Shown here: positions 1 through 51,867 of the stretch, in pieces | Layout: each line of letters begins with the position of its first letter | Numbering within the stretch: the stretch's first letter is position 1 | From: a virus | Direction: 5' to 3' (one strand) | DNA length: 51,867 bases | Virus record (IMG/VR): IMGVR_UViG_3300033233_000052 | Location: 1 to 51,867 of that record | Program-made: the position numbers and the translations under genes | The notes under the pieces: generated by a model | What the model saw: the letters and a program-made list of their open reading frames with translations, nothing else | The model's database searches: none | What the model was told of the DNA's origin: nothing

Positions 1-618
1 CTCCGTAAGTGCGGCGATTCCGTCGTCAAACTTTGCCGTACCGACCGTGGCGGAATACAGGTCGATGTCTGTCACGCCACCAACCGGTGCTTCAAGACAC
101 ATGATACGACCACCGAGGATGGTGCCATTCAGTGCCGCCGTGATCTGCCCGATATGCGCTGCCGCTGCTGCCCCTTGACCAATCACGTCAAGGTCGGTGG
201 TTGAGGAACTGAGTCCTGTAAGGTCGATCAGAACTTCGGTTTTCTTGACGCTGCCGATTTTGGTGACAGCATCGGCATACACCGTGCCGACCCCGCCCGT
301 GATCCCTGCGGGGGCTTCGACTGACAGCACCTGGCCATCCAGCACGTTCAGTTCAGCCGCGCTCGCGGTCATTGACGTCCCAGCGCCTGCACCCAGCTTC
401 AAGTCGGCCACCGCGAGCACGTCCACGTCCTTGTTAGCGCCAAGAACGAGGGCCATACTCGCCACCGCCGTGCCTGGAACCGAATCATCCAGGTAGTTAA
501 TTTCCGCTGCACTGGAGGTCAACCCGACAATGACATCAGCCGGATCAGAAACAGATACTTCGGAGTCCTTGTGAATGTTGGCATTCACCACTTCCCGTAC
601 GACCAGTTTACTTGTCAT
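1..618 (-). CDS. Virion structural protein, partial (C-terminus beyond left edge)
   Basis: The first 206 residues are present and the frame is still open at the window edge. Two copies of a short motif are visible, SAAEINYLD near residues 36-44 and SAAELNVLDG near 86-95. S/T-A-A-E-[IL]-N-x-L-D segments recur in phage fibre and head-decoration proteins. The composition is rich in Ala, Val, Gly and Asp with no membrane segment. An AAGGAG ribosome binding site lies 8 bases before the ATG. Its place just downstream of the capsid and cement genes suggests a head fibre or decoration protein. The exact role is inference. Confidence 0.65.
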   Translation of the reverse strand, partial: MTSKLVVREVVNANIHKDSEVSVSDPADVIVGLTSSAAEINYLDDSVPGTAVASMALVLGANKDVDVLAVADLKLGAGAGTSMTASAAELNVLDGQVLSVEAPAGITGGVGTVYADAVTKIGSVKKTEVLIDLTGLSSSTTDLDVIGQGAAAAAHIGQITAALNGTILGGRIMCLEAPVGGVTDIDLYSATVGTAKFDDGIAALTE

Positions 619-698
619 GTCGACTACTCCTTGTATTCAGTTAAGCAAATACGCCCCGCGACTTAGCGAGGCGTATCCTTGTTTGCAATGCGGCGACC

Positions 699-1193
699 CT
701 AGTCCTTCGCGATCCAAGCCGAGTAATTGATGCCAGTGGCGATGGTTCCCACGACGATCGTCTTGATACGCAGGTACGGGTAGACGGTGCCGTTGCGCTC
801 GTTGCGGAAGGGTACCACATACCGCCCGACCACGTCGTCGGTGCCGTTTGCCAGCACGCCCGCAGCGCCGCGAGTCGATGCCTTGTCGCAGATCGTCATG
901 GAAGCCAGCGGGGCAATCGCCGCAGCAGTACCGAACCCGGCAACCGTTGAACCCTGCAATACGACCTCATAGCTCTCATCGCTGGAGTCAATTTCCACCG
1001 CGGTGGCGTCGATAACCAGATAGGCATCCAGCAACCCGGAACCAACGTTCAGTTCCAGCGAGCCATCCGCCGTGGCGCCGACCAACGCCGCGGCCTTGAG
1101 CAGCAGGTTGGCGTCGTAGGTGAATTGCGAGTACAGGTTGGCCATGAACATGAACAACCCAGTCCCCGCCAGATATTTCCAAAGTGCTTTCAT
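699..1193 (-). CDS. Probable capsid cement protein, Bbp16-like
   Basis: A 164-residue protein encoded immediately after the major capsid gene. After a hydrophobic first 20 residues it reads as an all-beta protein with repeated short Val/Ile/Leu strands separated by Gly and Asp turns. Size, position and the conserved-looking stretch around SQFTYDANLLLK recall the Bbp16-type capsid cement proteins of Bordetella phage BPP-1 relatives. Such proteins sit on the outer capsid surface and stabilise it. The hydrophobic start is unusual, and an internal ATG at residue 15 could be the real start. Assignment to Bbp16 is from memory of the family and is not proven. Confidence 0.55.
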   Translation of the reverse strand: MKALWKYLAGTGLFMFMANLYSQFTYDANLLLKAAALVGATADGSLELNVGSGLLDAYLVIDATAVEIDSSDESYEVVLQGSTVAGFGTAAAIAPLASMTICDKASTRGAAGVLANGTDDVVGRYVVPFRNERNGTVYPYLRIKTIVVGTIATGINYSAWIAKD

Positions 1194-1235
1194 TTCCGTT
1201 TCCTTTTGATGAGATTGAGAGGTGTCGGCGCTGGC

Positions 1236-2267
1236 TTACGCGACGAACGCTGCGTTGCTGATCGACCAAATGCGCGTGGCGGCCCGCCCGTTGTACACAG
1301 CGAAGCCGTTGTACCACTCCACCCGCGTGCGGTACACCGGCGCGGTCTGAAGCTCGCCGAGGTCGCGCACATCCACACCGCCGTTTTGCAGGCCCTGGAT
1401 CGCGCCGTCGCCCATACTGAGCACGTAGATGCTGGCGCCAGTAGCAGCAAAGTTTCCGCCGTTGCTCACCTCGTTGAAGCCGAGGATCGCTGCGCCCGCT
1501 TCGTCCAGGTCCACGACCAGGATCGGCAGGTCATTGTACATCGTCACCCGGCGACCGAACGCATCTTTGTCGTAAGTGATATAGCCGCCTACCGTGGTGG
1601 TACGCGCAGCCTGGGTGAGCCGACGCCGCAGCGCCTTCGACATCAGCAAATGCGTGGGGTTGAGCGTCTGATCGATCGCCTGGTCCAGGATTTGCAGCGA
1701 CAGCGGATCGCCGCCCTGCGTGGTGCCGGCGGGAATCTTCTGGTTGCCGGTGATACGTACCTGCAGGCCGTCAAACTCGCGAGGGTCGGACTGGTTGTCG
1801 CCCTTGATAAACTTCTTCGTCCACGCCAAGGACAGCGCGCGGATCTTCATCGCCTCCTGTGTGGAACGCTGGGCCATGCCCGTCGTATCGACGATGAACT
1901 TGTCCACATCGAGGTCACCACCTGCGATGACCAACGCTTCGGTCAGCGGGTTGAGCACGCCAGTAGAAGGCGTATAGGCCTCGTTCACGCCGCGGAAGCC
2001 AACGCCAGGCAAGCTGTCTTCACGATTGTACTTCATCGCGTTGCCGGGGATGGTGTCGAACGGCAGCGTCATCAAAATGTCGGACGAACCGGCGTACAGC
2101 TCAATGACCGCCTGACGGATGACGTCGCCAGTTTCCAGTTTGGCCGCCTCGACCAAAGTCAGGCCACCGAGGACAAGGCCGGAACTGGCCAGGTAGTTAA
2201 ACAGCTTTTGATTCGCAGCGGACAGAAGAGTCACGACCGCGAGGAAGAGATTTTTGATACGGGCCAT
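1236..2267 (-). CDS. Major capsid protein (HK97 fold)
   Basis: A 343-residue protein with the length and layout of phage major capsid proteins. It has a helical N-terminal arm, a long E-loop-like segment, and a C-terminal half with phrases typical of the family (DGLQVRITGNQK, DLPILVVDLDEAG, VRDLGELQTAPVYRTRVEWY). Order around it is scaffold, capsid, cement, as expected. An AAGGAG site lies 7 bases before the ATG. The first 20 residues are hydrophobic and could be removed during maturation, but no canonical prohead protease gene is visible. A terminator-like hairpin precedes the gene, so it may have its own transcript. Confidence 0.85.
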   Translation of the reverse strand: MARIKNLFLAVVTLLSAANQKLFNYLASSGLVLGGLTLVEAAKLETGDVIRQAVIELYAGSSDILMTLPFDTIPGNAMKYNREDSLPGVGFRGVNEAYTPSTGVLNPLTEALVIAGGDLDVDKFIVDTTGMAQRSTQEAMKIRALSLAWTKKFIKGDNQSDPREFDGLQVRITGNQKIPAGTTQGGDPLSLQILDQAIDQTLNPTHLLMSKALRRRLTQAARTTTVGGYITYDKDAFGRRVTMYNDLPILVVDLDEAGAAILGFNEVSNGGNFAATGASIYVLSMGDGAIQGLQNGGVDVRDLGELQTAPVYRTRVEWYNGFAVYNGRAATRIWSISNAAFVA

Positions 2268-2375
2268 GGCTGGCTCCTTTCAAATCGGTGAATGGGAAAC
2301 TGCGCCTACCGCTTGCCCATCCCGGACAATTTGTTGGAGCCACCCACTTCCCGTGAGAGACCAACCCAGTCTTAC

Positions 2376-2415
2376 CAAAAACTACCTGCCCTCTCCCAAT
2401 CCCAGGAGGGGGCAG
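2376..2415 (-). terminator. Terminator-like hairpin between scaffold and capsid genes
   Basis: Read on the minus strand, CTGCCC and GGGCAG arms (2386-2415), extended by CTC/GAG with a small bulge, are followed by a run of five T. It lies in a 196-base gap (2268-2463) with no gene. It may act as a leaky terminator or as a stabiliser of the 5' end of the capsid transcript. I see no clear -35/-10 pair in the rest of the gap. Confidence 0.45.
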
Positions 2416-2463
2416 CCAAACACCACTATGAACTCACCTTCCAGCGAAGTAAATGACCTGATT

Positions 2464-3501
2464 CTACTTCCCTTGAGCCGCCCGCGCTGCTGTCAACCGT
2501 GCAGTGGGTGACAGGCCAGACAGATCCGGTTTTCCACTGATACCCTTTCCGCCGCGAGCACCGCCGCCCGACCCACCCGCTGGCCACCAATGAGGTTTCT
2601 TCTCCATCATTCCTTCCAGCCATTCCAGCGGACCAAAGGGCGTTTTACCATCTTTGCCCAGCACCGGCTCCTCAGTGTCACCATCCAGCTGCACCGCGTG
2701 GCCGTCATCGTCGATGGAAAAGATATTGCGAGCGTGCAAAAGAGCATCATCGATCGCTGAGGGATGGAGGCCAATATTCACTGCTGCCTCACGCACCTCA
2801 TTATCGAGCACCCGCTCCATGAACGTGCTGGCCACTTCCATCGCGCCGGACTCGCGCGCCGACGCCTCTTCAATCAGCTTCTGCTGCGCTTCCGTGTGCT
2901 TGGCCATGCGTTTCTCGATCACATCCTCGATCTTCCCCTCCTTGATCAAGCGACGTTCCTCCTCACTGGCGAACTTGGACATGATCCCCTTCATCTCTTC
3001 CGGGTCAATGCCCTCGAACGGCCGCAGGGCGTCAGCGAGCTTGCGCTCGGCTTCAGCCTTGGTCAACTTCACGGCGTCACGCTCAGCCCCAAGTGCCTTC
3101 TTGAGTCCAGCGACATCCTCGACCTCCACTTTCGCGGGGTTGATCTTCCATTTCTTCGTCGTCGCGTCCTGCTCATACCAGGCCCGCTGGAACTCCGGCA
3201 ACGCCGCTACGTCATCCACCTCCAGTGCAATCGCACCGAGGGACAGGCCCATGCGACGCAGCCAACTCTGCTTCTCAAACGGAAATTCCGCCATCAACTT
3301 GACCGGCTGGAGCGGTTTACCGAACGTCAACATGCTGAGCCAAATACGCCCGGTGAACAGGATCGCGACCCGCTCACGCCACGTCGGGCGCCAGCACGAA
3401 ATCGCCTGGCCGTTGTCACCCAAATGCGCGGGTAGTGGAATGTACGGCTTCTGCTCCTTTGCGAACACAATGTTTTGCTCTTTGAACTCAATCGGTTTCA
3501 T
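2464..3501 (-). CDS. Scaffolding protein with fused N-terminal phage domain
   Basis: A 345-residue protein. From about residue 84 on it looks like a phage scaffold: a long charged helical region (roughly 105-215) rich in Lys, Glu and Ala, then a Gly-rich basic tail. The first 75 residues match a small stand-alone phage protein family recognisable by IEFKEQNIVFAK, an LPLPAH segment and IWLSMLTFGKPLQP. Here the two are in one frame. The ATG at 3501 was chosen over the GTG at 3507 because the GGAG site is 8 bases from the ATG but only 2 from the GTG. No ribosome binding site precedes the internal Met 84, which argues against two genes. Scaffolds direct procapsid assembly and leave before packaging. 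Confidence 0.7.
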   Translation of the reverse strand: MKPIEFKEQNIVFAKEQKPYIPLPAHLGDNGQAISCWRPTWRERVAILFTGRIWLSMLTFGKPLQPVKLMAEFPFEKQSWLRRMGLSLGAIALEVDDVAALPEFQRAWYEQDATTKKWKINPAKVEVEDVAGLKKALGAERDAVKLTKAEAERKLADALRPFEGIDPEEMKGIMSKFASEEERRLIKEGKIEDVIEKRMAKHTEAQQKLIEEASARESGAMEVASTFMERVLDNEVREAAVNIGLHPSAIDDALLHARNIFSIDDDGHAVQLDGDTEEPVLGKDGKTPFGPLEWLEGMMEKKPHWWPAGGSGGGARGGKGISGKPDLSGLSPTARLTAARAAQGK

Positions 3502-3573
3502 TTTCACTTCTCCTTCATGCTACAAGGTACGGCATCCCGTCGCACCATAGGTCGCCCGCGTCCTGCGGACCTT

Positions 3574-3762
3574 TCAAAATGGTGACTGGCTGGTTAAGAA
3601 CAATGCCTGCCCAGCGTCAAACCCTGCACGCCGAAGCGCGGTGTACTTGTCGAAAGACGCCTTTGCAATCAGGGCAAGCCGTTCCTTGTATTCGGCTCCC
3701 TGCATTAACTCCTGCAACGACTTCAGTGATTGCGCCTGCGTTACCTGTTCTTTCTCGTTCAT
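3574..3762 (-). CDS. Small conserved phage protein
   Basis: 62 residues, acidic N-terminus, then a helical body ending in YTALRRAGFDAGQALFL, a segment common in small proteins encoded near scaffold genes in many phages. Function unknown. The ATG overlaps the stop of the upstream gene (TGATG), which fixes the start. Confidence 0.6.
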   Translation of the reverse strand: MNEKEQVTQAQSLKSLQELMQGAEYKERLALIAKASFDKYTALRRAGFDAGQALFLTSQSPF

Positions 3763-4193
3763 CACTCACTCTCCTCGGTTGAATAGCCTACGCGAAGGTA
3801 CGCGGCCCAATCGTTTTGTTCCAACCGCTTCGCCCGCACCCAATCCATTGGTGCATATGACAGCTTGCGCAACGCCGTCGCCAGCGCAAGGGCACAGCCC
3901 TGCCCCGCGGCATAATCGTCCGCCTGGATTTCCTGTACAGCCAGGCGCAGCTTACTCGGAAACCAAAATATGCAGACACGCACATAGTTCCACCACGCAT
4001 GGTGATAATGCTGATGCCCCCGCTCATGTGCGAGCACTGCACAATACTCATTGATCGTCAGGCATTGCTTCAAGTACTCCGGCATCACAATACGGAACCC
4101 AGTGTACGCTGGCACCTTTGGGACAATAATGGCCATCAGTGCCAGATTGCCGAGGCACCAAGCAAACCACAGGGAAAGGAGGGCCACGCCCAC
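3762..4193 (-). CDS. Membrane-associated M48-like zinc metalloprotease
   Basis: 143 residues starting at GTG, with GGGGGAG five bases upstream. An N-terminal hydrophobic segment (residues 5-25) is followed by HERGH at 56-60, an HExxH zinc-binding motif. EIQADDYA at 88-95 fits the downstream Glu ligand of gluzincins in the M48/M56 group. The protein is therefore a compact membrane-linked peptidase, much shorter than cellular M48 enzymes. It sits between head genes, overlapping its neighbours by 1 base on each side. It could process a virion protein or act on the host envelope. The fold is well supported by the motifs; the substrate is unknown. Confidence 0.6.
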   Translation of the reverse strand: MGVALLSLWFAWCLGNLALMAIIVPKVPAYTGFRIVMPEYLKQCLTINEYCAVLAHERGHQHYHHAWWNYVRVCIFWFPSKLRLAVQEIQADDYAAGQGCALALATALRKLSYAPMDWVRAKRLEQNDWAAYLRVGYSTEESE

Positions 4194-4351
4194 TATTCTC
4201 CCCCTTCCGAAATGATCAGTATCTCTTCCGCCTTCTGCGCCAACGCTTTTGCAGCCCGTGACGCTGTTCGCCGCACGTAGACGGGTTTGGGGTGGGCACG
4301 ACGCTTCCGTGCAAGGAGAGCAGCTTGTCGCGCTGCCTCAGACCAGGCCAT
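4193..4351 (-). CDS. Small basic protein with MAWSEAAR N-terminal tag
   Basis: A 52-residue reading frame filling the gap between two genes, with a TAATG overlap upstream and a one-base overlap downstream. It begins MAWSEAARQAALLARKRR, the same N-terminal tag seen at 6172, 9887 and 12963. The rest is basic and Ala-rich with no known domain. Perfect coupling to both neighbours supports it as a real gene. Confidence 0.6.
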   Translation of the reverse strand: MAWSEAARQAALLARKRRAHPKPVYVRRTASRAAKALAQKAEEILIISEGGE

Positions 4352-4803
4352 TATTTGCCCTTTGCCTTTGCTACTGCTTCATCCACCGTCTGCTGAAACT
4401 CGACCACGGCGAGGCCGACGATACCCTGTGGGGCCTGCGTCGAATGGCCCCGCTCCAAGGCCATCGCGTATGGCACGTTGTTTATGATCACGTGCCTTAT
4501 CCCCGCCGCCTTGTCGGGGATGGCCGCTGCAATAGCAGCCTGCGTCGCCTCACCGCTAGGGTCGATGTTTCCGGTCTCCCCCATCGGGATGCCTGCGCCT
4601 GAGTAATTGCCATAGGACCATGACCCCCTAAAACGGCCACCGACGTAGCCCTTCGGCGGGGGCGAGGCCCACAGTGTTGCGTCGCCGACCGGTGAACGCT
4701 TATCGATGTTCGCGGCGACACCGATCACAATCTCTTTCACCGCGGCATCCGCCACCGCGGCGAACTTCTCGGAAAACTTCTTCAGGTCAAGAGAGAAGGT
4801 CAT
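4351..4803 (-). CDS. Neck/tail completion protein, HK97 gp10-like
   Basis: 150 residues when started at the ATG that overlaps the stop of the upstream gene (ATGA). The frame extends 18 codons further but the coupled start is preferred. SLDLKKFSEKF at the N-terminus, DKRSPVGDATLW near residue 36 and NNVPYAMALERGHSTQAPQG near 110 are characteristic of HK97 gp10-type head-tail connector proteins. These join the head to the tail in siphoviruses. The placement beside head genes fits. Confidence 0.7.
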   Translation of the reverse strand: MTFSLDLKKFSEKFAAVADAAVKEIVIGVAANIDKRSPVGDATLWASPPPKGYVGGRFRGSWSYGNYSGAGIPMGETGNIDPSGEATQAAIAAAIPDKAAGIRHVIINNVPYAMALERGHSTQAPQGIVGLAVVEFQQTVDEAVAKAKGK

Positions 4804-5123
4804 TGCAATATCCCACGGACCCACCGCTTCTGCGCTGGTTGTGGTAAATCCAGCCATGCAAGCACCTCAGCACGTTCTGGTTCTCCGCCGTTCATCCAAT
4901 ACCGGCCTCGATTGTTCCAAGCGCGAATGCCTATCCAGATCATGCCGTCTTCCATCAGTGTGACAATCTTGCGGGCATCGTCACCTTCCTTTGGATGACT
5001 GTTCCCGCAATAATGCCATAACTCAGCCGGCTCTGCTGGCGTTGGGTAGTGTCCTTCGCAAGTGTGGCCGATGGTATTCGACCGATGACAGTGCGGGCAC
5101 TCACCGTACATCAACTCACTCAT
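4800..5123 (-). CDS. Small zinc-ribbon-like protein, unknown function
   Basis: 107 residues. CPHCH near residue 9 plus Cys and His around 22-25 and 39 suggest a small zinc-binding module. The middle (ARKIVTLMEDGMIWIGIRAWNNR) resembles the conserved core of phage Lar-like proteins, but I cannot assign the family. It overlaps the minor head gene upstream by 4 bases. Confidence 0.5.
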   Translation of the reverse strand: MSELMYGECPHCHRSNTIGHTCEGHYPTPAEPAELWHYCGNSHPKEGDDARKIVTLMEDGMIWIGIRAWNNRGRYWMNGGEPERAEVLAWLDLPQPAQKRWVRGILQ

Positions 5124-6175
5124 TTGTACCTCGCCTTAAGCTGTTCAACGCTATTGATCCGGGTGCCGTCGAATGAAAGTACCTGTTCCAAGGTCAATTT
5201 ATTCTTACGGTACAGCTCAGCCCGGCCCGGCCCTAAACTTTCCGCCTGCCACGCGGCCCCCTTGCGGTCAAGGAATTGCTGGAATGACATATTGCCCTTG
5301 ACCGGACCGTCGCTCGACGCCCGCTGACCGATAGGCATCTTCAGCGTCTGCCCGCCACCCAGGTCCACGGACTTCGGCACGCCTACAGCAACGCAACGGC
5401 AGGACCAGTGAATTACACCTGGGCCCCCGTCCCAGTCCATCGCATGACCGATAGGCTGTGGTGGATCATCCAAGGTGTATTCTTTCAGGTCTCGTGCCCC
5501 GCAGATCTCACAGGTATGACTGTCAAGTGAACTCAACCATTGTACGGATTTGAAAGCATCCGCGTTCTTGCGATAAGTCTCCATGCGGGAGGCATTGGCT
5601 GCGGACTGAATTGATGTGTGGACGAGTGACCGGGCGTTCGACCGTGCCACATCCATGATGCCCGGGATGCCCTTCTTCGGCGAGCCGGCGATACGCGCCA
5701 CAATCTGCTCATTCGTCTCTCCTGCGACCATGCCTTGCCGAACCTCATTCGCGAACTTGAACGCGGTGCTGCGGGCCTGTTGCGACCACCAATCTGAACT
5801 CGGCGCGCCAAGCACTAGAGCATTCGAGGCTATGCGAGCAAGGAATGTTTCGGAAGGCAACGCAGCGTCAAGGACAACGGTCAGGCTCGCTACATGATTC
5901 GCTGCAACGTCAGCCGCGCTGCCCATCGCCGCCGTCAACGTGGATTCCGCGCTGGCGTAGTAAGAATTTATAACATCGGTCGCCTGCTTAAGAAGGGTCT
6001 GCGTCCGCGCCTTGTTGAAGTCGGTCAGCGGCTCGGTCATCAGCTTCGTGCTCAGCTCGGCCTGTAGCCGCGTCAGAATACCAAGCACCTTCGCCCGCAC
6101 GCCGGCCGTGTAGCGCAGCAGGGCTATTTGGCCCGAGAGCAGTTCGTCGATGATGGCTTGGCCAGTGGGAGTCAT
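5120..6175 (-). CDS. Minor head protein, Mu gpF / SPP1 gp7 family
   Basis: 351 residues. A helical N-terminal half is followed by the conserved core of the Mu gpF family: SNARSLVHTSIQSAANASR, then WLSSLDSHTCEICGARDLKEY, then IHWSCRCVAVG. The Cys/His residues in the last two probably bind a metal. In Mu and SPP1 these proteins are present in a few copies in the head, near the portal, and aid assembly or ejection. It is coupled by 4-base overlaps on both sides. Confidence 0.8.
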   Translation of the reverse strand: MTPTGQAIIDELLSGQIALLRYTAGVRAKVLGILTRLQAELSTKLMTEPLTDFNKARTQTLLKQATDVINSYYASAESTLTAAMGSAADVAANHVASLTVVLDAALPSETFLARIASNALVLGAPSSDWWSQQARSTAFKFANEVRQGMVAGETNEQIVARIAGSPKKGIPGIMDVARSNARSLVHTSIQSAANASRMETYRKNADAFKSVQWLSSLDSHTCEICGARDLKEYTLDDPPQPIGHAMDWDGGPGVIHWSCRCVAVGVPKSVDLGGGQTLKMPIGQRASSDGPVKGNMSFQQFLDRKGAAWQAESLGPGRAELYRKNKLTLEQVLSFDGTRINSVEQLKARYK

Positions 6176-6537
6176 TTCAACCTAGGCAAACGGACTGCGC
6201 GGATTGAATAAGCAGAGGCGATGTTCAACTGTTTGCCATTGATCCGATCAAACTGATTGCGCCACTTTTGCTGCACTGTGGAAACTTTGTACACCACCTT
6301 CCCATAACTGCGTGCCTCTTTCAAACTTGTCGTTGAAAATATCGCACTCCTCCCTGATCTCCCCTTGAACCCAGCATAACCAGACGCAGCACTATCATTC
6401 GGAGTCAGATGCAAACCGATCATTGGTGCTTTCATCCCTTTATACAAGCTGAATGGGCGCAATCTTTTGCCTGAGAAAGAACCCTTACGTCGCCGCATTT
6501 CAGCCGCCGCTGCCCTCGCTGCATCACTCCAGGCCAT
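6172..6537 (-). CDS. MAWSDAAR-tagged protein, possible ADP-ribosyltransferase-like fold
   Basis: 121 residues. The first 17 (MAWSDAARAAAAEMRRR) are the repeated tag of this module. After a linker, residues about 40-85 read GLHLTPNDSAASGY, then IFSTTSLKEARSYGKVVYKV, a pattern (H-x-T ... S-T-S-L-x-E-A-x-x-Y-G) reminiscent of small ADP-ribosyltransferase-like domains often encoded beside Mu gpF genes. No catalytic Glu can be placed with confidence. If the tag is a virion-targeting signal, this would be a candidate injected effector. That is inference. Confidence 0.5.
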   Translation of the reverse strand: MAWSDAARAAAAEMRRRKGSFSGKRLRPFSLYKGMKAPMIGLHLTPNDSAASGYAGFKGRSGRSAIFSTTSLKEARSYGKVVYKVSTVQQKWRNQFDRINGKQLNIASAYSIRAVRLPRLK

Positions 6538-6539
6538 CG

Positions 6540-6788
6540 CTATCTCCGGTTGATCTGATGGCGCCAGGCGTGCCCGGTTGTGCCGTCATCCCAGCGAATC
6601 CACACAGCACCATATCTCAAATCTTCACCGCGCGGACGTAACTGCCCTTCAGGCCACAGTGTAACGGTGCCCACGCGACGCGTGAGCTTCGACACAATAC
6701 GACCCCCAGCACTATACTGGTCTGCGAATTGAAACTCGGTTGGCGTTGGTTTCCGCGCGACCCCAGCATCCTGAAAACGTCCTGCCAT
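6540..6788 (-). CDS. Hypothetical protein
   Basis: 82 residues, basic, Arg- and Gly-rich, probably a small beta barrel (RVGTVTLWPEGQ, YGAVWIRWDDGTTGH). No family recognised. It sits in the coupled head operon with 2-base gaps on both sides. Confidence 0.55.
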   Translation of the reverse strand: MAGRFQDAGVARKPTPTEFQFADQYSAGGRIVSKLTRRVGTVTLWPEGQLRPRGEDLRYGAVWIRWDDGTTGHAWRHQINRR

Positions 6789-6790
6789 GG

Positions 6791-7228
6791 CTAGTTCTCC
6801 TCCAGCGTCAGTTCGTCAATCCCGTTACCACAGTACACATCGAACACGCTGGCCACCGCCACTCCCTCGCGCGACGTATGGCCGAGGTACATCGCTGCAA
6901 GCGCATAGTCACGACCGCAACCACTTGCGTAAATCGTATCCTCAATCTTCGTCGGATACGGCGTGCGCTCGTACACCCAAATACCATCAACGCGGATGAT
7001 AACCGTCGTAACCCAGTCGTCCTTGTTCTTTTGTGCGTCAGGAAACTTCTCCGGCAAGGCACCCGCCTCGTACCACGCACGCATCTGGTTAGCGTGAGCC
7101 CCATTGCCAACAAGACCGATTAGGCCGTCCCGAACTCGAAATATTTTTGTTGTCGTTCGCTGCAGGCAGTTGTACTCCACACGCTTGTCGGCGGCAAGCG
7201 TCTTACCATCCCACGCGATGACTGTCAT
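6791..7228 (-). CDS. HslV/proteasome-like Ntn hydrolase
   Basis: 145 residues beginning MTVIAWDGKTLAADKR, the signature start of phage proteins related to HslV and 20S proteasome beta subunits. In that fold removal of Met exposes Thr 2 as the nucleophile. The following conserved Asp and Lys (AADKR) and the later GNGAHA and GCGRDYALAA segments fit the fold. Such proteins in phage head modules are thought to be peptidases, though none of their substrates is clear. With the M48-like gene it makes two protease-type proteins in this head operon. Confidence 0.7.
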   Translation of the reverse strand: MTVIAWDGKTLAADKRVEYNCLQRTTTKIFRVRDGLIGLVGNGAHANQMRAWYEAGALPEKFPDAQKNKDDWVTTVIIRVDGIWVYERTPYPTKIEDTIYASGCGRDYALAAMYLGHTSREGVAVASVFDVYCGNGIDELTLEEN

Positions 7229-7231
7229 CGC

Positions 7232-7543
7232 TCAGTGCCCCTTGCCGATCCCAGCGTGCTTCATCAGCTTGTTGATCAACCCTGGGGGAGGCACCTGCAC
7301 CCGCCGCGCCTGGGTCTGCCGAAGCTGATCTGTGAAAGCCGCCTTCGCCATCTCGATCAGCCCGTACATCAACACCTGATCCTGCAACGGCCCCTCCAAC
7401 TGCAACTGGCCATTTGCGTATAGGGTGATGACAATTCGCTGCGCCACCTCCGGGCCTGCTTTCGCTTCTCCCTCACCGTTGATCGGTTTGGCCAAAGCCT
7501 CTGCAATATTGACTGCGGACTTGTCTTCCAATTCCTTGTTCAT
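7232..7543 (-). CDS. Hypothetical conserved phage protein
   Basis: 103 residues. The central segment IVITLYANGQLQLEGPLQDQVLMYGLIEMAK is of a type often met in short phage proteins of head operons, with one amphipathic sheet and one helix. Function unknown. A GGAGAAGA site precedes the ATG. Confidence 0.6.
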   Translation of the reverse strand: MNKELEDKSAVNIAEALAKPINGEGEAKAGPEVAQRIVITLYANGQLQLEGPLQDQVLMYGLIEMAKAAFTDQLRQTQARRVQVPPPGLINKLMKHAGIGKGH

Positions 7544-7561
7544 TGCTCTTCTCCTTTTTAA

Positions 7562-7942
7562 CTATCTCCGAACCACCGATAAATCTAGATATGCATCACG
7601 ACTGAAGTGAATCGCCCACGCAAGACGACCGTGCGGCTTCTTCGTCGGCTTCCTATCCATCCGCACATATACCTGCTCACGCCCGGACATTACTTTAACA
7701 ATTCTAAACATCGCTTTTGCCAGGGTACTCAGCGCCTTGCCCTGTGCTATCCAGGGAATTGCTACCAGGTCAATATCACGAAGCATTGAGCCATGAACCG
7801 TCAAAGCGTAACCGTGATTACGAGCGCATTGGGCTAGGACCTTATATCGTCTCTCCAAATACCGGGTCGTTTGACCGCCAAGCAGTACACGCTTTGCCAA
7901 CTCACGCCGCGCCATACTGATCATGACAGTATGAGCGGTCAT
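7562..7942 (-). CDS. Nucleotidyltransferase-like phage protein
   Basis: 126 residues from the ATG that overlaps the upstream stop (ATGA); 36 further upstream codons are open but uncoupled. The core TVHGSMLRDIDLVAIPW (around residue 68) has the G-S-x-x-R-D-x-D pattern of the nucleotidyltransferase fold, and KPHGRLAWAIHFSRDAYLDLSVV at the end carries a further candidate Asp. Such proteins are frequent in phages but have no established substrate. The fold call is from the motif only. Confidence 0.55.
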   Translation of the reverse strand: MTAHTVMISMARRELAKRVLLGGQTTRYLERRYKVLAQCARNHGYALTVHGSMLRDIDLVAIPWIAQGKALSTLAKAMFRIVKVMSGREQVYVRMDRKPTKKPHGRLAWAIHFSRDAYLDLSVVRR

Positions 7943-8298
7943 AACGGATTCCCGATCACACCATTCTGCAAATACCCGTGATAACGGCCAACAAAATTGA
8001 TTGATGGCGCCACAGTGATATTTGGAGGCACCCCGGTCACCGTCCAGCAATCATAATGACCCTTCTCCGGATTGTACCCCTGCCCATCAAGAAGAAAATA
8101 GCACGGCCCTGGCAGTAACACGACAAGCGGCTTGCGGCCAGCGTTATCTCGGAAATATTGCGCGGTCAAGTTGCGCTCTTTCAACTCCTCTGGCGGTACA
8201 TCGAGGTACCACATATCTCCGATCGCACGCTTTGACAAATCCACATTACCATGCTCGTCCAGCTCAGGGTTCTCAATCAGTTTGCACTGCCAGGTCAT
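7939..8298 (-). CDS. DUF6527 family protein
   Basis: 119 residues. The C-terminal half, CWTVTGVPPNITVAPSINF followed by GRYHGYLQNGVI, is the hallmark of DUF6527 proteins, which databases sometimes mislabel as ammonia monooxygenase. They are small, soluble and common in phages and prophages. Function unknown. Coupled by 4-base overlaps to the portal gene upstream and the nucleotidyltransferase-like gene downstream. Confidence 0.65.
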   Translation of the reverse strand: MTWQCKLIENPELDEHGNVDLSKRAIGDMWYLDVPPEELKERNLTAQYFRDNAGRKPLVVLLPGPCYFLLDGQGYNPEKGHYDCWTVTGVPPNITVAPSINFVGRYHGYLQNGVIGNPL

Positions 8299-9824
8299 GG
8301 AGCAGTCCCTCCTCCACCCTGCTGCCCACCATCCTGCTGTTGCTGCTGGTCTTGAAACGCCTGTTGCGCCGCCATCTGCTGGTCAGCAAGTTGCTGCTGG
8401 CGTGCTTCGATCTGCGCTTGGTGTTCCTCAAGCGTGACCTCACGGTTAATAATCTCACCTTGCTGGAGTAGATCGAAGAGCTCCTGATCGCTAATACCAC
8501 CTTGCTGCCACGCCATCATCAGCGCCGTAAGCTGTTGCGAGGTCATCGGCGCGGGGTAGAAGTCCCGATTGAGTTCCACAAGAGCATCTTTTGGGTCCGC
8601 CCCCGCCCATTCCACGAACCACTTGGTCGCCTTGGTCATACCGAAAGATATACCAATCGACACCGAGGCCAACATCGACTGCTCGCCCACTCTATGAATC
8701 GAGGCCGTATCCGCCGCCTCTACACCGCGTATCTGCGGCTCCAGCATCCGCGCTCCAAGTATAGCCATCATCTGCTCTTTCCGCTCCAACGCCTTCTCCA
8801 GCGGCGCGAGCCCATTACCAGTGTATTCGATGAAGAAGCCTTTCGCATCCGCGGCTGAGGTGATAATCGCGGTGCCGCTGCCCACGTAGACCTTTTCCCC
8901 GGGATTTTCCGTCTTGAATCCGGTCAGCATCAACGTCGGAGGGGAGAAGTACAGGCATTGCTCGTAGGTCGCACTCGTCCTATAATGAGATAAATTCATA
9001 TCTACCAAGTCGATCAACGGCGGATCATCCACGTCCGTTCCTACGTCATCCGTACCCATGATGACCAGCGGAATGTAATCAAGCGGTACGTTGTTCATCT
9101 TTGGGAAGACATCGCTACCCACCTGAATGAACGTGGCCACCGCAGCCTTTGTTGCAGCCTGCCCCTTCGCCATCTTATACACTTGCTGGCGGTACTTCTT
9201 CCCCTGCTTGGCGTCCGTGCTCACGGTGTCCACGAGGTCCAGCACCCGCCACCGATCCTCTTCCTTCTCGACGTAAGGGTCCTCAGGGTCGATGACCATC
9301 TCCGTCTCTTTCAGCACGACGTGGACGAGTACGGTCTGATTATTAACCCGCCCCGTGCGCCAGTTGAGGAGGGCGAACGTATTGTAGAGCTGCATCGTGG
9401 GGCGCAGGTTGAGCAACTGGGCGTCGGCCAGCGTGATGCCCTCGGGCGCTGTGGGGTAGTCCACCAGCACGGCAAGTCGCCCGTACTTCAGGGCGTTCTC
9501 GCCCACATCCTGCAAGAACAACTGGAAAGGTTGGCCCGCAGCATCCACATCCTCGAGCAATAGCTTGACCGTCTCCGGCACCTCAACCTTTGGCGGCTGG
9601 CGAAAGATCATACCCAAGAGGCCGCTTACCGTCCTCCACGTCGCCGCGTAGAACGTGGAGCGTACGCGCATCAGGTTATAGACGTCGGCAGGCTGGTCTT
9701 TTAATTTCGGAAGATATCGTTCTCCCGCCTCACGCACCGCGTCACCACCTGCGCAGACGTCCCTGCACCGCTCCCACTTTGGGAGGTAGGCCTTGTAGTC
9801 CTTATGCTGCGAATTTACGGGCAT
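8295..9824 (-). CDS. Portal protein, DUF4055 family
   Basis: 509 residues. The N-terminus (KDYKAYLPKWERCRDVCAG, then YLPKLKDQPADVYNLMR) and the long alpha/beta middle are typical of DUF4055 proteins, which act as portals in phages with this gene order. The last 60 residues are Gln-rich (a stretch of Q-rich repeats followed by GGGG). Portals form the dodecameric ring through which DNA enters. It lies between terminase and the minor head protein, as expected. The Gln-rich tail looks disordered. Confidence 0.8.
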   Translation of the reverse strand: MPVNSQHKDYKAYLPKWERCRDVCAGGDAVREAGERYLPKLKDQPADVYNLMRVRSTFYAATWRTVSGLLGMIFRQPPKVEVPETVKLLLEDVDAAGQPFQLFLQDVGENALKYGRLAVLVDYPTAPEGITLADAQLLNLRPTMQLYNTFALLNWRTGRVNNQTVLVHVVLKETEMVIDPEDPYVEKEEDRWRVLDLVDTVSTDAKQGKKYRQQVYKMAKGQAATKAAVATFIQVGSDVFPKMNNVPLDYIPLVIMGTDDVGTDVDDPPLIDLVDMNLSHYRTSATYEQCLYFSPPTLMLTGFKTENPGEKVYVGSGTAIITSAADAKGFFIEYTGNGLAPLEKALERKEQMMAILGARMLEPQIRGVEAADTASIHRVGEQSMLASVSIGISFGMTKATKWFVEWAGADPKDALVELNRDFYPAPMTSQQLTALMMAWQQGGISDQELFDLLQQGEIINREVTLEEHQAQIEARQQQLADQQMAAQQAFQDQQQQQDGGQQGGGGTAP

Positions 9825-9886
9825 GGTCTATTTCCTTTGAAGCAAAACTATAACTTGGTCCACTGCGGGGTGAGTGGAAGGGGGGG

Positions 9887-10156
9887 TCATTTCCGTATCA
9901 TTGGACGATCGTGCAATCGCTGATAGTTGCGCAATCTTGTAGACGCTGAAGCATCGGTCGCGGCGCGACTCCCAGCCCACTTTGGACCTTTCCCAGCCCG
10001 GGCAAGACGAAGCTTTTGTGCAATCATTTTGCGACCAACCTTTGAGGGATCTCCCTGTGTTTGATGTATTGGGAATCTGAGCAAGGACTTCTTACCTTGG
10101 GAATGTGCTCGCCTCCCCTCGGCCGCTGCCGCTCTTGCTGCTTCAGTCCATGCCAT
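9887..10156 (-). CDS. Small basic MAWTEAAR-tagged protein
   Basis: 89 residues starting MAWTEAARAAAAEGRR, the repeated tag. The second of two adjacent ATGs is preferred because GGAGG lies 6 bases from it. The remainder is strongly basic (many Arg and Lys) with no recognised domain. It sits between the large terminase and the portal genes. Confidence 0.6.
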   Translation of the reverse strand: MAWTEAARAAAAEGRRAHSQGKKSLLRFPIHQTQGDPSKVGRKMIAQKLRLARAGKGPKWAGSRAATDASASTRLRNYQRLHDRPMIRK

Positions 10157-10184
10157 CATACACCTCCGATTTGTGACTCAAACA

Positions 10185-11558
10185 TTAAATTCCACCCAGC
10201 CGCACGACAGCAGTTCCTTTATCCGAAGTTGGCCATTCGTATTCCACCATATAGCCCAGGCCATCCGTCAAATGTGAGAGTAAAGGTGCCGCCTTTTTGT
10301 CGATTTCACCGCTCCCACCTTTCAGCAAAGGTACACCCTCAAAGTCTTTTTGTACATGGGGCGCCTGTCGCCCATCTACCATTAAACGTATCTCCTGCGA
10401 GATGGACTTCAGCCTGGAATTGACCGCGTTGATCCTTGCCCGCTCCCGAGGGTTAGCGGCCTTAACGCGGAAGTCCAGCCGCTCCTTAAACACTGGCTTC
10501 AACTCCGTGCGGATCAAATCCCAATCTGATCCTTCCACCTTCGCCGTGCCTCTTGAACCCCCCGTTGCGTCACCGTAACAACGGACCAGGCCTTCATGCT
10601 TCCCCCAGTCGTGGATGATCTTGCGGCAGACGGCCGGCGTGTTGCTGTTCCGCGGGATATACACCTCCGCGATCACCCCTGTCCCCGTGATCGGCTTGTC
10701 TAATTGCATCACCCCCGCGGCATCACGCTCATACTGCCCAGGAAGGCGCTGTTCCTGCGCGATGGCACATACCCCGGGCTCCACGTTAAAGTCAAAGCAG
10801 AGCGCAAGGGGTCGCTTGGTATCGTACTTGAGAGGGGCACAATGTGTGGCCTCCGTAAAGGGGTAGTATGCGCGGCCGGAAAAAGATATGAAGGAACCCT
10901 CATACTCTTGCCGATAGGATAATTCATCCAACGACCTTTTAGCGGACTCAATCTCGGAAGCGGGAAGAATGTCAGAACTGAACCAAGTATAGCTGCCCCA
11001 CTCACTTTCATCTCCTAGCTCTTTCATCTCCGCACGTGCGCGGGAATCGATCTCATAGTAATGATTACGGCCTTCTGGCGTTCCCTCTAAATCACACCAG
11101 CCTCTTCGATCTGAAAGAGCAGGGCGGATGTTCTGCTCCCACACTAATGGCTTCACGTTGCCATACTCTGTAATTATTCCACCATCAAAACCCACCCCTT
11201 CTAAACGCTCGGGGACGTCAAGGCCAATAACCCAAATCTGATTCCCTGTTATGTACTCAATCATCAACTCGGATTCGGAAGGACGCTGACCAAGAAGCTT
11301 GCGTGGGGATAAGTCTTTTAGATCCTGCCAAAACACACGCTTGGCCTGATCTCTTGTGGGAGCCGCAGCAAAGAAACGACCGGGCCAAGAATTGTGTGCT
11401 CCCATTGCTCGTATGACCAATTTCCGCTTTGCCAACTCCGTCTTTCCACTCCGACGGCCGGCACTTACAGTATTAAAACGATGCTGGCTAGACCAGTACT
11501 GTTGTTGAGCCAAGTGCGGCCGTAGTTTGGTCCAACGTGGAGAAGGAGAATCAATCAT
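10185..11558 (-). CDS. terL: Terminase large subunit
   Basis: 457 residues. The ATPase domain has a Walker A motif GRRSGKT at 34-40 and a Walker B position at GIITEYGN (127-134), where the usual Asp-Glu is Thr-Glu. The C-terminal RNase H-like nuclease domain shows its three expected acidic residues at CFDFN (Asp 256), CYGDATGG (Asp 330) and LTDGLGY (Asp 432). The enzyme pumps DNA into the procapsid and cuts the concatemer. Its start overlaps the stop of the GIY-YIG gene (ATGA), so translation of terminase is coupled to a homing endonuclease gene, which is unusual. Confidence 0.9.
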   Translation of the reverse strand: MIDSPSPRWTKLRPHLAQQQYWSSQHRFNTVSAGRRSGKTELAKRKLVIRAMGAHNSWPGRFFAAAPTRDQAKRVFWQDLKDLSPRKLLGQRPSESELMIEYITGNQIWVIGLDVPERLEGVGFDGGIITEYGNVKPLVWEQNIRPALSDRRGWCDLEGTPEGRNHYYEIDSRARAEMKELGDESEWGSYTWFSSDILPASEIESAKRSLDELSYRQEYEGSFISFSGRAYYPFTEATHCAPLKYDTKRPLALCFDFNVEPGVCAIAQEQRLPGQYERDAAGVMQLDKPITGTGVIAEVYIPRNSNTPAVCRKIIHDWGKHEGLVRCYGDATGGSRGTAKVEGSDWDLIRTELKPVFKERLDFRVKAANPRERARINAVNSRLKSISQEIRLMVDGRQAPHVQKDFEGVPLLKGGSGEIDKKAAPLLSHLTDGLGYMVEYEWPTSDKGTAVVRLGGI

Positions 11559-12280
11559 CCTTCAACTCCACATCTAGCTCTCCAATCTGCCCACGTGGCT
11601 TTTTGTTTTGTAATGCTTTCTGGTCTTCGCTTCCTCCCACACATTGGGGAAACATACCCAGAAGCCCTTGCTTGCTCCCACCTTGCAAGCGCGGCCAGCC
11701 TTAGCTTTTCATTATGCTCCGCGGTGTGTGGAATACCTTTTGTGGCCGCACTCATATTTGCTCGATGCTGAGCACTCAAAGGGACTCCCCTTGTCCGATC
11801 ATGAGCTGCCGCCATCTTAAGGCTCACCTTTAACCCAGCACTCACAGCGGCACGATGCTCTTGGGTAAGCGGAACTCCTTTCTTCCTTGCCGCTAAGTTT
11901 GCACGATGCACCTTTGCTTTCTCACTTATTTTGTGGGCCCTACTCAACTTCGCTTTCGTTTCCTCCGTTTGCTTGCACCCAAGATGACTGCCAGCAACTG
12001 GGGCAATATTAAATTCTGCCCGCTCATCAATCAACCTTTGCTCGTGGGTTAAAAGCTGTTGGGGGAGACAGTGACGAAGAACTGCAAAGCTAAAAGACTC
12101 TTCTCCATATTTATTCCAAGCGTGTTGGAGATGTCTGTTGCCATGAGTCCCTTCACTCAAAGCAAATAAATGGCCAGTCCACCTTGCCAAAATATTTATT
12201 GAAGACCCCACGTACCGCTTCCCACTTACAACATGGGTAATGGCGTAGATGCCGGGGGCGGAAGGAAGATTAATATCCAT
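11555..12280 (-). CDS. Free-standing GIY-YIG homing endonuclease with NUMOD3 repeats
   Basis: 241 residues. The GIY-YIG domain occupies the first 95 residues: GIY at 10-12, YVG at 23-25, then the conserved Arg (ARWTGH) and the Glu-containing GEESFSF segment. It is followed by four helical repeats of NUMOD3 type (for example QTEETKAKLSRAHK, LTQEHRAAVSAGLK, LSAQHRANMSAATKG), which bind DNA. Such enzymes cut intronless or gene-free alleles and spread with their flanks. The gene starts inside a truncated copy of a MAWSEAAR gene and is inserted directly before terL, a common homing site. Confidence 0.85.
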   Translation of the reverse strand: MDINLPSAPGIYAITHVVSGKRYVGSSINILARWTGHLFALSEGTHGNRHLQHAWNKYGEESFSFAVLRHCLPQQLLTHEQRLIDERAEFNIAPVAGSHLGCKQTEETKAKLSRAHKISEKAKVHRANLAARKKGVPLTQEHRAAVSAGLKVSLKMAAAHDRTRGVPLSAQHRANMSAATKGIPHTAEHNEKLRLAALARWEQARASGYVSPMCGRKRRPESITKQKATWADWRARCGVEG

Positions 12281-12323
12281 ACCGGTAGACTAGTGGAGCT
12301 CTTGCCGCTTCACTCCAGGCCAT
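12270..12323 (-). pseudogene. Remnant of a MAWSEAAR-tag gene interrupted by the GIY-YIG gene
   Basis: The sequence reads MAWSEAARAPLVYRYGY and then stops. The first 9 residues match the tag of four intact genes in this module. The frame then diverges at the point where the GIY-YIG gene begins, 11 bases before the stop. The simplest reading is that homing endonuclease insertion removed the body of a fifth tagged gene. Confidence 0.55.
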
Positions 12324-12510
12324 AGTCGTACTCTCCTTCATGCTCCTGCGCTTCGTACCCATGCCCCGCGGCTTCATCCGCGGCATCGGTCAACGCGGCA
12401 AGGCGGTCCAGCTCTAACGCGGCAAGAGCGGATTCCGTTTCACCTGGAAGCAGGTCACCATCCATCCCTTTGTGCCCTTTCTTCCATACCCCGCTTTTGG
12501 AAAAGAACAT
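12310..12510 (-). CDS. Small acidic hypothetical protein
   Basis: 66 residues, acidic, helical in the middle (ESALAALELDRLAALTDAADEAA). No family recognised. It overlaps the tag-gene remnant by 14 bases. A weak AGGA site lies upstream of the ATG. Confidence 0.4.
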   Translation of the reverse strand: MFFSKSGVWKKGHKGMDGDLLPGETESALAALELDRLAALTDAADEAAGHGYEAQEHEGEYDYGLE

Positions 12511-12570
12511 GGCTGCTGATCCTAGGTAAAATATGGTTCAAAAGACAGCATTGATGGTGATGGTCACTTA

Positions 12571-12858
12571 CTACTTCTCATCTGGAAGAAGAGGTGGAAC
12601 TGGGCACCATTCCTTCACACTTCTCAAGCTTAGTTTGAACCTCCCTCCAAAACAAAGCCAATAAGGATTCTGATCTTCCTCTTCTTCCATCCATACCGCC
12701 GCCACTACCCGAAGATGAAAATCATTATCAGCAATCCTAACCAAAACTGGGTCGCTGTCAAATGGGGGATCACCCCCAGTGCAAATATATCCTTTGTACG
12801 TTGGATAAACAATCTTTCTCCACCCCACACCCAACTTCTTCCCTTCTCCGGTGGTCAT
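12571..12858 (-). CDS. Hypothetical protein
   Basis: 95 residues from the ATG that has GGGAG five bases upstream. Mixed composition with several aromatic residues and an acidic patch (MEEEEDQN); probably a small beta-rich domain. No family recognised. Confidence 0.5.
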   Translation of the reverse strand: MTTGEGKKLGVGWRKIVYPTYKGYICTGGDPPFDSDPVLVRIADNDFHLRVVAAVWMEEEEDQNPYWLCFGGRFKLSLRSVKEWCPVPPLLPDEK

Positions 12859-12962
12859 CAAAACTCCCTCTTTCTTAAAAAGAAAGAAACAGTCTAACCC
12901 CTCCCCCTTCTCAATTCTACACCAACTTTATGATGTGCCTGCGTAGACACAGTAGCCTTCTT

Positions 12963-13280
12963 TTACTTACCCGCCATTCTGTTAGTCCCCATATCATAAG
13001 TATAAGCCAGAGCTTTTGCTCTTTTTGCCACACGACTCGGATCTCTTTTATCTCGAAGTGCCTGATTCTTATTCCACGCTTGCTCCCCCTTCACTACTTT
13101 TGCATACGCTTTTGTAGTTGACATCCCTTTTGCTTTATACTTGCGAACAGTTTGCGCCAAACTCCTTCGCATATTCATGAAGCTGGGCTCTTTATTTAGA
13201 GGCCATAAATTCCTAGCACTCCCTTTCAGCCGTCTCCTTGCCTCCGCTGCCGCCGCTCTTGCTGCTTCTGTCCATGCCAT
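12963..13280 (-). CDS. Small basic MAWTEAAR-tagged protein
   Basis: 105 residues starting MAWTEAARAAAAEARRR, the clearest copy of the repeated tag. The body is very basic and helical (SLAQTVRKYKAKGMSTTKAY, KRDPSRVAKRAKALAY). Basic helical proteins next to terminase genes are often nucleic-acid binding, but no family is recognised. It lies directly after the small terminase. Confidence 0.6.
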   Translation of the reverse strand: MAWTEAARAAAAEARRRLKGSARNLWPLNKEPSFMNMRRSLAQTVRKYKAKGMSTTKAYAKVVKGEQAWNKNQALRDKRDPSRVAKRAKALAYTYDMGTNRMAGK

Positions 13281-13286
13281 GATGTG

Positions 13287-13739
13287 TTACTCCTTTGTTG
13301 AACCGCTGGTTGAAAGTTCCATGGCCGCTAAATGCTCCCGCAGAAGGGTGGCCGCGTCTTCCGGGGCTGGTCCAGTCTCAATTGCAATGGGTTGCTTGCG
13401 GTGGATGTAAGGCGCGGCCTCTTTCGCCGCCCACATCCGCGCCGCTGTGGGGTATTCGGATGGCCTACGGAGGACCTCTTCCATGAAGCCCAGCGGGGTA
13501 AGGTCCTTAGCTGCGGCATCTAACTTTCTCCCCGCCTTAATTGCGGCCACCTTTTCCGCGTTTCGCTCCTTCCGCGTTGCTTCCAATATCCGCAGGCCAG
13601 GAACTTGGTTCCGTTTATTCTTTATTCCCTTCCTGTTTGGAGGCTTAGGATTAGGACGACCATTGCCAAAATGCCCAGGATTATAGAAGGCCTTTTGTAG
13701 ACGAGGGCGCGGCTTGGGGGGATCTGGAGTCAAAGCCAT
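13287..13739 (-). CDS. Terminase small subunit-like protein
   Basis: 150 residues from the ATG at 13739. A Pro/Arg/Lys-rich N-terminal part (KPRPRLQKAF, RPNPKPPNRKG) precedes a helical domain containing LTPLGFMEEVLRRPSEY and ARMWAAKEAAPYIHRKQP, a pattern typical of small terminase subunits in which the AAK-x-AAPY-x-H helix is conserved. These recognise phage DNA and load the motor. Three near-identical direct repeats lie just upstream and could be its binding sites. It is separated from terL by small genes and the homing endonuclease. Confidence 0.65.
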   Translation of the reverse strand: MALTPDPPKPRPRLQKAFYNPGHFGNGRPNPKPPNRKGIKNKRNQVPGLRILEATRKERNAEKVAAIKAGRKLDAAAKDLTPLGFMEEVLRRPSEYPTAARMWAAKEAAPYIHRKQPIAIETGPAPEDAATLLREHLAAMELSTSGSTKE

Positions 13740-13786
13740 TAGTGCCAAAATGATAACGGTGAGGAAATTGGAGAGGACCAGGAAGG

Positions 13787-13815
13787 ATCATACAGGGATT
13801 TTCATACAAGAACAA
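13787..13815 (-). promoter_or_regulatory. Candidate leftward promoter upstream of the small terminase
   Basis: On the minus strand, TATGAT (13787-13792) lies 17 bases after TTGTTC (13810-13815). The -10 box is good and the -35 box is weak. The -35 overlaps the first of the direct repeats, which suggests control by a repeat-binding protein. It would drive the head operon. Confidence 0.35.
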
Positions 13816-13880
13816 TGGTCAAGTTCACCAGCCATTAACAATGGTCACATTCACCAACCAAGGACAATGACCACTTTCCT
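13811..13880. repeat. Direct repeats upstream of the small terminase gene
   Basis: Two 24-base repeats at 13811-13834 and 13837-13860 differ at 3 positions; both contain ACAATGGTCA and TTCACCA. A weaker third copy (ACAATGACCACTTTCC) starts at 13864. The period is 26 bases. They lie in the gap 13740-13878, which has no gene. They could be small-terminase (pac) sites or operators of the head promoter. Confidence 0.7.
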
Positions 13881-14082
13881 ATCCACGTTCAAGCAACTGT
13901 CCCAATCTCGCCGCCATTACACCGGCATCAACTTTATATTGCTTTGCCAAATTCCTAATCCCGTTGCTGTCATGCAGATCAATCCCGCCCATTTTCTTTA
14001 TATCCGCCCGCAAGAGGGATTCTGGCATCAACAATTCCATCGCAAATAGGTTCGCTTCCCTTTCCATTTGCGGGTCATTCAT
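13879..14082 (-). CDS. Truncated ImmA/IrrE-like protein without HExxH
   Basis: 67 residues. EREANLFAMELLMP at residues 7-20 is the third-ligand segment that follows the HExxH helix in ImmA/IrrE metallopeptidases, and the remainder (IRNLAKQYKVDAGVMAARLGQL) is the usual C-terminal helix pair. The HExxH part is absent and there is no upstream extension, so catalysis is unlikely. It starts with an ATGA overlap, so it is a genuinely translated short gene, either a remnant or a binding-only derivative. Confidence 0.6.
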   Translation of the reverse strand: MNDPQMEREANLFAMELLMPESLLRADIKKMGGIDLHDSNGIRNLAKQYKVDAGVMAARLGQLLERG

Positions 14083-14288
14083 TTCGTTTCATCCAAGCAC
14101 TGATTAATCCGCCGTGCCAGCATCCGCGCATCCTTCCGCAGGATCTGAATACTAACTCCATCCTTTCCATTCCCTGGCATGAACGACAGCGTCAACTTCG
14201 CAAGGGAAGCAGTGCTCACTATTTGATATGGACCTTTTGTTCCTATTCTTCTTGTCGGCCATATTACAGACGGGAGATACCTGGCCAT
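14079..14288 (-). CDS. Hypothetical protein
   Basis: 69 residues, basic, with a beta-type N-terminal half (YQIVSTASLAKLTLSFMPG) and a C-terminal helix (DARMLARRINQCLDE). No family recognised. It overlaps the ImmA/IrrE-like gene by 4 bases. Confidence 0.5.
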   Translation of the reverse strand: MARYLPSVIWPTRRIGTKGPYQIVSTASLAKLTLSFMPGNGKDGVSIQILRKDARMLARRINQCLDETK

Positions 14289-14312
14289 TTCTATTTCTCC
14301 TTCTCACTTCAG

Positions 14313-14615
14313 TTATAAAAACAAAGTGAAAATCCACCCAAATAATAATGCAATAAGAGGTTTAGACACTGTGACCACAATAGCTCGAACAATCTTTTCA
14401 TTTGGGGATCGTTCTGCTTCAGCATAATCATTTTGTTGGTGGGTAACATACCCCACAATGAAACAGACCACTATTGCAGATAATATGGTCAACGGCGGAA
14501 GACCAAAAAAGTGCGGCATGAACCAGTTCCAAATAATCTTCAGCGCCCACCCATTCAGGATGACGGTTAAAGGAATAAGTACAATAAAGCCTATTACTGC
14601 GAGAAATGCCACCAT
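14313..14615 (-). CDS. Small inner-membrane protein
   Basis: 100 residues from the ATG preceded by AAGGAGAAGAGC; an upstream in-frame ATG has no such site. Three hydrophobic segments are visible (about residues 3-25, 33-56 and 80-99), with FMPHFFGLPPLTILSAIVV at the second. Small phage membrane proteins with this GLP-type motif are common and of unknown function. Upstream of it, 14634-14798 holds no convincing gene, only a 7-base inverted repeat (CCTGAGG/CCTCAGG). Confidence 0.6.
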   Translation of the reverse strand: MVAFLAVIGFIVLIPLTVILNGWALKIIWNWFMPHFFGLPPLTILSAIVVCFIVGYVTHQQNDYAEAERSPNEKIVRAIVVTVSKPLIALLFGWIFTLFL

Positions 14616-14798
14616 GCTCTTCTCCTTTTCCATTCATTCGTAAAAACGAGAGGTCCATCCCCCCCTGCCATTCGAAGCCTGCGCGTTCCTTACTAGGCAC
14701 TTTATGGTCAACCCTTTAGCTCATTCACGTGGAGAGCTTTCTTCTTACTCTCACTTGGCGTCGCTACCACCTGAGGACTATTTATCTCCTGCCTCAGG

Positions 14799-15008
14799 TC
14801 AGGGGCCTTCTCCTTCTTCCTCCGGTAAAATCAAATAAGCAGGCAGCGCAGCATAGTACGGAGTAAGGTCAACGCCAAATTGCTTCGTTCGCATCTTCCT
14901 CCGCACCTCAGATCTTGACCGACTACCTGCGCAAGCAATATCAATCTGTCCTTTATGCCATTGCTCACGCTGCGTCTTAGTCATAATAGACCATTGTTCA
15001 GCGTTCAT
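14799..15008 (-). CDS. Hypothetical protein
   Basis: 69 residues, N-terminal half basic and polar (MTKTQREQWHKGQ), C-terminus acidic. No family recognised. Overlaps the upstream zinc-ribbon gene by 11 bases. Confidence 0.5.
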   Translation of the reverse strand: MNAEQWSIMTKTQREQWHKGQIDIACAGSRSRSEVRRKMRTKQFGVDLTPYYAALPAYLILPEEEGEGP

Positions 15009-15237
15009 TCTTTTTACTCTTACATTCCAAACATCGCCACCCCTTTACAACCTTTCCTAACGGCTTTTCTTTATATCGCTGACACCCCTCACACCAACTC
15101 TTCCCTTGATGAGGCCTCACAATTAAAAAAGGTCCTGGAGTTATTCTCCTCTGAGCTTCCAGCCAATCCGGCGTCCCCCTTATTCTGGTCAATGGAGGAT
15201 CGTAGGCCTTCTTATCAAGAAAGGTGTCGTCTTTCAT
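14998..15237 (-). CDS. Small zinc-ribbon protein
   Basis: 79 residues. Two CxxC pairs, CEGC near residue 49 and CLEC near 70, with many Lys and Arg around them, form a probable four-Cys zinc ribbon of a type seen in small phage regulators. Its start codon sits at the edge of a 33-base repeat that also ends the sbcC-like gene. Confidence 0.55.
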   Translation of the reverse strand: MKDDTFLDKKAYDPPLTRIRGTPDWLEAQRRITPGPFLIVRPHQGKSWCEGCQRYKEKPLGKVVKGWRCLECKSKKNER

Positions 15238-15267
15238 AATTCAATCCTCGATCCGTCTTTATCCTTC
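15235..15267. repeat. 33-base direct repeat, copy A (partner at 15778-15810)
   Basis: Copies A and B agree at 31 of 33 positions and are 543 bases apart. In copy B the bases encode the last residues of the SbcC-like protein (KDKDGSRIEL), its stop, and the overlapping start codon of the next gene. Copy A holds the same residues out of context, just before the start of the zinc-ribbon gene. This marks insertion or duplication of the two-gene segment between them. Confidence 0.8.
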
Positions 15268-15276
15268 TTCGTCTTC

Positions 15277-15544
15277 TTACGCTGGATCGTACGTGGCCAA
15301 GAAAATATCTGGCTTGCAAGGATAATGCTCACCTTTCACCCCTGTAATAATCCAGTCTCCGGGGCAAGCAATATGACCGCCCTCAAGCGTACCAACCCAA
15401 GCCGTGTAAATTCAACGGCTGCCCACAGTGCTGACAAGAGCCCGTACTCGACTTCGGGTCTACCGCCTGCACCGCAGAATGATCTCCGTCCTTGAACCAC
15501 TGCGTTGCTTCAATCACCACAGGTTTCTTCCGATACTGTGCCAT
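15277..15544 (-). pseudogene. Frameshifted conserved phage protein (PGDWIITGVKGEHYPCKPDIF family)
   Basis: Starts MAQYRKKPVVIEATQW with a GGAGGTGACC site, reads to about residue 48, then meets an early stop at 15383-15385. Removing one T of the pair at 15399-15400 restores the expected continuation HGWVGTLEGGHIACPGDW and then ITGVKGEHYPCKPDIF up to a stop at 15277-15279. The joined product would have the usual length of this widespread small phage family (about 88 residues). Its function is unknown. Either the gene is broken or there is a one-base sequence error; no slippery site is evident. Confidence 0.75.
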
Positions 15545-15600
15545 GGTCACCTCCTTGTAAAATAGGCCTTCATAAATCAACACGGATCACCTCCTACACT

Positions 15601-15780
15601 TCAATCAGGGGCCGGACCCGGTTCCCACTCCCCAACACCCCGATCCCAGCGCTCATTTTCGTCTGGAGGGTCAAAAGGTACCCGGAGCCTACGATGTCGC
15701 CACCGTCCGTCGTCAGATGTTTGCTGCTCATACTGACTTCCAGTAATCGTTGCATCAAACCACCGCGGAGTATCACTCAT
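15601..15780 (-). CDS. Small acidic hypothetical protein
   Basis: 59 residues starting MSDTPRWFDATITGSQYEQQ, with many Asp, Glu, Trp and Arg. Its ATG overlaps the stop of the SbcC-like gene (ATGA), which supports the start. No family recognised. It lies between the two copies of the 33-base repeat. Confidence 0.55.
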   Translation of the reverse strand: MSDTPRWFDATITGSQYEQQTSDDGRWRHRRLRVPFDPPDENERWDRGVGEWEPGPAPD

Positions 15781-17537
15781 AGTTCAATCCTCGATCCATC
15801 TTTATCCTTCACCACCGTAATCGTTCCAGTAAATTGACCATAATCCAACGCCCGATGATCCGCCAGCAGCAGGACCTTGTTCTGATTAATCGCCCTCTCC
15901 GAAAGAACCTGAAGAAGATCCGCAATCCCAGCGTCACTCAGCCCCGTTGTCGGCTCATCCCAAAACTCCACGTTGGGCTGGACGCCTAAGCGGGAGCAGA
16001 TCAAGTTTGCAAAGCCCATGCTTACCGACAAGCGAAGGCGCTGGGATTCTCCCCCACACCAGGCCTCCCAGGGTACTGCGCCCTTTACCCCAGGCGCGTG
16101 GATCATCGTGTTGAACGTCCTGCTCACTGTTCCACTCTTCGTTTCCCTCTCCGCTTGAAACTCCACCTGCCAGTCCCGTAGGCCTAATTGAAACAGAGCT
16201 TCATTGCACTCCAACGTCAGCTGTGCCAAGCTAGAATGTATCTGAGATAGGCGGATTTCCTTAAAACCCTTAACCCAAAATAACGCAGCCATCTTTTCTT
16301 TATCAGCATTTGCCAACTCCTTTTCCACTCTTTCAAGAAGTGTTCCAATTGTTGCTGCTCTCTTGTCCGCCTCCTCCCTCATCTTGGTAAATGGGTTTTC
16401 TTCCTGATTCAGTTTATCCAGTTCTTTCTCATTCAACTCTAACCTCGCCACTACCGCAGCATGATCTCTCTCAGCCTGCCGCGCTTTGTCCTCCGCCCCG
16501 CGATGCGTCTCCACTTCCTTCCGGAGAACAATGTACTGACTCTGTGCCTTATCCCACTCTGCGGTCAATGTGTTGATGCTGCCTTGCGTCTTCTTGATCT
16601 CCTCCTTAATGTGATCCACCGACACCGGCTGGCCACACTCAGGACACTTCTTCACATTCTTGGCCTGTAACGCACTCAACTTCGCGACCAGGCCACCCTT
16701 CCGTTCACTCAAACTGCGAACCACGTTAGCCTGCCAATCCCGCGCTTTTTCGTCCGCAACGCGAAACGCTTGTGTCGCTGCGTTCGCCTTTTCCACGGTG
16801 TCCAACGCTATATCAACCCCTATCGCCGCGTTCTTCACACGTTTCGCGCATTCCGCGAGCGCTTCCTTATGCTTTTTCACCCACGCCTGCTCCTCCCTGT
16901 TGTAATCCGCAGCAAGAAGCTCTTCCGCCTGCCCCTCGAAGCTGGCCTTTTCCCGCAGCATCATTTCCATCTGCCGGTCTAGTTCACGGACCGTTGCTGT
17001 ACTATTGTCCGCCGCTTTCTCCCACAGGCTCAAATCCAAAATAGATGTAAAGATAGTGGTCTGCTCGGCGGAGGACAGGTCCACAAAGGCGGGCGCGGGA
17101 TACTGCGCAAAGTACATCGCGAAATCGAACGCCGCTTGAGGGAACCCTAGCAGCGTTTCAAATTGAGTCTGGTCTACAGGGGAGGGATCCTGACAATCAG
17201 GATCATCAAACATTACCTCGAGGGCGTTGGGTGACCATACTCGTAGAACCTCAGACATCTTGCTGGCCGTTTCCAACCCGAGGGTGACCGCACACTTCTC
17301 CTTACTATGCCAGTTCTTTACCGCACTCGCACGCAGGCCCCGCCCAGCGGATCCGTACAACGCCCAGCGCACTGCTTTGAAGATGGTCGTTTTACCAACG
17401 GCATTCGCACCCAACTCAGGATTAACCTCATTCCGCCCTGCTACATGATATAGCCCAGGCGTGAGCAGACTGAAGTCCAAACGCTGCGGGGCCACAAATG
17501 ACCGAAAACCCTGCAGGTCTAGTAGGTGTAATTTCAT
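15777..17537 (-). CDS. SbcC/Rad50-like recombination ATPase
   Basis: 586 residues, ABC-type ATPase split by a coiled coil. Walker A GANAVGKTT is at 43-51. The coiled coil runs from about 180 to 430 and is interrupted by a zinc hook CPECGQP at 298-304. The signature CGGESQRLRLS is at 494-504, and Walker B VEFWDEP carries Asp 527 and Glu 528, followed by the ADHR switch His. It resembles T4 gp46. With the SbcD-like nuclease it would process DNA ends and hairpins for recombination-dependent replication. It is shorter than bacterial SbcC (about 1000 residues), as usual for phages. Confidence 0.9.
   Translation of the reverse strand: MKLHLLDLQGFRSFVAPQRLDFSLLTPGLYHVAGRNEVNPELGANAVGKTTIFKAVRWALYGSAGRGLRASAVKNWHSKEKCAVTLGLETASKMSEVLRVWSPNALEVMFDDPDCQDPSPVDQTQFETLLGFPQAAFDFAMYFAQYPAPAFVDLSSAEQTTIFTSILDLSLWEKAADNSTATVRELDRQMEMMLREKASFEGQAEELLAADYNREEQAWVKKHKEALAECAKRVKNAAIGVDIALDTVEKANAATQAFRVADEKARDWQANVVRSLSERKGGLVAKLSALQAKNVKKCPECGQPVSVDHIKEEIKKTQGSINTLTAEWDKAQSQYIVLRKEVETHRGAEDKARQAERDHAAVVARLELNEKELDKLNQEENPFTKMREEADKRAATIGTLLERVEKELANADKEKMAALFWVKGFKEIRLSQIHSSLAQLTLECNEALFQLGLRDWQVEFQAERETKSGTVSRTFNTMIHAPGVKGAVPWEAWCGGESQRLRLSVSMGFANLICSRLGVQPNVEFWDEPTTGLSDAGIADLLQVLSERAINQNKVLLLADHRALDYGQFTGTITVVKDKDGSRIEL
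15778..15810. repeat. 33-base direct repeat, copy B (partner at 15235-15267)
   Basis: The likely original copy, since it is the functional end of the SbcC-like gene and the start of the following gene. See copy A for the comparison. Confidence 0.8.
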
Positions 17538-17770
17538 AATCGCGGCAATTGGTTGCGGAGGAAAGTGACCAGACCTTCTGGCGTCTTATATTTGCCCACT
17601 AAACCCATCCCCACACGGTAAACCAAATAATGGAACTGATGCTCACGATCCTCAGGCCTACTTGTGTACGTTTTTATCGCCTCTTTCTTGTAGAAGACCC
17701 TGTGATGCAAATCCTCCACCAACGCATTTGCTTCGCGCAAAAAAGACTCTTCCGTTCTAGGCGGCTTCAT
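17534..17770 (-). CDS. Hypothetical protein between sbcC- and sbcD-like genes
   Basis: 78 residues from the ATG with a GAGG site 8 bases upstream; an ATG four codons earlier lacks one. Helical, basic, with several aromatic residues (HYLVYRVGMGLVGKY). It overlaps both neighbours. No family recognised, but the position suggests a role with the SbcCD-like complex. Confidence 0.55.
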   Translation of the reverse strand: MKPPRTEESFLREANALVEDLHHRVFYKKEAIKTYTSRPEDREHQFHYLVYRVGMGLVGKYKTPEGLVTFLRNQLPRL

Positions 17771-18797
17771 TAAAGGCCTCAAGGAGTAGGTTAGCCCCCG
17801 CCTCCGTCACATCTTCTGATACCTTCGCCTCAGCACAATAAGTTAGGAACACGTCGTCCGGTGTCTTGCGCTGAACAGAGGTAACGGTTGGCGCCCCAAT
17901 CCGCGGCCTCTTAACCTGAACCCGTTCCAGTTCCAAGCCACACAGTTCCAGGCCAATATCCTTACACAAGGATTGAACCTGATCTTTTATCTTGCTCCAG
18001 TCCAAGTAGTCTGATGGGGCCAACTTCACCTTAAATTTTACCTGGTCACCCGCGTAGGCATCATCGCCTCCCTTAATCACCATTGAATCGTCGGACGGGT
18101 CGAGCGTGATGACCAGCCGCTGTATTGTTGGGAAGTGAATACTCTCCGCAGTGCCATAATCCTTGAGCAGAATCACACGGCCTTTGAATGCGTCGCCAAA
18201 GCGGACAGGATACGGCGCGCCGACGTACTCTACAGGGCCTACCTTTTGTGGCACGTGAACGTCACCACTATAAATCTTCGCCCGCATCGCATCACGCAGC
18301 AGAACCAAAGGGACACCACGCAGCTCAAAGTTATTCTCCCCACGGGCGCCATGAACTGTGGCGTGCATCATCACAACGTCCGCCTCCCTCAGCCCCACAT
18401 CCTTCCACGCGGTCTCAGGCTCCGTGGTATGCGGCAGCATCAAAATACGCTTGTCGCAGGCGGAGAAAAGAAATGGGGTAGCAACATACTCAACGCAGGG
18501 GAGGTGCTGGAGGAAACGGAAGAAGGGGCGGTCGGGGTCGATGCCGTCGTGATTCCCACGCAAGATATGGATCTTAAGGAGGCCCCCTTGCCGGTACAGC
18601 TTCAGCAAATTGTCCACGATCCGATTCACCAAACGGGAACTGTGTCTGTCCTTGGCCTCCGTCAAATCCCCGAGTATGTAAAGATCCTTTACGGCATGCT
18701 TAAGCAGGACGTCCACAAGCCACGGAAAGACGTCAAAACGATAGTCGTCCCGAGGGTTGTCGGTAAAATGGGTATCTGATAAAAGGATTGAGTTCAT
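17757..18797 (-). CDS. SbcD/Mre11-like nuclease
   Basis: 346 residues. The metallophosphoesterase motifs are in order: SDTHF (7-11), LGDLTE near 46, RGNHDG near 81, a His in MMHATVHG, and SGDVHVPQ. It resembles T4 gp47 and works with the SbcC-like ATPase as a nuclease on DNA ends. Near residue 296 the C-terminal region has KRPRIG, one of the recurring RP-x-I motifs. Overlaps the DUF1643 gene by 4 bases. Confidence 0.9.
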   Translation of the reverse strand: MNSILLSDTHFTDNPRDDYRFDVFPWLVDVLLKHAVKDLYILGDLTEAKDRHSSRLVNRIVDNLLKLYRQGGLLKIHILRGNHDGIDPDRPFFRFLQHLPCVEYVATPFLFSACDKRILMLPHTTEPETAWKDVGLREADVVMMHATVHGARGENNFELRGVPLVLLRDAMRAKIYSGDVHVPQKVGPVEYVGAPYPVRFGDAFKGRVILLKDYGTAESIHFPTIQRLVITLDPSDDSMVIKGGDDAYAGDQVKFKVKLAPSDYLDWSKIKDQVQSLCKDIGLELCGLELERVQVKRPRIGAPTVTSVQRKTPDDVFLTYCAEAKVSEDVTEAGANLLLEAFNEAA

Positions 18798-19309
18798 TCG
18801 ATTGGAAGCAGTTGAGAATTGCCCTTCAAATAAAGCGGATGAGCAGGTTGGCCACTCAACTTATTAATCTTAAGAGCCATTGGCTGTATGCGCCCTTGCG
18901 CTCGAATCAGTTGAAGCACTTCACTGGCTCTTCCAAATAACCCACCGTAATTTCCCCAAGCACAAACGATGATCCTCGAATCGTTACAGGCCTGCACAAT
19001 GTGCCGATTATTATCTGGCCCAACAAGGGCAACTTTAGGCAACTGACTGAGCGTCAATTCCGTCGGGTCAGTTGCGCGGTATGCGAACAAATTAACCACC
19101 TCAAGTCGCTCACACTCAAAACTGCGGGCGAAGGCTACGCAGCGACGAATGGTCGGGTCGTCATTCACTTCATCCGCAGTAGACGGATTCAACATAATGA
19201 AACAGCAGGCCCCTTCACCTACCCCAAAGAAAGACTCATGCTGCGGCCAGACATCTCGGACAAGTCGGTAGCGGTACTTTTGATCCTTGGAAATAATTGC
19301 GCTGTTCAT
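18794..19309 (-). CDS. DUF1643 family protein
   Basis: 171 residues. FIMLNPSTADEVNDDPTIRR near residue 38 is the defining motif of DUF1643, followed by the family's VVNLFAYRATDP segment and a CAWG motif. The family is common in phages and bacteria, and its biochemical function is not known. Position between a resolvase and SbcD suggests a nucleic-acid link. Coupled to both neighbours by ATGA overlaps. Confidence 0.8.
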   Translation of the reverse strand: MNSAIISKDQKYRYRLVRDVWPQHESFFGVGEGACCFIMLNPSTADEVNDDPTIRRCVAFARSFECERLEVVNLFAYRATDPTELTLSQLPKVALVGPDNNRHIVQACNDSRIIVCAWGNYGGLFGRASEVLQLIRAQGRIQPMALKINKLSGQPAHPLYLKGNSQLLPIE

Positions 19310-19815
19310 TTTCCAATCCGCGGCCGCTTAGTTGCTGGCGCTTTCGGCATCACATCAGCATAATACTTGGCCAGTAGCAAACTCTCCGCCCTATTGTGAT
19401 CCTTCTTTGCGTCAAGCGGCGCGTCAGGCCACATCCGCTGCGCGAGCTCACGGGACTGCTCTTTATCCTTCCCAAGAGCGTAGAACTTCTTCCACTTTTG
19501 AGGGCTCACTAAATGGACGCTGATGCCAAGCGTAGCCAGCACGCCAAGGATGATGCCGTAGCTCTTGCCCATTGCAAACATGGAAGCCACCCCTTGCCCG
19601 GGCATCGAGTTCACGTTCTCCGTAATCACTGGAACATCAAATCTTCCTTCGCAAATCTCCCGCAGCAGATTCGCAAAGGCAATAGGACTGACCATCCGGC
19701 GATTGCTCGACTTGTTAGCCAGGACTGTTGGTATATCAAGCACGCCAACAAAATGACCGCTGTTCGTCAGCACGCCAACCGCGCCGCTCACACCAGGGTC
19801 AATGCCGATGATCAC
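19306..19815 (-). CDS. RuvC-like Holliday junction resolvase
   Basis: 169 residues starting at a GTG preceded by GGGGGC. IIGIDPGVSGAVG gives the first catalytic Asp (residue 5). ITENVNSMPGQG gives the Glu, and DAKKDHNRAESLLLA carries the terminal His/Asp pair. RuvC-family nucleases resolve branched DNA before packaging. The protein ends TKRPRIGK, one of the RP-x-I motifs. A longer reading with a TTG start at 19857 is possible but has no ribosome binding site. Confidence 0.85.
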   Translation of the reverse strand: MIIGIDPGVSGAVGVLTNSGHFVGVLDIPTVLANKSSNRRMVSPIAFANLLREICEGRFDVPVITENVNSMPGQGVASMFAMGKSYGIILGVLATLGISVHLVSPQKWKKFYALGKDKEQSRELAQRMWPDAPLDAKKDHNRAESLLLAKYYADVMPKAPATKRPRIGK

Positions 19816-19906
19816 ATCAGCCCCCACTGAAAACCAGACCAAGCGTTTTCTTTCCAAATAGAATCAATGGGGCTGGTCGCTAAGTGCTTGATCTTCCCCT
19901 GCGACC

Positions 19907-19936
19907 GTGAAAATGAAAAGACCAGCATGTTATAAT
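19907..19936 (+). promoter_or_regulatory. Extended -10 promoter for the plus-strand cassette
   Basis: A perfect TATAAT (19931-19936) is preceded by TG at 19928-19929, the extended -10 element. A weak -35 (GTGAAA, 19907-19912) lies 18 bases upstream. It is the best host sigma-70-type promoter I can see in the window and points against the direction of all neighbouring genes. Confidence 0.8.
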
Positions 19937-19939
19937 AGT

Positions 19940-19964
19940 GGTGTAGGAAGGTAATTCCTACACC
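19940..19964 (+). promoter_or_regulatory. Perfect inverted repeat at the transcription start
   Basis: Ten-base arms GGTGTAGGAA and TTCCTACACC flank a five-base loop, beginning 4 bases after the -10 box. The start of transcription would fall within it. It can be a repressor operator or a 5' hairpin that protects the RNA. A related GTAGGA/TCCTAC repeat occurs at 49811-49828. Confidence 0.75.
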
Positions 19965-19988
19965 GTTCTTTAACAACTGGAGAAGATG

Positions 19989-20240
19989 ATGAAAATACCG
20001 CAAGTAGAACTTGCTCGGCCTGGCGACCATTTCCTGCTGCTCATCCCAAATTATTGGGCACGAGCGGAAACGCTGGAAAAGGCCAAAGCAGGAATCCGCA
20101 AAGCAAGCGGCTTCAACGCAGAGAAAGGCGAATGGGTTTTGTGGTCGGTTGACCCCAATGCCTGCTGCGATGATGTGTGTGGTGACATTATTCATAAACA
20201 TGACCATAAGCCTATAAAACTTGCTACCTCGGCCAAGTAA
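19989..20240 (+). CDS. Hypothetical protein in an autonomous (moron-like) cassette
   Basis: 83 residues on the plus strand among minus-strand genes. Of two adjacent ATGs the second is preferred, 6 bases after GGAG. The N-terminal half (LLIPNYWARAETLEKAKAGIRKASG) resembles a family of small phage proteins of unknown function; the end is rich in Cys, Asp and His (DPNACCDDVCGDIIHKHDHK) and might bind a metal. It has its own promoter, 5' hairpin and terminator, as in prophage morons expressed independently of the lytic programme. Confidence 0.75.
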   Translation: MKIPQVELARPGDHFLLLIPNYWARAETLEKAKAGIRKASGFNAEKGEWVLWSVDPNACCDDVCGDIIHKHDHKPIKLATSAK

Positions 20241-20247
20241 CAAACTC

Positions 20248-20275
20248 AGCCCCGTTGACGCGGGGCTTCTTTTTC
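20248..20275 (+). terminator. Rho-independent terminator
   Basis: AGCCCCG and CGGGGCT arms with a 6-base loop are followed by TCTTTTT. It begins 8 bases after the stop of the plus-strand gene and closes the cassette. Confidence 0.85.
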
Positions 20276-20294
20276 AACTGGTCACTAAGCCGCC

Positions 20295-20495
20295 TCATAC
20301 CAACTCCAGCTTCTCTGCAATCCAACGATCAACAACAATGTAACCATCATGCTGGTGAATCTCATTCACTGTGGAGAGGGGGAACCAAACTTCGCCTACT
20401 GTGTCTATCTCAACCAGGAGGGCGCGAACGGTCTCATGCTTCACTTCGCAGTCAATGCGGACGCCTTCACCACCCTCATTATTCTTCCGTGCCAT
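20295..20495 (-). CDS. Small hypothetical protein after recA-like gene
   Basis: 66 residues from the ATG preceded by GGAGGAAGT. Charged N-terminus (MARKNNEGGEG), then an alternating sheet-like pattern (VRIDCEVKHETVRALLVEI, GEVWFPLSTVNEI). Overlaps the end of the RecA-like gene by 17 bases. Function unknown. Confidence 0.6.
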   Translation of the reverse strand: MARKNNEGGEGVRIDCEVKHETVRALLVEIDTVGEVWFPLSTVNEIHQHDGYIVVDRWIAEKLELV

Positions 20496-21483
20496 ACTTC
20501 CTCCGCTCCGGCAAGAACGTTTTCTCAATACGGTACCACTCCCTGATCACCTGCTCACGCAAGTCACCTTGCGGCTTCTTCCCTATCTCTTCAAGGAAGG
20601 TAAGGGAGGCCATTTCATCCTCCACACCGTAGCCAAAAGTTAGCTGGAAATCACACTGCCGAAACGGTAGGCCTACCTTATTCTTCTCACACTTCGCACG
20701 GATAATTACAGCCACCGGCCGTTCCTGCTTGCTCACAGTGCGCTTGAGCTGTTTAATATACGTGAGCCAGATCACTTGAGATGCGTAGAAGTCCAACGCC
20801 TTGCCGCCGCTGCGCGTTGTCTTCTTTCCAAACGTGACACCAATGTTATCTCGCACCTGTGAAACGATCATTACCGCTATCAACTTCGCCCGCAGCTTGC
20901 GGACCAGGCGGCGGAACATTTCACTAAGGTTTTTGGCCTTAGCGGTGCCATAGGAGCCCTCCCCGATAGCCCTCGCCATCTCCGCGTCATCGGAGAGTGA
21001 ATCCAAGGAATCAATAATGTAAAGGATAGGTTCATCATCATCCGACGCCTTAATAAGCGCATCAAGATCTTTAAACAGATCCTCAATCGTATTCAAATCC
21101 TCCTCAACATCAATCTTGTCCATCGGAATGCCAAGCGCCGCAGCATACAGCGGATCAAACGCACTCTCACATTCCTTATACTTCACATGCCCGTTTGGAT
21201 ACTGCCGAAGGAAGTTTGCCGCCCCCTCCATCGCCAAGAGCGTCTTGCCCGTACTCTTGTCCCCCACTACGTTGGACACTCGTCCCACCGCCCACCCTCC
21301 CCCAAGGACACAATCCAAAAGCGTACAGCCAGAGGAAAAGAAAGGAATGTTCTCCTTAGGCGAAGCAAAGTAGAGCCCCCCACCAGAAGAAAGACCGCCC
21401 CCATCGGCCTCAACTTCAATCCGAGGACGACGGGGGCGGGAAGGTACCACGGCAGAAGAACTCTTTATATTAGGACGCTTCAC
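20479..21483 (-). CDS. RecA/UvsX-like recombinase
   Basis: 334 residues. Walker A GDKSTGKT is at 74-81 and Walker B ILYIIDSLDSL near 153, followed by the RecA-type sequence AKNLSEMFRRLVRKL and VSQVRDNIG, then the L2-like SGGKALDFYASQVIWL. It would form filaments for strand exchange and recombination-primed replication. The N-terminus carries MKRPNIK and, at 18-22, RRPRI, both of the recurring RP-x-I type and outside the core fold. Followed by a small gene and preceded by SSB. Confidence 0.9.
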   Translation of the reverse strand: MKRPNIKSSSAVVPSRPRRPRIEVEADGGGLSSGGGLYFASPKENIPFFSSGCTLLDCVLGGGWAVGRVSNVVGDKSTGKTLLAMEGAANFLRQYPNGHVKYKECESAFDPLYAAALGIPMDKIDVEEDLNTIEDLFKDLDALIKASDDDEPILYIIDSLDSLSDDAEMARAIGEGSYGTAKAKNLSEMFRRLVRKLRAKLIAVMIVSQVRDNIGVTFGKKTTRSGGKALDFYASQVIWLTYIKQLKRTVSKQERPVAVIIRAKCEKNKVGLPFRQCDFQLTFGYGVEDEMASLTFLEEIGKKPQGDLREQVIREWYRIEKTFLPERRKYGTEE

Positions 21484-21492
21484 GGCGGCGGC

Positions 21493-22614
21493 TTACTTCT
21501 TTTTGCCGAGCGCCGCAAGCCGTTCCTTCAACGAACTCCCTTTCCCGGAGGTAGCCGCCGCTGCGGGCTCCGGCTCAGAAGGGATATCATCGGTTATCCC
21601 CAAAGCTTCGCACAGCCAATCCTGGTAAGCCTCGAGGGTGTCAAAGGAAGTGTCACCCGAATCAGCGCTGTACTGCTCGGCAAGACTGGCGGCGGTGTCC
21701 ACGTCCATCTCATGCACTTCCTCCCACGTTGGCAACTGGGGCTCTTCCTCTTTGGGCTTCGCTGCCGCAGCGCCGCCAATACGCGGCCTGCCTGCGGTCT
21801 TGGCTGGTGCTGGATCTTCCTTCTTCGCTGGCTTGGCTGCGGTCTTTGCGGCAGGCTTCCGTTCTTCCTCCGCCGGCGCCGATGACTTGCCCTCGTAGGC
21901 CGCCTTCATGTGATCGTAATCGTGATACACAAGGATGCTGGGTAGCGGGTTTTCCGTGATGAACTGGAGCCAGGCCATCGCCACGTCGTCGTCGTCCGAA
22001 ATGGGAGAGGACTTCCGCGCTATCTTTATTCCCGTATACTGCTTCTTCTGGCCAGTTCCTTCCACGGTGAAGGAAACATCGAAGCCGTCGTCCGGGTTAT
22101 CCAGCGGGACCACCTCGCCGGTGTCAGGATCGAATGCCTGGGCGCACACCTCCTTATCGAAGTTGGACCACGGAGATGCCCACGCTTTGGGGCCGTCGCC
22201 TTCCTGCGCCCGCTCGATCAAATAGATCAGCACCCGCTTCGTGGGGTTCAAGGCCTTGGCCAGTTCCGGATCGTTCGCGTTGTTCGCCTCCGCCCGCGCT
22301 TCACACAACGGGCAGGCCTCGCCACGCATCTTGGCCAAGCACAGATAACCTGCGTTGTCCGGGCCAATGCCATAATGCACGAACACCTCGAGGCCGAAAT
22401 GCTCCGCGTCCTCCCACGTCGGCGGGCAGATCCGCAACTTGTGGTCAGCAGCCTTGGGGTTGAACAGCTTCACGTTACCGTCGATGAACGTATCGCGCCC
22501 TGTGCCCGTCTGCGCCGTCCGCTTCTTCACCTCCTCCGCCGTACGCGGGCGGTAGTTGAACTCAAACTTCTTCTTCGCCGGTTTGCCAATTGCTGGTCTT
22601 GCTACGGTACCCAT
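21493..22614 (-). CDS. Single-stranded DNA-binding protein, T4 gp32-like
   Basis: 373 residues from the second in-frame ATG, which is 7 bases after GGAG. A zinc-binding set HYG...GYLCLAKM...ACPLC (His 80, Cys 92, 101, 104) matches gp32-type SSBs. An Ala/Lys/Pro/Glu-rich linker (about 240-290) leads to an acidic region and a short basic end (SLKERLAALGKKK), unlike the acidic tip of most SSBs. RP-x-I motifs occur at ARPAIGK (residues 5-11) and GRPRIGG in the linker. It would coat single strands at the fork and act with the RecA-like protein. Confidence 0.8.
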   Translation of the reverse strand: MGTVARPAIGKPAKKKFEFNYRPRTAEEVKKRTAQTGTGRDTFIDGNVKLFNPKAADHKLRICPPTWEDAEHFGLEVFVHYGIGPDNAGYLCLAKMRGEACPLCEARAEANNANDPELAKALNPTKRVLIYLIERAQEGDGPKAWASPWSNFDKEVCAQAFDPDTGEVVPLDNPDDGFDVSFTVEGTGQKKQYTGIKIARKSSPISDDDDVAMAWLQFITENPLPSILVYHDYDHMKAAYEGKSSAPAEEERKPAAKTAAKPAKKEDPAPAKTAGRPRIGGAAAAKPKEEEPQLPTWEEVHEMDVDTAASLAEQYSADSGDTSFDTLEAYQDWLCEALGITDDIPSEPEPAAAATSGKGSSLKERLAALGKKK

Positions 22615-22781
22615 CTGCATTCTCCTTCTACGTGGTAAAAACTACTATAGGGTGGGGTGGACTATCCCTTGGTGAGAAACCTCACGCTGGCCGTTCATTC
22701 CCCGCTTTCCAGTTCCAAGCATACCTTCCGATATGCGGGAATCCGTGCGTAGTGTCCGGCAGTTGGTGTCCACCCCGTTGG

Positions 22782-23300
22782 TCAGTTCTTCCGATCTCTA
22801 CTCATTGCTGCCCTCGCCACCGCAGCCTGGCCGGCGGTCAAGTCCTTCTCCCCCTTTGCTTTCACTGCCGCTGTATAGTAGCCGGCCTGATACAGATTGC
22901 AAAGGTACCGAATAGCATAGCCACGCTGCGAAAACGCCTCCTGCAACGCGAACAGGACACCGGCCCGCTTCGTACGTTTCATGTAGATGTCATAGGCCAT
23001 GACATGCTTCATATCTTTGGCCACGAAATCCCGGATCATGCTCTCATTGGCCTTTTCGCTGCTCTGCCGATACTCAACACCACAAGCCGCATCCTGCCGA
23101 GCCATTGCCTCCTTCGCCTCGTCCTTCAACGACAGCGCCAGAGCATACTCCTGCGACACCTGAAAATACAGGTCGGCCTGCTGTTGCAACGCATCGTCCA
23201 AAGCGTTCTTGTCGATGGCCAGGTAACCTCGGTACTCCGCTACAAACGAATCCTGCGTTTCAGGCAGCGGAGCAACCTCTCTGATAGTAGGGCGTGCCAT
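22782..23300 (-). CDS. Helical phage protein, possible recombination mediator
   Basis: 172 residues, almost all helical, with a coiled-coil-like middle (YLAIDKNALDDALQQQADLY, EEYALAL-type heptads) and a final LYQAGYYTA segment. This family recurs between SSB and clamp-loader genes in phages. A UvsY-like mediator role is an inference from position. It starts MARPTIREV, a copy of the RP-x-I motif. Its ATG overlaps the stop of the clamp-loader gene. The 167 bases downstream (22615-22781) show no convincing gene. Confidence 0.55.
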   Translation of the reverse strand: MARPTIREVAPLPETQDSFVAEYRGYLAIDKNALDDALQQQADLYFQVSQEYALALSLKDEAKEAMARQDAACGVEYRQSSEKANESMIRDFVAKDMKHVMAYDIYMKRTKRAGVLFALQEAFSQRGYAIRYLCNLYQAGYYTAAVKAKGEKDLTAGQAAVARAAMSRDRKN

Positions 23301-25345
23301 TACTCTTCTCCTCCAAAAATTACGGACCCAACGGCCAGGTACAGCGGCGCGTTCTTCTCACTAGCATTGTAAAACGGACTGCTGAAAGCGCCAAGCGTAC
23401 GGAGCAGGCGGACCACTTCTTTGTCACCCTTGGCCTTGGCCAATATAGCTGTGATGTAATTCACAATTACCAGCCGCACGCTCTCTGGATTTACCCCTGC
23501 AAGAGCATCTATTTTCCGCGTCGCTTCGGCCCATGTGCGGCCCTGCGAGCTGACCAGGAAACGGGCGAGGTCTATCGCTTCCACATTCTCGAGAGCTGTT
23601 TCGAGGATCTGCTGTATCTGCTTTTCGTCCTCAAGACCATCTACCATGGAGAGATATTGCAACGCCTGCCGAACGCTACCGTCCGCCTTCCGCGCGATCA
23701 TGCCACAGCATTTATCTGTGGCTACGATCCCTTCCAGTTTGGCAATCTGCTCAAGGTACTCCGCGATCACCTCCCACTGCACCCCTTTGAGGTCGTAGGT
23801 GTGACAGCGAGTGCGGATAGTATCCGGAACCTTGTTTGCCTCTGTGGTGCAAAATGCCCAAAAAACATGATCCGGTGGCTCCTCAATCGACTTGAGCAAG
23901 GATTGCCACGTGGCCTTGGAAAGGGAATGACAATTATGTACTATCAACCCTTCAACAGCATAGGACGGGTGCCCTTCGATTTCAAGATCAATAAATTCCG
24001 CATACTCAATACCGTCGAAAATATCCGTTTGAATACCGCTGTCTCGGATTGCCTCACTTCCTCGTTCAATACTCGTAACACTCGCCATCCTAAGCTGGCC
24101 AGCCTCTGATCTTTCTTCTGGTCTAAAGCCTTCACTCGCGGATTTTGATGCCCTCTCCCATCCACCTCTACAGCCAACTTGATCTTGGGCAATGCTAAAT
24201 CCACCTTGTAATTGGAGGGCCAACCGTCCTCCCCAGGAGAACGCCCTGTATGGATTACAAACTCCAGTTCGCAGCGTAAAAGCCGCTGAAGGGTGAGCTG
24301 CTCTGAGGTGTGCTGGCCATTTCCACCCCTCTTCCCCTTCCATATATGAAGAGAACCCTTTGCCTCCTTTGTGGCCCGCATTTTCTCGAAAACTCCAGGC
24401 ATCCGCGACGGGTTGTTTCTCTTCATCCTCTCGGAACAATCCTTGGCTACCTGTTTCCAAATTTCCGGATTCTCTACTTTTGATCGTTCTACCCCTTCTT
24501 TTACACTTTGTTTTACTTCTTCCGATCGAGGATGAGCTCGCTTCCTCCCCGCTGCAATATTGCCACACTCCCGTGAACAATGCTTTGACCATGACCAATA
24601 CTTCTTCCCACATTCCGGACAAGTATTGGCTCGGCGTTCTTTCTGACACACCAAACAGTAAGTAGTTCCTGGCAAACGACTCACAAAAATCTCTTTGCAT
24701 CTCCGGCAAATGTGCTGGTAATCTGTCTCGAACTTTGCATATTGATTTGACATGGTCAAGTTCTCCCGCAGGTACCCATCCTTCTGGAGTTAGAAATAAA
24801 TGGTCCCGTGAGCAAATAATACTTTTTCCATCTGCCAAACGCAAGCGGATAATCCGTGTCAATGCAACCTTGTTCCTAAATACAGTCCTGACCTGTCGAA
24901 CCCCTTTCAATCCGATAACGAAATCGCCCACTCGAATATCTTTTATGGTCACAAGCCCGGTTGGGGTATTCACCAAAGTATCTGGCGCGAAGCATTCATC
25001 TATGATCACAAATCTTGTCGGCTGTTCACCAAGAGCTTGGTACTGCACCATGCTCGTAACCTGCCGCATATCGTCCACACCGCTATTCGTCGCTGCATCA
25101 ATCTCAAGGATGCCCTCTTCCGCCCCCACGATCTTCGCAATGATCCGCGCAATCGTTGTCTTCCCCGTGCCCGAGGGCCCCGTGAGGAGATATGCGTGCG
25201 GGGTATGCTGCTGAAGCACTGAAGCCAACGACGCCAGCACCGCCTCCTGCCCCAGTACCTCAGTCAAATCCTGGGGGCGATATTTGATGTGCAACGGCCT
25301 GTCATCACGCTTCACTTCTTCCTTCTTAATGCTGGGTCTAGCCAT
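23300..25345 (-). CDS. dnaX: Clamp loader large subunit (DnaX-like) containing an intein
   Basis: 681 codons from the ATG giving MARPSIKKEE; a longer frame to 25396 overlaps the polymerase end and is less likely. The loader parts are 1-117 and the last ~210 residues. They show YRPQDLTEVLGQE, Walker A GPSGTGKTT (56-64), Walker B VIIDE interrupted exactly after DE, then CHSLSKATWQSLLKSIEEPP (the CH-L and SIEEPP segments) and TIRTRCHTY (sensor 1 and Arg finger region). Removing the 354-residue intein leaves about 327 residues, a normal phage clamp loader. The N-terminal MARPSIKK is an RP-x-I motif. It loads the sliding clamp encoded nearby. Confidence 0.9.
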   Translation of the reverse strand: MARPSIKKEEVKRDDRPLHIKYRPQDLTEVLGQEAVLASLASVLQQHTPHAYLLTGPSGTGKTTIARIIAKIVGAEEGILEIDAATNSGVDDMRQVTSMVQYQALGEQPTRFVIIDECFAPDTLVNTPTGLVTIKDIRVGDFVIGLKGVRQVRTVFRNKVALTRIIRLRLADGKSIICSRDHLFLTPEGWVPAGELDHVKSICKVRDRLPAHLPEMQRDFCESFARNYLLFGVSERTPSQYLSGMWEEVLVMVKALFTGVWQYCSGEEASSSSIGRSKTKCKRRGRTIKSRESGNLETGSQGLFREDEEKQPVADAWSFRENAGHKGGKGFSSYMEGEEGWKWPAHLRAAHPSAAFTLRTGVCNPYRAFSWGGRLALQLQGGFSIAQDQVGCRGGWERASKSASEGFRPEERSEAGQLRMASVTSIERGSEAIRDSGIQTDIFDGIEYAEFIDLEIEGHPSYAVEGLIVHNCHSLSKATWQSLLKSIEEPPDHVFWAFCTTEANKVPDTIRTRCHTYDLKGVQWEVIAEYLEQIAKLEGIVATDKCCGMIARKADGSVRQALQYLSMVDGLEDEKQIQQILETALENVEAIDLARFLVSSQGRTWAEATRKIDALAGVNPESVRLVIVNYITAILAKAKGDKEVVRLLRTLGAFSSPFYNASEKNAPLYLAVGSVIFGGEE
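23933..24994 (-). mobile_element. Intein in the clamp loader Walker B site
   Basis: 354 codons from Cys (CFAPDTLVNT, block A) to His-Asn (HPSYAVEGLIVHN, blocks F and G), followed by the +1 Cys of CHSLSK. Block B is visible as DGKSIICSRDHLFLTPEGW. Both splice ends are in frame with the exteins and there is no stop between them. The middle ~270 codons of this frame look like noise, because that DNA encodes an endonuclease in another frame. Insertion into the conserved DE-C-H motif of an ATPase is a typical intein site. Confidence 0.85.
23944..24753 (-). CDS. EDxHD (Vsr-like) homing endonuclease nested out of frame in the intein
   Basis: 269 residues in the +1 frame relative to the clamp loader, with its own ATG and a GGGAG site 9 bases upstream. 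The N-terminus has two or three zinc-finger-like Cys clusters (ICRRCKEIF, YCLVCQ, TCPECGKKY, HCSRECG). A basic helical middle contains a NUMOD-like KMRATKEAKG segment. The C-terminal nuclease has VDLALPKIKLAVEVDGRGH, KDQRLASLGWRVLRVLNEEV, the pattern of very-short-patch-repair-like EDxHD homing enzymes. It begins just after intein block B and ends inside block F. It would promote spread of the intein. Confidence 0.8.
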   Translation of the reverse strand: MSNQYAKFETDYQHICRRCKEIFVSRLPGTTYCLVCQKERRANTCPECGKKYWSWSKHCSRECGNIAAGRKRAHPRSEEVKQSVKEGVERSKVENPEIWKQVAKDCSERMKRNNPSRMPGVFEKMRATKEAKGSLHIWKGKRGGNGQHTSEQLTLQRLLRCELEFVIHTGRSPGEDGWPSNYKVDLALPKIKLAVEVDGRGHQNPRVKALDQKKDQRLASLGWRVLRVLNEEVRQSETAVFKRIFSTVLSMRNLLILKSKGTRPMLLKG

Positions 25346-27962
25346 TTTCTTTCTCCTTGTACCACAATAGCCAATCTGCGTTATCCTGGGAGCCAAACTT
25401 GGCCACCTCCTCTAATGCTCCCCAAGTCTCCCCAATGGCCAATTCTATCACAATGGGAACCGAAATGAAATCGTACCGGCAGTCACACATCTTGTTCGCG
25501 ATGAACTCAATATCCTCTTCTGCTGTTTTCTTCGGCAAATAAAAGGTCAAGTCATCATGCACGTTCAAAATGGGCTGGTACTGCGGCTTGTCCATTTCAT
25601 ACGAACAGAGTGTCAGCTCATCCATCTTATCCAACACCACGTGCGCCGCAGTACCTTGGATCGGGGTATTGGTCAGCTCATTCATCGAGCAGGGACCGTA
25701 CCGCCGCCATCCAAAAAGCGTTTCACAGTAGCCGGTCTTGATGTAGTTCGTTTTAACCTGCTGCTGCCACGTTCGTACCTCAGGGTAGGCACCCCAAAAC
25801 TCCTCCCCGATCTCCTGCGCCACTTCCACAGGCACTCGCAGCATGGCAGCGCATGCCTCCGGCACAGAGCCGTAGAAGCTGGCAAACACCCAGTTATTCT
25901 TAATCTCATTGCGGCCAGTTTTGAATATCAGCTTCTTGTCCTTCGGATCAACCTCAAACTCCTCAATCAGGTAATCTTTCCACCCTGGGGCCTTATCCAA
26001 AAACCGTTGCGTCCAATACGCATGAATATCAAGGCCACCCCACAATTCTTTCTGTAAGCGCTTCGCCTTCGCAGCCATCGCTAAAATACGTGCCTCAATC
26101 TGGCCGTAATCAAGAGAGGCAATGATACAATCCTCAGGTGAGCAAATGATGTTACGGATCTCCCGATTCTTTCGCTTAGGCCAGTTCTGGGCGTTTGGAT
26201 CCTCTGAAGCAAGCCGAGTAGTAATCGTCACAAGATGATTAAAGTTGCTGTGGATCAAACCGTCCGCATAAAGACGGTTTCCAGTGGGAAGATACGGCGC
26301 GACGAACGTCCCCAACAGTTTCTGATTAGAGCGGACGATCAGGGTGCCCTGTGCAGCGGGATGATCTATTTTAACTAGGACCTCTTCCTCCGTACTGTAC
26401 TTCTTCCCCACCAGCATCTGGTCCTTGTACCCCAACTCAATCAATAAATCTTTCACATCCGTCGGGGAGGTGGGCTTGAACTTCTTCTGCCGCTTCTGCT
26501 CCCACGCTTTCACATTTCCGTTCGTCGCAATCTTCGCTTCCGCTGCGGCCATATCCGCGGCAAGGGACTTGCTCAACTGCACGATCATCGCAGTATTGGG
26601 CACCAGCCCCTTCGCCTGCGTCCTGACCATACTGCGAGTTCGCCCCATGAGGAATTCATAGACGTGCATCAAGCCTCGTTCCTGAAGCTCTGCCTCCTGA
26701 ATCAACGAAGCTGCGTGAGTGTATTTGGTATCCCCCCCGTTGTACCGCAACACCTGCTCAAGTGGATACTCGTCCACCCGCGTACGGTCCACGTCACTAA
26801 ACTTTTTCAGCAGGAACCCAAACAACCGCAAACAGACGTCGTCCAACGAATTGATCCGCCTCTCCTCCTTTATCCCTTGCCGAGCGAACAGAGCGTGAGC
26901 CTGAGCCATTGTGTCACCCCACTCGGTCTCAAACAGGAGGTCCTCACCATAGAAATATGACAACCACTCCTGCTCAAACTTCGCGCTGTGACACCACTTC
27001 TTCCCGCTTCCCAACAGGTACTCACGGATGACTTCATCCAGCTGCTTCAGCTGCGGCTCTGTCCACTTCACTTCCCGATGCCGGACAGGGATGGAAACAG
27101 TGTTTTCATAAGTGCCCACAGCAATGGAAAGGATCTTCGCCCCCTTGGCATAGGGGCGCAAACCGTTCGTTTCAATATCCAAACCGTGTGGCCCAACCCC
27201 CACTTCCGCAAGAGCATCAGCAACGTCATCCACTTTCCAACTTGTAATGGACCGGATATTGTGAAATACTGTTTTGGTATCCTCCGGGGAAGGCTGAACA
27301 TAATGCTCGAGGAAATCAAACGCCGCCTGCAACTCACGGGAAAAGAAACGGACCCACTCCTCCCCTTTCTTCTTATCATGCCGCACTCGCGCAACGTACT
27401 CAGGATGTAGCAAGGGGAAGTACCACACCGCGTGCCCACCGATTCGTAGCGGTAACTTCCGACCATGCCAATTCATAATCCCACTCACACCGGTCAGCAA
27501 CTTGAGTGGAATGCCGCCAAAACCAAGGACAATCTTGGGCTTGCTCGCCGCAATGTCATCCTCTTGCAACTTAGAACAGCAAGCCAACTCCAGATCCGTT
27601 GGCGCTCGATCACTTCCATCGGTAACTGGCCTACAACGTACAGAATTATTCCACCGAATACGCTTCAACCATTTTGATGGAATGAACCCACGCAAAAACT
27701 TCCCGCCATCGCTGCTGAATTGAACCCCAGCATTATCATCATCCCAAACTGGGGCCTCACCAAGAATATAAATCAGTGGGTGAGGAGCATCCCCTGTGGG
27801 CAGCATCTTCGGGTGCCGCAGCACAATCTTGTCCAACGGACAGTTGCGGCAGGAAAGAGTCGTAGTGGAGAGGAGCGAAAGCTGCCGCGAGGGCGCGGTA
27901 ACCGCCCTCTCCTCCGAGGAATAAAAGAAGCCCACAGGATTATTTGCTTGTGCCGATACCAC
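25338..27962 (-). CDS. Fusion of uracil-DNA glycosylase-like domain and family A DNA polymerase
   Basis: 874 residues. Residues 35-215 look like a family 4/5 uracil-DNA glycosylase: Cys ligands for an iron-sulphur cluster at 38, 41, 110 and 128/129, GEAPVWDDDNAG at 68-79 and a terminal HPEYVAR. Next comes a 3'-5' exonuclease (GLDIETNGL near 262, KFEQEWL). The rest is polymerase: motif A SLDYGQIEARIL, the O-helix RNEIKNNWVFASFYG and motif C NVHDDL. Such a fusion could read template uracil or repair it at the fork. The GTG start at 27962 overlaps the clamp gene and has no good ribosome binding site, so the start is uncertain by some residues. Confidence 0.85.
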   Translation of the reverse strand: MVSAQANNPVGFFYSSEERAVTAPSRQLSLLSTTTLSCRNCPLDKIVLRHPKMLPTGDAPHPLIYILGEAPVWDDDNAGVQFSSDGGKFLRGFIPSKWLKRIRWNNSVRCRPVTDGSDRAPTDLELACCSKLQEDDIAASKPKIVLGFGGIPLKLLTGVSGIMNWHGRKLPLRIGGHAVWYFPLLHPEYVARVRHDKKKGEEWVRFFSRELQAAFDFLEHYVQPSPEDTKTVFHNIRSITSWKVDDVADALAEVGVGPHGLDIETNGLRPYAKGAKILSIAVGTYENTVSIPVRHREVKWTEPQLKQLDEVIREYLLGSGKKWCHSAKFEQEWLSYFYGEDLLFETEWGDTMAQAHALFARQGIKEERRINSLDDVCLRLFGFLLKKFSDVDRTRVDEYPLEQVLRYNGGDTKYTHAASLIQEAELQERGLMHVYEFLMGRTRSMVRTQAKGLVPNTAMIVQLSKSLAADMAAAEAKIATNGNVKAWEQKRQKKFKPTSPTDVKDLLIELGYKDQMLVGKKYSTEEEVLVKIDHPAAQGTLIVRSNQKLLGTFVAPYLPTGNRLYADGLIHSNFNHLVTITTRLASEDPNAQNWPKRKNREIRNIICSPEDCIIASLDYGQIEARILAMAAKAKRLQKELWGGLDIHAYWTQRFLDKAPGWKDYLIEEFEVDPKDKKLIFKTGRNEIKNNWVFASFYGSVPEACAAMLRVPVEVAQEIGEEFWGAYPEVRTWQQQVKTNYIKTGYCETLFGWRRYGPCSMNELTNTPIQGTAAHVVLDKMDELTLCSYEMDKPQYQPILNVHDDLTFYLPKKTAEEDIEFIANKMCDCRYDFISVPIVIELAIGETWGALEEVAKFGSQDNADWLLWYKEKENG

Positions 27963-28986
27963 TAATCACGTGGACAAAGGAATCGCTGCGCAGGCAAATT
28001 GAGCGCTCTGTCACCCCCATCTCCGTTGCCAACGACAGCACCCGCCGGAGCATCTCCGCATTCACCACCACCTTGGCCTGCGGCACCTTCGCAGATATTG
28101 CCAGGTTGGTGCCAGCCTTCCCAAGAGCTGTTTCAGTATTAATGCTCAACGTCTTGTCGTTCACCGACAGCGTGGTGTTCTTTTCCGCGGACTTGTTCAG
28201 GATCACACAATTCCGCTCGATGACCCGCTCGAGGTCCGCCGGCACGTCAAAGCCAGCATACCCTTCACTGTGCTGGCTGATCACCGCCTCGAAGTCCGTC
28301 CCTTTGAACTCCATCAACCGTGCAATCACAAAGATGGGCGGCGTAGTGGCAAAAGAGAAAATGGCCGTCGTACCGCTCATGCCCAGGGACGGTGCTTCTT
28401 CCGTCAACTTGGCCAAGTTCAACGCCTGCTCCACAGCAGGCTTGGGGAGGACAGCGCGGGCATTGATGTTTTTCGGCTCACCCACCGTATAGCGCGACAG
28501 CGATATGTTGTCCGTGCTGTAGAAAAGGGCTCCAGGGCCCCTTCCGTGCATGATCGTAATGCCAATAAACTCGGGACGGCGCGGGTCGCGTCCAACAGTG
28601 ACAGAGCAGCGGGAAAGCGCTTCCTTGAACGTATCGTCGAGCGGGGTCTCCCAACTTGAGGCATCGTCGGGGAATTTGAACAGAAACTCCTTCTCTGACA
28701 ACATAGGGAGGTCCGTATCACCGGTATCCGTTTTGATTGTAAGGGTAAGGCCCTTCTGCACCAACTCCACTTCCTCCCCGCACGTCCCGAGGATGCCAAG
28801 CAGCGTATCACCTTTCACCGCGCCCTTAATCCCGGTCTCGAGGGCCACGATCACCGCGCTCACGTCATCGTAGGCGTGCACGGTATCGCCAGCGAAACAG
28901 AAGTGGCTGAGAATAGGGATAAAATCCACCCCCACAAGAGAGGTCTTTGCTGCATTAAGAACAAACAATAGGTCTGCTGTTTTCAC
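27940..28986 (-). CDS. Sliding clamp (DnaN-like)
   Basis: 348 residues without catalytic motifs and with the repeated sheet-helix pattern of three-domain beta clamps. N-terminal KTADLLFVLNAAKTSL and the GITIMHGRGPGALFYSTDNISLSRY segment (a clamp-typical L-x-x-TDG-like strand) support this, as does the location beside the polymerase and clamp-loader genes. It would tether the polymerase to DNA. It is a plausible partner for the recurring RP-x-I motifs. Overlaps the polymerase gene by 23 bases. Confidence 0.65.
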   Translation of the reverse strand: MKTADLLFVLNAAKTSLVGVDFIPILSHFCFAGDTVHAYDDVSAVIVALETGIKGAVKGDTLLGILGTCGEEVELVQKGLTLTIKTDTGDTDLPMLSEKEFLFKFPDDASSWETPLDDTFKEALSRCSVTVGRDPRRPEFIGITIMHGRGPGALFYSTDNISLSRYTVGEPKNINARAVLPKPAVEQALNLAKLTEEAPSLGMSGTTAIFSFATTPPIFVIARLMEFKGTDFEAVISQHSEGYAGFDVPADLERVIERNCVILNKSAEKNTTLSVNDKTLSINTETALGKAGTNLAISAKVPQAKVVVNAEMLRRVLSLATEMGVTERSICLRSDSFVHVISGIGTSK

Positions 28987-28995
28987 TTCTTCTCC

Positions 28996-29208
28996 TCAGT
29001 TTAATTGAATATGTTGCAGCAACCGCGACTGCACCCACGCACGACGATTACTCAACTTCTGCCGCTCGCGCTGTATAGCCTCCACCTGCTTCCGCGTGTC
29101 TAACAAGAGGTCATGCTTCGTGATCTCCAAAGTCTTCAAACGAGCCCCAACCGCGTCATACTGCTGACCCCAATACCACGACAGGATTCGACTAGGAATA
29201 ATTTGCAT
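28996..29208 (-). CDS. Small coiled-coil protein
   Basis: 70 residues from the ATG 6 bases after GGAGG. A hydrophobic N-terminus (IIPSRILSWYWG) is followed by one long charged helix with heptad spacing (LKTLEITKHDLLLDTRKQ). Function unknown. Confidence 0.5.
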   Translation of the reverse strand: MQIIPSRILSWYWGQQYDAVGARLKTLEITKHDLLLDTRKQVEAIQRERQKLSNRRAWVQSRLLQHIQLN

Positions 29209-29210
29209 GA

Positions 29211-30230
29211 TCACCCTCCTTTATGTTCCATGAATTTCTTGATGGGCTTGGGGAGCCAAAACGTGCCAAGGTATTTCACCTCCGGAATACCAATCTCTTT
29301 CAACATCGGCAGGCATTGCAAGAACAACTCCTCAGTCTGCGAGGGCTTGCCACTGATAAAGAAATTGAACCGCCAATCAGGGCCGAAGCGTTCCGCGTTC
29401 TGCGCCTGGACGGCCTGCTCCACCTTGTAGATGCAGAAGAGGTTGGCATAGTCGCGGTAGACATACTCCTCCGCCACTTGATCCACTTCCACCCCAAGCT
29501 CTGCCAAATACTGCTGAACCATTGCTTGCACCCGGGGCGTTTGATGCCAATAAGAACCCGAAGCATGTTCACGCCGCTTCGTCATCCACACCGGCCGGGG
29601 CTGACCAGAGAAGTCCCACCCTTCATGCTTGCCGTGTTTTATAACAGGTTTAGGGAGGAGGATTGCCCCATTACGGGAATGAACGAACGCGCTGCTGGCA
29701 TCCACACTTGTCCACGGCCAGCGGGCCATCAAGCTGTAACTTGCCATCGCGAAGCCATGCACCCGCACATTGGGCCGCCCTTTGGCGTCACACATCATTT
29801 TGAACGCGGCGTCGGCCCAGGTGAGGTACTTTGGCTTAGAAAAGAACTGGCCGAGGCCGCCGAGCCCCACATAATCAAACTTGTCCAAGTACTTCTTCAA
29901 CCAAGAATAATCCTCCCCGGGATGCAAGACAGGGATCGGCGTAAGCCCTTGCTTCACCAACTCCATTGTAGTTTCGTAGGAAAGCTTCGGGTCAAAGATC
30001 GCGTCGATGGTAACCACAAATTTGAATTGCTTGAGGTTGGCGTGACAGAACTTCACATACTCATCAAAATACTTCTTGAACGCAGGACTGCGGTAGTAAC
30101 TTGAATCTATCTGCGTATAGATCCGCGCTTGGACGTTGATGTTCTCCCCGCTCACCCCTCCCCCCGTCTTGGGCATCATGAACTTATGGAACAGACTGTG
30201 GGCGCCGCTGTCTAGCGCAAGCGTGAGCAT
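29211..30230 (-). CDS. dpdA: DpdA-like guanine transglycosylase (7-deazaguanine DNA modification)
   Basis: 339 residues. LALDSGAHS at 4-12 corresponds to the substrate-binding Asp of tRNA-guanine transglycosylases, YVGLGGLGQF near 125 to the Gly-rich loop, and TSVDASSAF near 173 to the nucleophile Asp. The zinc site of tRNA enzymes is not seen. In phages, proteins of this type exchange guanine in DNA for a 7-deazaguanine base. Neighbouring QueD-like, FolE and QueE genes supply that base, which strengthens the call. It overlaps the glycosyltransferase gene by one base, so the two are made together. Confidence 0.75.
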   Translation of the reverse strand: MLTLALDSGAHSLFHKFMMPKTGGGVSGENINVQARIYTQIDSSYYRSPAFKKYFDEYVKFCHANLKQFKFVVTIDAIFDPKLSYETTMELVKQGLTPIPVLHPGEDYSWLKKYLDKFDYVGLGGLGQFFSKPKYLTWADAAFKMMCDAKGRPNVRVHGFAMASYSLMARWPWTSVDASSAFVHSRNGAILLPKPVIKHGKHEGWDFSGQPRPVWMTKRREHASGSYWHQTPRVQAMVQQYLAELGVEVDQVAEEYVYRDYANLFCIYKVEQAVQAQNAERFGPDWRFNFFISGKPSQTEELFLQCLPMLKEIGIPEVKYLGTFWLPKPIKKFMEHKGG

Positions 30231-31258
30231 TAACAGTTTCCTCCCATGGCCCGGATCTCGGTCACGATCCGTTCAATCGCGCCATGCCCCAAATCATGCA
30301 ACCGTTTTTCCGTCTGTGCGAAGAGCTGGCCATGAACCATGTGCTCATACCCCTTTGCGTACCGCAGCACCAATTGAACCGCGTGGTCCATATTGTTGTA
30401 TTGAAACGCCGGGTCGTAGACATCAGGATAGGCAAGCCGCGAGGGCACCACCGGGATACAGCCGTGATGCGTAGCCTCCTGCATCGAGATCCCCCATGTT
30501 TCCTGCTGCGCTGCGGAAAACGCAATCTTGGCATGAGACAAAAGATCATAATACTGTTCCTTCGTCCGCGGGATCGCTTGAGATTTGATAAACTGCCAGC
30601 CAGGCAATTCCTTCGCCAACTTCTCCGCGAGCTGATCAAATACCTCTGGCTGCTTCTCTGGGGCCAAACGATGCGGGAAGACCACAATGTTTTTCTTCTT
30701 CCCTGCGGACCACTCCGTATTTGGCAAGAGGAATGGAAATCCTACCTTGCGGATCTTATCCCCGGGCACCATCCGCTTCGACCGCAGCAGGCGCTCGTGG
30801 AAGTTGCTGTGAAGGAAAATCCTGTCCACGCCGCGAAACCAAGCCTGCTCTAAATCTTTCCCCCAGCTATCCATCCCCTGCCGTGTAAGGAAATCCCACG
30901 GATCGTAGGTGCCGGCGTGGAGGTACCCGCAGATATAGAAAGGCAACTTAAGGGCATCACGCACATAGAACAAAGCCTCGAGGCCTGGAAACCAGACGTC
31001 GTGTAAAAAGACCACATCGTGAGGTTTTACATGCCCACCTGCCACCTGCTCAAGGAACAGTTCAATCTGCTTCCCCTTGTAGATATTCGTGTGGATGGCG
31101 TCCAGGAATTGCCCGCGCGCTATGCGTTCCGCAGGCTTATACAGAGGATCAACCCGATCCCACACGACCCCCAATCGGTTATACTCCTCCGCGAACCACT
31201 TCCGCCACTGCGCACTATATCGCATATCGAGCGGCTCTATCGGAAAATCATATAACAT
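30230..31258 (-). CDS. GT-B (GT4-like) glycosyltransferase
   Basis: 342 residues with two Rossmann-like halves. The C-terminal half has FPHRLAPEKQPEVFDQL and an E-x7-E motif in ETWGISMQEATHHGCIPVV, typical of GT4 retaining enzymes that use nucleotide sugars. No membrane segment is present. The gene is coupled by TAATG to the DpdA-like gene and lies between it and the QueD-like and FolE genes. It may glycosylate the modified base. Another target, such as a virion or host glycan, cannot be excluded. Confidence 0.75.
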   Translation of the reverse strand: MLYDFPIEPLDMRYSAQWRKWFAEEYNRLGVVWDRVDPLYKPAERIARGQFLDAIHTNIYKGKQIELFLEQVAGGHVKPHDVVFLHDVWFPGLEALFYVRDALKLPFYICGYLHAGTYDPWDFLTRQGMDSWGKDLEQAWFRGVDRIFLHSNFHERLLRSKRMVPGDKIRKVGFPFLLPNTEWSAGKKKNIVVFPHRLAPEKQPEVFDQLAEKLAKELPGWQFIKSQAIPRTKEQYYDLLSHAKIAFSAAQQETWGISMQEATHHGCIPVVPSRLAYPDVYDPAFQYNNMDHAVQLVLRYAKGYEHMVHGQLFAQTEKRLHDLGHGAIERIVTEIRAMGGNC

Positions 31259-31261
31259 GGT

Positions 31262-31624
31262 CTACCCCTCCCCCTTGAAATAAAGGATGGCGCCATTCTC
31301 CCCATCCTCCGATACCTCTACCTCCGCCAGTACCCCCTCACCATACTGTACGAAGAACTCTGCAATCTGCTGTGCAATATCTTCACAAGACAGCTCAAAC
31401 TTCTTCTCCTCGAACGTGCGCCGCACGAAGAGAATAAGGCTGTGCTGCATCATGAAGAATTCCAGCTCACGCTGATTGTGTGACACCCGCAAGCTGACCT
31501 TCACATGGAACAAGTGCCGATGCCAGTTCCGGAGGAAAGCTACTTCATGTGGCGCATCTTTCCATCGGTGATACGCTGCAAAGCGTGTGGTCACGTAGAT
31601 GAGAGTAGAGATGGGCTGAATCAT
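31262..31624 (-). CDS. QueD-like T-fold protein (second copy)
   Basis: 120 residues. FAAYHRW near residue 14, then RNWHRHLFHVKVSLRVSH gives the H and H-x-H-type zinc pattern of pterin synthases, followed by LSCEDIA and EVSEDGENGA as in QueD-like proteins. It is the shorter of two T-fold proteins in the window. It overlaps the FolE fusion gene by 4 bases. It could perform the second step of 7-deazaguanine synthesis, or be a modified T-fold enzyme acting on a related product. Confidence 0.6.
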   Translation of the reverse strand: MIQPISTLIYVTTRFAAYHRWKDAPHEVAFLRNWHRHLFHVKVSLRVSHNQRELEFFMMQHSLILFVRRTFEEKKFELSCEDIAQQIAEFFVQYGEGVLAEVEVSEDGENGAILYFKGEG

Positions 31625-32568
31625 ATACCGCTCCGCGTGAACGACAAGAACTCTGCTCGCGTCTGCGGATCTTCCTTAATACGGCCACGCAGAGAAGACG
31701 TGGTAGTTATCGTGCCCATCTTCTGAATCCCCCGAGACTCCAGACAGAGGTGCCGGCACTGCAAAATGACCCCCACCCCTTTCGGCTTCAAATGCTCCTG
31801 CAATGCGTCAGCAATCTGAACGGTCAGGCGCTCCTGTACCTGCAGACGGCGAGCAAACACTTCAATAAGCCGGGGGATCTTGGATAAGCCTACTACCTTC
31901 CCATTGGGGATATACCCAACGTGGGCGCACCCAAAAATCGCGGCCATATGATGTTCACAATGAGAAAACACAGGGGTTCCGCTGACCACTATCATTTCAT
32001 CGTACTTTTCCCCGCCGTCCTCAAACTCCTTGAGAACGGCCTTAGGATCCTGACCATACCCTGCGGTCCATTCCTGCCACGCTTTAAGGAATCGGGCTGG
32101 AGTCTCACGAAGCCCACCTCTCTTTGGATTCTCCCCAATGAACTCCAACAAGCGAATTGGGATATCATCCGCACTGTGGACCGCATCGCCTTCCCACGGA
32201 AAAATCACATATTCATCCGCGGGGAGCATTGCACCAAAAAATGAATTTAGACCGTCGGCAGCATCCTCTTTCGCTCTCTTGGTGAAAAGACTAGCGAACA
32301 GTCGCCTCTCCCCTTGATATCGTGCCCGAGTGGCCCCAGATGCAACCAAATCATCAATAATGAGGTTGGCCTCCTCCGGGGTATCAACTACAGAGTGAAC
32401 AGGAGTACCGTGATTAGAAGCCGCAAGTGCCAAAAGAATAGCTGCACTTCGCCCCCCTCGTGGCACCCCGTACACCCGAAGGCGTTCACTGCCCCCCAGC
32501 TTCGTAAGAAGTTGGCAGGCAGCCGAATAAGCCTCCCCAAACGAAAGAGTTCTCACCCTGTACCCCAC
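31621..32568 (-). CDS. folE: Phosphoribosyltransferase-GTP cyclohydrolase I (FolE) fusion
   Basis: 315 residues with two domains. Residues 1-105 form a phosphoribosyltransferase: VYGVPRGG near 33 and the PRPP loop IIDDLVASGATR near 70-81. Residues 125-310 are GTP cyclohydrolase I: the zinc residues in SHCEHHM and QCRHLCLESRG, plus VGYIPNGKVVGLSKIPRL and QVQERLTVQIADAL. FolE makes dihydroneopterin triphosphate from GTP, the first step to 7-deazaguanine. The attached domain may recycle guanine released by DNA base exchange. That link is inference. Confidence 0.85.
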   Translation of the reverse strand: MGYRVRTLSFGEAYSAACQLLTKLGGSERLRVYGVPRGGRSAAILLALAASNHGTPVHSVVDTPEEANLIIDDLVASGATRARYQGERRLFASLFTKRAKEDAADGLNSFFGAMLPADEYVIFPWEGDAVHSADDIPIRLLEFIGENPKRGGLRETPARFLKAWQEWTAGYGQDPKAVLKEFEDGGEKYDEMIVVSGTPVFSHCEHHMAAIFGCAHVGYIPNGKVVGLSKIPRLIEVFARRLQVQERLTVQIADALQEHLKPKGVGVILQCRHLCLESRGIQKMGTITTTSSLRGRIKEDPQTRAEFLSFTRSGI

Positions 32569-32578
32569 CCAAGCCGGC

Positions 32579-33184
32579 TTACGCCAGCTTGCCGAGTACG
32601 CGGAGGAACTGGATAACGCGCTTGGTACGGACAGTTTCGACGAGGACCAGGTCTTCGCTGGCCGTGATCTTCTTCGCCTTCAACTGTTCCATAACCTGTT
32701 CCGGCGTCAGCTTGGGGTTCTTGCAAAGCAGATACTTGGTCATGTCGGCAGCGGACTCTTGCGGCTCATCGCTGCGAACGCGATCTTTGGGTTCCGCTTT
32801 TTCCTTTGGAGCCTTCGCTGCCACCGGTTTGGCCGCAGGTTTGGCTGCAGGTTTGGCTGCAGGCGCTTTCACGTTCGGCTTCTTTGCGGCAGGTTTGGCC
32901 GCCGCTGCCGGTTTCTTCTTTGCGTCAGGTTTCTTGGCCTCAGTCTTGGCATCAGCAGCGGCAGCCGGCTCGGCCGTAAAGCCAGGAATCACTCCCTTCT
33001 TCGACACCGCTTCCACCGCCGCCGCATGCCAGGCCTGCGTTTCTGGGGAGAGCTCTCCGTACACATCGTCAGGCACCTTCTCCATCGCTTGGACCAGCCG
33101 CAAGCGGAAGGCTTCGCCTGCTTCCTTCGCTCCCTGCGCTTTCGCCTTCGTTACCGCCAGAATTTCCTTCAGGACTGCACTCAT
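32579..33184 (-). CDS. Lys/Ala/Pro-rich protein with C-terminal helical domain
   Basis: 201 residues. The N-terminal 70 are helical. Residues about 75-145 are a low-complexity chain of Ala, Lys and Pro repeats (AAAKPAAKKP type), resembling histone H1 tails. The last 50 (TKYLLCKNPKLTPEQVMEQL...) form a compact helical unit. It probably binds nucleic acid. The tract contains KKPNVK, similar to but not matching the RP-x-I motif. No family recognised. Confidence 0.55.
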   Translation of the reverse strand: MSAVLKEILAVTKAKAQGAKEAGEAFRLRLVQAMEKVPDDVYGELSPETQAWHAAAVEAVSKKGVIPGFTAEPAAAADAKTEAKKPDAKKKPAAAAKPAAKKPNVKAPAAKPAAKPAAKPVAAKAPKEKAEPKDRVRSDEPQESAADMTKYLLCKNPKLTPEQVMEQLKAKKITASEDLVLVETVRTKRVIQFLRVLGKLA

Positions 33185-33237
33185 TTCACTTCTCCTTGCT
33201 TGAAATGGCCAATTAAAATTTAGGGGAGGCCGTTACC

Positions 33238-33696
33238 CTATTCCCAACCTCGGAATCCGATGTTCGGGTTAAAATACGTCGCCGAGTTCTTGCTGTTCTC
33301 TCGACACTCCACAGACAAGATCCAACATCGGCCTTTCGTCCGCTCACGCAATTCCTGGTCTGCAAACTTGCACACCATCTCCGCCATCCCCTCCGTGCTC
33401 GTGGACGGCACCACCGTCAGCTGGCAAGCGCCGACCTTATGCAATTCACGGAACAGTTCCAAATAGGGGTCATCATCCTGGATCAACAGCGTATGGTCAA
33501 ACTTGAGTTCGAGGTAGTCTTTCAACCAACCCAGGTCACCAAAGTCCACCACAAATCCACACTTGTCTCGCTCCTTGGCCTCGAAAGAAAAAATGAAGCT
33601 GCGGGAGTACCCGTGTATGACCGCACAGTTTGAATCATGCCGCCACTGCCGGTGCGCACACGGCAAGTTATCATAGGTCTTCGTACAAGTGAACAT
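33238..33696 (-). CDS. queD: QueD-like 6-carboxytetrahydropterin synthase
   Basis: 152 residues from the ATG that overlaps the primase stop (TGATG), with GGAG 6 bases upstream. PCAHRQWRHDSNCAVIHGYSR holds His 15, the catalytic-type Cys 24 and His 28; the usual HGH is HGY here. FVVDFGDLGWLKDYL and KFDHTLLIQDDDP are the conserved later motifs. QueD converts dihydroneopterin triphosphate to carboxytetrahydropterin. The HGY form seems to be common in phage QueD-like proteins. Confidence 0.75.
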   Translation of the reverse strand: MFTCTKTYDNLPCAHRQWRHDSNCAVIHGYSRSFIFSFEAKERDKCGFVVDFGDLGWLKDYLELKFDHTLLIQDDDPYLELFRELHKVGACQLTVVPSTSTEGMAEMVCKFADQELRERTKGRCWILSVECRENSKNSATYFNPNIGFRGWE

Positions 33697-34703
33697 CAAT
33701 GACTCCATTCTCGAGTTAATTCTTGAACTTGGATTTGGGTGAGGTCACCGGGATCCTTTACCCCATTAGGCAAACGACCTAGCTGAACTTTTCCTCCCCT
33801 CACCACCTCCTCCAACTGCCATGTTAGCCTCGGATTTGCGGACAAAATGTCCTGGTCCAGTAAGCATATAACAGACCTCGCGGCCGCTGCAATCTTAACG
33901 ATACGACTAAACTTTTCCTTACTGACCGCGACTCCCAGAAGCGCCACAGCAGTACAGCCTTCTCCATACATCGCGATCTTCATCGCGTCCATCGGCCCCT
34001 CAGTTATCACAAGAACATCTCCATCCTTCACCTGCGCGTAAGCCACGTCCTCATTGAACACCGCATCACGTGGCAGCTCTGGATTGGCCTTGTACCGCAG
34101 CGACACGTCAGACCGTACTGTGCGGGAAGTCCACCCCACTATTTCCTCCTCAAATCCAAACACTGGAATGACTATTCGCTCCTTGTAGTCACCCACCCGT
34201 GCATAGTACAGGGCGAAGACCTGCGCTGTTTCATTCGCTGGGCGGAAACCGCGAGACTCGAGGTAGGACAAATACCGATCACGCCCTCGGCTAGTCGCTA
34301 CCCACATAGGGTGGAACTCTGGAAGCATCTTTGCTTGTCGTTGCGGCGCCGCGAAAAACGTCTCCTGCTCTGTCGCGCGCAGACGCTCAAGCGTAGCATC
34401 AAAGTCGTCCACATAAGCGGAGCCCGCGGCCACGAGCTTCTCCGCATGTTGCTGAGTGCAATTGATCAGCTTCTGAATCAAGCGGACAGGATTCCGCCCA
34501 CGATGCCGGCCATCCCGCAGGCAACCCCACGAAGGGGAAGCCGCCTTGAGAGAAAGGCCTAGATGCTGCGATGGATCCGACTGGCCACAAAAAGGACACT
34601 TGACCGATATTTCGCCATTTTTGGTATTCGGCCCAGCAGTCACGAATTCGATATTGTGCTTCTCGCAGAAGCGGAGCCAGTCAAATCTTACGGAGTTGAG
34701 CAT
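33696..34703 (-). CDS. DnaG-like DNA primase
   Basis: 335 residues from the ATG preceded by GGGGAGG. An N-terminal zinc ribbon is visible (KCPFCGQSD, then the HLGLS strand and WGC). The Toprim domain shows LVITEGPMDAMK and LLDQD. It would prime lagging-strand synthesis with the DnaB-like helicase encoded two genes upstream. There is no visible C-terminal helicase-binding extension. It overlaps the SNF2-like helicase gene by 23 bases. Confidence 0.85.
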   Translation of the reverse strand: MLNSVRFDWLRFCEKHNIEFVTAGPNTKNGEISVKCPFCGQSDPSQHLGLSLKAASPSWGCLRDGRHRGRNPVRLIQKLINCTQQHAEKLVAAGSAYVDDFDATLERLRATEQETFFAAPQRQAKMLPEFHPMWVATSRGRDRYLSYLESRGFRPANETAQVFALYYARVGDYKERIVIPVFGFEEEIVGWTSRTVRSDVSLRYKANPELPRDAVFNEDVAYAQVKDGDVLVITEGPMDAMKIAMYGEGCTAVALLGVAVSKEKFSRIVKIAAAARSVICLLDQDILSANPRLTWQLEEVVRGGKVQLGRLPNGVKDPGDLTQIQVQELTREWSH

Positions 34704-36327
34704 CACGCCTCCCCTCACAAATGGCCTTAAACAAGTCGCGCCCCTCTTCGATGAACCCCCACACTTTTTCATCCACTGTGCCCACCGCCTCAAGCAGGTA
34801 TCGGTACACCCTCCGCTTCTGCCCTGTGCGATACACCCGCTTCCACGCTTGCCAAAATTCGGAGGTGCTTGGCGGCAGCTCATAAAAGATCACAAAGCGG
34901 GAGACGTTCTGCAGCTCATCAATCCCTGTTCCTCCGCTTTCCGTGTTCGCCACGAGCACACTGCACCCAGGGTCATTAAGAAAACGATTGTAATGGTCAA
35001 TCGGCCGCTTCACCCCTCCCCGCAGCACCGCATAATTTTTCACGCCAAGCTCTGCAAGCGCAAGCTCAATCAGCTGGCCGGTGAAACGGTAGTAATGGAA
35101 TATGACCACCTTTGTGTCGATCGGCACAGACTCAAGGAGTGACAGCAACGCCTCGAGCTTGGGGTTATCCTCAAATACATACTCCGCCTTTTCTCCCTCG
35201 TCCGATTTCAAGCCCATGAACCCTGCTGTGATCTGTCGCGTGCGGTGGAAGAAACTGTCAGTCAGCCGAAAGTCGCCTCGAGACTGCGTGAGCGCTTCAA
35301 CGGCCTTGTTATAGTAAAGCTTCTGCTCCGCGGTCAGCTCAATGGGGATCACGTTTGAGACCACGTCCGGCAGATCCTGTACCTCAGCGTCCTCATACCG
35401 GATGCTCCGATGCTGGATGATCCGATGAACGTCCTTCTCCATTGAGGAGTCAAAGCGCCAGTCAATACCCCCAAAATGATTCACTCCACCTTTGTAAAAG
35501 GCCTGGCGGAAAAGAGACATTGTGGGGCCTAACGTCTCCCCATCATCCACCACCTTAAACTGCGACCATGCCTTCAACGGGTCACGCCCAAATAGTGTTC
35601 CAGTCCCACCGAACCGAACCATGCACTGCTTGGCCACGCGGGATGTGAGTCGATGGACAAGGGAGTCTTGGGAGCCCAGCATCTTGTGGCTCTCGTCCAG
35701 TATTAGACCACCGTTGGCAAATCGTTTCACGAATTTATTGACCTTGGATTGGACCGGAAACCGCTTCTGCTTGTTCTTTTTTCCTGTGCCAAACTCCGTC
35801 ATATACACCATGAGCCCAGCGTAGTTCATTATAAGCAGGTCAGCGTCAGTTTCAATCAACTGCTCACGATCCTCCGCACTGCCCAACAGCTTCGCGTAGG
35901 TGAGGTTCGGCGCGTGGATCTTAATCTGCTTCGTCCAACTTTCCACGTTCACCGCCCGTGGAACAAGAATAAGAGAGCGGCCTAACCCACGCTCCGCTTT
36001 ATAGTACCGCAGCAAGGCCAACCATATAGCCGACTTCCCCAATCCCATGTCAAGCAAATGGAGGAACTGCGGATAGGCAATGCCTAACGCGATGCTCACA
36101 AGCTGGTGCTGGAAAGGCTCTTTCTCAAACTGGTCCCAATCCGGATACACCAGGTCTTCCAACTCTTTCCGCTTCAGCCCCTTCATCCATGTGTGGCTCT
36201 CACGGGGCCGGTCAATGAACTCCTGCACCACCTTCGGAGAGATCAGGCAGTGGGCAAAAATCGCCTCCGCCTTTTTACGGCGTGAGAATGTTTGGCCGCT
36301 TTTTAGCGACCGGCCCTTGATTAGCAT
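34681..36327 (-). CDS. SNF2-type superfamily 2 helicase
   Basis: 548 residues. Motif I is HLLDMGLGKSAIW, motif II GGLILDESHK, motif III FGGTGTLFG, motif V ANTESGGTGIDEL and motif VI QAWKRVYRTGQKR, all in SNF2 order. Related proteins accompany phage DnaB and primase genes and are thought to remodel or unwind DNA at origins and forks. Its exact role is unknown. It overlaps the DnaB-like gene by 53 bases. Confidence 0.85.
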   Translation of the reverse strand: MLIKGRSLKSGQTFSRRKKAEAIFAHCLISPKVVQEFIDRPRESHTWMKGLKRKELEDLVYPDWDQFEKEPFQHQLVSIALGIAYPQFLHLLDMGLGKSAIWLALLRYYKAERGLGRSLILVPRAVNVESWTKQIKIHAPNLTYAKLLGSAEDREQLIETDADLLIMNYAGLMVYMTEFGTGKKNKQKRFPVQSKVNKFVKRFANGGLILDESHKMLGSQDSLVHRLTSRVAKQCMVRFGGTGTLFGRDPLKAWSQFKVVDDGETLGPTMSLFRQAFYKGGVNHFGGIDWRFDSSMEKDVHRIIQHRSIRYEDAEVQDLPDVVSNVIPIELTAEQKLYYNKAVEALTQSRGDFRLTDSFFHRTRQITAGFMGLKSDEGEKAEYVFEDNPKLEALLSLLESVPIDTKVVIFHYYRFTGQLIELALAELGVKNYAVLRGGVKRPIDHYNRFLNDPGCSVLVANTESGGTGIDELQNVSRFVIFYELPPSTSEFWQAWKRVYRTGQKRRVYRYLLEAVGTVDEKVWGFIEEGRDLFKAICEGRRDAQLRKI

Positions 36328-37720
36328 TCCGTACCACCACGTCTAAGTGTTCTTGGTAACTGTCGTTCATCCGCACAGTATCCAAACAAAACTGGCCTAT
36401 CGCGTAGGCTTGGGATATCAACAGCATGAACTTATCCTCGTCCGTCCGCCCCTTCGCTACAAACAACCGGCCAAGGTTCGCTTGCTTCTCTTTCAACGAC
36501 TGGGTGTAGGTCAAAATATGATCCGATGTGGCCACAAGACTCCAGTCCTCTTGGGCATCCGTCTCAAGAACCACCTTCGCAAGAGCACCAGCGCGGTTGG
36601 ATTGATGCGCTGCGCAAATGGCTATATTCCGATCCACCGCTATGCCGCGCAGGTCCTCAAACAGCATACCCAACTCAACACGGAAATTCTTCGGGTCCAC
36701 ATTCATCAGCTTAGGGTAGTCCACCAAAACGATATCCGGAACGAACTGCTCAAAGCGCTCGAGAGCATCCAAGTAGGCCAGGAATCCATTCATCGTAAGA
36801 GAGCGCGTTGGAAACTGACGGACGATCAAATTGCGACGGGCGTGGATATTGGTCAGCTTATTACTCAGCTTCGCGAACGTCGCGTCATCGTCAAACGAAT
36901 CCACCGGCACCTGCTCATTGCACTTCAGCTCAATCAGCCGGTCCAGCGTGTCGCGCCCAAAGCGGGTAACCATGTACCGCGCCTTCCGCTTACCCACTGC
37001 AAACAAGCTCTGCAGGAAACGCTGGATGTATTCATCCTCGCTCATCTCAAGCGTGATCACCAACGTCTTCCACCGCTGCAAGAGTGCCCTCTTGCCAACG
37101 TGCGTCAGCCACCAGCTCTTCCCCTTGCCCGACGCTGCGATAAATGTGTGCAATGTTTTCCGCGTGGGGACCAACTTGCGGATATCCAGATCCTTGATGC
37201 CCACCAAAACACAGTCGCCGCTGCTGTCCTCTTTTGCGGCTAGACGAGCTAGACCTTCCTCAAGCGTGGAGCCCTTCCGGAACAGGGACAGTCGCTTCTT
37301 CAGCGCAGCCTCAAGAATCACTTCCGCCCGCTCGGGGTCACCCGCTTGCAGCGCATCACCCGCCGCGACTATGCCCAACTTGAGCTGTTGCTGGCGGACA
37401 AACTTCTCAAGCTGCCCAAGGACGTACTCCTCGTTGATGCCTTGCGACAGCTCGTACACATTGCGGATGACCCCCTCATAGAGTTCCTTTTGAGGATGGG
37501 CAGTATTAAAGACGTCGTCGAATAGATCAGGGAGGTGAGAGCCTGGGGGTTTCTTGAAGCGGTCGATATAGTCGGAGACCCGCTCAACGATGTCACGAAA
37601 TACATCGGAGGAAAAGAGGGAGGAGTCAACGCTGTTGCGGACAAGCTGACAGCAGGACTCGCTGAACGCAAGGAGTACGAGCAGGTTCTCTTGTTGAGAA
37701 CCAGAGAGGCGGTCCGCCAT
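36275..37720 (-). CDS. DnaB-like replicative helicase
   Basis: 481 residues. An N-terminal helical domain precedes a RecA-type motor: Walker A FIAASGKGKSWW near residue 193, Walker B VPDIVLVDYPKLM near 331 and CAAHQSNR as the sensor region. It would form the hexamer driving the fork. The C-terminus ends KKRPNILTP, an RP-x-I motif at the last residues. Gene order is helicase, SNF2-like, primase. Confidence 0.85.
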   Translation of the reverse strand: MADRLSGSQQENLLVLLAFSESCCQLVRNSVDSSLFSSDVFRDIVERVSDYIDRFKKPPGSHLPDLFDDVFNTAHPQKELYEGVIRNVYELSQGINEEYVLGQLEKFVRQQQLKLGIVAAGDALQAGDPERAEVILEAALKKRLSLFRKGSTLEEGLARLAAKEDSSGDCVLVGIKDLDIRKLVPTRKTLHTFIAASGKGKSWWLTHVGKRALLQRWKTLVITLEMSEDEYIQRFLQSLFAVGKRKARYMVTRFGRDTLDRLIELKCNEQVPVDSFDDDATFAKLSNKLTNIHARRNLIVRQFPTRSLTMNGFLAYLDALERFEQFVPDIVLVDYPKLMNVDPKNFRVELGMLFEDLRGIAVDRNIAICAAHQSNRAGALAKVVLETDAQEDWSLVATSDHILTYTQSLKEKQANLGRLFVAKGRTDEDKFMLLISQAYAIGQFCLDTVRMNDSYQEHLDVVVRNANQGPVAKKRPNILTP

Positions 37721-37726
37721 TGCCGC

Positions 37727-38455
37727 CTAGGAGATATGGAGAATTTTGTGCTGTTGCAAGGAAAGACGATAGCCGTGCTTAATAGCAAGTTCAACAGCGA
37801 ATGCGGTATTCTTCTCATTCTTCATCAAGTCGTGCTCGTCACACGGCTGCACAAAGATATGATCCACTGTGGTACCCTTCGGAGGCCTCGCAATAAGCGA
37901 GGGCATTCGTTGCTTCTTCAAACCCTCAACATCTACCCCCCGCTGCGTGGACCCGATCGGCAAACCGTCCACATCCACTTCACCTGCGGTCACAATATAT
38001 TTCCAAGCGGTGGCGTGCTTCTCAATCATCGGATGAACCTTGCGAACTTTGGGGGACACCACAATCGTCAGCTCAGCCATATCCTCCAACCCAGGCACCC
38101 ACAACGTGCCTGCTGTTTCGATCTGGACACGGTACCCGAGGCTAATGAGATTGGAACAGAGGGGCTCAATGTTTTGCAGCATCGGCTCACCGCCAGTGAT
38201 CACAACGAGCTCGGCCTCCGACTCCCCCCTCACCTCCACCACCTGAGTAAGGAGCCCTTTGAGACTTATTGAATACCCGGAATCAAACTCGGAATCGCAC
38301 CACTTACAATGGAGCGAGCAGCCTTCTGTGCGTAGAAATATCGCCGGCGTTCCCGCCAGTGGGCCCTCACCTTGAATGGTGAGGAACACCTCCTGAACCC
38401 GTAGCTCTTGCCCGTTGCCCAACTCCTGCTTCCGCGCTGGATTCGTCCCGAACAT
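37727..38455 (-). CDS. queE: QueE-like 7-carboxy-7-deazaguanine synthase (radical SAM)
   Basis: 242 residues. FLTIQGEGPLAGTPAIFLR followed by CSLHCKWCD (Cys 46, 50, 53) gives the CxxxCxxC cluster motif of radical SAM enzymes in a QueE context. ITGGEPMLQ is the GGE motif. QueE makes 7-carboxy-7-deazaguanine from carboxytetrahydropterin. No QueC gene is seen in the window, so the final base could be the carboxylic acid form or be completed by a host or distant phage enzyme. A palindrome lies just upstream. Confidence 0.85.
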   Translation of the reverse strand: MFGTNPARKQELGNGQELRVQEVFLTIQGEGPLAGTPAIFLRTEGCSLHCKWCDSEFDSGYSISLKGLLTQVVEVRGESEAELVVITGGEPMLQNIEPLCSNLISLGYRVQIETAGTLWVPGLEDMAELTIVVSPKVRKVHPMIEKHATAWKYIVTAGEVDVDGLPIGSTQRGVDVEGLKKQRMPSLIARPPKGTTVDHIFVQPCDEHDLMKNEKNTAFAVELAIKHGYRLSLQQHKILHIS

Positions 38456-39020
38456 GATTGCCGCCTTTCAATACAGTATTGATAAGAAAAGGTAGCCACC
38501 CCGCTTGGGCATACCCTGGGAAATCTTGGTCTATAACGTGAGGAGCCTCACGAACTGTCATTAATATCCCAACCCACAAATTCTTAGATTCTTGAATATG
38601 TGGTAGAGCCAAGTCAGCAAACCAAGCAGCAATGGCGTTCTTATTTATGGGGATATTACCGGGAGGAAACATTGGAACCAACCATTTCCACAAGGCTTCC
38701 TCCTCTACCAGAAAACTCTTAGCACGAGACGAATATGTAAGAAACTCATCGCATGAAGGCAGATGATGCCCCAAAGAGTTAAGCCGATGACGAAGAGCTT
38801 CATATAAAGGACTATGAAACCCATATCGAGCAGAAACTTTTTCTCCTGCCTTCCTCTTCGGCTGTACCGTCTTTAAGCAGCGCAACTTCAAAATAAGAAC
38901 ATCAAGCTCATCTACGGTTAATTTTGCTGCCGCCTCCACCAGCTCAAGCGGGGCGGACACGGCGGCGGCTCGTTGTCTGTTCACCAATTGCGGTGAAACA
39001 AAACGTCGCGGCAGGTCCAT
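38367..39020 (-). CDS. Hypothetical protein overlapping queE
   Basis: 217 residues. The N-terminal part contains SAPLELVEAAAKLTVDELDVL; the middle is rich in aromatic residues and His. The last 30 residues overlap the start of queE in another frame and look low-complexity, and the first 25 overlap the small AT-hook-like gene. These overlaps (89 and 77 bases) are far longer than elsewhere here, so a frameshift or a later real start is possible. Function unknown. Confidence 0.5.
   Translation of the reverse strand: MDLPRRFVSPQLVNRQRAAAVSAPLELVEAAAKLTVDELDVLILKLRCLKTVQPKRKAGEKVSARYGFHSPLYEALRHRLNSLGHHLPSCDEFLTYSSRAKSFLVEEEALWKWLVPMFPPGNIPINKNAIAAWFADLALPHIQESKNLWVGILMTVREAPHVIDQDFPGYAQAGWLPFLINTVLKGGNHVRDESSAEAGVGQRARATGSGGVPHHSR
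38468..38482. promoter_or_regulatory. Palindrome upstream of queE
   Basis: TCAATAC and GTATTGA flank one base, giving a perfect 15-base palindrome 13 bases upstream of the queE ATG. It lies within the upstream coding region. It could be an operator; chance is not excluded. Confidence 0.3.
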
Positions 39021-39150
39021 CCCCAGTTAATGCCTTTAATCGACTAGCGTCGAGTATTTTGTCCTTGTCCTGTCTTATCCGCTCCAGCGCGGATGAATTC
39101 TTCGTCCCCAAAGGTCGCCCCACCCCTACCGCGATATGCTTCTTCGGCAT
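38944..39150 (-). CDS. Small AT-hook-like DNA-binding protein
   Basis: 68 residues from the ATG after TTGGAGCAC. GVGRPLGTKNSS is of the G-R-P-x-G-x-K type found in AT-hooks and in small phage and plasmid DNA-binding proteins. A charged helix follows. The C-terminal third overlaps the next gene and may be out of natural frame. Located between Rep and queE. Confidence 0.5.
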   Translation of the reverse strand: MPKKHIAVGVGRPLGTKNSSALERIRQDKDKILDASRLKALTGDGPAATFCFTAIGEQTTSRRRVRPA

Positions 39151-39194
39151 TTTGTGCTCCAAGAATATTGTTGAAAAGTTTTCCCGCTGCGCAC

Positions 39195-39225
39195 AGTATA
39201 AGCGAGGGGCACTAGCGATCTGCAA
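39195..39225 (-). promoter_or_regulatory. Weak candidate leftward promoter downstream of rep
   Basis: TATACT (39195-39200) with TTGCAG (39220-39225) 19 bases upstream on the minus strand. Good -10 box but long spacing. It would transcribe the AT-hook-like gene, queE and the helicases. Confidence 0.25.
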
Positions 39226-39236
39226 GTGCTATCTGC

Positions 39237-40136
39237 TCACGTATCTACTTGAAAAGTATCAGGAGCAACCTCCCCTCCCTTACCATACAGCTTCCGCATA
39301 AATACCCGCTGATCTTTATCTTGCTTCTCCTTCTTTTTCTTTAACGCGGCTTTCTGCTTCTGCTCAAAATCCTCCCCCAACTTAGGAGCATCCAAAACAT
39401 CACGGAAACCCAACGTGATATGAGTTACTTTACGCTTATCAAACCCACGCTTACGAGGAGTCAACACTACGTTAAAACTGGTATGTTCTCGAACAACCTT
39501 GGCTGCCCGCTGCATCAACATCCAAGTATCATTCCAGCTTGATTCTTCAGGCGTACGCAAATAAACTTTCAACCAATCTACTTCAAAGGTGCATCTTGAT
39601 TCATTTAACTTTCGGCAAAAACTAGCAAGAATGAATAACTGTGCCGCCCGGGCACTCTGCAACCGCTTAAACTCCTCAATACCAATCAAAGTGAAATTTT
39701 CATTTCTCAAATTGAGAAGCAACTCTTTCAACTTCTCATTCAATTCAAAATAAACCACTTCCTCCTGCTCATCCCAAAAAGCGTATCGAATAGGCCAAAC
39801 TACAGCTATCCCAATCTTACCGTCTGGCCCCTCCTCAAAATCAGGAATTACTAAAGATGCCCCATCCCCCACATTACGGATAACATCAAGAACCGCGCGC
39901 TTATTTCGCCAGGTAGAAAAACCAGCAAGATGCATAAGGCCTTTCAACGAAACCTTAAACCGTCCAAAGTTTTTATCTGTTTGCGGCAGAGCTAAAAGCC
40001 CCATAAGAACTCGATGCTGCGGCAAAGTCATCCTCTTCTCCGCAAGAGCATAACGGTTGTTTACTTGAATCTTTTCCTTAGCTGGCGCGGTAATAACCTC
40101 AGCTGGGAACAAACTTTTAATAATAGGTCTGCTCAT
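39237..40136 (-). CDS. rep: Rep_3-type replication initiator
   Basis: 299 residues. NNRYALAEKRMTLPQHRVLMGLLAL at 27-51 and the second unit with EKLKELLLNLRNENFTLIGIEEFKRLQSARAAQLFILASF are the tandem winged-helix pattern of plasmid Rep_3 initiators. Plasmid relatives bind iterons and melt the adjacent AT-rich DNA. Five iterons and an AT-rich stretch lie directly upstream. It begins MSRPIIKSLF, an RP-x-I motif. A GGAGGG site precedes the ATG and a TTGACA promoter lies 30 bases further. Confidence 0.8.
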   Translation of the reverse strand: MSRPIIKSLFPAEVITAPAKEKIQVNNRYALAEKRMTLPQHRVLMGLLALPQTDKNFGRFKVSLKGLMHLAGFSTWRNKRAVLDVIRNVGDGASLVIPDFEEGPDGKIGIAVVWPIRYAFWDEQEEVVYFELNEKLKELLLNLRNENFTLIGIEEFKRLQSARAAQLFILASFCRKLNESRCTFEVDWLKVYLRTPEESSWNDTWMLMQRAAKVVREHTSFNVVLTPRKRGFDKRKVTHITLGFRDVLDAPKLGEDFEQKQKAALKKKKEKQDKDQRVFMRKLYGKGGEVAPDTFQVDT

Positions 40137-40165
40137 ATACCCTCCATCACAAATTTACTTACGCA

Positions 40166-40193
40166 TATTTATTTATCTATCATTGTTTGTCAA
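40166..40193 (-). promoter_or_regulatory. Promoter of the rep gene
   Basis: On the minus strand a consensus TTGACA (40188-40193) is followed after 16 bases by TAAATA (40166-40171), a weak -10. It lies in AT-rich DNA between the iterons and rep, so Rep binding could also regulate it. Confidence 0.5.
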
Positions 40194-40248
40194 TGCTCTT
40201 TCGTGTTATTAAAATTGTCTAGCTATGTTTTAACCAAGTTTAGGCCAT

Positions 40249-40356
40249 GCGATAGGTATCGTAGTTTCTACTAACTTTTTGCGATAAGTGTCGAAAAGGC
40301 CTACGATAGGTATCAGTAACCACGCGATAGGTATCAGTAACCACGCGATAAGTGTC
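40249..40356. repeat. Five iterons upstream of rep (candidate origin)
   Basis: Twelve-base repeats of form GCGATA-[G/A]-GT-[A/G]-TC start at 40249, 40281, 40303, 40324 and 40345; the third has A as its first base. Spacings are 32, 22, 21 and 21 bases, that is three and two turns of DNA, so all sites face the same side of the helix. Between them and rep lies an AT-rich stretch (40137-40240). This is the arrangement of iteron plasmid origins. Confidence 0.85.
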
Positions 40357-40506
40357 GCAAACAGAGTAATTAACCCGTTAATACCAAAAAAGAAAACGAA
40401 CGTGTGAAGTTTTTGAATTTGTCGAAGACTACTTGAATTTAATTCGTCCCCCAAAACGTACGGCTACCACCTTGTCCGCTCGCTACGCTCGCAATAATCA
40501 AGACAA

Positions 40507-40540
40507 GGGGTGGGTTGCGATACAGCTTGCAACCCACCCC
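40507..40540. terminator. Strong inverted repeat, probable terminator
   Basis: Perfect 12-base arms GGGGTGGGTTGC and GCAACCCACCCC flank a 10-base loop. Read leftward it is followed by TTGTCTTGATTATT; read rightward by a TTTGCTTTTCTT tract. It separates the right-hand genes from the origin and rep module and may stop transcription in both directions. Confidence 0.65.
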
Positions 40541-40579
40541 TGGTCGTGTTTGCTTTTCTTCTCATAACCATGACCAGCA

Positions 40580-40789
40580 TTACTGCATGCGCTTTTCACT
40601 ACCCACATATCGGTCTTCCAGTATTGCATCCTTGCGGTCCAGGTCCGTGAATGGCCCCAGCACTAGCTTCATGTGCCTCGGCTTGCCCTTGCTTCGCACT
40701 GCCCTTTCCACATCTCTTGCGTAGGACTCCTCGTGACAAAGGAACAAGATAACCTGGCCATTAAAGTATGTGGCTCGGATTCCGATCAT
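40580..40789 (-). CDS. Small hypothetical protein
   Basis: 69 residues, sheet-rich start (IGIRATYFNGQVILFLCHEESYA) and a basic middle. Coupled to the upstream zinc-finger gene by ATGA. No family recognised. It is the last gene before the terminator. Confidence 0.5.
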   Translation of the reverse strand: MIGIRATYFNGQVILFLCHEESYARDVERAVRSKGKPRHMKLVLGPFTDLDRKDAILEDRYVGSEKRMQ

Positions 40790-40956
40790 GATTTTTTCCC
40801 TCCCCTTCGTCGCCCTCCAGAAAGCTTCAACGATCCTTGTCGAGAAACTTTCTGTTGTCGTCGCTCATTCTTTCTGCACTGTGGGCAAATAGAATCGAAA
40901 TTGATAACACTGTTATTGGCCCTAACCATGTGCCCTTTTGAGCAGAGATAGATCAT
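40786..40956 (-). CDS. Small zinc-finger-like protein
   Basis: 56 residues. CSKGH (5-9) and CPQC (24-27) form a probable Cys3His zinc site, followed by a strongly basic tail (RQQKVSRQGS, GGRRRGGKK). ATGA overlaps on both sides support the gene. It could bind nucleic acid. Confidence 0.55.
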   Translation of the reverse strand: MIYLCSKGHMVRANNSVINFDSICPQCRKNERRQQKVSRQGSLKLSGGRRRGGKKS

Positions 40957-41285
40957 GTCAGCTTCTCCGCTTCCAGGATGGCTTGTCGTGCCCTGTCACC
41001 CACATCCTCCAAAATAGGGCATACAGGGGCAACGGGTTCCTCCGACCCTGCGAGATCGTGGGTCTCCCAATTTACAGGGTGAGCGTAGAACCGCAGCGCA
41101 GCGATAAGGATAGCCTCCCGCTTGCGTAGCCGCGCAGCGTCCATGATCGCAAATTCACCCACCGCGGGGCTCACTCGTCGCTCCTCCCCGCTGCGGATTC
41201 CCTTGTTGGGGCCTGTTGGGGCCCTCCGTCGATCTACAGTGCGGCGTTCAGTCTGCTTTATTTCATCCTTCATAAATTGAGTCAT
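40953..41285 (-). CDS. Hypothetical phage protein
   Basis: 110 residues from the ATG after GAGGAGAAGCAAT. Basic N-terminus (RRTVDRRRAPTGPNKG) and a C-terminal region AALRFYAHPVNW followed by CPILEDVGDRARQAI, which recalls Ea22-type phage proteins of unknown function. Confidence 0.5.
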   Translation of the reverse strand: MTQFMKDEIKQTERRTVDRRRAPTGPNKGIRSGEERRVSPAVGEFAIMDAARLRKREAILIAALRFYAHPVNWETHDLAGSEEPVAPVCPILEDVGDRARQAILEAEKLT

Positions 41286-41301
41286 ATTGCTTCTCCTCTT
41301 G

Positions 41302-42174
41302 TTATAAATCCCAAACTTCACGACCACCGAGATACACGGGGAACCGCGGGGCATCCTTTACACCGATTAAGAACGATTTGTACTTCACAATTTTACCTAC
41401 TGCTGCTTTTCTATGCGACCAGAACCACACGCGATCCTCATCATTGAAACCAGTACCAATTTGAAACTCAATTCCAGTTTTTAGATCGCGAACTGCGAGC
41501 GCACCAGCCCTTCCCTTACCAATCATACCAATTTGGTGGTGTGAGCGTTTTGAATAACCCAGTTCATTGGTGGTCTGTTCATTTGTATTCTCAAACTCCT
41601 CAAGCACCTTAAGCACCTCCGCCTCACTGTCCTGGAATCGTTTAACCTTGAGCATACCACCTTCACGCACTGTTGACCGCCCAAACTTATAAATACCAGT
41701 TGGGTCGCGGAGGATTAAACCTTCATAACCTGCTACAAGGCAATAATTCTCATAAGCAACCAGCTCACTAATGCTGCGCACCACCTTCTGTTCAAGCACA
41801 ACCACGCCTAGTGAAGTGCGCAGTGACCCAAGCCGTGAACCGAACCCCCCTTCTGCAAGGTAATTATCAAACACATAGAACGTGACAGCTGGTGTGCCGT
41901 CCTGTCGGCTTGTGGCACTGCCCGTGGCGCGAAATACATCACGCGCCGTAGGGCTCCCCACAATTAGTTCGCCGTCATACCCGCTGAGCCAATGTTTGCT
42001 GAAGGCTTGCATAACGTGCCGATTTGGTATTGCCTTTAACGACCGTGACCGAAGAATCCCATCTATCACAATGCCGCGCACGCCGTCAAGCTTCGGCGAC
42101 GCGAAGACAGGGAAATGCACCGTAGCCGGATCAACGTTCACCGCAAGCATTGGCTTGATTACATTTCTTTTCAT
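41302..42174 (-). CDS. ATP-dependent DNA ligase
   Basis: 290 residues from the ATG after AAGGAGAATAGG. The nucleotidyltransferase motif I is KLDGVRG (adenylated Lys near residue 28); later motifs are DGELIVG, GYEGLILRDP and GGMLKVKR. A small OB domain ends the protein, making it close in size to short phage ligases such as that of T7. It seals nicks during replication and recombination. Precedes the zinc-finger genes and follows the VWA gene. Confidence 0.9.
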   Translation of the reverse strand: MKRNVIKPMLAVNVDPATVHFPVFASPKLDGVRGIVIDGILRSRSLKAIPNRHVMQAFSKHWLSGYDGELIVGSPTARDVFRATGSATSRQDGTPAVTFYVFDNYLAEGGFGSRLGSLRTSLGVVVLEQKVVRSISELVAYENYCLVAGYEGLILRDPTGIYKFGRSTVREGGMLKVKRFQDSEAEVLKVLEEFENTNEQTTNELGYSKRSHHQIGMIGKGRAGALAVRDLKTGIEFQIGTGFNDEDRVWFWSHRKAAVGKIVKYKSFLIGVKDAPRFPVYLGGREVWDL

Positions 42175-42187
42175 CCTATTCTCCTTA

Positions 42188-43492
42188 TTATCGAATCTGG
42201 ACGGTGTCGCCAAATGGTGCTTTCCGTTCGTTCGTCGCTGCCCACAAGACCGACCACTCCGGCTCATGTTCTGGGAATGAACCGAATAAATCCGTCAGAT
42301 AGACCACGCAAGCAGGCTCCAGCCCCTGCTGCTCAATCCACTTGAAGGGTGGCCTGAAGTCCGTTCCGCCCCCACCCGCCGGCCGCAACTTAATCGGCAG
42401 GTCCTCAACGCTGTACTCCTCCGTCCTTGCGACCGCCGAGTCACAGTACACGACGTGGATGGCCTCGGGGTGCATGTCTTCCGCGATTGCGTTGATCTCT
42501 TTCTCGAACAGGCCGAGGATGTAGGAGCCGATGCTCCCGCTTGTATCGACCACGACCACCATGGGCCCCATTCCTTCGCTTTTCATCGAGGGCATGTAGA
42601 TCTTCCGTTGCAGGTAGCGACGGTTGGGCCGCATCCAGCTCAGGTCATCCCTCGCCACCGCAGTGCAGAAGCGCCGCAGCTCATCCTGCCAGCTTACCTT
42701 GGGCGTGAGCGCCTCCTGCACAGTGCGCATCAGCCCGGCAGGCATGGAGCCTTGCGACAGAGCATTGTTCATTGCCTGCTGCATTGAGACCTGCCACTCC
42801 TGGGCGTTCGCAGTGCGCTCCGCTGGGGAGGCTTCGGACTGGCCATCGTCCCCCGGCATATCCCGCACCTCTCCCGTGCATTGCCCAAGGGCTGTGGATT
42901 GCCCCTGCCCATTGCTCGTTGGGCTAGAACCCGCTTCGCCAGCTTGCTCGCTTGTGCTGGCCCCAGCTTGCCCGCGAACAGCGTCTTGCGCCCCTTCCTG
43001 CGTTCCGTCAGCATCCCCTTGATTTCCTTGGGAATTCTGCCCAACCCCTGAACCGCTACCCTGTTGATTTTCTTGATCTTTTTGCTTCTGCTCCTGGAGC
43101 AAGCGGTACACTTCTTCCGCAGTGCGCCCAGCGTGCTCGCTGCTAGACAGTGCCCCTTGGGGCAACGATAGCCCGCTGTCAGCTACGATCGGATTTATGA
43201 CATAATCCGCCGCATCATTCCAGGTGTCCGCGTCCCTGTCGCCCCTACGCACACAATGCTCAAGGGCGGCATGCAGGACCTCGTGGGCAAGGACGCCTGC
43301 CACCTCTTTGGCCGGCAGTGCAGCGAACGCTTCGGGGTTAAATCCGATTTGCTTGCCGTTGACCCAGACCAATTTGCAGGACGGGTCTTCGACCGGCTCG
43401 AGATACATCACGAGATTGCCGAAGAACGGATGGTCAAGCAAGAGTGACCGACGTGCCCGCTTGAAAGCGGGATGGAGATCTTGGTTGCTCAT
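42188..43492 (-). CDS. DUF2201-type metallopeptidase with VWA domain
   Basis: 434 residues from the ATG overlapping the upstream stop. The N-terminal domain has LAHEVLHAALEH (HExxH at 70-74) as in DUF2201 putative metallopeptidases. A Gln/Gly/Ser-rich linker (about 135-215) follows. The C-terminal VWA-like domain has VVVVDTSGSIG (metal-ion site), GGGGTDFRP and VYLTDLFG. Such proteins are partners of MoxR ATPases, and one is encoded nearby. In cells these pairs act as chaperones or in metal insertion; the phage role is unknown. Confidence 0.8.
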   Translation of the reverse strand: MSNQDLHPAFKRARRSLLLDHPFFGNLVMYLEPVEDPSCKLVWVNGKQIGFNPEAFAALPAKEVAGVLAHEVLHAALEHCVRRGDRDADTWNDAADYVINPIVADSGLSLPQGALSSSEHAGRTAEEVYRLLQEQKQKDQENQQGSGSGVGQNSQGNQGDADGTQEGAQDAVRGQAGASTSEQAGEAGSSPTSNGQGQSTALGQCTGEVRDMPGDDGQSEASPAERTANAQEWQVSMQQAMNNALSQGSMPAGLMRTVQEALTPKVSWQDELRRFCTAVARDDLSWMRPNRRYLQRKIYMPSMKSEGMGPMVVVVDTSGSIGSYILGLFEKEINAIAEDMHPEAIHVVYCDSAVARTEEYSVEDLPIKLRPAGGGGTDFRPPFKWIEQQGLEPACVVYLTDLFGSFPEHEPEWSVLWAATNERKAPFGDTVQIR

Positions 43493-43728
43493 CACAGCAC
43501 CACGATCACGTTGAGGTAACCTTCGGAACGATATCGACGGCGGGCGCCTGGAATGACCATCACCTGATCAATTGTGAGGGCCGGAAACTGCCGGAGGAAA
43601 GAATCAGCCACCGCCCGACAATTACTCCCTTTTGCAAGAGAGGGTTGGCCGCCAACAGCCGAGGCAATTATAACGCGACCAAGAGCGGCCTGTTTCTCCG
43701 CAATACGTGAATTGATTGTCGTTTTCAT
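43492..43728 (-). CDS. Hypothetical protein
   Basis: 78 residues, basic N-terminus, then RAVADSFLRQFPALTIDQVMVIPGARRRYRS. Coupled on both sides to the VWA and DUF3150-like genes, so probably part of that group. No family recognised. Confidence 0.55.
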   Translation of the reverse strand: MKTTINSRIAEKQAALGRVIIASAVGGQPSLAKGSNCRAVADSFLRQFPALTIDQVMVIPGARRRYRSEGYLNVIVVL

Positions 43729-44600
43729 TTCTTAACTCCCATGTAGCTGGCCATTTTCTTGAGTATGGCATCAGCCTCTTTGGCCACCTTGCCCCGCACC
43801 ACCGGTGCGTCCCGCAGTTCCTCGGGATCCTGTTTGGAAAGTTTGGTCTCAATTTCCTTCCGCACAGCCTCGAGCTTGGGGTCGCCGGTCACGTTGAGCT
43901 GCGCGACCAGTTCCACGCATTCCTTCACGTTCCCCACCAAGGAATTGCGAAACTTGGCGTCGTCCTTTTGCAGACGCTCCTTCAAGTGGGTGACCACTTC
44001 CGCGAGGCGCTCGAACAGCTCACGTACCGCGGCCTGCTGCAAGTTGGTCAGCACCCCTTCTGCTTGCGCACGGAGAGCCTCCATTTCCTTGACGCCCATC
44101 CCCTCGAGCCGCCAGTCCCCAGCATCCGGGATCGGCATGATGTCCAACTGGAACGCGAACTTGGTCGCGAGGATTTCCTTGCTTGGGTAGTCCGCGGGAT
44201 CAAACAGCTTGCCCCGCAGGATCTTGGCTTCACGGATATGCTCGTCCAGCTTGGACAAGAACTCCCTGTCCGCCGCTTCCGCTTCCGCTTGGTACGCCCG
44301 CATTGCTTTTGAGTAGTCCTTCAACATGCGGACCGGCACCATCCGCACACCCTCGTCCATCCACGGGCTAGTGTGCTGGATGTGATACGCCCGGGCATGG
44401 TGGCTTACGTCCCACCGATGCTCCAACGCTGCTTTGGACACGAGCCTCGACTTGAAGCTGCCTGCGCCGCTTTTCGCAGCATGAGCGTCCAAGACGTGCT
44501 TCGTGGCCTTCTCATCTTTCTTCGCCGCGGTCCATACGCTGTCACTAAACTTGACCAGCACCGCTTTTTCCCGCAGGGACTTCATTGTACTCGTTGCCAT
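43725..44600 (-). CDS. Helical protein of the MoxR-VWA group (DUF3150-like)
   Basis: 291 residues from the ATG two codons inside the longest frame, with GGAGAAGTGATC upstream. Nearly all helical and highly charged. KFSDSVWTAAKKDEKATKHV near the N-terminus and SFKSRLVSKAALEH resemble DUF3150-type proteins that are encoded with MoxR ATPases and VWA proteins in phages. Probably an adaptor or substrate of that machine. The family call is tentative. Confidence 0.5.
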   Translation of the reverse strand: MATSTMKSLREKAVLVKFSDSVWTAAKKDEKATKHVLDAHAAKSGAGSFKSRLVSKAALEHRWDVSHHARAYHIQHTSPWMDEGVRMVPVRMLKDYSKAMRAYQAEAEAADREFLSKLDEHIREAKILRGKLFDPADYPSKEILATKFAFQLDIMPIPDAGDWRLEGMGVKEMEALRAQAEGVLTNLQQAAVRELFERLAEVVTHLKERLQKDDAKFRNSLVGNVKECVELVAQLNVTGDPKLEAVRKEIETKLSKQDPEELRDAPVVRGKVAKEADAILKKMASYMGVKK

Positions 44601-44630
44601 GATCACTTCTCCTTCTAATTATGGTTAAAA

Positions 44631-45197
44631 TTACTGTTTCCAGCCGCGTAATTTTCCGATGGCTTTTGCATAGTTGAGCGCAGCCAGCACTTCGAGCCTA
44701 TTTTTTTTGTCTGCCCAGTATGCCTGGCCCTCGGCAATGCTTTTATCTCTGCACCCAACCCGTATCCGTTGCACTCCTTCTTTATTGATGTAGGTCCAAG
44801 CGTCCCATTTATTTGGGCAACCGAGTTGCATTGCAAGGTCGGCTCCGGCCAGGTCGGCTCCGGCCAGGTCGGCTCCGGCCAGGTCGGCTCCGGCCAGGTT
44901 AGCTCCGGCCAGGTTAGCTCCGGCCAGGTCGGCTCCGGCCAGGTCGGCTCCGGCCAGGTCGGCTCCGGCCAGGTTAGCTCCGTACAGGTTAGCTCCGTAC
45001 AGGTCGGCTCCGCACAGGTTGGCTCCGCACAGGTCGGCTCCGGCCAGGTCGGCTCCGGCCAGGTTAGCTCCGTACAGGTCGGCTCCGCACAGGTTGGCTC
45101 TGGATTTCACCGCCGCCTGTAGGCATAGTTTTACGCTTTCAGTTTCCAGCGAAAACAAAACCGCGCTGTTGAATCGACTCCTAATCTCAATTTTCAT
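44631..45197 (-). CDS. Pentapeptide-repeat protein
   Basis: 188 residues. About 18 A-[D/N]-L-x-G repeats occupy residues 34-123, giving a right-handed quadrilateral beta helix. The N-terminal 30 residues and the C-terminal 60 ([16 protein letters not shown]) are ordinary sequence. Some pentapeptide proteins mimic DNA and inhibit gyrase; many have no known role. The start follows the CATAACTAGGAGAAG leader. The repeat DNA is a near-perfect 15-base tandem. Confidence 0.85.
44834..45103. repeat. 15-base tandem repeats inside the pentapeptide gene
   Basis: About 18 units of GGCCAGGTCGGCTCC type in plus orientation, with variants at TAGCTCC and GTACAGG. High identity at the DNA level suggests recent expansion, and the number of copies may vary between phages. 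Confidence 0.85.
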
Positions 45198-45239
45198 TTG
45201 CTTCTCCTAGTTATGGCCTAATACCTCAGGCCCGGTGAT

Positions 45240-45428
45240 TCAATCAATAACCGTTGGTAATTCTTTCTGCTGCTGAGTGGTTGGCTTACCTTCATCCACC
45301 CAACCTATCCCAACCCAATTGCGCACAGTGCCATCAAGAATGACTCGAGAAATCTTCTTCTCACCGCCGCTAATCATCGCACAATTTGTCAATTGTGACC
45401 TCTTAACCGTTTTCTGTTTCTGTTTCAT
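45240..45428 (-). CDS. Hypothetical protein
   Basis: 62 residues, basic N-terminus (KQKQKTVKRSQLTNC) and KKISRVILDGTVRNWVGIGWVDEG, perhaps a small barrel. No family recognised. Confidence 0.5.
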   Translation of the reverse strand: MKQKQKTVKRSQLTNCAMISGGEKKISRVILDGTVRNWVGIGWVDEGKPTTQQQKELPTVID

Positions 45429-45438
45429 TTCATCTCTC

Positions 45439-46416
45439 CTACGCGCGGTTCAGTAAAATGTCCTTGTGGCTGGCCGCCCACTGGATGTAAGTAGCCGTCT
45501 CGATCAGGTCCGGATTGCGGTCGAACATCCGGGTGCAGAGGACCTGAAATTCCTCCGGCATCCGCTGCACGTACTTGAACACGTGGCGCATGTCGCGCAC
45601 CGTGAGCCTCGTGCCGATCATCGTCGCGATTGCGTACAACGCAGCGGCGTTGGTCGGCACATCCACCGAGCCAGGATTCTTGACCAGCTCTTCGTAATCC
45701 GGCAGGTCGCGGAACACGCGGACGAAGCCGACGAACTCCTTCGCTGCGGCCTCCCCTACAGTGCCGCTGACCACTTCGATCATCGTCTCATCGTCCACCC
45801 CGTTGCTCACGATGCGGGATACAAACTCCCAACTGCGCGGCGAGGGGAAGGCCTTTTGAGCCGGATCGAAAACGTGCATCAGCGCGGGACGGAAGCCAAG
45901 GAAGGCAACCACCATCAGATTGATCTTGTTGGCCAGTGCCCACGTCCGCCAGTCCTCGTAGTCCACATCAATGTTGATGTGCGTGAACCGGTTCGCAAGG
46001 TGGCTAGGCATCTTATTGGTCGCTGCACGGTCCCCTTCCCTGTTCCCCGCTGCGAGGACTACCCAGCCCTCCGGTAAGACGTAGTCGCCGATGCGGCGAT
46101 CCAGGATCAACTGCGACGCGGTGTTCTGCATCAGCGGGAGGGCTTGGACAAATTCATCCAGCAACAGGACGCCTTTGCCCTTTGTGGGCAGCATCGCGGG
46201 GGCGGCCCACTGCGCCTTCCCCTTTTCGACCGTCAGCACGCCGCGGAGGTCGATAATGTCCAACTGTACCAAGCGCAGGTCCACGAAGCTGCCGTAGGCC
46301 TCCGCCACCTGCCGGACGATGCTGGACTTGCCCACGCCCGGAGGGCCCCACAGGAACGTGGGTTGCTTGATTGCGATGAGGTGCGCGAGCGCGCGGATTG
46401 CTGCTTGGGGTTTCAT
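45439..46416 (-). CDS. MoxR-like AAA+ ATPase
   Basis: 325 residues. Walker A GPPGVGKSS at 24-32, Walker B GVLLLDEFVQ near 84, sensor 1 VVLAAGNRE near 127 and the Arg finger region LANRFTHI. The layout matches MoxR ATPases, which work with VWA proteins like that at 42188-43492. Between them are the pentapeptide and DUF3150-like genes. Confidence 0.85.
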   Translation of the reverse strand: MKPQAAIRALAHLIAIKQPTFLWGPPGVGKSSIVRQVAEAYGSFVDLRLVQLDIIDLRGVLTVEKGKAQWAAPAMLPTKGKGVLLLDEFVQALPLMQNTASQLILDRRIGDYVLPEGWVVLAAGNREGDRAATNKMPSHLANRFTHINIDVDYEDWRTWALANKINLMVVAFLGFRPALMHVFDPAQKAFPSPRSWEFVSRIVSNGVDDETMIEVVSGTVGEAAAKEFVGFVRVFRDLPDYEELVKNPGSVDVPTNAAALYAIATMIGTRLTVRDMRHVFKYVQRMPEEFQVLCTRMFDRNPDLIETATYIQWAASHKDILLNRA

Positions 46417-46488
46417 TTGGTCATGCTCCTTATTATCGGTGGAAGGCCCACCAGCAAGAAGGCCTTTACGGCCCCCTTGAGTTGGGTC

Positions 46489-46857
46489 CTATCGGATGAC
46501 ACGGTATCCACGTCCTGCGAGGCAAGCTCGCAATGTGGTCTGCTGCTCCTGCGCTCCACGCCCAGCGGCCCCAGTAGCACCACCTGCGGCGCCCCACCCA
46601 GCCATCTGCGCTGAACAGTTCCGACCACATAGCGCAGCACCAACTACCGCGCCAAATAATGCGCCAAACGCGGCGCCGCCTACGGCGCGGTCACCTACGT
46701 TAGTCTGGTTAGCAAGTGCGGCACACTGGTCATAGTCCTGTTGGTACTGAGCCATGTTGACGCCGTTGGGGTCGATTAGGGAGTAGGAATCTTGCCGAGG
46801 TGCAACAGCGCAAGCGGCAAGGGTGAGTACAAACAACAAAATGAGAAGCTGTTTCAT
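46489..46857 (-). CDS. Lipoprotein with glycine-zipper domain
   Basis: 122 residues. A lipoprotein signal with a lipobox LAAC (Cys 16) follows a basic start and a hydrophobic core. The middle (GGAAFGALFGAVVGAALCG and GWGAAGGATGAAG) is a glycine-zipper pattern that inserts in or lies on membranes. It should be anchored to the periplasmic face. Phage lipoproteins sometimes block superinfection; that role is unproven here. It indicates a host that processes lipoproteins. Confidence 0.75.
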   Translation of the reverse strand: MKQLLILLFVLTLAACAVAPRQDSYSLIDPNGVNMAQYQQDYDQCAALANQTNVGDRAVGGAAFGALFGAVVGAALCGRNCSAQMAGWGAAGGATGAAGRGAQEQQTTLRACLAGRGYRVIR

Positions 46858-46905
46858 GCTAATGCTCCTTGTGGTTGTGGAAAAACACTCTTGAATTGAA
46901 TGAAT

Positions 46906-47682
46906 CTATTTCTTGTACGTGGCGTTGATGGCCTCCCCATAGGTTGCTTCCCACGTTGGGAGCCCAGCGTCACGCAAGAATGCTTCGGCTTGGCGCGAGT
47001 TCAAGGCCATGATCTCTTTCACATAATGCCAGTGGGGTGGCCAGGTATCCATCAACTTGCGCTTAATTTGCCCCCACATGATGTCCTCCGCCCAGCAATG
47101 AATCTTGGGCTTGTTGCCCCAGCGTGAACGGATTGCTCGGCGCAACGGGAGGACGTCATCCCACCACGTGCCCTCGTTCGTCCCGCACCACGTATCAAGC
47201 AGGTAATGATCATACTCTGCCATCGTGGCCTTCTTAATATACTCGAGGATATCGGATTGGAAAACTTTGATGCCCGGATGCAAGTGCGGCTTAATCAACT
47301 TGATCACATCCTTGCTCTTTTCCACCACCGTAATGCTTGCCACTTTTGACACGTTGGGCAGGTACATGGACACCAAGCCCAAGCCCAGCCCGCCCACCAG
47401 CACATGGCCTTTTGGCTTCACTGCGGCCAGCATCTCCTGGATCTGGTTCAACTCCTCCGGCAGGTCGGTCATCCACAAGCCGTGCCCTTTTTCGATCAGT
47501 TGGTGGATCCGCAGTGGCTCTTTCAGGATAGCCTTGACCGGGCGGATGCCGCGCAAGTAGGCCTGCCGGTGACCGATGATGGGTGTTTCCTTTTCCACCA
47601 TGACGTGCTTGATGCTCACTTTGCCGGACGTGGCCTCCGGCAAGTTGATGGGTGAGGGGTACCACGCAGGTTGCAGTTTCAT
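46906..47682 (-). CDS. SAM-dependent methyltransferase-like protein
   Basis: 258 residues. HVLVGGLGLGLVSMYL near residue 93 is a Gly-rich SAM-binding motif I, ITVVEKSKDVIKLI is the acidic motif II, and YDHYLLDTW is the motif IV region. The fold resembles spermidine-synthase-type methyltransferases. The substrate is unknown, and no DNA-methylase motif (DPPY or PC) is seen. Confidence 0.65.
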   Translation of the reverse strand: MKLQPAWYPSPINLPEATSGKVSIKHVMVEKETPIIGHRQAYLRGIRPVKAILKEPLRIHQLIEKGHGLWMTDLPEELNQIQEMLAAVKPKGHVLVGGLGLGLVSMYLPNVSKVASITVVEKSKDVIKLIKPHLHPGIKVFQSDILEYIKKATMAEYDHYLLDTWCGTNEGTWWDDVLPLRRAIRSRWGNKPKIHCWAEDIMWGQIKRKLMDTWPPHWHYVKEIMALNSRQAEAFLRDAGLPTWEATYGEAINATYKK

Positions 47683-47948
47683 TTCACCTCCTCCAGGTTT
47701 TGCGGACGCAGGCGGTCGGACAAATTGCCAATGGCGTCAATCCGCCCCTGCGCTTCATCCCTTTCCTGCTGCGTCTCCGACTTGCTTTTGATATTACACC
47801 AGCTCTGGGCGTACATATTGAGCCCCCGCTGGATCATGAGAAGCTCTGAACTGCGGAGGCCGCCTTTCACATTCCAGTACCGCGCGGCGTCTGCTTCATG
47901 CCGCAATTTGTTCCCCACCGCTTTCAGGGAGTTCGCTTTCGTCGTCAT
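47679..47948 (-). CDS. Hypothetical protein
   Basis: 89 residues from the ATG preceded by AAAGGACAATCCAAA. Helical with KLRHEADAARYWNVKGGLRSSELLM. Overlaps the methyltransferase-like gene by 4 bases and the upstream gene by 53. Confidence 0.5.
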   Translation of the reverse strand: MTTKANSLKAVGNKLRHEADAARYWNVKGGLRSSELLMIQRGLNMYAQSWCNIKSKSETQQERDEAQGRIDAIGNLSDRLRPQNLEEVK

Positions 47949-48168
47949 TTTGGATTGTCCTTTCACATTTATGGAAGCCTGCTTCGAGGTACTGCTTCGC
48001 TTCGAGAGCAAGCTGGGGGGAGGCGTACTGTAACCAGCTATTCCACAGACGCCGTTTGACCATATACAACGCGGGCCGGCCAAGCCGATGCAGCGTAGAC
48101 GTTTCAATGTCATGCGCCGCGACTTGGTAGGCCTCGAGGGCCCCTGGGGCCAGGTGAGGGCGGGCCAT
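47896..48168 (-). CDS. Hypothetical protein
   Basis: 90 residues, helical, starting MARPHLAPGAL, which resembles the RP-x-I start of replication proteins but has Leu in place of Ile. Contains YMVKRRLWNSWLQYASP. No family recognised. Confidence 0.5.
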   Translation of the reverse strand: MARPHLAPGALEAYQVAAHDIETSTLHRLGRPALYMVKRRLWNSWLQYASPQLALEAKQYLEAGFHKCERTIQNDDESELPESGGEQIAA

Positions 48169-48170
48169 GA

Positions 48171-48365
48171 TCAGTAGTCCGGGCTTTCGCCCTCATAGAA
48201 ATCACGCTCAGGTAACTCATCAGCATAGCGTTCGCGCCGTGCTTGATTTCGCCGGACCGCTTTTGGATCAGGCTGCATCCAGTAACCCCCGCCAGTGCCA
48301 TCGGCATACCAACAGGCTTGATTAGTTTTGTTCGCCTCGCGCTGGATCTGTTTTTTCGTTTGCAT
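48171..48365 (-). CDS. Small hypothetical protein
   Basis: 64 residues, very polar with many Arg, Gln, Glu and Asp (KKQIQREANKTNQ, RRNQARRERYADELPERD). Probably helical and disordered in part. Function unknown. Confidence 0.45.
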   Translation of the reverse strand: MQTKKQIQREANKTNQACWYADGTGGGYWMQPDPKAVRRNQARRERYADELPERDFYEGESPDY

Positions 48366-48475
48366 AATAATGATTTCCTTATCTTAGTTATGGTGTCTCA
48401 GAAGGCCCACCAGCAACCAGCCACCCCCACAAATGAGGAGGGCCGGTTGAGTTAGGTCCTCTCACAACCACGCCG

Positions 48476-48712
48476 TTAGGCGGCGGCTGCAATCGGGTTG
48501 GCTTGGAAGTCCCGCGTCCAGTTGCGGGCGGTGTTGACGTGGACTTTGAACTTCTTCGCCAGTTCCGCTTGCAGCGCCTGGGCGTCCTTGCGGATGTTGG
48601 CCGGCTGGCGCACGAAAGCGTGGGCCTTCGCTGCCTTGCTTTCGCCGTAGTGCTTGATGCCGGTCACTTTTTTCGTTGCCAGTTTGGTACCTGCTTTTAC
48701 TTTCTTGGTCAT
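48476..48712 (-). CDS. Small basic protein
   Basis: 78 residues with a Lys-rich start (TKKVKAGTKLATKKVTG) and a C-terminal helix pair AKKFKVHVNTARNWTRDF that looks like a helix-turn-helix recognition segment. It may bind DNA. The CATAACTAGGAGAAT leader precedes the ATG. Confidence 0.55.
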   Translation of the reverse strand: MTKKVKAGTKLATKKVTGIKHYGESKAAKAHAFVRQPANIRKDAQALQAELAKKFKVHVNTARNWTRDFQANPIAAAA

Positions 48713-48791
48713 GTCATTCTCCTAGTTATGCTGCCGCGAAAACGGTCAGCCCATTGCACCCTGTTACGGATGCAAGGTGGCTCACTGCGCT

Positions 48792-49322
48792 TTAGCCGGT
48801 ATGGCCATTCTTGATCCACTTGCCCGCAGTGCTGAGGGGTATCTCCACCAGCTCTGCGAGTTCCTTTGCCAGGTCAGCAATCATTGCCACGCTGCCATCG
48901 TGCGTATGCTTGGCAATGAAATCCGCTGCCTTCCCACGCTTCGTCCCGCTCTTGGGTGCTTTGCTGGGAGCCTTAGCTGGCGACGCAGCGACAGGGGCTG
49001 TCGTTGGCTTCGTCGCAGCTTCCGCCTTGGCATACTTCTGCGCAATCGCTAGAGCCCCGTTACCCACGGCGTCCATCCGCTCCACGAACTCCTTGGGAAG
49101 GTAGCTGTTATGGCTGCGTGGCGTGTACTTGGGTATCTTACCCTCCAACTCTTTATGCCTTGTGGCCATTGCAAGCCGCTCCTCAATAGTGAGGTCCTGT
49201 GGCCGTACCCCCTTCGCTGCAAACAGGAAGGAATATGGACTATTGGCGATCGGCACCTCTTCCAGCCGCAGCGGCGCAGGTGGGGCCGGTGGCTGGTTTT
49301 TAATCTTCGGACGTTTGGTGGC
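48792..49322 (-). CDS. Protein with RP-x-I start and C-terminal helix-turn-helix-like end
   Basis: 176 residues from the ATG giving MATKRPKIKNQ, an RP-x-I motif; the longer frame has no ribosome binding site. A Pro-rich stretch follows. The middle IEERLAMATRHKELEGKIPKY is helical, then an Ala/Pro/Lys linker and a last domain with AKELAELVEIPLSTAGKWIKNG, similar to the end of the upstream small basic protein. DNA binding is likely but unproven. Confidence 0.55.
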   Translation of the reverse strand, partial: ATKRPKIKNQPPAPPAPLRLEEVPIANSPYSFLFAAKGVRPQDLTIEERLAMATRHKELEGKIPKYTPRSHNSYLPKEFVERMDAVGNGALAIAQKYAKAEAATKPTTAPVAASPAKAPSKAPKSGTKRGKAADFIAKHTHDGSVAMIADLAKELAELVEIPLSTAGKWIKNGHTG

Positions 49323-49326
49323 CATA

Positions 49327-49524
49327 TCAGCACATCCAATCGCCGACATCTGATTCCGGTGACGTGTCGGTAACCTCACACATCGCGGCCCAGTTTTGTT
49401 CATCGTCCTTGGCTTTTTCAAGGGCATCAGAAAAACGGTCCCTGGCTATTGCTGCCCGCGTAGCCATCTTGAGCAATCGTTGATGCTGTTTTTTCAACTG
49501 GTCATCTGTTTTTCTACGACTCAT
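49327..49524 (-). CDS. Small charged protein, first gene of the leftward early operon
   Basis: 65 residues from the ATG preceded by GAAGGAGTTGATC. Charged helix (KTDDQLKKQHQRLLKMATRAAIA) and an acidic end. It is the first leftward gene after the control region. Function unknown. Confidence 0.5.
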   Translation of the reverse strand: MSRRKTDDQLKKQHQRLLKMATRAAIARDRFSDALEKAKDDEQNWAAMCEVTDTSPESDVGDWMC

Positions 49525-49615
49525 GATCAACTCCTTCTAGTTATTGGTGAGCTGTTCCGGCCGCCCACCCACGCCGCCTAAAAACGCTGCACCACCATAT
49601 ACGATGGCCAACGCT

Positions 49616-49918
49616 TTTAGGTACTGCGTATCCTTGTCCACTGCGACCTTACGAAGACTGACGTGGCGCTGCCCGGCCTTACGCGGGGCGTCGGGATACT
49701 GTGCTGGCTACGTTTCCAGCTACGCAAGAAGTGGCATGTGTCATTGTTGGTGTCGCTACGACCAACCAGGGACTATCGGTGCGCTCCTTGGTTACTGCCG
49801 CGTTGTTGACGTAGGAGGCATCTCCTACTCGGCGTCCATACTGCTGGGACCGTCTACTTGCTGCGTTGTGGCTTACGGGTGTTCCCGCGTACTGCCCTTC
49901 TTACGCCGCTTAGGTACT
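49616..49918. repeat. TTAGGTACTGC direct repeat pair
   Basis: The 11-base sequence TTAGGTACTGC occurs at about 49617-49627 and again at about 49910-49920, both times within a longer similar context (ACGC before it). The copies bound about 290 bases of the control region. Confidence 0.5.
49811..49828. promoter_or_regulatory. Inverted repeat GTAGGAG/CTCCTAC
   Basis: Perfect 7-base arms with a 4-base spacer in the control region. The arms share GTAGGA...TCCTAC with the hairpin at the start of the plus-strand cassette (19940-19964), so both could be bound by the same regulator. Confidence 0.45.
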
Positions 49919-49969
49919 GCTATACAACCAGTTCCAATTTTAATGCCTATTTCAACAATAATACCACAA

Positions 49970-50010
49970 TATTCTAAATATATTTCCCGCTATATTTCTG
50001 GCTATATTAT
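49970..50010. repeat. AT-rich 12-base period repeats
   Basis: On the minus strand three 12-base units follow one another (AATATAGCCAGA, AATATAGCGGGA, AATATATTTAGA). The AT-rich character suggests easily melted DNA near a promoter or origin. Confidence 0.45.
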
Positions 50011-50159
50011 CAATAACTTAGCAGCCCTCCCCAGCGCGAAACTATAGCTGACAACGTGCAAATCATGCTCAATCTTGGTGTATCTGCCCACTGCGCTCGC
50101 ACTGGTGCTGGGGAGCCGTGTAGGGTTACAGACAGAATAAAGCGGAAGGAGAACTAGAA

Positions 50160-50201
50160 ATGGAAACTAGAACCCAGGTAAATGCGGTAGGAGAGAAGTG
50201 A
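50160..50201 (+). CDS. Leader peptide coupled to the next gene
   Basis: Thirteen codons, METRTQVNAVGEK, with an AAGGAGAACTAGAA site before the ATG. Its stop overlaps the next start (TGATG). It may control translation of the membrane protein downstream, or be a true small protein. Confidence 0.45.
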   Translation: METRTQVNAVGEK

Positions 50202-50527
50202 TGACCAACATTGAACAATTCAAACTACGCCACCGGTGGATGCAATCACCAAGCCTGTGGGCGATGCTACCCCCGGCGATCGGTATCATTATTATGGTGG
50301 TGTTCATTATTGCCCTATGGCGGCAATACCGTCCGGCGGCAACCGCCCCTATTACTGACACCACTGTTCAAGAACATAGAAGTGCGGATGGTAAAATCAT
50401 CTGCTACTCACGGAACAATGCGCTGTCTTGTTTGCCAGTCTGGATGTTAGAGCCGCCAAACAGTTGGCTGGTTACATACACCCCTCCAAAACGCAAGGGG
50501 AATAATCCCCAAACGCGGGAGAAGTAA
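50201..50527 (+). CDS. Single-pass membrane protein on the plus strand
   Basis: 108 residues. A polar N-terminus (TNIEQFKLRHRWMQSP) is followed by one strong membrane helix (about 20-44, AMLPPAIGIIIMVVFIIALW) and a soluble C-terminal part with a Cys pair (CYSRNNALSC). GGAGAGAAG precedes the ATG. It lies in the only plus-strand operon besides the moron-like cassette and converges on the lysis-type genes. Function unknown; a small host-membrane or lysis-control protein is possible. Confidence 0.65.
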   Translation: MTNIEQFKLRHRWMQSPSLWAMLPPAIGIIIMVVFIIALWRQYRPAATAPITDTTVQEHRSADGKIICYSRNNALSCLPVWMLEPPNSWLVTYTPPKRKGNNPQTREK

Positions 50528-50528
50528 G

Positions 50529-50573
50529 ATGACTATATCACCCAAACGGTTAAAAGCTATTTACCACCGATAG
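50529..50573 (+). CDS. Possible very small plus-strand gene
   Basis: Fourteen codons, MTISPKRLKAIYHR, with GGGAGAAGTAAG before the ATG. It overlaps the end of the converging minus-strand gene by 13 bases. The good ribosome binding site is the only support. Confidence 0.25.
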   Translation: MTISPKRLKAIYHR

Positions 50574-51139
50574 CCGACGCCAACCCCAACGAACGTGGTA
50601 CCGTCTGTGTCTAATGCGCCGTTGACCCCGGCATGAAAACCTTTGACCTGCACAAAGTCATGCACCACTGACAAGCGGCCTACCGGCATCGGTATCGGCT
50701 TGCCGCGTGATGCTTTATAGCCGTAGTCAAAGCGCACCTCGCCACGCGACTCGACCGCCAGCCACGGGTACGGGTCCGGCTTGCTGAACGTCGTCGTCTC
50801 CCCGGTCTTCGTGTCAATCACCGAGGTCACAGTCACCGGGCGTTCGGTCGGCTTGACTGTGGTCGCGCCTGTCACCTGTTGATCTGGATTAGCGATCACC
50901 GCAGGCGGCAGCTTTGCCTTCACCTTCGCTGCAGGTTTGAATGTGCGCACCTGTCCACCGGCAACCGGGGTATCAACCTGCTCGACCTTTGCGATTGCCC
51001 GCGCGATCGGAGCCTCGACCGCAACGGAGGTATCCACCCTCTGGCGCATGAACCACCAGAACGCATAGGCCAGGGCGGTGAGCACGAGCAGCGCCAGCAG
51101 GGAGCGCAGATAGTGCTTCTCCTGCCAGTTATTCGGCAT
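50561..51139 (-). CDS. Membrane-anchored periplasmic protein in the lysis region
   Basis: 192 residues from the ATG giving MPNNWQEKHYL. One membrane helix near residues 12-34 (LLALLVLTALAYAFWW) is followed by an Ala/Lys/Pro-rich stalk and a C-terminal sheet domain (FDYGYKASRGKPIPM, FHAGVNGALDTDG, GVGVGYRW). Proteins of this build next to endolysin genes have the topology of inner-membrane spanin subunits, but the sheet end is not typical. A lysis role is inferred from position. Confidence 0.55.
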   Translation of the reverse strand: MPNNWQEKHYLRSLLALLVLTALAYAFWWFMRQRVDTSVAVEAPIARAIAKVEQVDTPVAGGQVRTFKPAAKVKAKLPPAVIANPDQQVTGATTVKPTERPVTVTSVIDTKTGETTTFSKPDPYPWLAVESRGEVRFDYGYKASRGKPIPMPVGRLSVVHDFVQVKGFHAGVNGALDTDGTTFVGVGVGYRW

Positions 51140-51638
51140 CGTCAGCCTCCACATACATGACAGGTCGGCCAAGGCGCTGGAGATCGAGCACGACGGCGCT
51201 CGGCGTCGCCCGGCACGGTAGGATGGTTGGCATCAGCTTGTGCAGCACCGCCTTGACGAACTTGGCGCACTCCCAGATGTCGAGGTTGTCCTTGTCGTCC
51301 TTGTCGAAGAACGCCAGCACCGCCTCCAATTGCGAATACGGCTCACCGACCTGCGCAAGCGCGAACTCCTCAGCCCCCTGCGTCCAATCGAGCGACATCG
51401 GGATCCAATAGAACGGACATTCCTTCGATAAGGGGTAGATCCTCACACCAGCCGACACCGATTCGAGGATGAACACGCGCTCGGCCACGCACCACGCGAT
51501 GCCAACATGGCAGTATTCGGACTGCGTGAAGATGCGCACGAGCTGGACCTTGAAGTCGTAAAACGAGCGCCAGCGTGAATGGCTCCACGCGAGCACGTCG
51601 CCGGATCGTATTGTTCCGCGCGTTTCCTTGTACTTCAT
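51129..51638 (-). CDS. YiiX-like permuted papain-fold (NlpC/P60-type) protein
   Basis: 169 residues from the ATG that overlaps the upstream peptidase stop. The catalytic His comes first, in SEYCHVGIAW (His 44), and the Cys later, in WECAKFVKAVL (Cys 124), the order of the permuted NlpC/P60 branch to which YiiX belongs. RSGDVLAWSH at 11-20 is also typical. These act on peptidoglycan or lipids. Next to an M15-like peptidase it may help break the cell wall. Confidence 0.65.
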   Translation of the reverse strand: MKYKETRGTIRSGDVLAWSHSRWRSFYDFKVQLVRIFTQSEYCHVGIAWCVAERVFILESVSAGVRIYPLSKECPFYWIPMSLDWTQGAEEFALAQVGEPYSQLEAVLAFFDKDDKDNLDIWECAKFVKAVLHKLMPTILPCRATPSAVVLDLQRLGRPVMYVEADDAE

Positions 51639-51867
51639 GCCACGCCCTCCGCGGCGGCCCGCGCAGCCCATGCAGAATTTGGAAAGAATACCCTGCGGCC
51701 GGAACCGGGCGGCACGATCTGGATGTGGAGCCAGGTCGGTGTTGCCGAGCCGTACTCGGCCCACACCTTGTACCGTTCGAGCACTGGGTAGCCGCCGTCC
51801 TCGTCTGTCTGAAAGACGAATTGCTTGAGTCGGCCATCGTCGTCGGCAATGTCGACCGCCTTGCAAA
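51635..51867 (-). CDS. M15-like peptidase (endolysin), partial
   Basis: The last 76 residues only; the gene continues beyond the right edge. KAVDIADDDGRLKQF and WLHIQIVPPGSGRRVFFP match the end of phage M15 (D-Ala-D-Ala carboxypeptidase-like) endolysins, where the His in LHIQ is a zinc ligand. It would cleave peptidoglycan cross-bridges at lysis. It is coupled to the YiiX-like gene (ATGA). Confidence 0.65.
   Translation of the reverse strand, partial: CKAVDIADDDGRLKQFVFQTDEDGGYPVLERYKVWAEYGSATPTWLHIQIVPPGSGRRVFFPNSAWAARAAAEGVA

Follow-up and report, generated by a model that had tools for sequence, protein, structure and literature searches.

The peptide RP-x-I recurs in nine DNA-replication and recombination proteins of the phage in IMG/VR virus record IMGVR_UViG_3300033233_000052 (positions 1-51,867; these 51,867 nt are the window analyzed here), and is only the form that a broader, lineage-coded tag takes in this phage. 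We think it moderately probable that RP-x-I is a phage-specific docking tag for one shared partner. This is the best-surviving form of the proposal, made in a first-pass annotation of this DNA, of a short motif that docks on a shared hub, although the literal RP-x-I proved to be one dialect only. All eleven copies named there are present, on the minus strand and in the nine proteins listed; nine lie near an end and one in a linker of the SSB, as had been claimed of the whole set, whereas the SbcD copy sits in a loop about 50 residues before the C-terminus.

In that internal loop of the SbcD-like protein (gene 17757-18797; SbcD phrog_100, E=5.6e-28) the peptide is RPRIG (17895-17909), and in relatives the orthologous place resembles the RecA N-terminus of the same phage. 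The RuvC-like resolvase (gene 19306-19857; phrog_1770 Holliday junction resolvase, E=9.6e-30) ends in RPRIG and a last K (19312-19326). The RecA/UvsX-like recombinase (gene 20479-21483; RecA PF00154, E=2.1e-35) carries RPNIK at its N-terminus (21463-21477) and has a second tag, RPRIE (21415-21429), in its disordered N-terminus (model pLDDT 58-69 over residues 1-40). The SSB (gene 21493-22620), which has the gp32 core fold (Foldseek: RB69 gp32 core, E=5.9e-8, TMt 0.61), likewise holds two copies, RPAIG at the N-terminus (22585-22599) and RPRIG in a linker (21775-21789; pLDDT 42-45) ahead of an acidic helical mini-domain (residues ~291-341; pLDDT 81-96). N-terminal copies are also found in a 172-aa protein, p172 (RPTIR, 23280-23294; gene 22782-23300), in the intein-bearing clamp loader DnaX (RPSIK, 25325-25339; gene 23300-25345), in the Rep initiator (RPIIK, 40116-40130; gene 39237-40136; PF01051 Rep3_N, E=7.2e-11) and in an early protein (RPKIK, 49299-49313; gene 48792-49325), which from its ATG at 49325 has 177 residues and not the 176 first given. 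The DnaB-like helicase (gene 36275-37720; PF03796, E=1.1e-7) carries RPNIL followed by a terminal TP (36284-36298). For four of these carriers orthologues are too few for conservation testing: Rep and the early protein, whose only family match is weak (phrog_13305), are each confined to 1 locus, no orthologue having been found among the other loci, the RuvC-like family is present in only 4, and DnaB is present in 10, with the DnaB ends of relatives L068 and L051 lacking the tag.

The further claim that no copy occurs in head genes was inexact. A twelfth RP-x-I, RPMIR with a final K (9893-9907, minus strand), ends a 90-aa packaging-region protein (gene 9887-10159) for which there is no PHROG match; it may be a further tag copy or chance. 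An I-to-L variant, RPRLQ (13695-13709, minus strand), lies near the N-terminus of a probable small terminase (gene 13287-13748, or from ATG 13739; phrog_641 terminase small subunit, E=0.0011). By region, the 11,014 aa encoded above 15.6 kb hold 11 copies and the 4,060 aa below it hold 1; taken alone, this contrast of replication with head genes is weak.

Compared with shuffled proteins, RP-x-I exceeds chance. The 64 called proteins hold 12 RP-x-I against 2.26 +- 1.5 in within-protein shuffles, none of 5000 of which reached 12 (maximum 9). Ten of the copies are near an end, counted within 30 residues, against 0.63 (maximum 5 among 5000) in shuffles counted at 30 and 34 residues. Among all patterns of three fixed residues lying no more than 22 residues from an end, RP-x-I ranks first, in 9 proteins versus 0.7 expected, and its score of 7.2 compares with null maxima from 40 shuffles averaging 3.6 and never above 5.9. 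Counted over whole proteins, it comes 4th in hits (behind LE.V, DL.G and ANL.) and 3rd in how many proteins contain it; unbiased pattern discovery, run on each of 10 relatives singly, never picked out the dialect. The codons at the eleven window sites are not the same from site to site, and in the tag sets of the 10 relatives every set has at least one synonymous difference, so what has been kept is the peptide. Spread within the phage through gene conversion or the copying of a short coding segment, which the identity of 4/5 codons in RVRIK of the L054 nuclease and SbcD and the close paralogy of the two L051 methyltransferases might suggest, is for the same reason extremely improbable; in L070, RLEDE of RecA and SbcD differs at 4/5 codons.

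In orthologues the literal RP-x-I is lost but a general tag is kept; the loss that the first-pass annotation would have taken as a refutation is seen for the literal form and not for the general tag. The pattern, [RK]x[RK][ILV] or [RK]Px[ILV] at the RecA N-terminus, was written after a first set of phages had been seen, and was then fixed and applied to a hold-out of 50 phages. It occurs in 43/59 RecA N-termini of the first set (11.0 when shuffled) and in 31/46 of the hold-out (6.9), being missing from 16/59 and 15/46, and the P spelling requires at least four changes on supported branches of the RecA-core tree. C-termini of p172 (22/50 vs 9.9, then 16/41 vs 7.4) and of SSB (26/59 vs 10.6, then 16/45 vs 7.5) are enriched in both sets, which may reflect conserved helices. 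Three slots were enriched in the first set and not significantly in the hold-out: the SbcD loop (25/41 vs 10.8 shuffled; 11/29, P=0.083), the PDDEXK/RusA-like nuclease C-terminus (15/42 vs 5.8; 7/30, P=0.21) and the DnaX N-terminus (6/29 vs 2.1; 2/16, P=0.18). The p172 N-terminus shows no enrichment (3/43 vs 2.3; hold-out 1/28, not significant), and control slots in the first set were at or below expectation (C-termini of SbcC 1/35, SbcD 3/46, DnaN 0/40 and RecA 1/61; mid-nuclease 0/42). Some relatives also have the tag on the small terminase, DNA methyltransferases and DpdA; in L078, L013 and L011 the small terminase bears a tag like its phage's own.

For some of the carriers the spelling of the tag is matched within a phage, and this covariation fits a common partner. 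Terminal matches to the phage's own RecA 5-mer numbered 59 in 55 phages (the own RecA of L022 left out), against 20.4 when shuffled and 32.7 with the 5-mers of other phages. In the first set RecA matched the SbcD loop (P=0.0016), the p172 N-terminus (0.0015), the p172 C-terminus (0.018) and the nuclease (0.037), and the nuclease matched the SbcD loop (0.0012), the DnaX N-terminus (0.002) and the p172 N-terminus (0.02); against shuffled segments RecA-nuclease gave 0.079 and nuclease-DnaX 0.059. No significant match was seen there for RecA with DnaX (0.14) or the SSB C-terminus (0.30, permutation), nor for the SbcD loop with p172 N (0.52), p172 C (0.79), DnaX (0.17) or SSB C (0.056), and one control, mid-nuclease versus SbcD loop, was positive (P=0.029). 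The hold-out gave RecA matches to the SbcD loop (P=0.0002), the nuclease C-terminus (0.0002) and the p172 C-terminus (0.001) with four null RecA controls (P 0.43-0.94), and failed for RecA-p172 N (0.70), RecA-DnaX (0.59) and nuclease-SbcD (0.07). Swapping between sister phages was significant for RecA with p172 N (0.006), p172 C (0.017) and SSB C (0.045) and for nuclease-SbcD (0.022), and not significant for RecA with SbcD (0.13), nuclease (0.44) or DnaX (0.29).

It might be argued that basic disordered ends yield similar 4-mers from composition and that the pattern was chosen after the fact, which is true of the general pattern on the first set, and several slot and pair tests did fail in the hold-out. 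We consider chance very unlikely, as composition-keeping shuffles fall short of the RecA counts and the hold-out confirmed the fixed pattern for RecA and the pairings of RecA with SbcD, nuclease and p172 C-terminus.

On the docking-tag reading, the tag would consist of a basic residue, with P or V often next to it, a position that is either free or basic, and lastly I, L or V. It would sit on disordered ends and loops of phage DNA-processing proteins, and all tagged proteins within one phage would dock into the same groove of one partner; as that groove drifts, the spelling would drift jointly in all carriers. We infer a single partner, and binding as the purpose of the within-phage match; in the covariation analysis no single hub stood out. 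Given a docking tag, the partner could, by analogy, be the phage's own RecA, a candidate that we put forward tentatively and hold as possible rather than probable. The disordered N-terminus of RecA would dock on the neighboring RecA via the tag. Other proteins, among them SbcD, nuclease, UvsY-like mediator, SSB and DnaX, would imitate this peptide and so reach filament ends. Of all slots, the RecA N-terminus carries the tag most constantly and serves best as a common reference. Against RecA, its monomer model has no secondary structure in residues 1-47 and no helix like that of the RecA-NT motif of bacterial polymerases, and we know of no reason why small terminases, DNA methyltransferases, DpdA or Rep should bind it. 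The mediator in this scheme, p172, is probably UvsY-like: 9/41 members of its family match phrog_231 UvsY-like (best 1.4e-5), the window's own protein giving no such match, and an hhalign alignment with T4 UvsY is colinear but at a probability of 3% (P=0.015). No UvsY was among the PDB hits and no Pfam family is common to the members.

Full-text literature searches, not all aimed at the motif, found no described motif of RP-x-I form, as the first-pass annotation had supposed, but close kinds exist in RecA-NT and in LAST of gp32. In the passages cited, bacterial UmuC and ImuB carry a RecA-NT motif that mimics the RecA N-terminus to reach filament ends and binds the oligomerization surface of RecA, and in these and other Y-family polymerases it is an alpha-helix plus beta-strand in the polymerase tail, 28 residues in ImuB (PMC11791113, PMC6511836). 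The phage tag is instead a basic 5-mer with no predicted helix in RecA, borne by several unrelated enzymes in a phage-specific spelling. As with RecA-NT, the SbcD loop and the C-termini of nuclease and p172 resemble their own RecA N-terminus in both sets, a resemblance that sister swapping supports for the p172 and SSB ends only. BRC/FxxA peptides of RAD51 partners mimic the recombinase's own polymerization peptide; F[TH][TG]A is absent at all sites tested.

Other hubs would have the docking-tag part in common with the RecA reading. One is the gp32-fold SSB, whose acidic surface would bind tags on ssDNA, with its own N-terminal and linker tags competing; several tagged proteins are usual SSB partners. 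In the source cited, LAST of T4 gp32 is a short basic N-terminal motif thought to bind the acidic core surface of the neighbor, reads KRKST, which includes S/T but lacks a conserved aliphatic residue, and is not described in those passages as a tag on other T4 proteins (PMC12424627). The tag is near the SSB N-terminus, where LAST sits, both in the window and in L068 (KRPTVGK), yet the window SSB start, MQMGTVARPAIGKPAKKK, is basic and N-terminal without being KRKST-like. At the position aligned with the linker tag, L003 has GRPKLGK. The acidic mini-domain that follows this tag is commoner in P-dialect phages (7/9 vs 7/50, P=0.0003), but this is confounded by clade, with only 4 independent pairs, and the mini-domain is missing from L022, L034, L054 and L011, all of which have dialect tags. 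The pLDDT of the linker tag indicates no docking in cis in the model, and the RecA-SSB C-terminus match, significant under sister swap, was not so by permutation. We regard SSB as a fairly unlikely partner.

Bacterial clamp-binding motifs and PIP boxes are the familiar case of one short motif by which many replication and repair proteins dock on one hub, and the sliding clamp had been the hub first suggested. The phage's DnaN-type clamp (27940-28986, minus strand; phrog_947, E=2.3e-29) is of the beta-clamp family by profile, has no RP-x-I, and with a diverged groove might collect loader, nucleases, methyltransferases and terminase on phage DNA. DnaN was found in 51 loci (RecA in 83), is strongly diverged (mean column identity 28%) and has no tag excess of its own (C-termini 0/40 and 0/23; whole-protein own/cross 0.97); in some relatives methyltransferases and small terminases are tagged, and KLSFW and QKLNF of L051 resemble clamp motifs by eye. 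The clamp pentapeptide, hexapeptide and PIP patterns (Q[LMI][SDNGT]L[FL], Q..[LMI].[FL], Q..[ILMV]..[FYW][FYW]) match none of 12 window tag contexts, 107 RecA N-termini, 70 SbcD loops and 72 nuclease ends, so by form the tag is neither motif. A canonical QLSLL lies near the N-terminus of the window's polymerase, though its family shows no enrichment (3/46 vs 1.9). Clamps do not usually have RecA, SSB or UvsY as clients, and the tag showed no covariation with DnaN (partial r 0.044, P=0.26). With this lack of support the clamp survives as an unlikely rival.

The tags could also be arms that add affinity for phage DNA, suited to the phage's own DNA and possibly its modified bases and for that reason alike within a phage, since the carriers of known function all act on DNA and the tags are basic and disordered in both models made (RecA and SSB). 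AT-hooks are short basic RP-containing peptides on DNA-acting proteins, and one SSB copy encloses an AT-hook-like GRP core. RGRP, however, occurs in none of the 107 RecA N-termini, 70 loops and 72 nuclease ends, and one RecA N-terminus has GRP next to a basic residue. The aliphatic position of the tag is conserved, and composition alone does not account for the RecA-SbcD match, in which residue order counts (shuffle z 5.1 and 5.4). These features make DNA arms decidedly unlikely and set the tag apart from the AT-hook.

Hub-docking peptides organize cellular replication and repair through clamp, SSB and RecA partners. What appears new here, none having been found in the literature searched, is a lineage-coded tag common to a phage's recombination enzymes and in places to its methyltransferases and small terminase. 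The tag is a sequence handle for finding new phage replisome members, for example among proteins of no assigned function that carry several tags (7959-8504 of L068 and 13167-13703 of L051), and the assembly of T4-like recombination machines could be tested simply with it; were RecA the partner, it would be the phage counterpart of BRC and RecA-NT mimicry. A bolder idea, which we rate as rather doubtful, is that each phage marks many of its DNA enzymes (initiator, helicase, clamp loader, SSB, recombinase, nucleases, DNA-modifying enzymes and small terminase) with an address code of its own, about five residues long, which co-evolves with one receptor at the replication site. Such a code could separate the machineries of co-infecting phages and, if it does, would insulate replication in a new way. 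The tag-bearing phages are a little-known group.

The eleven RP-x-I peptides that the first-pass annotation had named in nine proteins of the window, a 51.9-kb virus record, were all found by six-frame translation, on the minus strand. Carriers are an SbcD-like protein (phrog_100), a RuvC-like resolvase (phrog_1770), RecA (PF00154), an SSB (phrog_1192, gp32 fold by Foldseek), a clamp loader with an intein (23300-25345, Hint and Intein_splicing matches), a DnaB-like helicase, a Rep3 initiator, a 172-aa protein (p172, together with its orthologues) and an unknown 177-aa protein. With RecA as the UvsX counterpart, p172, SSB, SbcD, resolvase, loader, helicase and initiator, these clients are those of a T4-like recombination and replication machine. 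Judged from sequence, p172 is probably UvsY-like; 9 of 41 family members match phrog_231, and PDB and Pfam searches for a UvsY identity of the 172-aa protein were negative.

Chance hardly accounts for the tag. Across the 64 called proteins RP.I occurs 12 times against 2.26 when each protein is shuffled, a count reached in none of 5000 shuffles, and 10 times near protein ends against 0.63, so the excess over shuffling that the annotation proposed to check is real. Among all patterns that fix three residues and lie no more than 22 residues from a protein end, RP.I ranked highest (9 proteins against 0.7 expected), exceeding the largest of 40 null maxima. Terminal RP.I was present in no protein of the T4 (86), lambda (77), 9g (73), MAR10 (53) and ZHS (52) stretches, in one of the 54 N4 proteins and in 0 to 2 proteins in each of ten relatives. 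The tag's codons differ from site to site in the window, and therefore it is the peptide and not a DNA word that is kept; a DNA-level motif or copied stretch was rejected on such synonymous differences. The tag had also been described as missing from head genes, and here the direction stands (11 in 11,014 aa against 1 in 4,060 aa, weak taken alone) but literal absence does not, as a 90-aa packaging-region protein has a terminal RPMIRK and a probable small terminase (phrog_641, E=0.0011) has the variant RPRLQ. By eye, Shine-Dalgarno-like purine-rich stretches precede the SSB, p172, clamp loader and Rep starts, which makes it probable that these tags sit at real N-termini; RecA starts with GTG behind a weaker site. 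The tag lies in disordered sequence in the AlphaFold models of both RecA, with pLDDT 58-69, and the SSB, whose linker has 42-45; in neither model did pLDDT give a sign of docking in cis.

In a tblastn comparison with GenBank phages, the SSB has its best relatives in Edwardsiella phage ZHS and Vibrio phage MAR10, whose gene order is similar to the window's and which have no RP.I at protein ends; the equivalent peptides of ZHS and of a Mardecavirus are less distinct. Further relatives were IMG/VR loci recruited through RecA (L numbers below): the best 80 of 505 loci of a RecA-alignment scan were retained, and filtering RecA at 80% similarity gave a first set of 61 loci, the window and earlier loci included. 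Bacterial and archaeal genomes yielded 6 relatives when scanned, and a polymerase-based scan none. The RecA N-termini of the first-set relatives, otherwise poorly conserved, mostly bear some form of the tag, for example MARPRIGK (L013), MDRPKLKR (L003), MKKPKIKG (L068), MIARVKIDK (L054), MAKRGKLKR (L028) and MKRERIRR (L019). Written generally as [RK]x[RK][ILV] or [RK]Px[ILV], it is found at 43 of 59 first-set RecA N-termini, with 11.0 expected. Two more scans (best 80 of 212 and best 80 of 380) supplied a hold-out of 50 phages with RecAs less than 80% similar to the earlier ones, for which pattern and pairings had been fixed beforehand; here 31 of 46 RecA N-termini are tagged against 6.9 expected. 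Hold-out SbcD (11/29), nuclease (the relatives' PDDEXK/RusA-like enzyme; 7/30) and DnaX (2/16) lie above expectation without significance, and the p172 N-terminus (1/28) shows no excess. On the RecA-core tree 6 changes are required to explain the spelling [RK]P.[ILV], called the P spelling here, and 4 or more of these fall on supported branches; it therefore did not have a single origin. In the 11 phages with this spelling, which include L060, a locus left out of the later RecA-core-tree count, terminal [RK]P.[ILV] occurs in 21/204 other proteins against 30/797 (P=0.0096; P=0.040 without the window, and several of the listed matches look like noise).

Spelling can also be matched between proteins of the same phage. 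For each phage the best 5-mer BLOSUM62 match between two nonhomologous segments was scored, and own pairs were set against permuted ones and against shuffled segments. Orthologues of Rep, the 177-aa protein, RuvC and DnaB were too scarce for such tests. In the first set the RecA N-terminus matched the SbcD loop (P=0.0016, shuffle z=5.1), which is internal and orthologous between phages, and the p172 N-terminus (P=0.0015) and C-terminus (0.018), with the nuclease at P=0.037 permuted and 0.079 against shuffled segments. The nuclease C-terminus matched the SbcD loop (P=0.0012), DnaX (0.002 permuted, 0.059 shuffled) and the p172 N-terminus (0.02). RecA did not match DnaX (P=0.14) or the SSB C-terminus (0.30), nor did the SbcD loop match p172 N (0.52), p172 C (0.79), DnaX (0.17) or SSB C (0.056). 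Controls for RecA (mid-nuclease, the C-termini of SbcC, DnaN, SbcD and RecA, another SbcD stretch) gave P 0.34 to 0.99 and those for the SbcD loop (SbcC, DnaN and RecA C-termini) 0.44 to 0.78, with one positive, the mid-nuclease against the SbcD loop (P=0.029). Three pairings held in the hold-out, RecA with the SbcD loop (P=0.0002, n=26), with the nuclease (P=0.0002, n=27) and with the p172 C-terminus (P=0.001, n=38); nuclease with SbcD reached P=0.07, and RecA with the p172 N-terminus (0.70) and DnaX (0.59) failed. Hold-out controls were flat, both for RecA (SbcC, DnaN and RecA C-termini, mid-nuclease; P 0.43 to 0.94) and for DnaN against the SbcD loop (P=0.55). Swapping partners between closest relatives lowered the match for p172 N, p172 C, SSB C and nuclease-SbcD and in none of six controls; the drop was not significant for RecA-SbcD, RecA-nuclease and RecA-DnaX. 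When motifs were sought without bias in ten relatives, the dialect, that is, a phage's own spelling, did not stand out; other top patterns rose above the null maximum there (EQ.T in L068, IH.H in L022, MLD. in L051).

Hand-picked examples illustrate how one spelling can, as read from sequence, recur on several proteins of a phage. L078 has AKPKIKG in RecA, SKPRIK* at the nuclease C-terminus, GKPKIQT in the SbcD loop, MKPKIRT in the small terminase and KKPRIDI in DpdA. L051 has KRPKLNLK in RecA, PPQKLNFRS in the nuclease and KP[IT]KLSFWK in two paralogous methyltransferases (one tested by Pfam), and L068 has KKPKIKG in RecA, KRPTVGK in SSB, TKPKVRKK* in the nuclease, MKLKIGK in p172 and MVLKLKIK in DnaX. 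In L070, RVRLEDE of RecA returns as RFRLEDE in SbcD with different codons, and two apparent N6/N4 methyltransferases of L022 carry MTRPKLH (Pfam-confirmed) and MAMRPRLN. Modifying enzymes and the small terminase join the carriers in some relatives. An own-dialect excess in DpdA (10/17 against 4.4) was set aside, as it is partly a conserved core RPxV, e.g., GRPRVRL in L068. Two unknown proteins, L068 7959-8504 (L090) and L051 13167-13703 (L092; KPRLNFK and KPKLHFK), each with several tags of their own phage and no match in Pfam or PHROG, are possible scaffolds.

As far as sequences and models can tell, the tag behaves like a short linear motif: it sits in disordered sequence in the two models, fixes few residues, comes and goes among its clients, and drifts jointly in the proteins of one genome. 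A common receptor would produce such joint drift. Hub-docking peptides are a known kind. The annotation knew of no described motif of this form, and none appeared in full-text searches, some of which had other targets and which covered few subscription papers; what is new is a phage-by-phage spelling common to recombinase, nuclease complex and resolvase-like nuclease, and in places to modification and packaging proteins.

No computation here decides the partner. RecA is the likeliest single candidate, a tentative choice given clearly less than even weight, because no other carrier is tagged as constantly as its N-terminus, which also serves best as reference for the others, and because there is precedent: UmuC and ImuB bind RecA or ImuA' through a RecA-NT motif, a copy of the RecA N-terminus (PMC6511836, PMC11791113). 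A further paper calls the N-terminus responsible for oligomerisation in two other phage recombinases (PMC12890299). SSB, clamp and DNA come next. Own-dialect matches were not in excess in DnaN (8/34, cross 8.3), SbcC (12/32, cross 14.0) or primase (1/5). Nor did a firm signal come from testing whether dialect covaries with candidate proteins: of nine, DnaX reached P=0.020, which is lost on correction. The tag sites tested differ in form from the bacterial clamp pentapeptide and hexapeptide, PIP, AT-hook, FxxA and SSB-Ct. An acidic mini-domain that follows the linker tag in the SSB tail co-occurs with the P spelling and might have been the necessary receptor, but several tagged phages do without it, which weakens that idea. 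In the window (21493-22620, residues about 291-341) this three-helix segment is single and looks SAP- or LEM-like; L016 and L051 have it in duplicate. In many relatives (e.g., L025:8036-9418, L045:8659-9885) the SSB tail carries long tandem acidic blocks alternating with KP-led basic clusters, an arrangement that could favour condensates.

The window's family A DNA polymerase (25338-27962) has an N-terminal uracil-DNA-glycosylase domain and, at residue 27, the sequence QLSLL, a canonical clamp motif. A clamp pentapeptide near the polymerase N-terminus is shared with L051 and not enriched in the family (3/46 against 1.9); such pentapeptides also occur in the relatives' nucleases (4/42 against 0.4) and SbcC (4/35 against 1.6). 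Apparent DpdA, glycosyltransferase, QueD, FolE and QueE genes, read by eye at 29211-32568 and 37727-38455 and some of them annotated in ZHS, suggest 7-deazaguanine DNA. A pentapeptide-repeat-like protein (44631-45197, AxLxG repeats) lies amid the replication genes. Three small packaging-region proteins (6172-6537, 9887-10159 and 12963-13280, minus strand) share a second N-terminal tag, MAW[ST][ED]AARAAAAExRR, and 'MAW.' occurs in 5 called window proteins against 0.69 expected.

Follow-up and report, generated by a model that had tools for sequence, protein, structure and literature searches.

The DnaX-like clamp-loader gene of the phage studied here very probably carries a mobile cis-splicing intein whose homing endonuclease is a separately translated gene nested within it in the +1 frame, in contrast to the in-frame endonuclease domain expected of most inteins. 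The gene lies in a window that comprises the whole analysed stretch of 51,867 nucleotides (IMG/VR record IMGVR_UViG_3300033233_000052). Splicing, separate translation, cleavage and homing are inferences. In the proposed mechanism, ribosomes initiating at the clamp-loader start would traverse the whole insert, generating a precursor in which two intein halves (residues 1–89 and about 299–354) flank a mostly disordered linker; the halves would fold as one Hint domain that excises itself, joining DE to CH and restoring the Walker B motif. Ribosomes initiating at an internal Shine-Dalgarno sequence and ATG would produce a free Vsr-like nuclease, which would cut intein-free alleles at the Walker-B-coding site, with repair copying the intein in. 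The intein frame would be kept open through the third bases of the nuclease codons alone, NNT before AA, AG or GA being exchanged for its C-ending synonym.

The layout of the locus is directly supported by the sequence and is summarized in Table 1. The clamp-loader gene is stop-free throughout its single frame of 681 codons, as the earlier note had stated, and its identity rests on matches to phrog_5846 (3.6e-66) and TIGR02397 dnaX (4.6e-58); an upstream TTG at 25396 is an alternative start. The intein extends from C118 to N471 of the 681-aa product and ends in HN/CHSLS, a slash marking the junction here and below. The nuclease frame begins 4 nt after block B and terminates within block F, the placement described previously, and the coordinates reported for the intein prove exact to the base. 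Apart from the EDxHD label of the nuclease, discussed below, the factual claims of the earlier note all hold. Elsewhere in the window, positions 25338–27962 encode a family A DNA polymerase with an N-terminal uracil-DNA glycosylase fusion (UDG 9e-14, DNA_pol_A 1.3e-53), and positions 29211–32568 contain GTP cyclohydrolase I and a tRNA-guanine transglycosylase-like gene, which suggests from gene content that the phage may carry 7-deazaguanine DNA modification.

Table 1. Features of the clamp-loader locus, in window positions
Feature	Positions	Strand	Basis
Host gene: DnaX-like clamp loader subunit, 681 aa with intein	23300..25345	-	open frame; profile matches
Walker B motif FVIIDE, abutting the insertion point DE/C on its upstream side	24995..25012	-	DE/C in 131/157 distinct loci
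Intein, 354 aa, Cys1 ... His-Asn/Cys+1	23933..24994	-	junctions; Hint fold (AlphaFold/Foldseek); gp41-1 profile 2.4e-18
Intein block A (CFAPDTLVNTPTG)	24956..24994	-	conserved in family alignment
Intein block B and following segment (CSRDHLFLTPEGWVPAGEL)	24758..24814	-	conserved in family alignment
Linker of about 209 aa in the intein frame, encoded by the DNA of the nuclease; no stops, mostly predicted disordered, mostly unconserved	24101..24727	-	AlphaFold; alignment; codon positions in relatives
Intein block F/G (FIDLEIEGHPSYAVEGLIVHN); contains the nuclease stop	23933..23995	-	sequence reading
Nested gene for a putative homing endonuclease of 269 aa, in +1 to the intein frame; stops at 23944-23946	23944..24753	-	ORF; DUF559 1.4e-11; AlphaFold pLDDT 89.9
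Shine-Dalgarno-like GGGAG, 9 nt 5' of the nuclease ATG	24763..24767	-	sequence; Shine-Dalgarno enrichment in relatives
Zinc-ribbon-like CxxC pairs, nuclease residues 16-63	24565..24708	-	C45, C48, C59 and C63 nearly invariant
Nuclease core, residues 182-230; invariant D185, E196, D198, H202, D211 and GWxVLRxxN	24064..24210	-	alignment; fold match
Dual-coding segment: one set of bases giving both the intein strand MASVTSIERG and the nuclease motif WRVLRVLNEE	24059..24088	-	codon bias; modelled strand

Relatives were sought with the nuclease and its alignments in IMG/VR, GTDB genomes and phage records, and a nuclease profile built from related loci yielded 283 loci carrying the nuclease. At 255 of these (157 distinct at the clustering used), the nuclease lies within a continuous frame bearing the intein C-terminal block, always in the same +1 phase. 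This layout, which the window shares with each of the six relatives found first, occurs in both clamp loaders and SF2 helicases, including those of complete Vibrio, Pseudomonas and Corynebacterium phages, and among annotated isolates it is found in CP-T1, phi673, MR14 and Vibrio phage 1.194.O. As judged from these sequences, the nested layout is the standard form of the window's nuclease family, and the earlier impression of an isolated oddity gives way to an arrangement that recurs in at least 157 distinct phage loci. Insertion among the 157 is nearly always at Walker B (DE/C in 131, AH/C in 9), the HN/C junction is present in most, and the exteins (n=150) comprise 84 with a Helicase_C match and 45 of the clamp-loader family. 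Three nested inteins (L056, L073, L088) follow DEAH in very large phage proteins, the host frame being open for >7.5 kb in the stretch examined. The published annotations of CP-T1, phi673, MR14 and 1.194.O record only the helicase over the nested region, and those of L009, L010 and L011 record only a helicase or a 'coil containing protein', the nested nuclease being missing.

The nuclease possesses initiation signals of its own, in agreement with the earlier claim of a separate start and ribosome binding site: the ATG at 24753 opens a frame of 810 nt, with GGGAG 9 nt upstream, and a TTG in the same frame at 24759 could serve as the start instead. A Shine-Dalgarno match of at least 5 nt precedes the best candidate nuclease start in 77/157 loci, compared with 25/157 at internal starts, and because of this enrichment separate initiation of the nuclease is supported across the family and inferred for the window. 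Programmed +1 frameshifting out of the intein frame, generating an IntN–nuclease fusion without any internal initiation, would be compatible with the invariable +1 phase and with the presence of such a match in only about half of the loci. It nevertheless retains only a small residual probability in the face of the 3-fold enrichment over internal starts, the strong Shine-Dalgarno sequence and ATG found in many loci (for example AAGGAGGT...ATG), and the positioning of both signals exactly at the ORF start in the window; moreover, no shared slippery site was noted, albeit without a systematic search.

On sequence and predicted structure, the separately initiated nuclease is best described as DUF559/Vsr-like; both its sequence and its fold resemble the EDxHD enzyme I-Bth0305I, and also Vsr, more weakly than DUF559. 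DUF559 is its best Pfam family, and the AlphaFold model (Table 1) matches I-Bth0305I (3r3p, TM 0.73), a Neisseria DUF559 protein (3hrl, 0.66) and Vsr (1vsr, 0.38), the TM values being given by target, with E-values of about 0.01 to 0.06. Specifically, the catalytic domain matches 3r3p with probability 1.00 and E 0.012, while profile comparison with I-Bth0305I gives 6.7e-04, the I-Bth0305I chain aligning without the D and H of EVDGxxH. The earlier designation as an EDxHD Vsr-like enzyme is thus borne out in its fold and only partly supported as EDxHD, DUF559 being the best family and the two EVDGxxH residues being absent from I-Bth0305I. The zinc fingers ascribed to the nuclease correspond to two CxxC pairs that resemble a zinc ribbon. 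Free-standing viral relatives of the nuclease are found at L075:3324–3947, at L081:1531–2148, where the gene lies directly upstream of a helicase-like gene, and in L184 and L194.

The insert itself is predicted to adopt a Hint splicing fold composed of two confident halves joined by a mostly disordered linker of about 200 aa, from which its splicing is inferred. In the AlphaFold model, residues 1–89 and 299–354 reach block-mean pLDDT values of 82–97, and the intervening residues lie mostly below 50 (94–100, 113–120 and 151–296). The best PDB match of this model in Foldseek is the gp41-1 intein (4.3e-07), other inteins also being matched, and profile comparison likewise aligns the insert with gp41-1 (Table 1). 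In-frame splice blocks at both ends, previously read as C...HN-C, are confirmed as C118...HN/C, and the junction residues C118 and H470-N471/C472 correspond to the Cys1/HN-Cys cis-splicing type and are all present. Block B reads CSRDH and not the textbook TxxH, so that the His is present and the usual Thr absent; Ser is common at this Thr position in the family alignment.

Because close relatives of the window are unknown, its nearest nuclease relative being 48% identical, the comparison of selection in each frame proposed in the earlier note was taken from Vibrio phages; when viral contigs were searched with the clamp loader minus its intein, no relative could be confirmed. Full-length nested inteins 2.6–5.6% apart occur in the helicases of three Vibrio phages, 1.194.O, K391 and 1.088.O. 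Between 1.194.O and 1.088.O, the overlap shows 37 differences, 32 of them on the third base of a nuclease codon. Within the nuclease body, changes that are silent in the nuclease and alter the intein have a rate per site of 0.21, those silent in the intein alone 0.00, and those that alter both 0.009. In more distant pairs, the nuclease is 54% identical compared with 32% for the intein reading of the same DNA. On the basis of these rates and identities, it is strongly supported that purifying selection keeps the nuclease frame in these relatives while most of the linker is free to change.

The earlier description of the linker as noise applies to most of its length and fails over the last ~30 nuclease codons, which appear to code for functional protein in both frames, the intein product being a real strand of the splicing domain. 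In the family consensus, nuclease GWxVLRFTN reads V-E-S-V-E-I-Y in the intein frame, and codon usage at the dual-coded sites is strongly skewed relative to that elsewhere, with GGG at 65/79 versus 332/1007 (p 6e-18), TTG at 59/73 versus 379/1318 (5e-19), AGR at 63/80 versus 470/1043 (4e-9) and GTR at 70/72 versus 510/775 (4e-10); these p values are optimistic because the sequences were treated as independent. Additionally, excess conservation of the intein reading peaks at the nuclease end, the mean z being -6 to -9 in the last segments versus -0.7 to -2.7 earlier. The upstream intein strand is supported by this codon bias, by the AlphaFold model of the window intein, which places a strand at residues 299–308, and by a similar strand position in nuclease-less inteins of the same site, where RIKSARYV, read from the sequences, apparently matches. 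A phmmer search with the IntC consensus matched known inteins weakly and in block F alone, and does not prove the strand. The window's version of the dual-coded strand, MASVTSI, departs from the more typical family consensus VESVEIY.

This atypical strand, together with the off-consensus block B CSRDH, is what could be cited for a decaying intein, in which the nuclease frame would be a relic or the splicing domain would be dead in the window phage. Such decay is a slim prospect: the junction residues are intact, the ends are modelled with confidence, the window nuclease retains every invariant residue and purifying selection acts on the nuclease in relatives, while an unspliced clamp loader, with its Walker B motif cut in two, is unlikely to work.

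Maintenance of an intact intein reading across the nuclease departs markedly from chance expectation. Reshuffling of synonymous codons in the window nuclease predicts 14.7 intein-frame stops where 0 are observed, and 0/600 shuffles are open. Under the same null, 80 distinct loci would contain 815 intein-frame stops and contain 0, whereas the third frame holds 1431 compared with 1285 expected; an unbroken intein frame was a condition for including these loci, which only a few of the 102 examined failed to satisfy. Across the 255 nested loci (157 distinct), 0 stops occur in the intein frame versus 2520 in the other alternative frame, and the free-standing relatives (L075, L081, L184, L194 and bacterial DUF559 proteins) for the most part carry stops in both frames in the usual way. 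The codon basis of this pattern is simple. Each intein codon begins on a nuclease third base, and the only source of a stop is a nuclease codon with T as its last base and AA, AG or GA immediately after it. Such a T can be replaced by C without altering the nuclease in every case, NNT and NNC being invariably synonymous, and any protein can therefore be encoded with the intein frame open. Nested nuclease codons preceding AA, AG or GA accordingly end in T in 0 cases and in C in 2212, compared with 5579 T and 3220 C elsewhere, while free-standing relatives use NNT in 139/305 such positions. In the other alternative frame, a TGA is unavoidable wherever Met precedes K, N, T, I or M, and such a pair occurs in 145/158 nucleases, which could explain the constant +1 phase; common descent would give the same phase.

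The continuity of this frame also bears on a fractured gene, in which the host gene would be divided, the intein would act in trans and nothing but coincidence would leave the linker frame open. In its favor, the window intein shares a clade with gp41-1, a naturally split intein; breaks in gp41-1 loci fall at the same point, with an endonuclease gene between the halves, and one nested contig (L085) has an in-frame stop followed by an ATG. A fractured gene is nonetheless very improbable, as the frame runs unbroken through 157 distinct loci and stops are avoided to an extreme degree, and separate halves would leave no reason to keep it open. For the window itself a split gene is rejected, the host gene occupying one ORF here as in the 157 loci. 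Interruption of the intein frame in relatives, named earlier as a potential refutation, is confined to the contig represented by L085 and L224, the sole nested locus observed with an intein-frame stop: a TGA at L085:3293–3295 lies just inside the nuclease, with an ATG 6 nt further, and possibly reflects either the emergence of a natural split intein or a mistake in this single contig. The remaining refutation named earlier, a sequencing or assembly frameshift concealing a nuclease that is truly in frame as in ordinary inteins, deserves virtually no weight, since a one-base indel could shift a frame but the same +1 arrangement recurs in hundreds of independent contigs (157 distinct loci) and complete isolate genomes, with 0 intein-frame stops where hundreds are expected, and two compensating errors would be needed each time because the flanks are in frame with each other.

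Mobility of the nested intein is indicated by its relatives. In Vibrio phages, the DE/CHH site is occupied by a nested intein in CP-T1 and 1.194.O, by nuclease-less inteins of about 150 aa in K389, K459 and K453, and is empty in vB_VchM-138 and 234P10. The nuclease-less inteins of K389, K459 and K453 (L124, L126 and L130) lie at the exact helicase site of the nested ones, and in K459 and K453 the next gene is annotated as an endonuclease. The exteins of CP-T1 (occupied) and vB_VchM-138 (empty) are 96.4% identical, and the empty allele has Ala in place of the Cys required for splicing in the occupied allele. Between 1.194.O and 1.088.O, the inteins differ by 4.2% and the exteins by 22–24%. A quick nuclease tree contains ~5 changes of host between clamp loader and helicase, 3 of them forced by well-supported branches. 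Collectively, the empty sites, the nuclease-less inteins and the greater similarity of inteins than of their flanks indicate homing in these relatives; for the window homing is inferred, as is cleavage. The earlier proposal that a free-standing nuclease gene invaded a mini-intein remains plausible, as free-standing relatives and nuclease-less inteins both exist; the order of events is not shown.

As a tentative generalization, these loci may belong to a widespread class of phage inteins that could be called 'entangled', nuclease and intein having functional codons as well as space in common and the ~30-codon stretch serving at once as the end of the nuclease core and as a strand of the splicing fold. 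Through this configuration, a selfish nuclease would be tied to an essential replication gene, because most nuclease indels would break that gene too, and the path to natural split inteins would be short, because the linker is free to change and one stop with a nearby start yields a fractured gene; L085 may show such a step. The loci provide many natural examples of genes that overlap on one strand over hundreds of codons and in which function and selection are separable for each frame, and they illustrate how an endonuclease gene can inhabit an intein without becoming its domain. They also offer a concrete sister state to split inteins, which are major biotechnology tools and whose origin is an open question. 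In practical terms, annotations of such phages miss the nested nuclease, and intein halves with a natural, seemingly dispensable linker of ~200 aa are candidate new split inteins.

A literature search found no description of a contiguous intein with an out-of-frame nuclease, although priority is not excluded. Canonical large inteins such as PI-SceI contain an in-frame LAGLIDADG or HNH domain in the same polypeptide. The window intein resembles them in its Hint domain, in the position of the endonuclease between blocks B and F and in its insertion into a conserved motif of an essential gene, and differs from them in having a mostly disordered linker and an endonuclease encoded by a second gene in another frame. 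The window nuclease has its catalytic-domain fold and DUF559 sequence in common with I-Bth0305I and the Vsr/DUF559 enzymes, and is distinguished from them by its N-terminal zinc-ribbon part and by its location in the +1 frame of an intein. A further parallel is the ShiLan domain, an out-of-frame HNH endonuclease in a phage DNA methylase, where the host frame reads through without stops and a patchy distribution suggests homing, and where the insert has no splicing domain, is thought to remain in the protein and has no detectable ribosome binding site (Arsenault, Gosselin, Gogarten 2025, PMC11855218). Both systems place an endonuclease in an alternative frame of an insert with a stop-free host frame; unlike ShiLan, the window nuclease is DUF559/Vsr-like and resides inside a complete intein with a Hint domain, and a Shine-Dalgarno match of at least 5 nt is found in half of its family's loci.

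The closest comparison is with fractured genes bearing split inteins and inserted endonuclease genes, which Dassa and colleagues reportedly described in 2009. Shared features are the phage replication gene, the intein clade (gp41-1 being the best PDB match) and the placement, between the two intein halves, of an endonuclease gene that has its own start; moreover, the break points of gp41-1 loci, where IntN ends after block B and IntC starts at the strand KKILKIEEL, are similar to the ends of the nested nuclease. Whereas the host gene of a fractured locus consists of two ORFs joined by trans splicing, the window frame runs unbroken and is overlapped by the nuclease in +1. In gp41-1 loci read by eye, a GIY-YIG-like ORF lies between the intein halves; specifically, in L293–L342 it follows IntN, and an extra ORF that varies between contigs precedes IntC. 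Direct conversion of nested into gp41-1 loci is unsupported, the window's nuclease family having been found in 0/50 gp41-1-type loci searched for it. As far as the sequences allow, the nested and gp41-1 types look like siblings that carry different nucleases.

Follow-up and report, generated by a model that had tools for sequence, protein, structure and literature searches.

The window analysed here is the whole IMG/VR virus record IMGVR_UViG_3300033233_000052 (51,867 bp, classed as linear). Nearly all recognised genes are located on the minus strand, with transcription running from right to left. In transcription order the record comprises a right-hand block of ATPase, DUF2201 and ligase genes, a Rep_3 gene, a replication cluster and, at the left end, packaging and head genes. 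The features discussed below are listed in Table 1. A DUF2201 metallopeptidase/VWA protein and a MoxR-like AAA ATPase are encoded at 42188-43495 and 45439-46416; in one relative (G001) both also occur together, along with the 293-aa protein that the window encodes at 43725. Among the head genes lies an HslV-family peptidase gene (phrog_1040, 6791-7228), and a homing endonuclease match with deviant codon usage (11555-12280) overlaps the end of the terminase gene region. The only tail gene recognised in the 51,867-bp record was a repeat-rich tail-fibre-like match, and the record was therefore taken as a fragment. Since the usual tail genes are missing from it, the "lytic-type" lifestyle given to this phage in a preceding sequence-only reading can only be presumed.

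Table 1 Features of the window at and around the rep locus
Feature	Position	Strand	Remark
Clamp loader	23300..25396	-	
DNA polymerase	25338..27962	-	
Sliding clamp (DNA polymerase processivity factor)	27940..28986	-	
Single-strand DNA-binding protein	21493..22620	-	
RecA	20479..21483	-	
DNA primase	33696..34883	-	
DNA helicase (phrog_62)	34681..36327	-	
DnaB-like replicative helicase	36275..37720	-	
queE-like radical SAM gene	37727..38455	-	First recognisable gene of the conserved replication cluster
217-aa ORF, 3' of rep, overlapping the queE start	38367..39020	-	Weak C-terminal similarity to the relatives' hairpin-linked gene
rep, Rep_3-family replication initiator, 299 aa	39237..40136	-	Pfam, PHROG, Foldseek
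AT-rich (69%) stretch from iterons to rep	40137..40249		Candidate unwinding element and/or rep promoter region
Iteron 5 (closest to rep), CGATAGGTATCG	40250..40261	+	
Iteron 4, CGATAAGTGTCG	40282..40293	+	
Iteron 3, CGATAGGTATCA	40304..40315	+	
Iteron 2, CGATAGGTATCA	40325..40336	+	
Iteron 1 (most distant from rep), CGATAAGTGTCG	40346..40357	+	
Second AT-rich (61%) flank, two copies of TTGAATTT (40413, 40433)	40358..40480		Alternative candidate unwinding element
Strong hairpin, 23-nt arms, 10-nt loop	40496..40551		Upstream border of the cassette
ATP-dependent DNA ligase	41302..42267	-	

The sequence-only reading had named a Rep_3 initiator gene, and the domain searches bear this out. The rep product matches PF01051 (Rep3_N) with 43.1 bits against a Pfam cut-off of 22.4 (E 7.2e-11). 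PF21205 (Rep3_C) aligns to residues 186-242, in the expected order and place, with 16 bits, which is below the cut-off of 21.1 (E 0.015). Residues 27-272 match phrog_4402, "replication initiation protein" (E 2.9e-12), and NCBIfam gave no match for Rep. A structure model calculated with AlphaFold2 from the single sequence had low confidence (pLDDT 43.8). When this low-pLDDT model was compared with the PDB by Foldseek, all 46 matches with E ≤ 0.001 (TM ≤0.37) were RepE54/RepE, Rep with iteron/DUE DNA (8ac8 and 8aan, which we take to be RK2 TrfA) or RctB, some of them being assigned to RepE54/RepE from their entry series as titles were incomplete. The next match followed at E 0.036. The Foldseek result backs, without proving, a RepE/TrfA/RctB-like fold of the modelled protein. 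Thus, membership of the Rep_3 family is supported by Rep3_N, the sub-threshold Rep3_C and the low-confidence model.

Close relatives of Rep were found neither among 50,697 phage records nor among 72,556 plasmid records (tblastn up to E 10), the sole plasmid match having an E value of 4 over 32% of the query. Peptide patterns revealed no close relative in IMG/VR, and a PDB sequence search returned chance matches only. In the absence of a close relative neither a donor plasmid nor a tree could be established. The GC content of rep is 0.434 compared to 0.541 for the record, the second lowest among the 51 genes of ≥100 aa, and its codon usage is deviant (z -4.2, sixth of the 51). Low GC content and deviant codon use fit a foreign origin. 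A compositional outlier would also be expected of a plasmid replicon that was inserted and is now decaying without function. Nevertheless, the ORF is intact and both the iterons and their phasing are well kept, and we give this explanation hardly any credence.

Upstream of rep lie five 12-nt direct repeats with the consensus CGATARGTRTC (40250-40357). Their presence agrees with the sequence-only reading, whose spacings of 21, 21, 22 and 32 describe the same array read from the opposite end; counted from the rep side they are 32, 22, 21 and 21. Searching the 51,867-bp record for CGATANGTRTC gave exactly five matches, all within the array and on one strand, and no match for the reversed control pattern. 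With one mismatch to CGATARGTRTCR allowed, a single further site appears at 50,277; 0.77 matches in all are expected. A pattern-free chain search also found five copies in the tile holding the array, a number that never rose above two when the same 444 bp were dinucleotide-shuffled 200 times. Besides this tile, the only 444-bp tile of the window with at least four copies covers a coding 15-nt tandem repeat near 44.85 kb; such a repeat is contained in the tail-fibre-like gene (44631-45197, repeat at 44842-44974). Each of the four spacings deviates by 0.2-0.8 bp from whole turns of 10.6 bp, and when sets of four spacings are drawn at random from 15-40 bp, 0.056% of the draws come within 1 bp of a multiple of 10.6 at every step. 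The iterons show partial self-complementarity, at 8-10 of 12 positions.

The iteron pattern was also looked for elsewhere. In viral collections it occurred on one contig, L011, and the full 5.8-kb record of that contig gave no Rep_3 match; in genome contigs it occurred in 18 stretches, 12 of them in one Verrucomicrobia MAG. A comparison of the protein P0001 with six of the source genomes of these stretches gave one fragment with E 0.126. We therefore regard the matches in L011 and the genome contigs as chance or dispersed repeats. A systematic scan for arrays outside long ORFs yielded nine arrays with iteron spacing versus seven with control spacing; iteron-spaced arrays are thus not rare, and the scan by itself is not evidence. 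A version of the scan based on exact 10-mers was discarded, since it did not detect the array of the window and returned mostly coding repeats. All three recognised plasmid-type initiators, in the window and in two relatives described below, have an adjoining array.

Iterons upstream of rep could occupy an operator position, and binding to operator DNA is known for Rep_3 proteins such as RepE (title of PDB entry 2z9o). Rep might accordingly act mainly as a transcription regulator, or compete with plasmids or satellites through shared iterons, rather than initiate replication. Nevertheless, five phased direct repeats next to AT-rich DNA fit an origin better than a simple operator, the same iteron pair recurs in no viral contig other than L011, and no close plasmid Rep was found. 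This role is very unlikely.

The AT-rich region between iterons and rep that the sequence-only reading had described measures 113 bp and includes the window's third richest AT 60-mer. The fourth richest lies on the far side of the iterons (40386 on). Clear 13-mer repeats were absent from both AT-rich flanks. No promoter was found on the minus strand before rep; promoter-like sites were fewer than in shuffled sequences, and for both reasons we do not claim a rep promoter. DnaA boxes are usual in iteron plasmids. Here, no match to the DnaA box TTATNCACA with ≤1 mismatch was present between 35,173 and 41,549. This lowers the fit to the classic iteron-plasmid kind but not to the model developed below, because RK2 is described as not needing DnaA in some hosts (PMC4980987).

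A full replisome, as claimed beforehand, is indeed encoded: a DnaB-type helicase, a second helicase, primase, polymerase, clamp, clamp loader, SSB, RecA, ligase and SbcCD were found. Genes for 7-deazaguanine synthesis or transfer (queE, queD, folE, tgt-like) are interspersed among the replisome genes (29211-38455), which suggests that the phage DNA is modified. The DNA polymerase is related to those of Edwardsiella phage ZHS (35.3%) and of Vibrio Mardecavirus phages (about 31-32%). Relatives were collected as 80 IMG/VR loci from a viral scan with polymerase alignment and one locus (L009) from a DnaB scan, and window proteins were mapped on 16 IMG/VR records and on phages ZHS, SSP002 and MAR10, some of all these sequences being partial. 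The order queE-dnaB-helicase-primase-(folE)-(tgt)-clamp-pol-loader-ssb-recA-sbcD-sbcC is common to most mapped relatives, with partial departures in G032, G029, G040 and G042. By protein mapping queE was not found in G001, G017, G019, G025, G030, G040, SSP002 and MAR10. An exonuclease gene lies between queE and dnaB in G005, with related copies in many records, and has no relative in the window.

The rep-iteron cassette stands at the head of this conserved cluster, with the strong hairpin (dG -34.1 kcal/mol, z -6.1) on one side and the gene preceding queE on the other. Many relatives have a strong hairpin beside a gene of about 214 aa in the vicinity of the replication cluster; it is often G-rich, and its short AT loop reads TTTA/TATA or the complement TAAA. 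Such hairpins were seen in the window and in L094, L098, L101, L102, L106, L116, L130, L133, L142 and L008. Their stems vary in sequence among relatives while the position is kept. The relatives thus keep a hairpin in the same setting, and the stem and loop in the window differ from theirs. In eight of nine relatives tested (G013, G014, G015, G016, ZHS, G009, G038 and G019, of which G016 and ZHS are identical in sequence there) it precedes the aligned block of the hairpin-linked gene by 4-148 nt, and in the ninth (G005) it lies at the 5' end of the hairpin-linked ORF. In the window, 1,476 nt separate the hairpin from the 217-aa gene, and the iterons and rep lie in this interval. The 217-aa ORF, which has no Pfam, PHROG or NCBIfam match, shares a 33-aa match with the corresponding ORF of G005 (BLASTP E 2e-5 pairwise; tblastn E 0.002). 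G005 is the closest relative by structural genes (major head protein 79%, terminase 65%) and has no Rep_3 match (PF01051). From this comparison of gene arrangements it appears likely that the cassette was inserted between hairpin and 217-aa gene; we call this likely rather than proven because a 33-aa match is what links the 217-aa gene to the gene of about 214 aa.

The conserved hairpin could be a terminator or part of an ancestral origin. A rival reading is that the Rep_3 origin fires first, as a secondary or early origin, and that an ancestral origin close to the hairpin or at another place has stayed active. The hairpin is retained beside the cassette, and no Rep_3 or RPA initiator was recognised in most of the relatives that share the replisome, from which it follows that another initiation route exists in the lineage. 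On the other hand, the relatives' hairpin-linked gene is barely recognisable in the window, and its stem and loop are unlike those of the relatives. We consider such a division of labour improbable.

Initiator genes were searched for in the relatives. PF01051 gave matches at E up to 0.01 in two of 81 IMG/VR records (50 + 31), G025 (E 8.2e-6) and G040 (E 0.009), neither above the cut-off; many records are fragments, so that two of 81 is a lower bound. The six named phages had no PF01051 match, and with phrog_4402 and P0001 as queries nothing was found in 40 relatives. PF10134 (RPA) matched one of 46 records, G040, above the cut-off. The RPA-like initiator of G025 is related to that of G040 (24% over 292 aa, E 1e-9) but not detectably to the window Rep. 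We infer at least two acquisitions from these relationships. Both initiators are flanked by iterons, four 22-nt copies with spacings of 26, 22 and 22 in G025 and four 24-nt copies with spacings of 22, 32 and 21 in G040, and short AT-rich repeats occur near both arrays. The G040 array is phased as in the window (0.99 at 10.7 bp), while that of G025 is not (0.47) because of its first step. The G040 initiator sits between dnaB and the clamp loader. In Vibrio phage SSP002 the helicase is preceded by an O-like protein (PF04492, E 3e-4, below the cut-off), an annotated replication initiation protein and a DnaC-like AAA protein; the latter, a DnaC-like loader, has no homologue in the window by protein mapping. 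In Vibrio phage MAR10 a small AT-rich array with spacings of 20 and 21 (L155 7155-7207), possibly the origin of this phage, lies some 1.5 kb ahead of the initiator gene. Mardecavirus repeats at 23-bp spacing near the ParB-like gene (L002 35263-35322 and 38157-38247; L156 16572-16629) are possibly ParB sites.

The GC skew had been proposed as a check on an origin at 40.2 kb. The cumulative skew falls steadily with no turning point, which is nearly uninformative as nearly all recognised genes lie on one strand. At four-fold sites the skew is 0.106 to the right and 0.208 to the left of the cassette (gene permutation p 0.0135). The lower value on the right is the direction expected if forks leave there and points weakly to the cassette; the best split, nevertheless, is located at 44.6 kb (p 0.052) and not at 40.2 kb.

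The Rep_3 domain, the non-random phased array, the AT-rich flanks, the position and the unlike initiation modules of the relatives are directly supported. On this basis we consider it probable that rep, the five phased iterons and the AT-rich DNA form a cassette that was inserted at the head of the replication operon, where its most likely role is that of an origin for phage DNA replication. In the scheme described for iteron plasmids, Rep attaches to the iterons, AT-rich DNA is opened and DnaB takes up its position at that site (PMC4980987). By the same scheme, Rep would bind the iterons on one helix face and melt the adjoining AT-rich DNA, and the phage-encoded DnaB-type helicase, primase, polymerase, clamp and loader would be recruited. 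As neither a DnaA box nor a homologue of the DnaC-like loader was found, recruitment would probably proceed by direct contact between Rep and DnaB, or host factors may be used. By analogy, rep is likely to be autoregulated via the iterons in front of it. The missing part of the genome may hold another origin.

The sequence-only reading had left two explanations for the plasmid-type module, recruitment of a plasmid origin for phage replication or a phage-plasmid state. We favour the first, because the cassette heads a conserved replication operon and two relatives have other plasmid-type initiators with iterons. In a phage-plasmid, the Rep_3 replicon would keep the genome as a low-copy plasmid between infections and lytic replication would start from another origin. 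Rep_3 with upstream iterons is indeed a module of plasmid maintenance, and a precedent exists in mycobacteriophage Miko, whose repA is reported to be needed for the prophage, its deletion leaving lytic properties apparently unaltered (PMC7157519). Precedent for the other outcome is given by the lytic Leptospira phages LE3 and LE4, which are described as related to circular plasmids (PMC6078989). A search for partition and integrase genes, suggested as a check, nevertheless gave the phage-plasmid state no support from the 51.9-kb record: ParA (PF13614) had no match, a tyrosine integrase was absent and there was no homologue of the SSP002 ParB. No repressor was present among the ORFs scanned, and no polymerase relative appeared in 84,980 bacterial and archaeal species genomes in a pattern scan of low sensitivity. 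Because the record lacks the tail region, absence of partition and integrase genes here does not mean absence from the phage, and the missing part could carry partition and repressor genes. A ParB-like protein is present in many relatives; in phages such a protein need not mean plasmid partition. With the cassette standing at the head of the replication operon, we judge the phage-plasmid state unlikely.

Beyond the single phage, the different modules raise the prospect that origin and initiator are an exchangeable cassette within one lineage of replisome-encoding phages: O-like and DnaC-like proteins in Mardecavirus, RPA-type initiators with iterons in two IMG/VR phages, Rep_3 with iterons in the window and none recognised in most others. 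We put this forward tentatively, as an idea with slightly less than even prospects. If true, the phage helicase could be loaded by unrelated initiators, and phages would acquire origins from plasmid-type sources while keeping their replisome. The choice of start site by replisome-encoding phages is understood for few lineages. A plasmid-type initiator with a 110-bp iteron array makes a small candidate origin that can be cloned and tested, and comparison with relatives that have the same replisome and other initiators may show if initiation is a modular process and how parts are traded between plasmid and phage replicons.

No title or abstract opening in the open-licence literature searched described a lytic phage with a Rep_3 initiator. 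Four known systems come closest to the locus. With iteron plasmids of the mini-F RepE, RK2 TrfA and V. cholerae RctB type it shares WH1, a putative WH2 with a match below the cut-off, helically spaced direct-repeat iterons, AT-rich DNA and a rep gene adjoining the iterons. In contrast to them, the cassette resides in a phage that itself encodes helicase, primase, polymerase, clamp and loader, has no DnaA boxes and has no close sequence relative. Vibrio Mardecavirus phages SSP002 and MAR10 and Edwardsiella phage ZHS have homologous replisome genes in largely the same order, but the SSP002 module comprises an O-like protein, an annotated initiation protein and a DnaC-like loader, and none of the three phages has a Rep_3 match. 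Phage-plasmids such as mycobacteriophage Miko and P1 likewise combine a phage genome with a plasmid-type rep gene, whereas partition or lysogeny genes were not seen in the 51.9-kb record. The satellite PLE also uses a plasmid-type initiator with iterons, which work with the replication proteins of phage ICP1, and is reported to replicate only in ICP1-infected cells (PMC7145576). The PLE initiator, however, is RepA_N and not Rep_3, PLE is a satellite and not a phage, and its function was tested according to the same report, while that of the cassette in the window is predicted. The parts of the cassette are known from elsewhere; what is unusual is their combination with a complete phage replisome and the occurrence of other plasmid-type initiators in the relatives.
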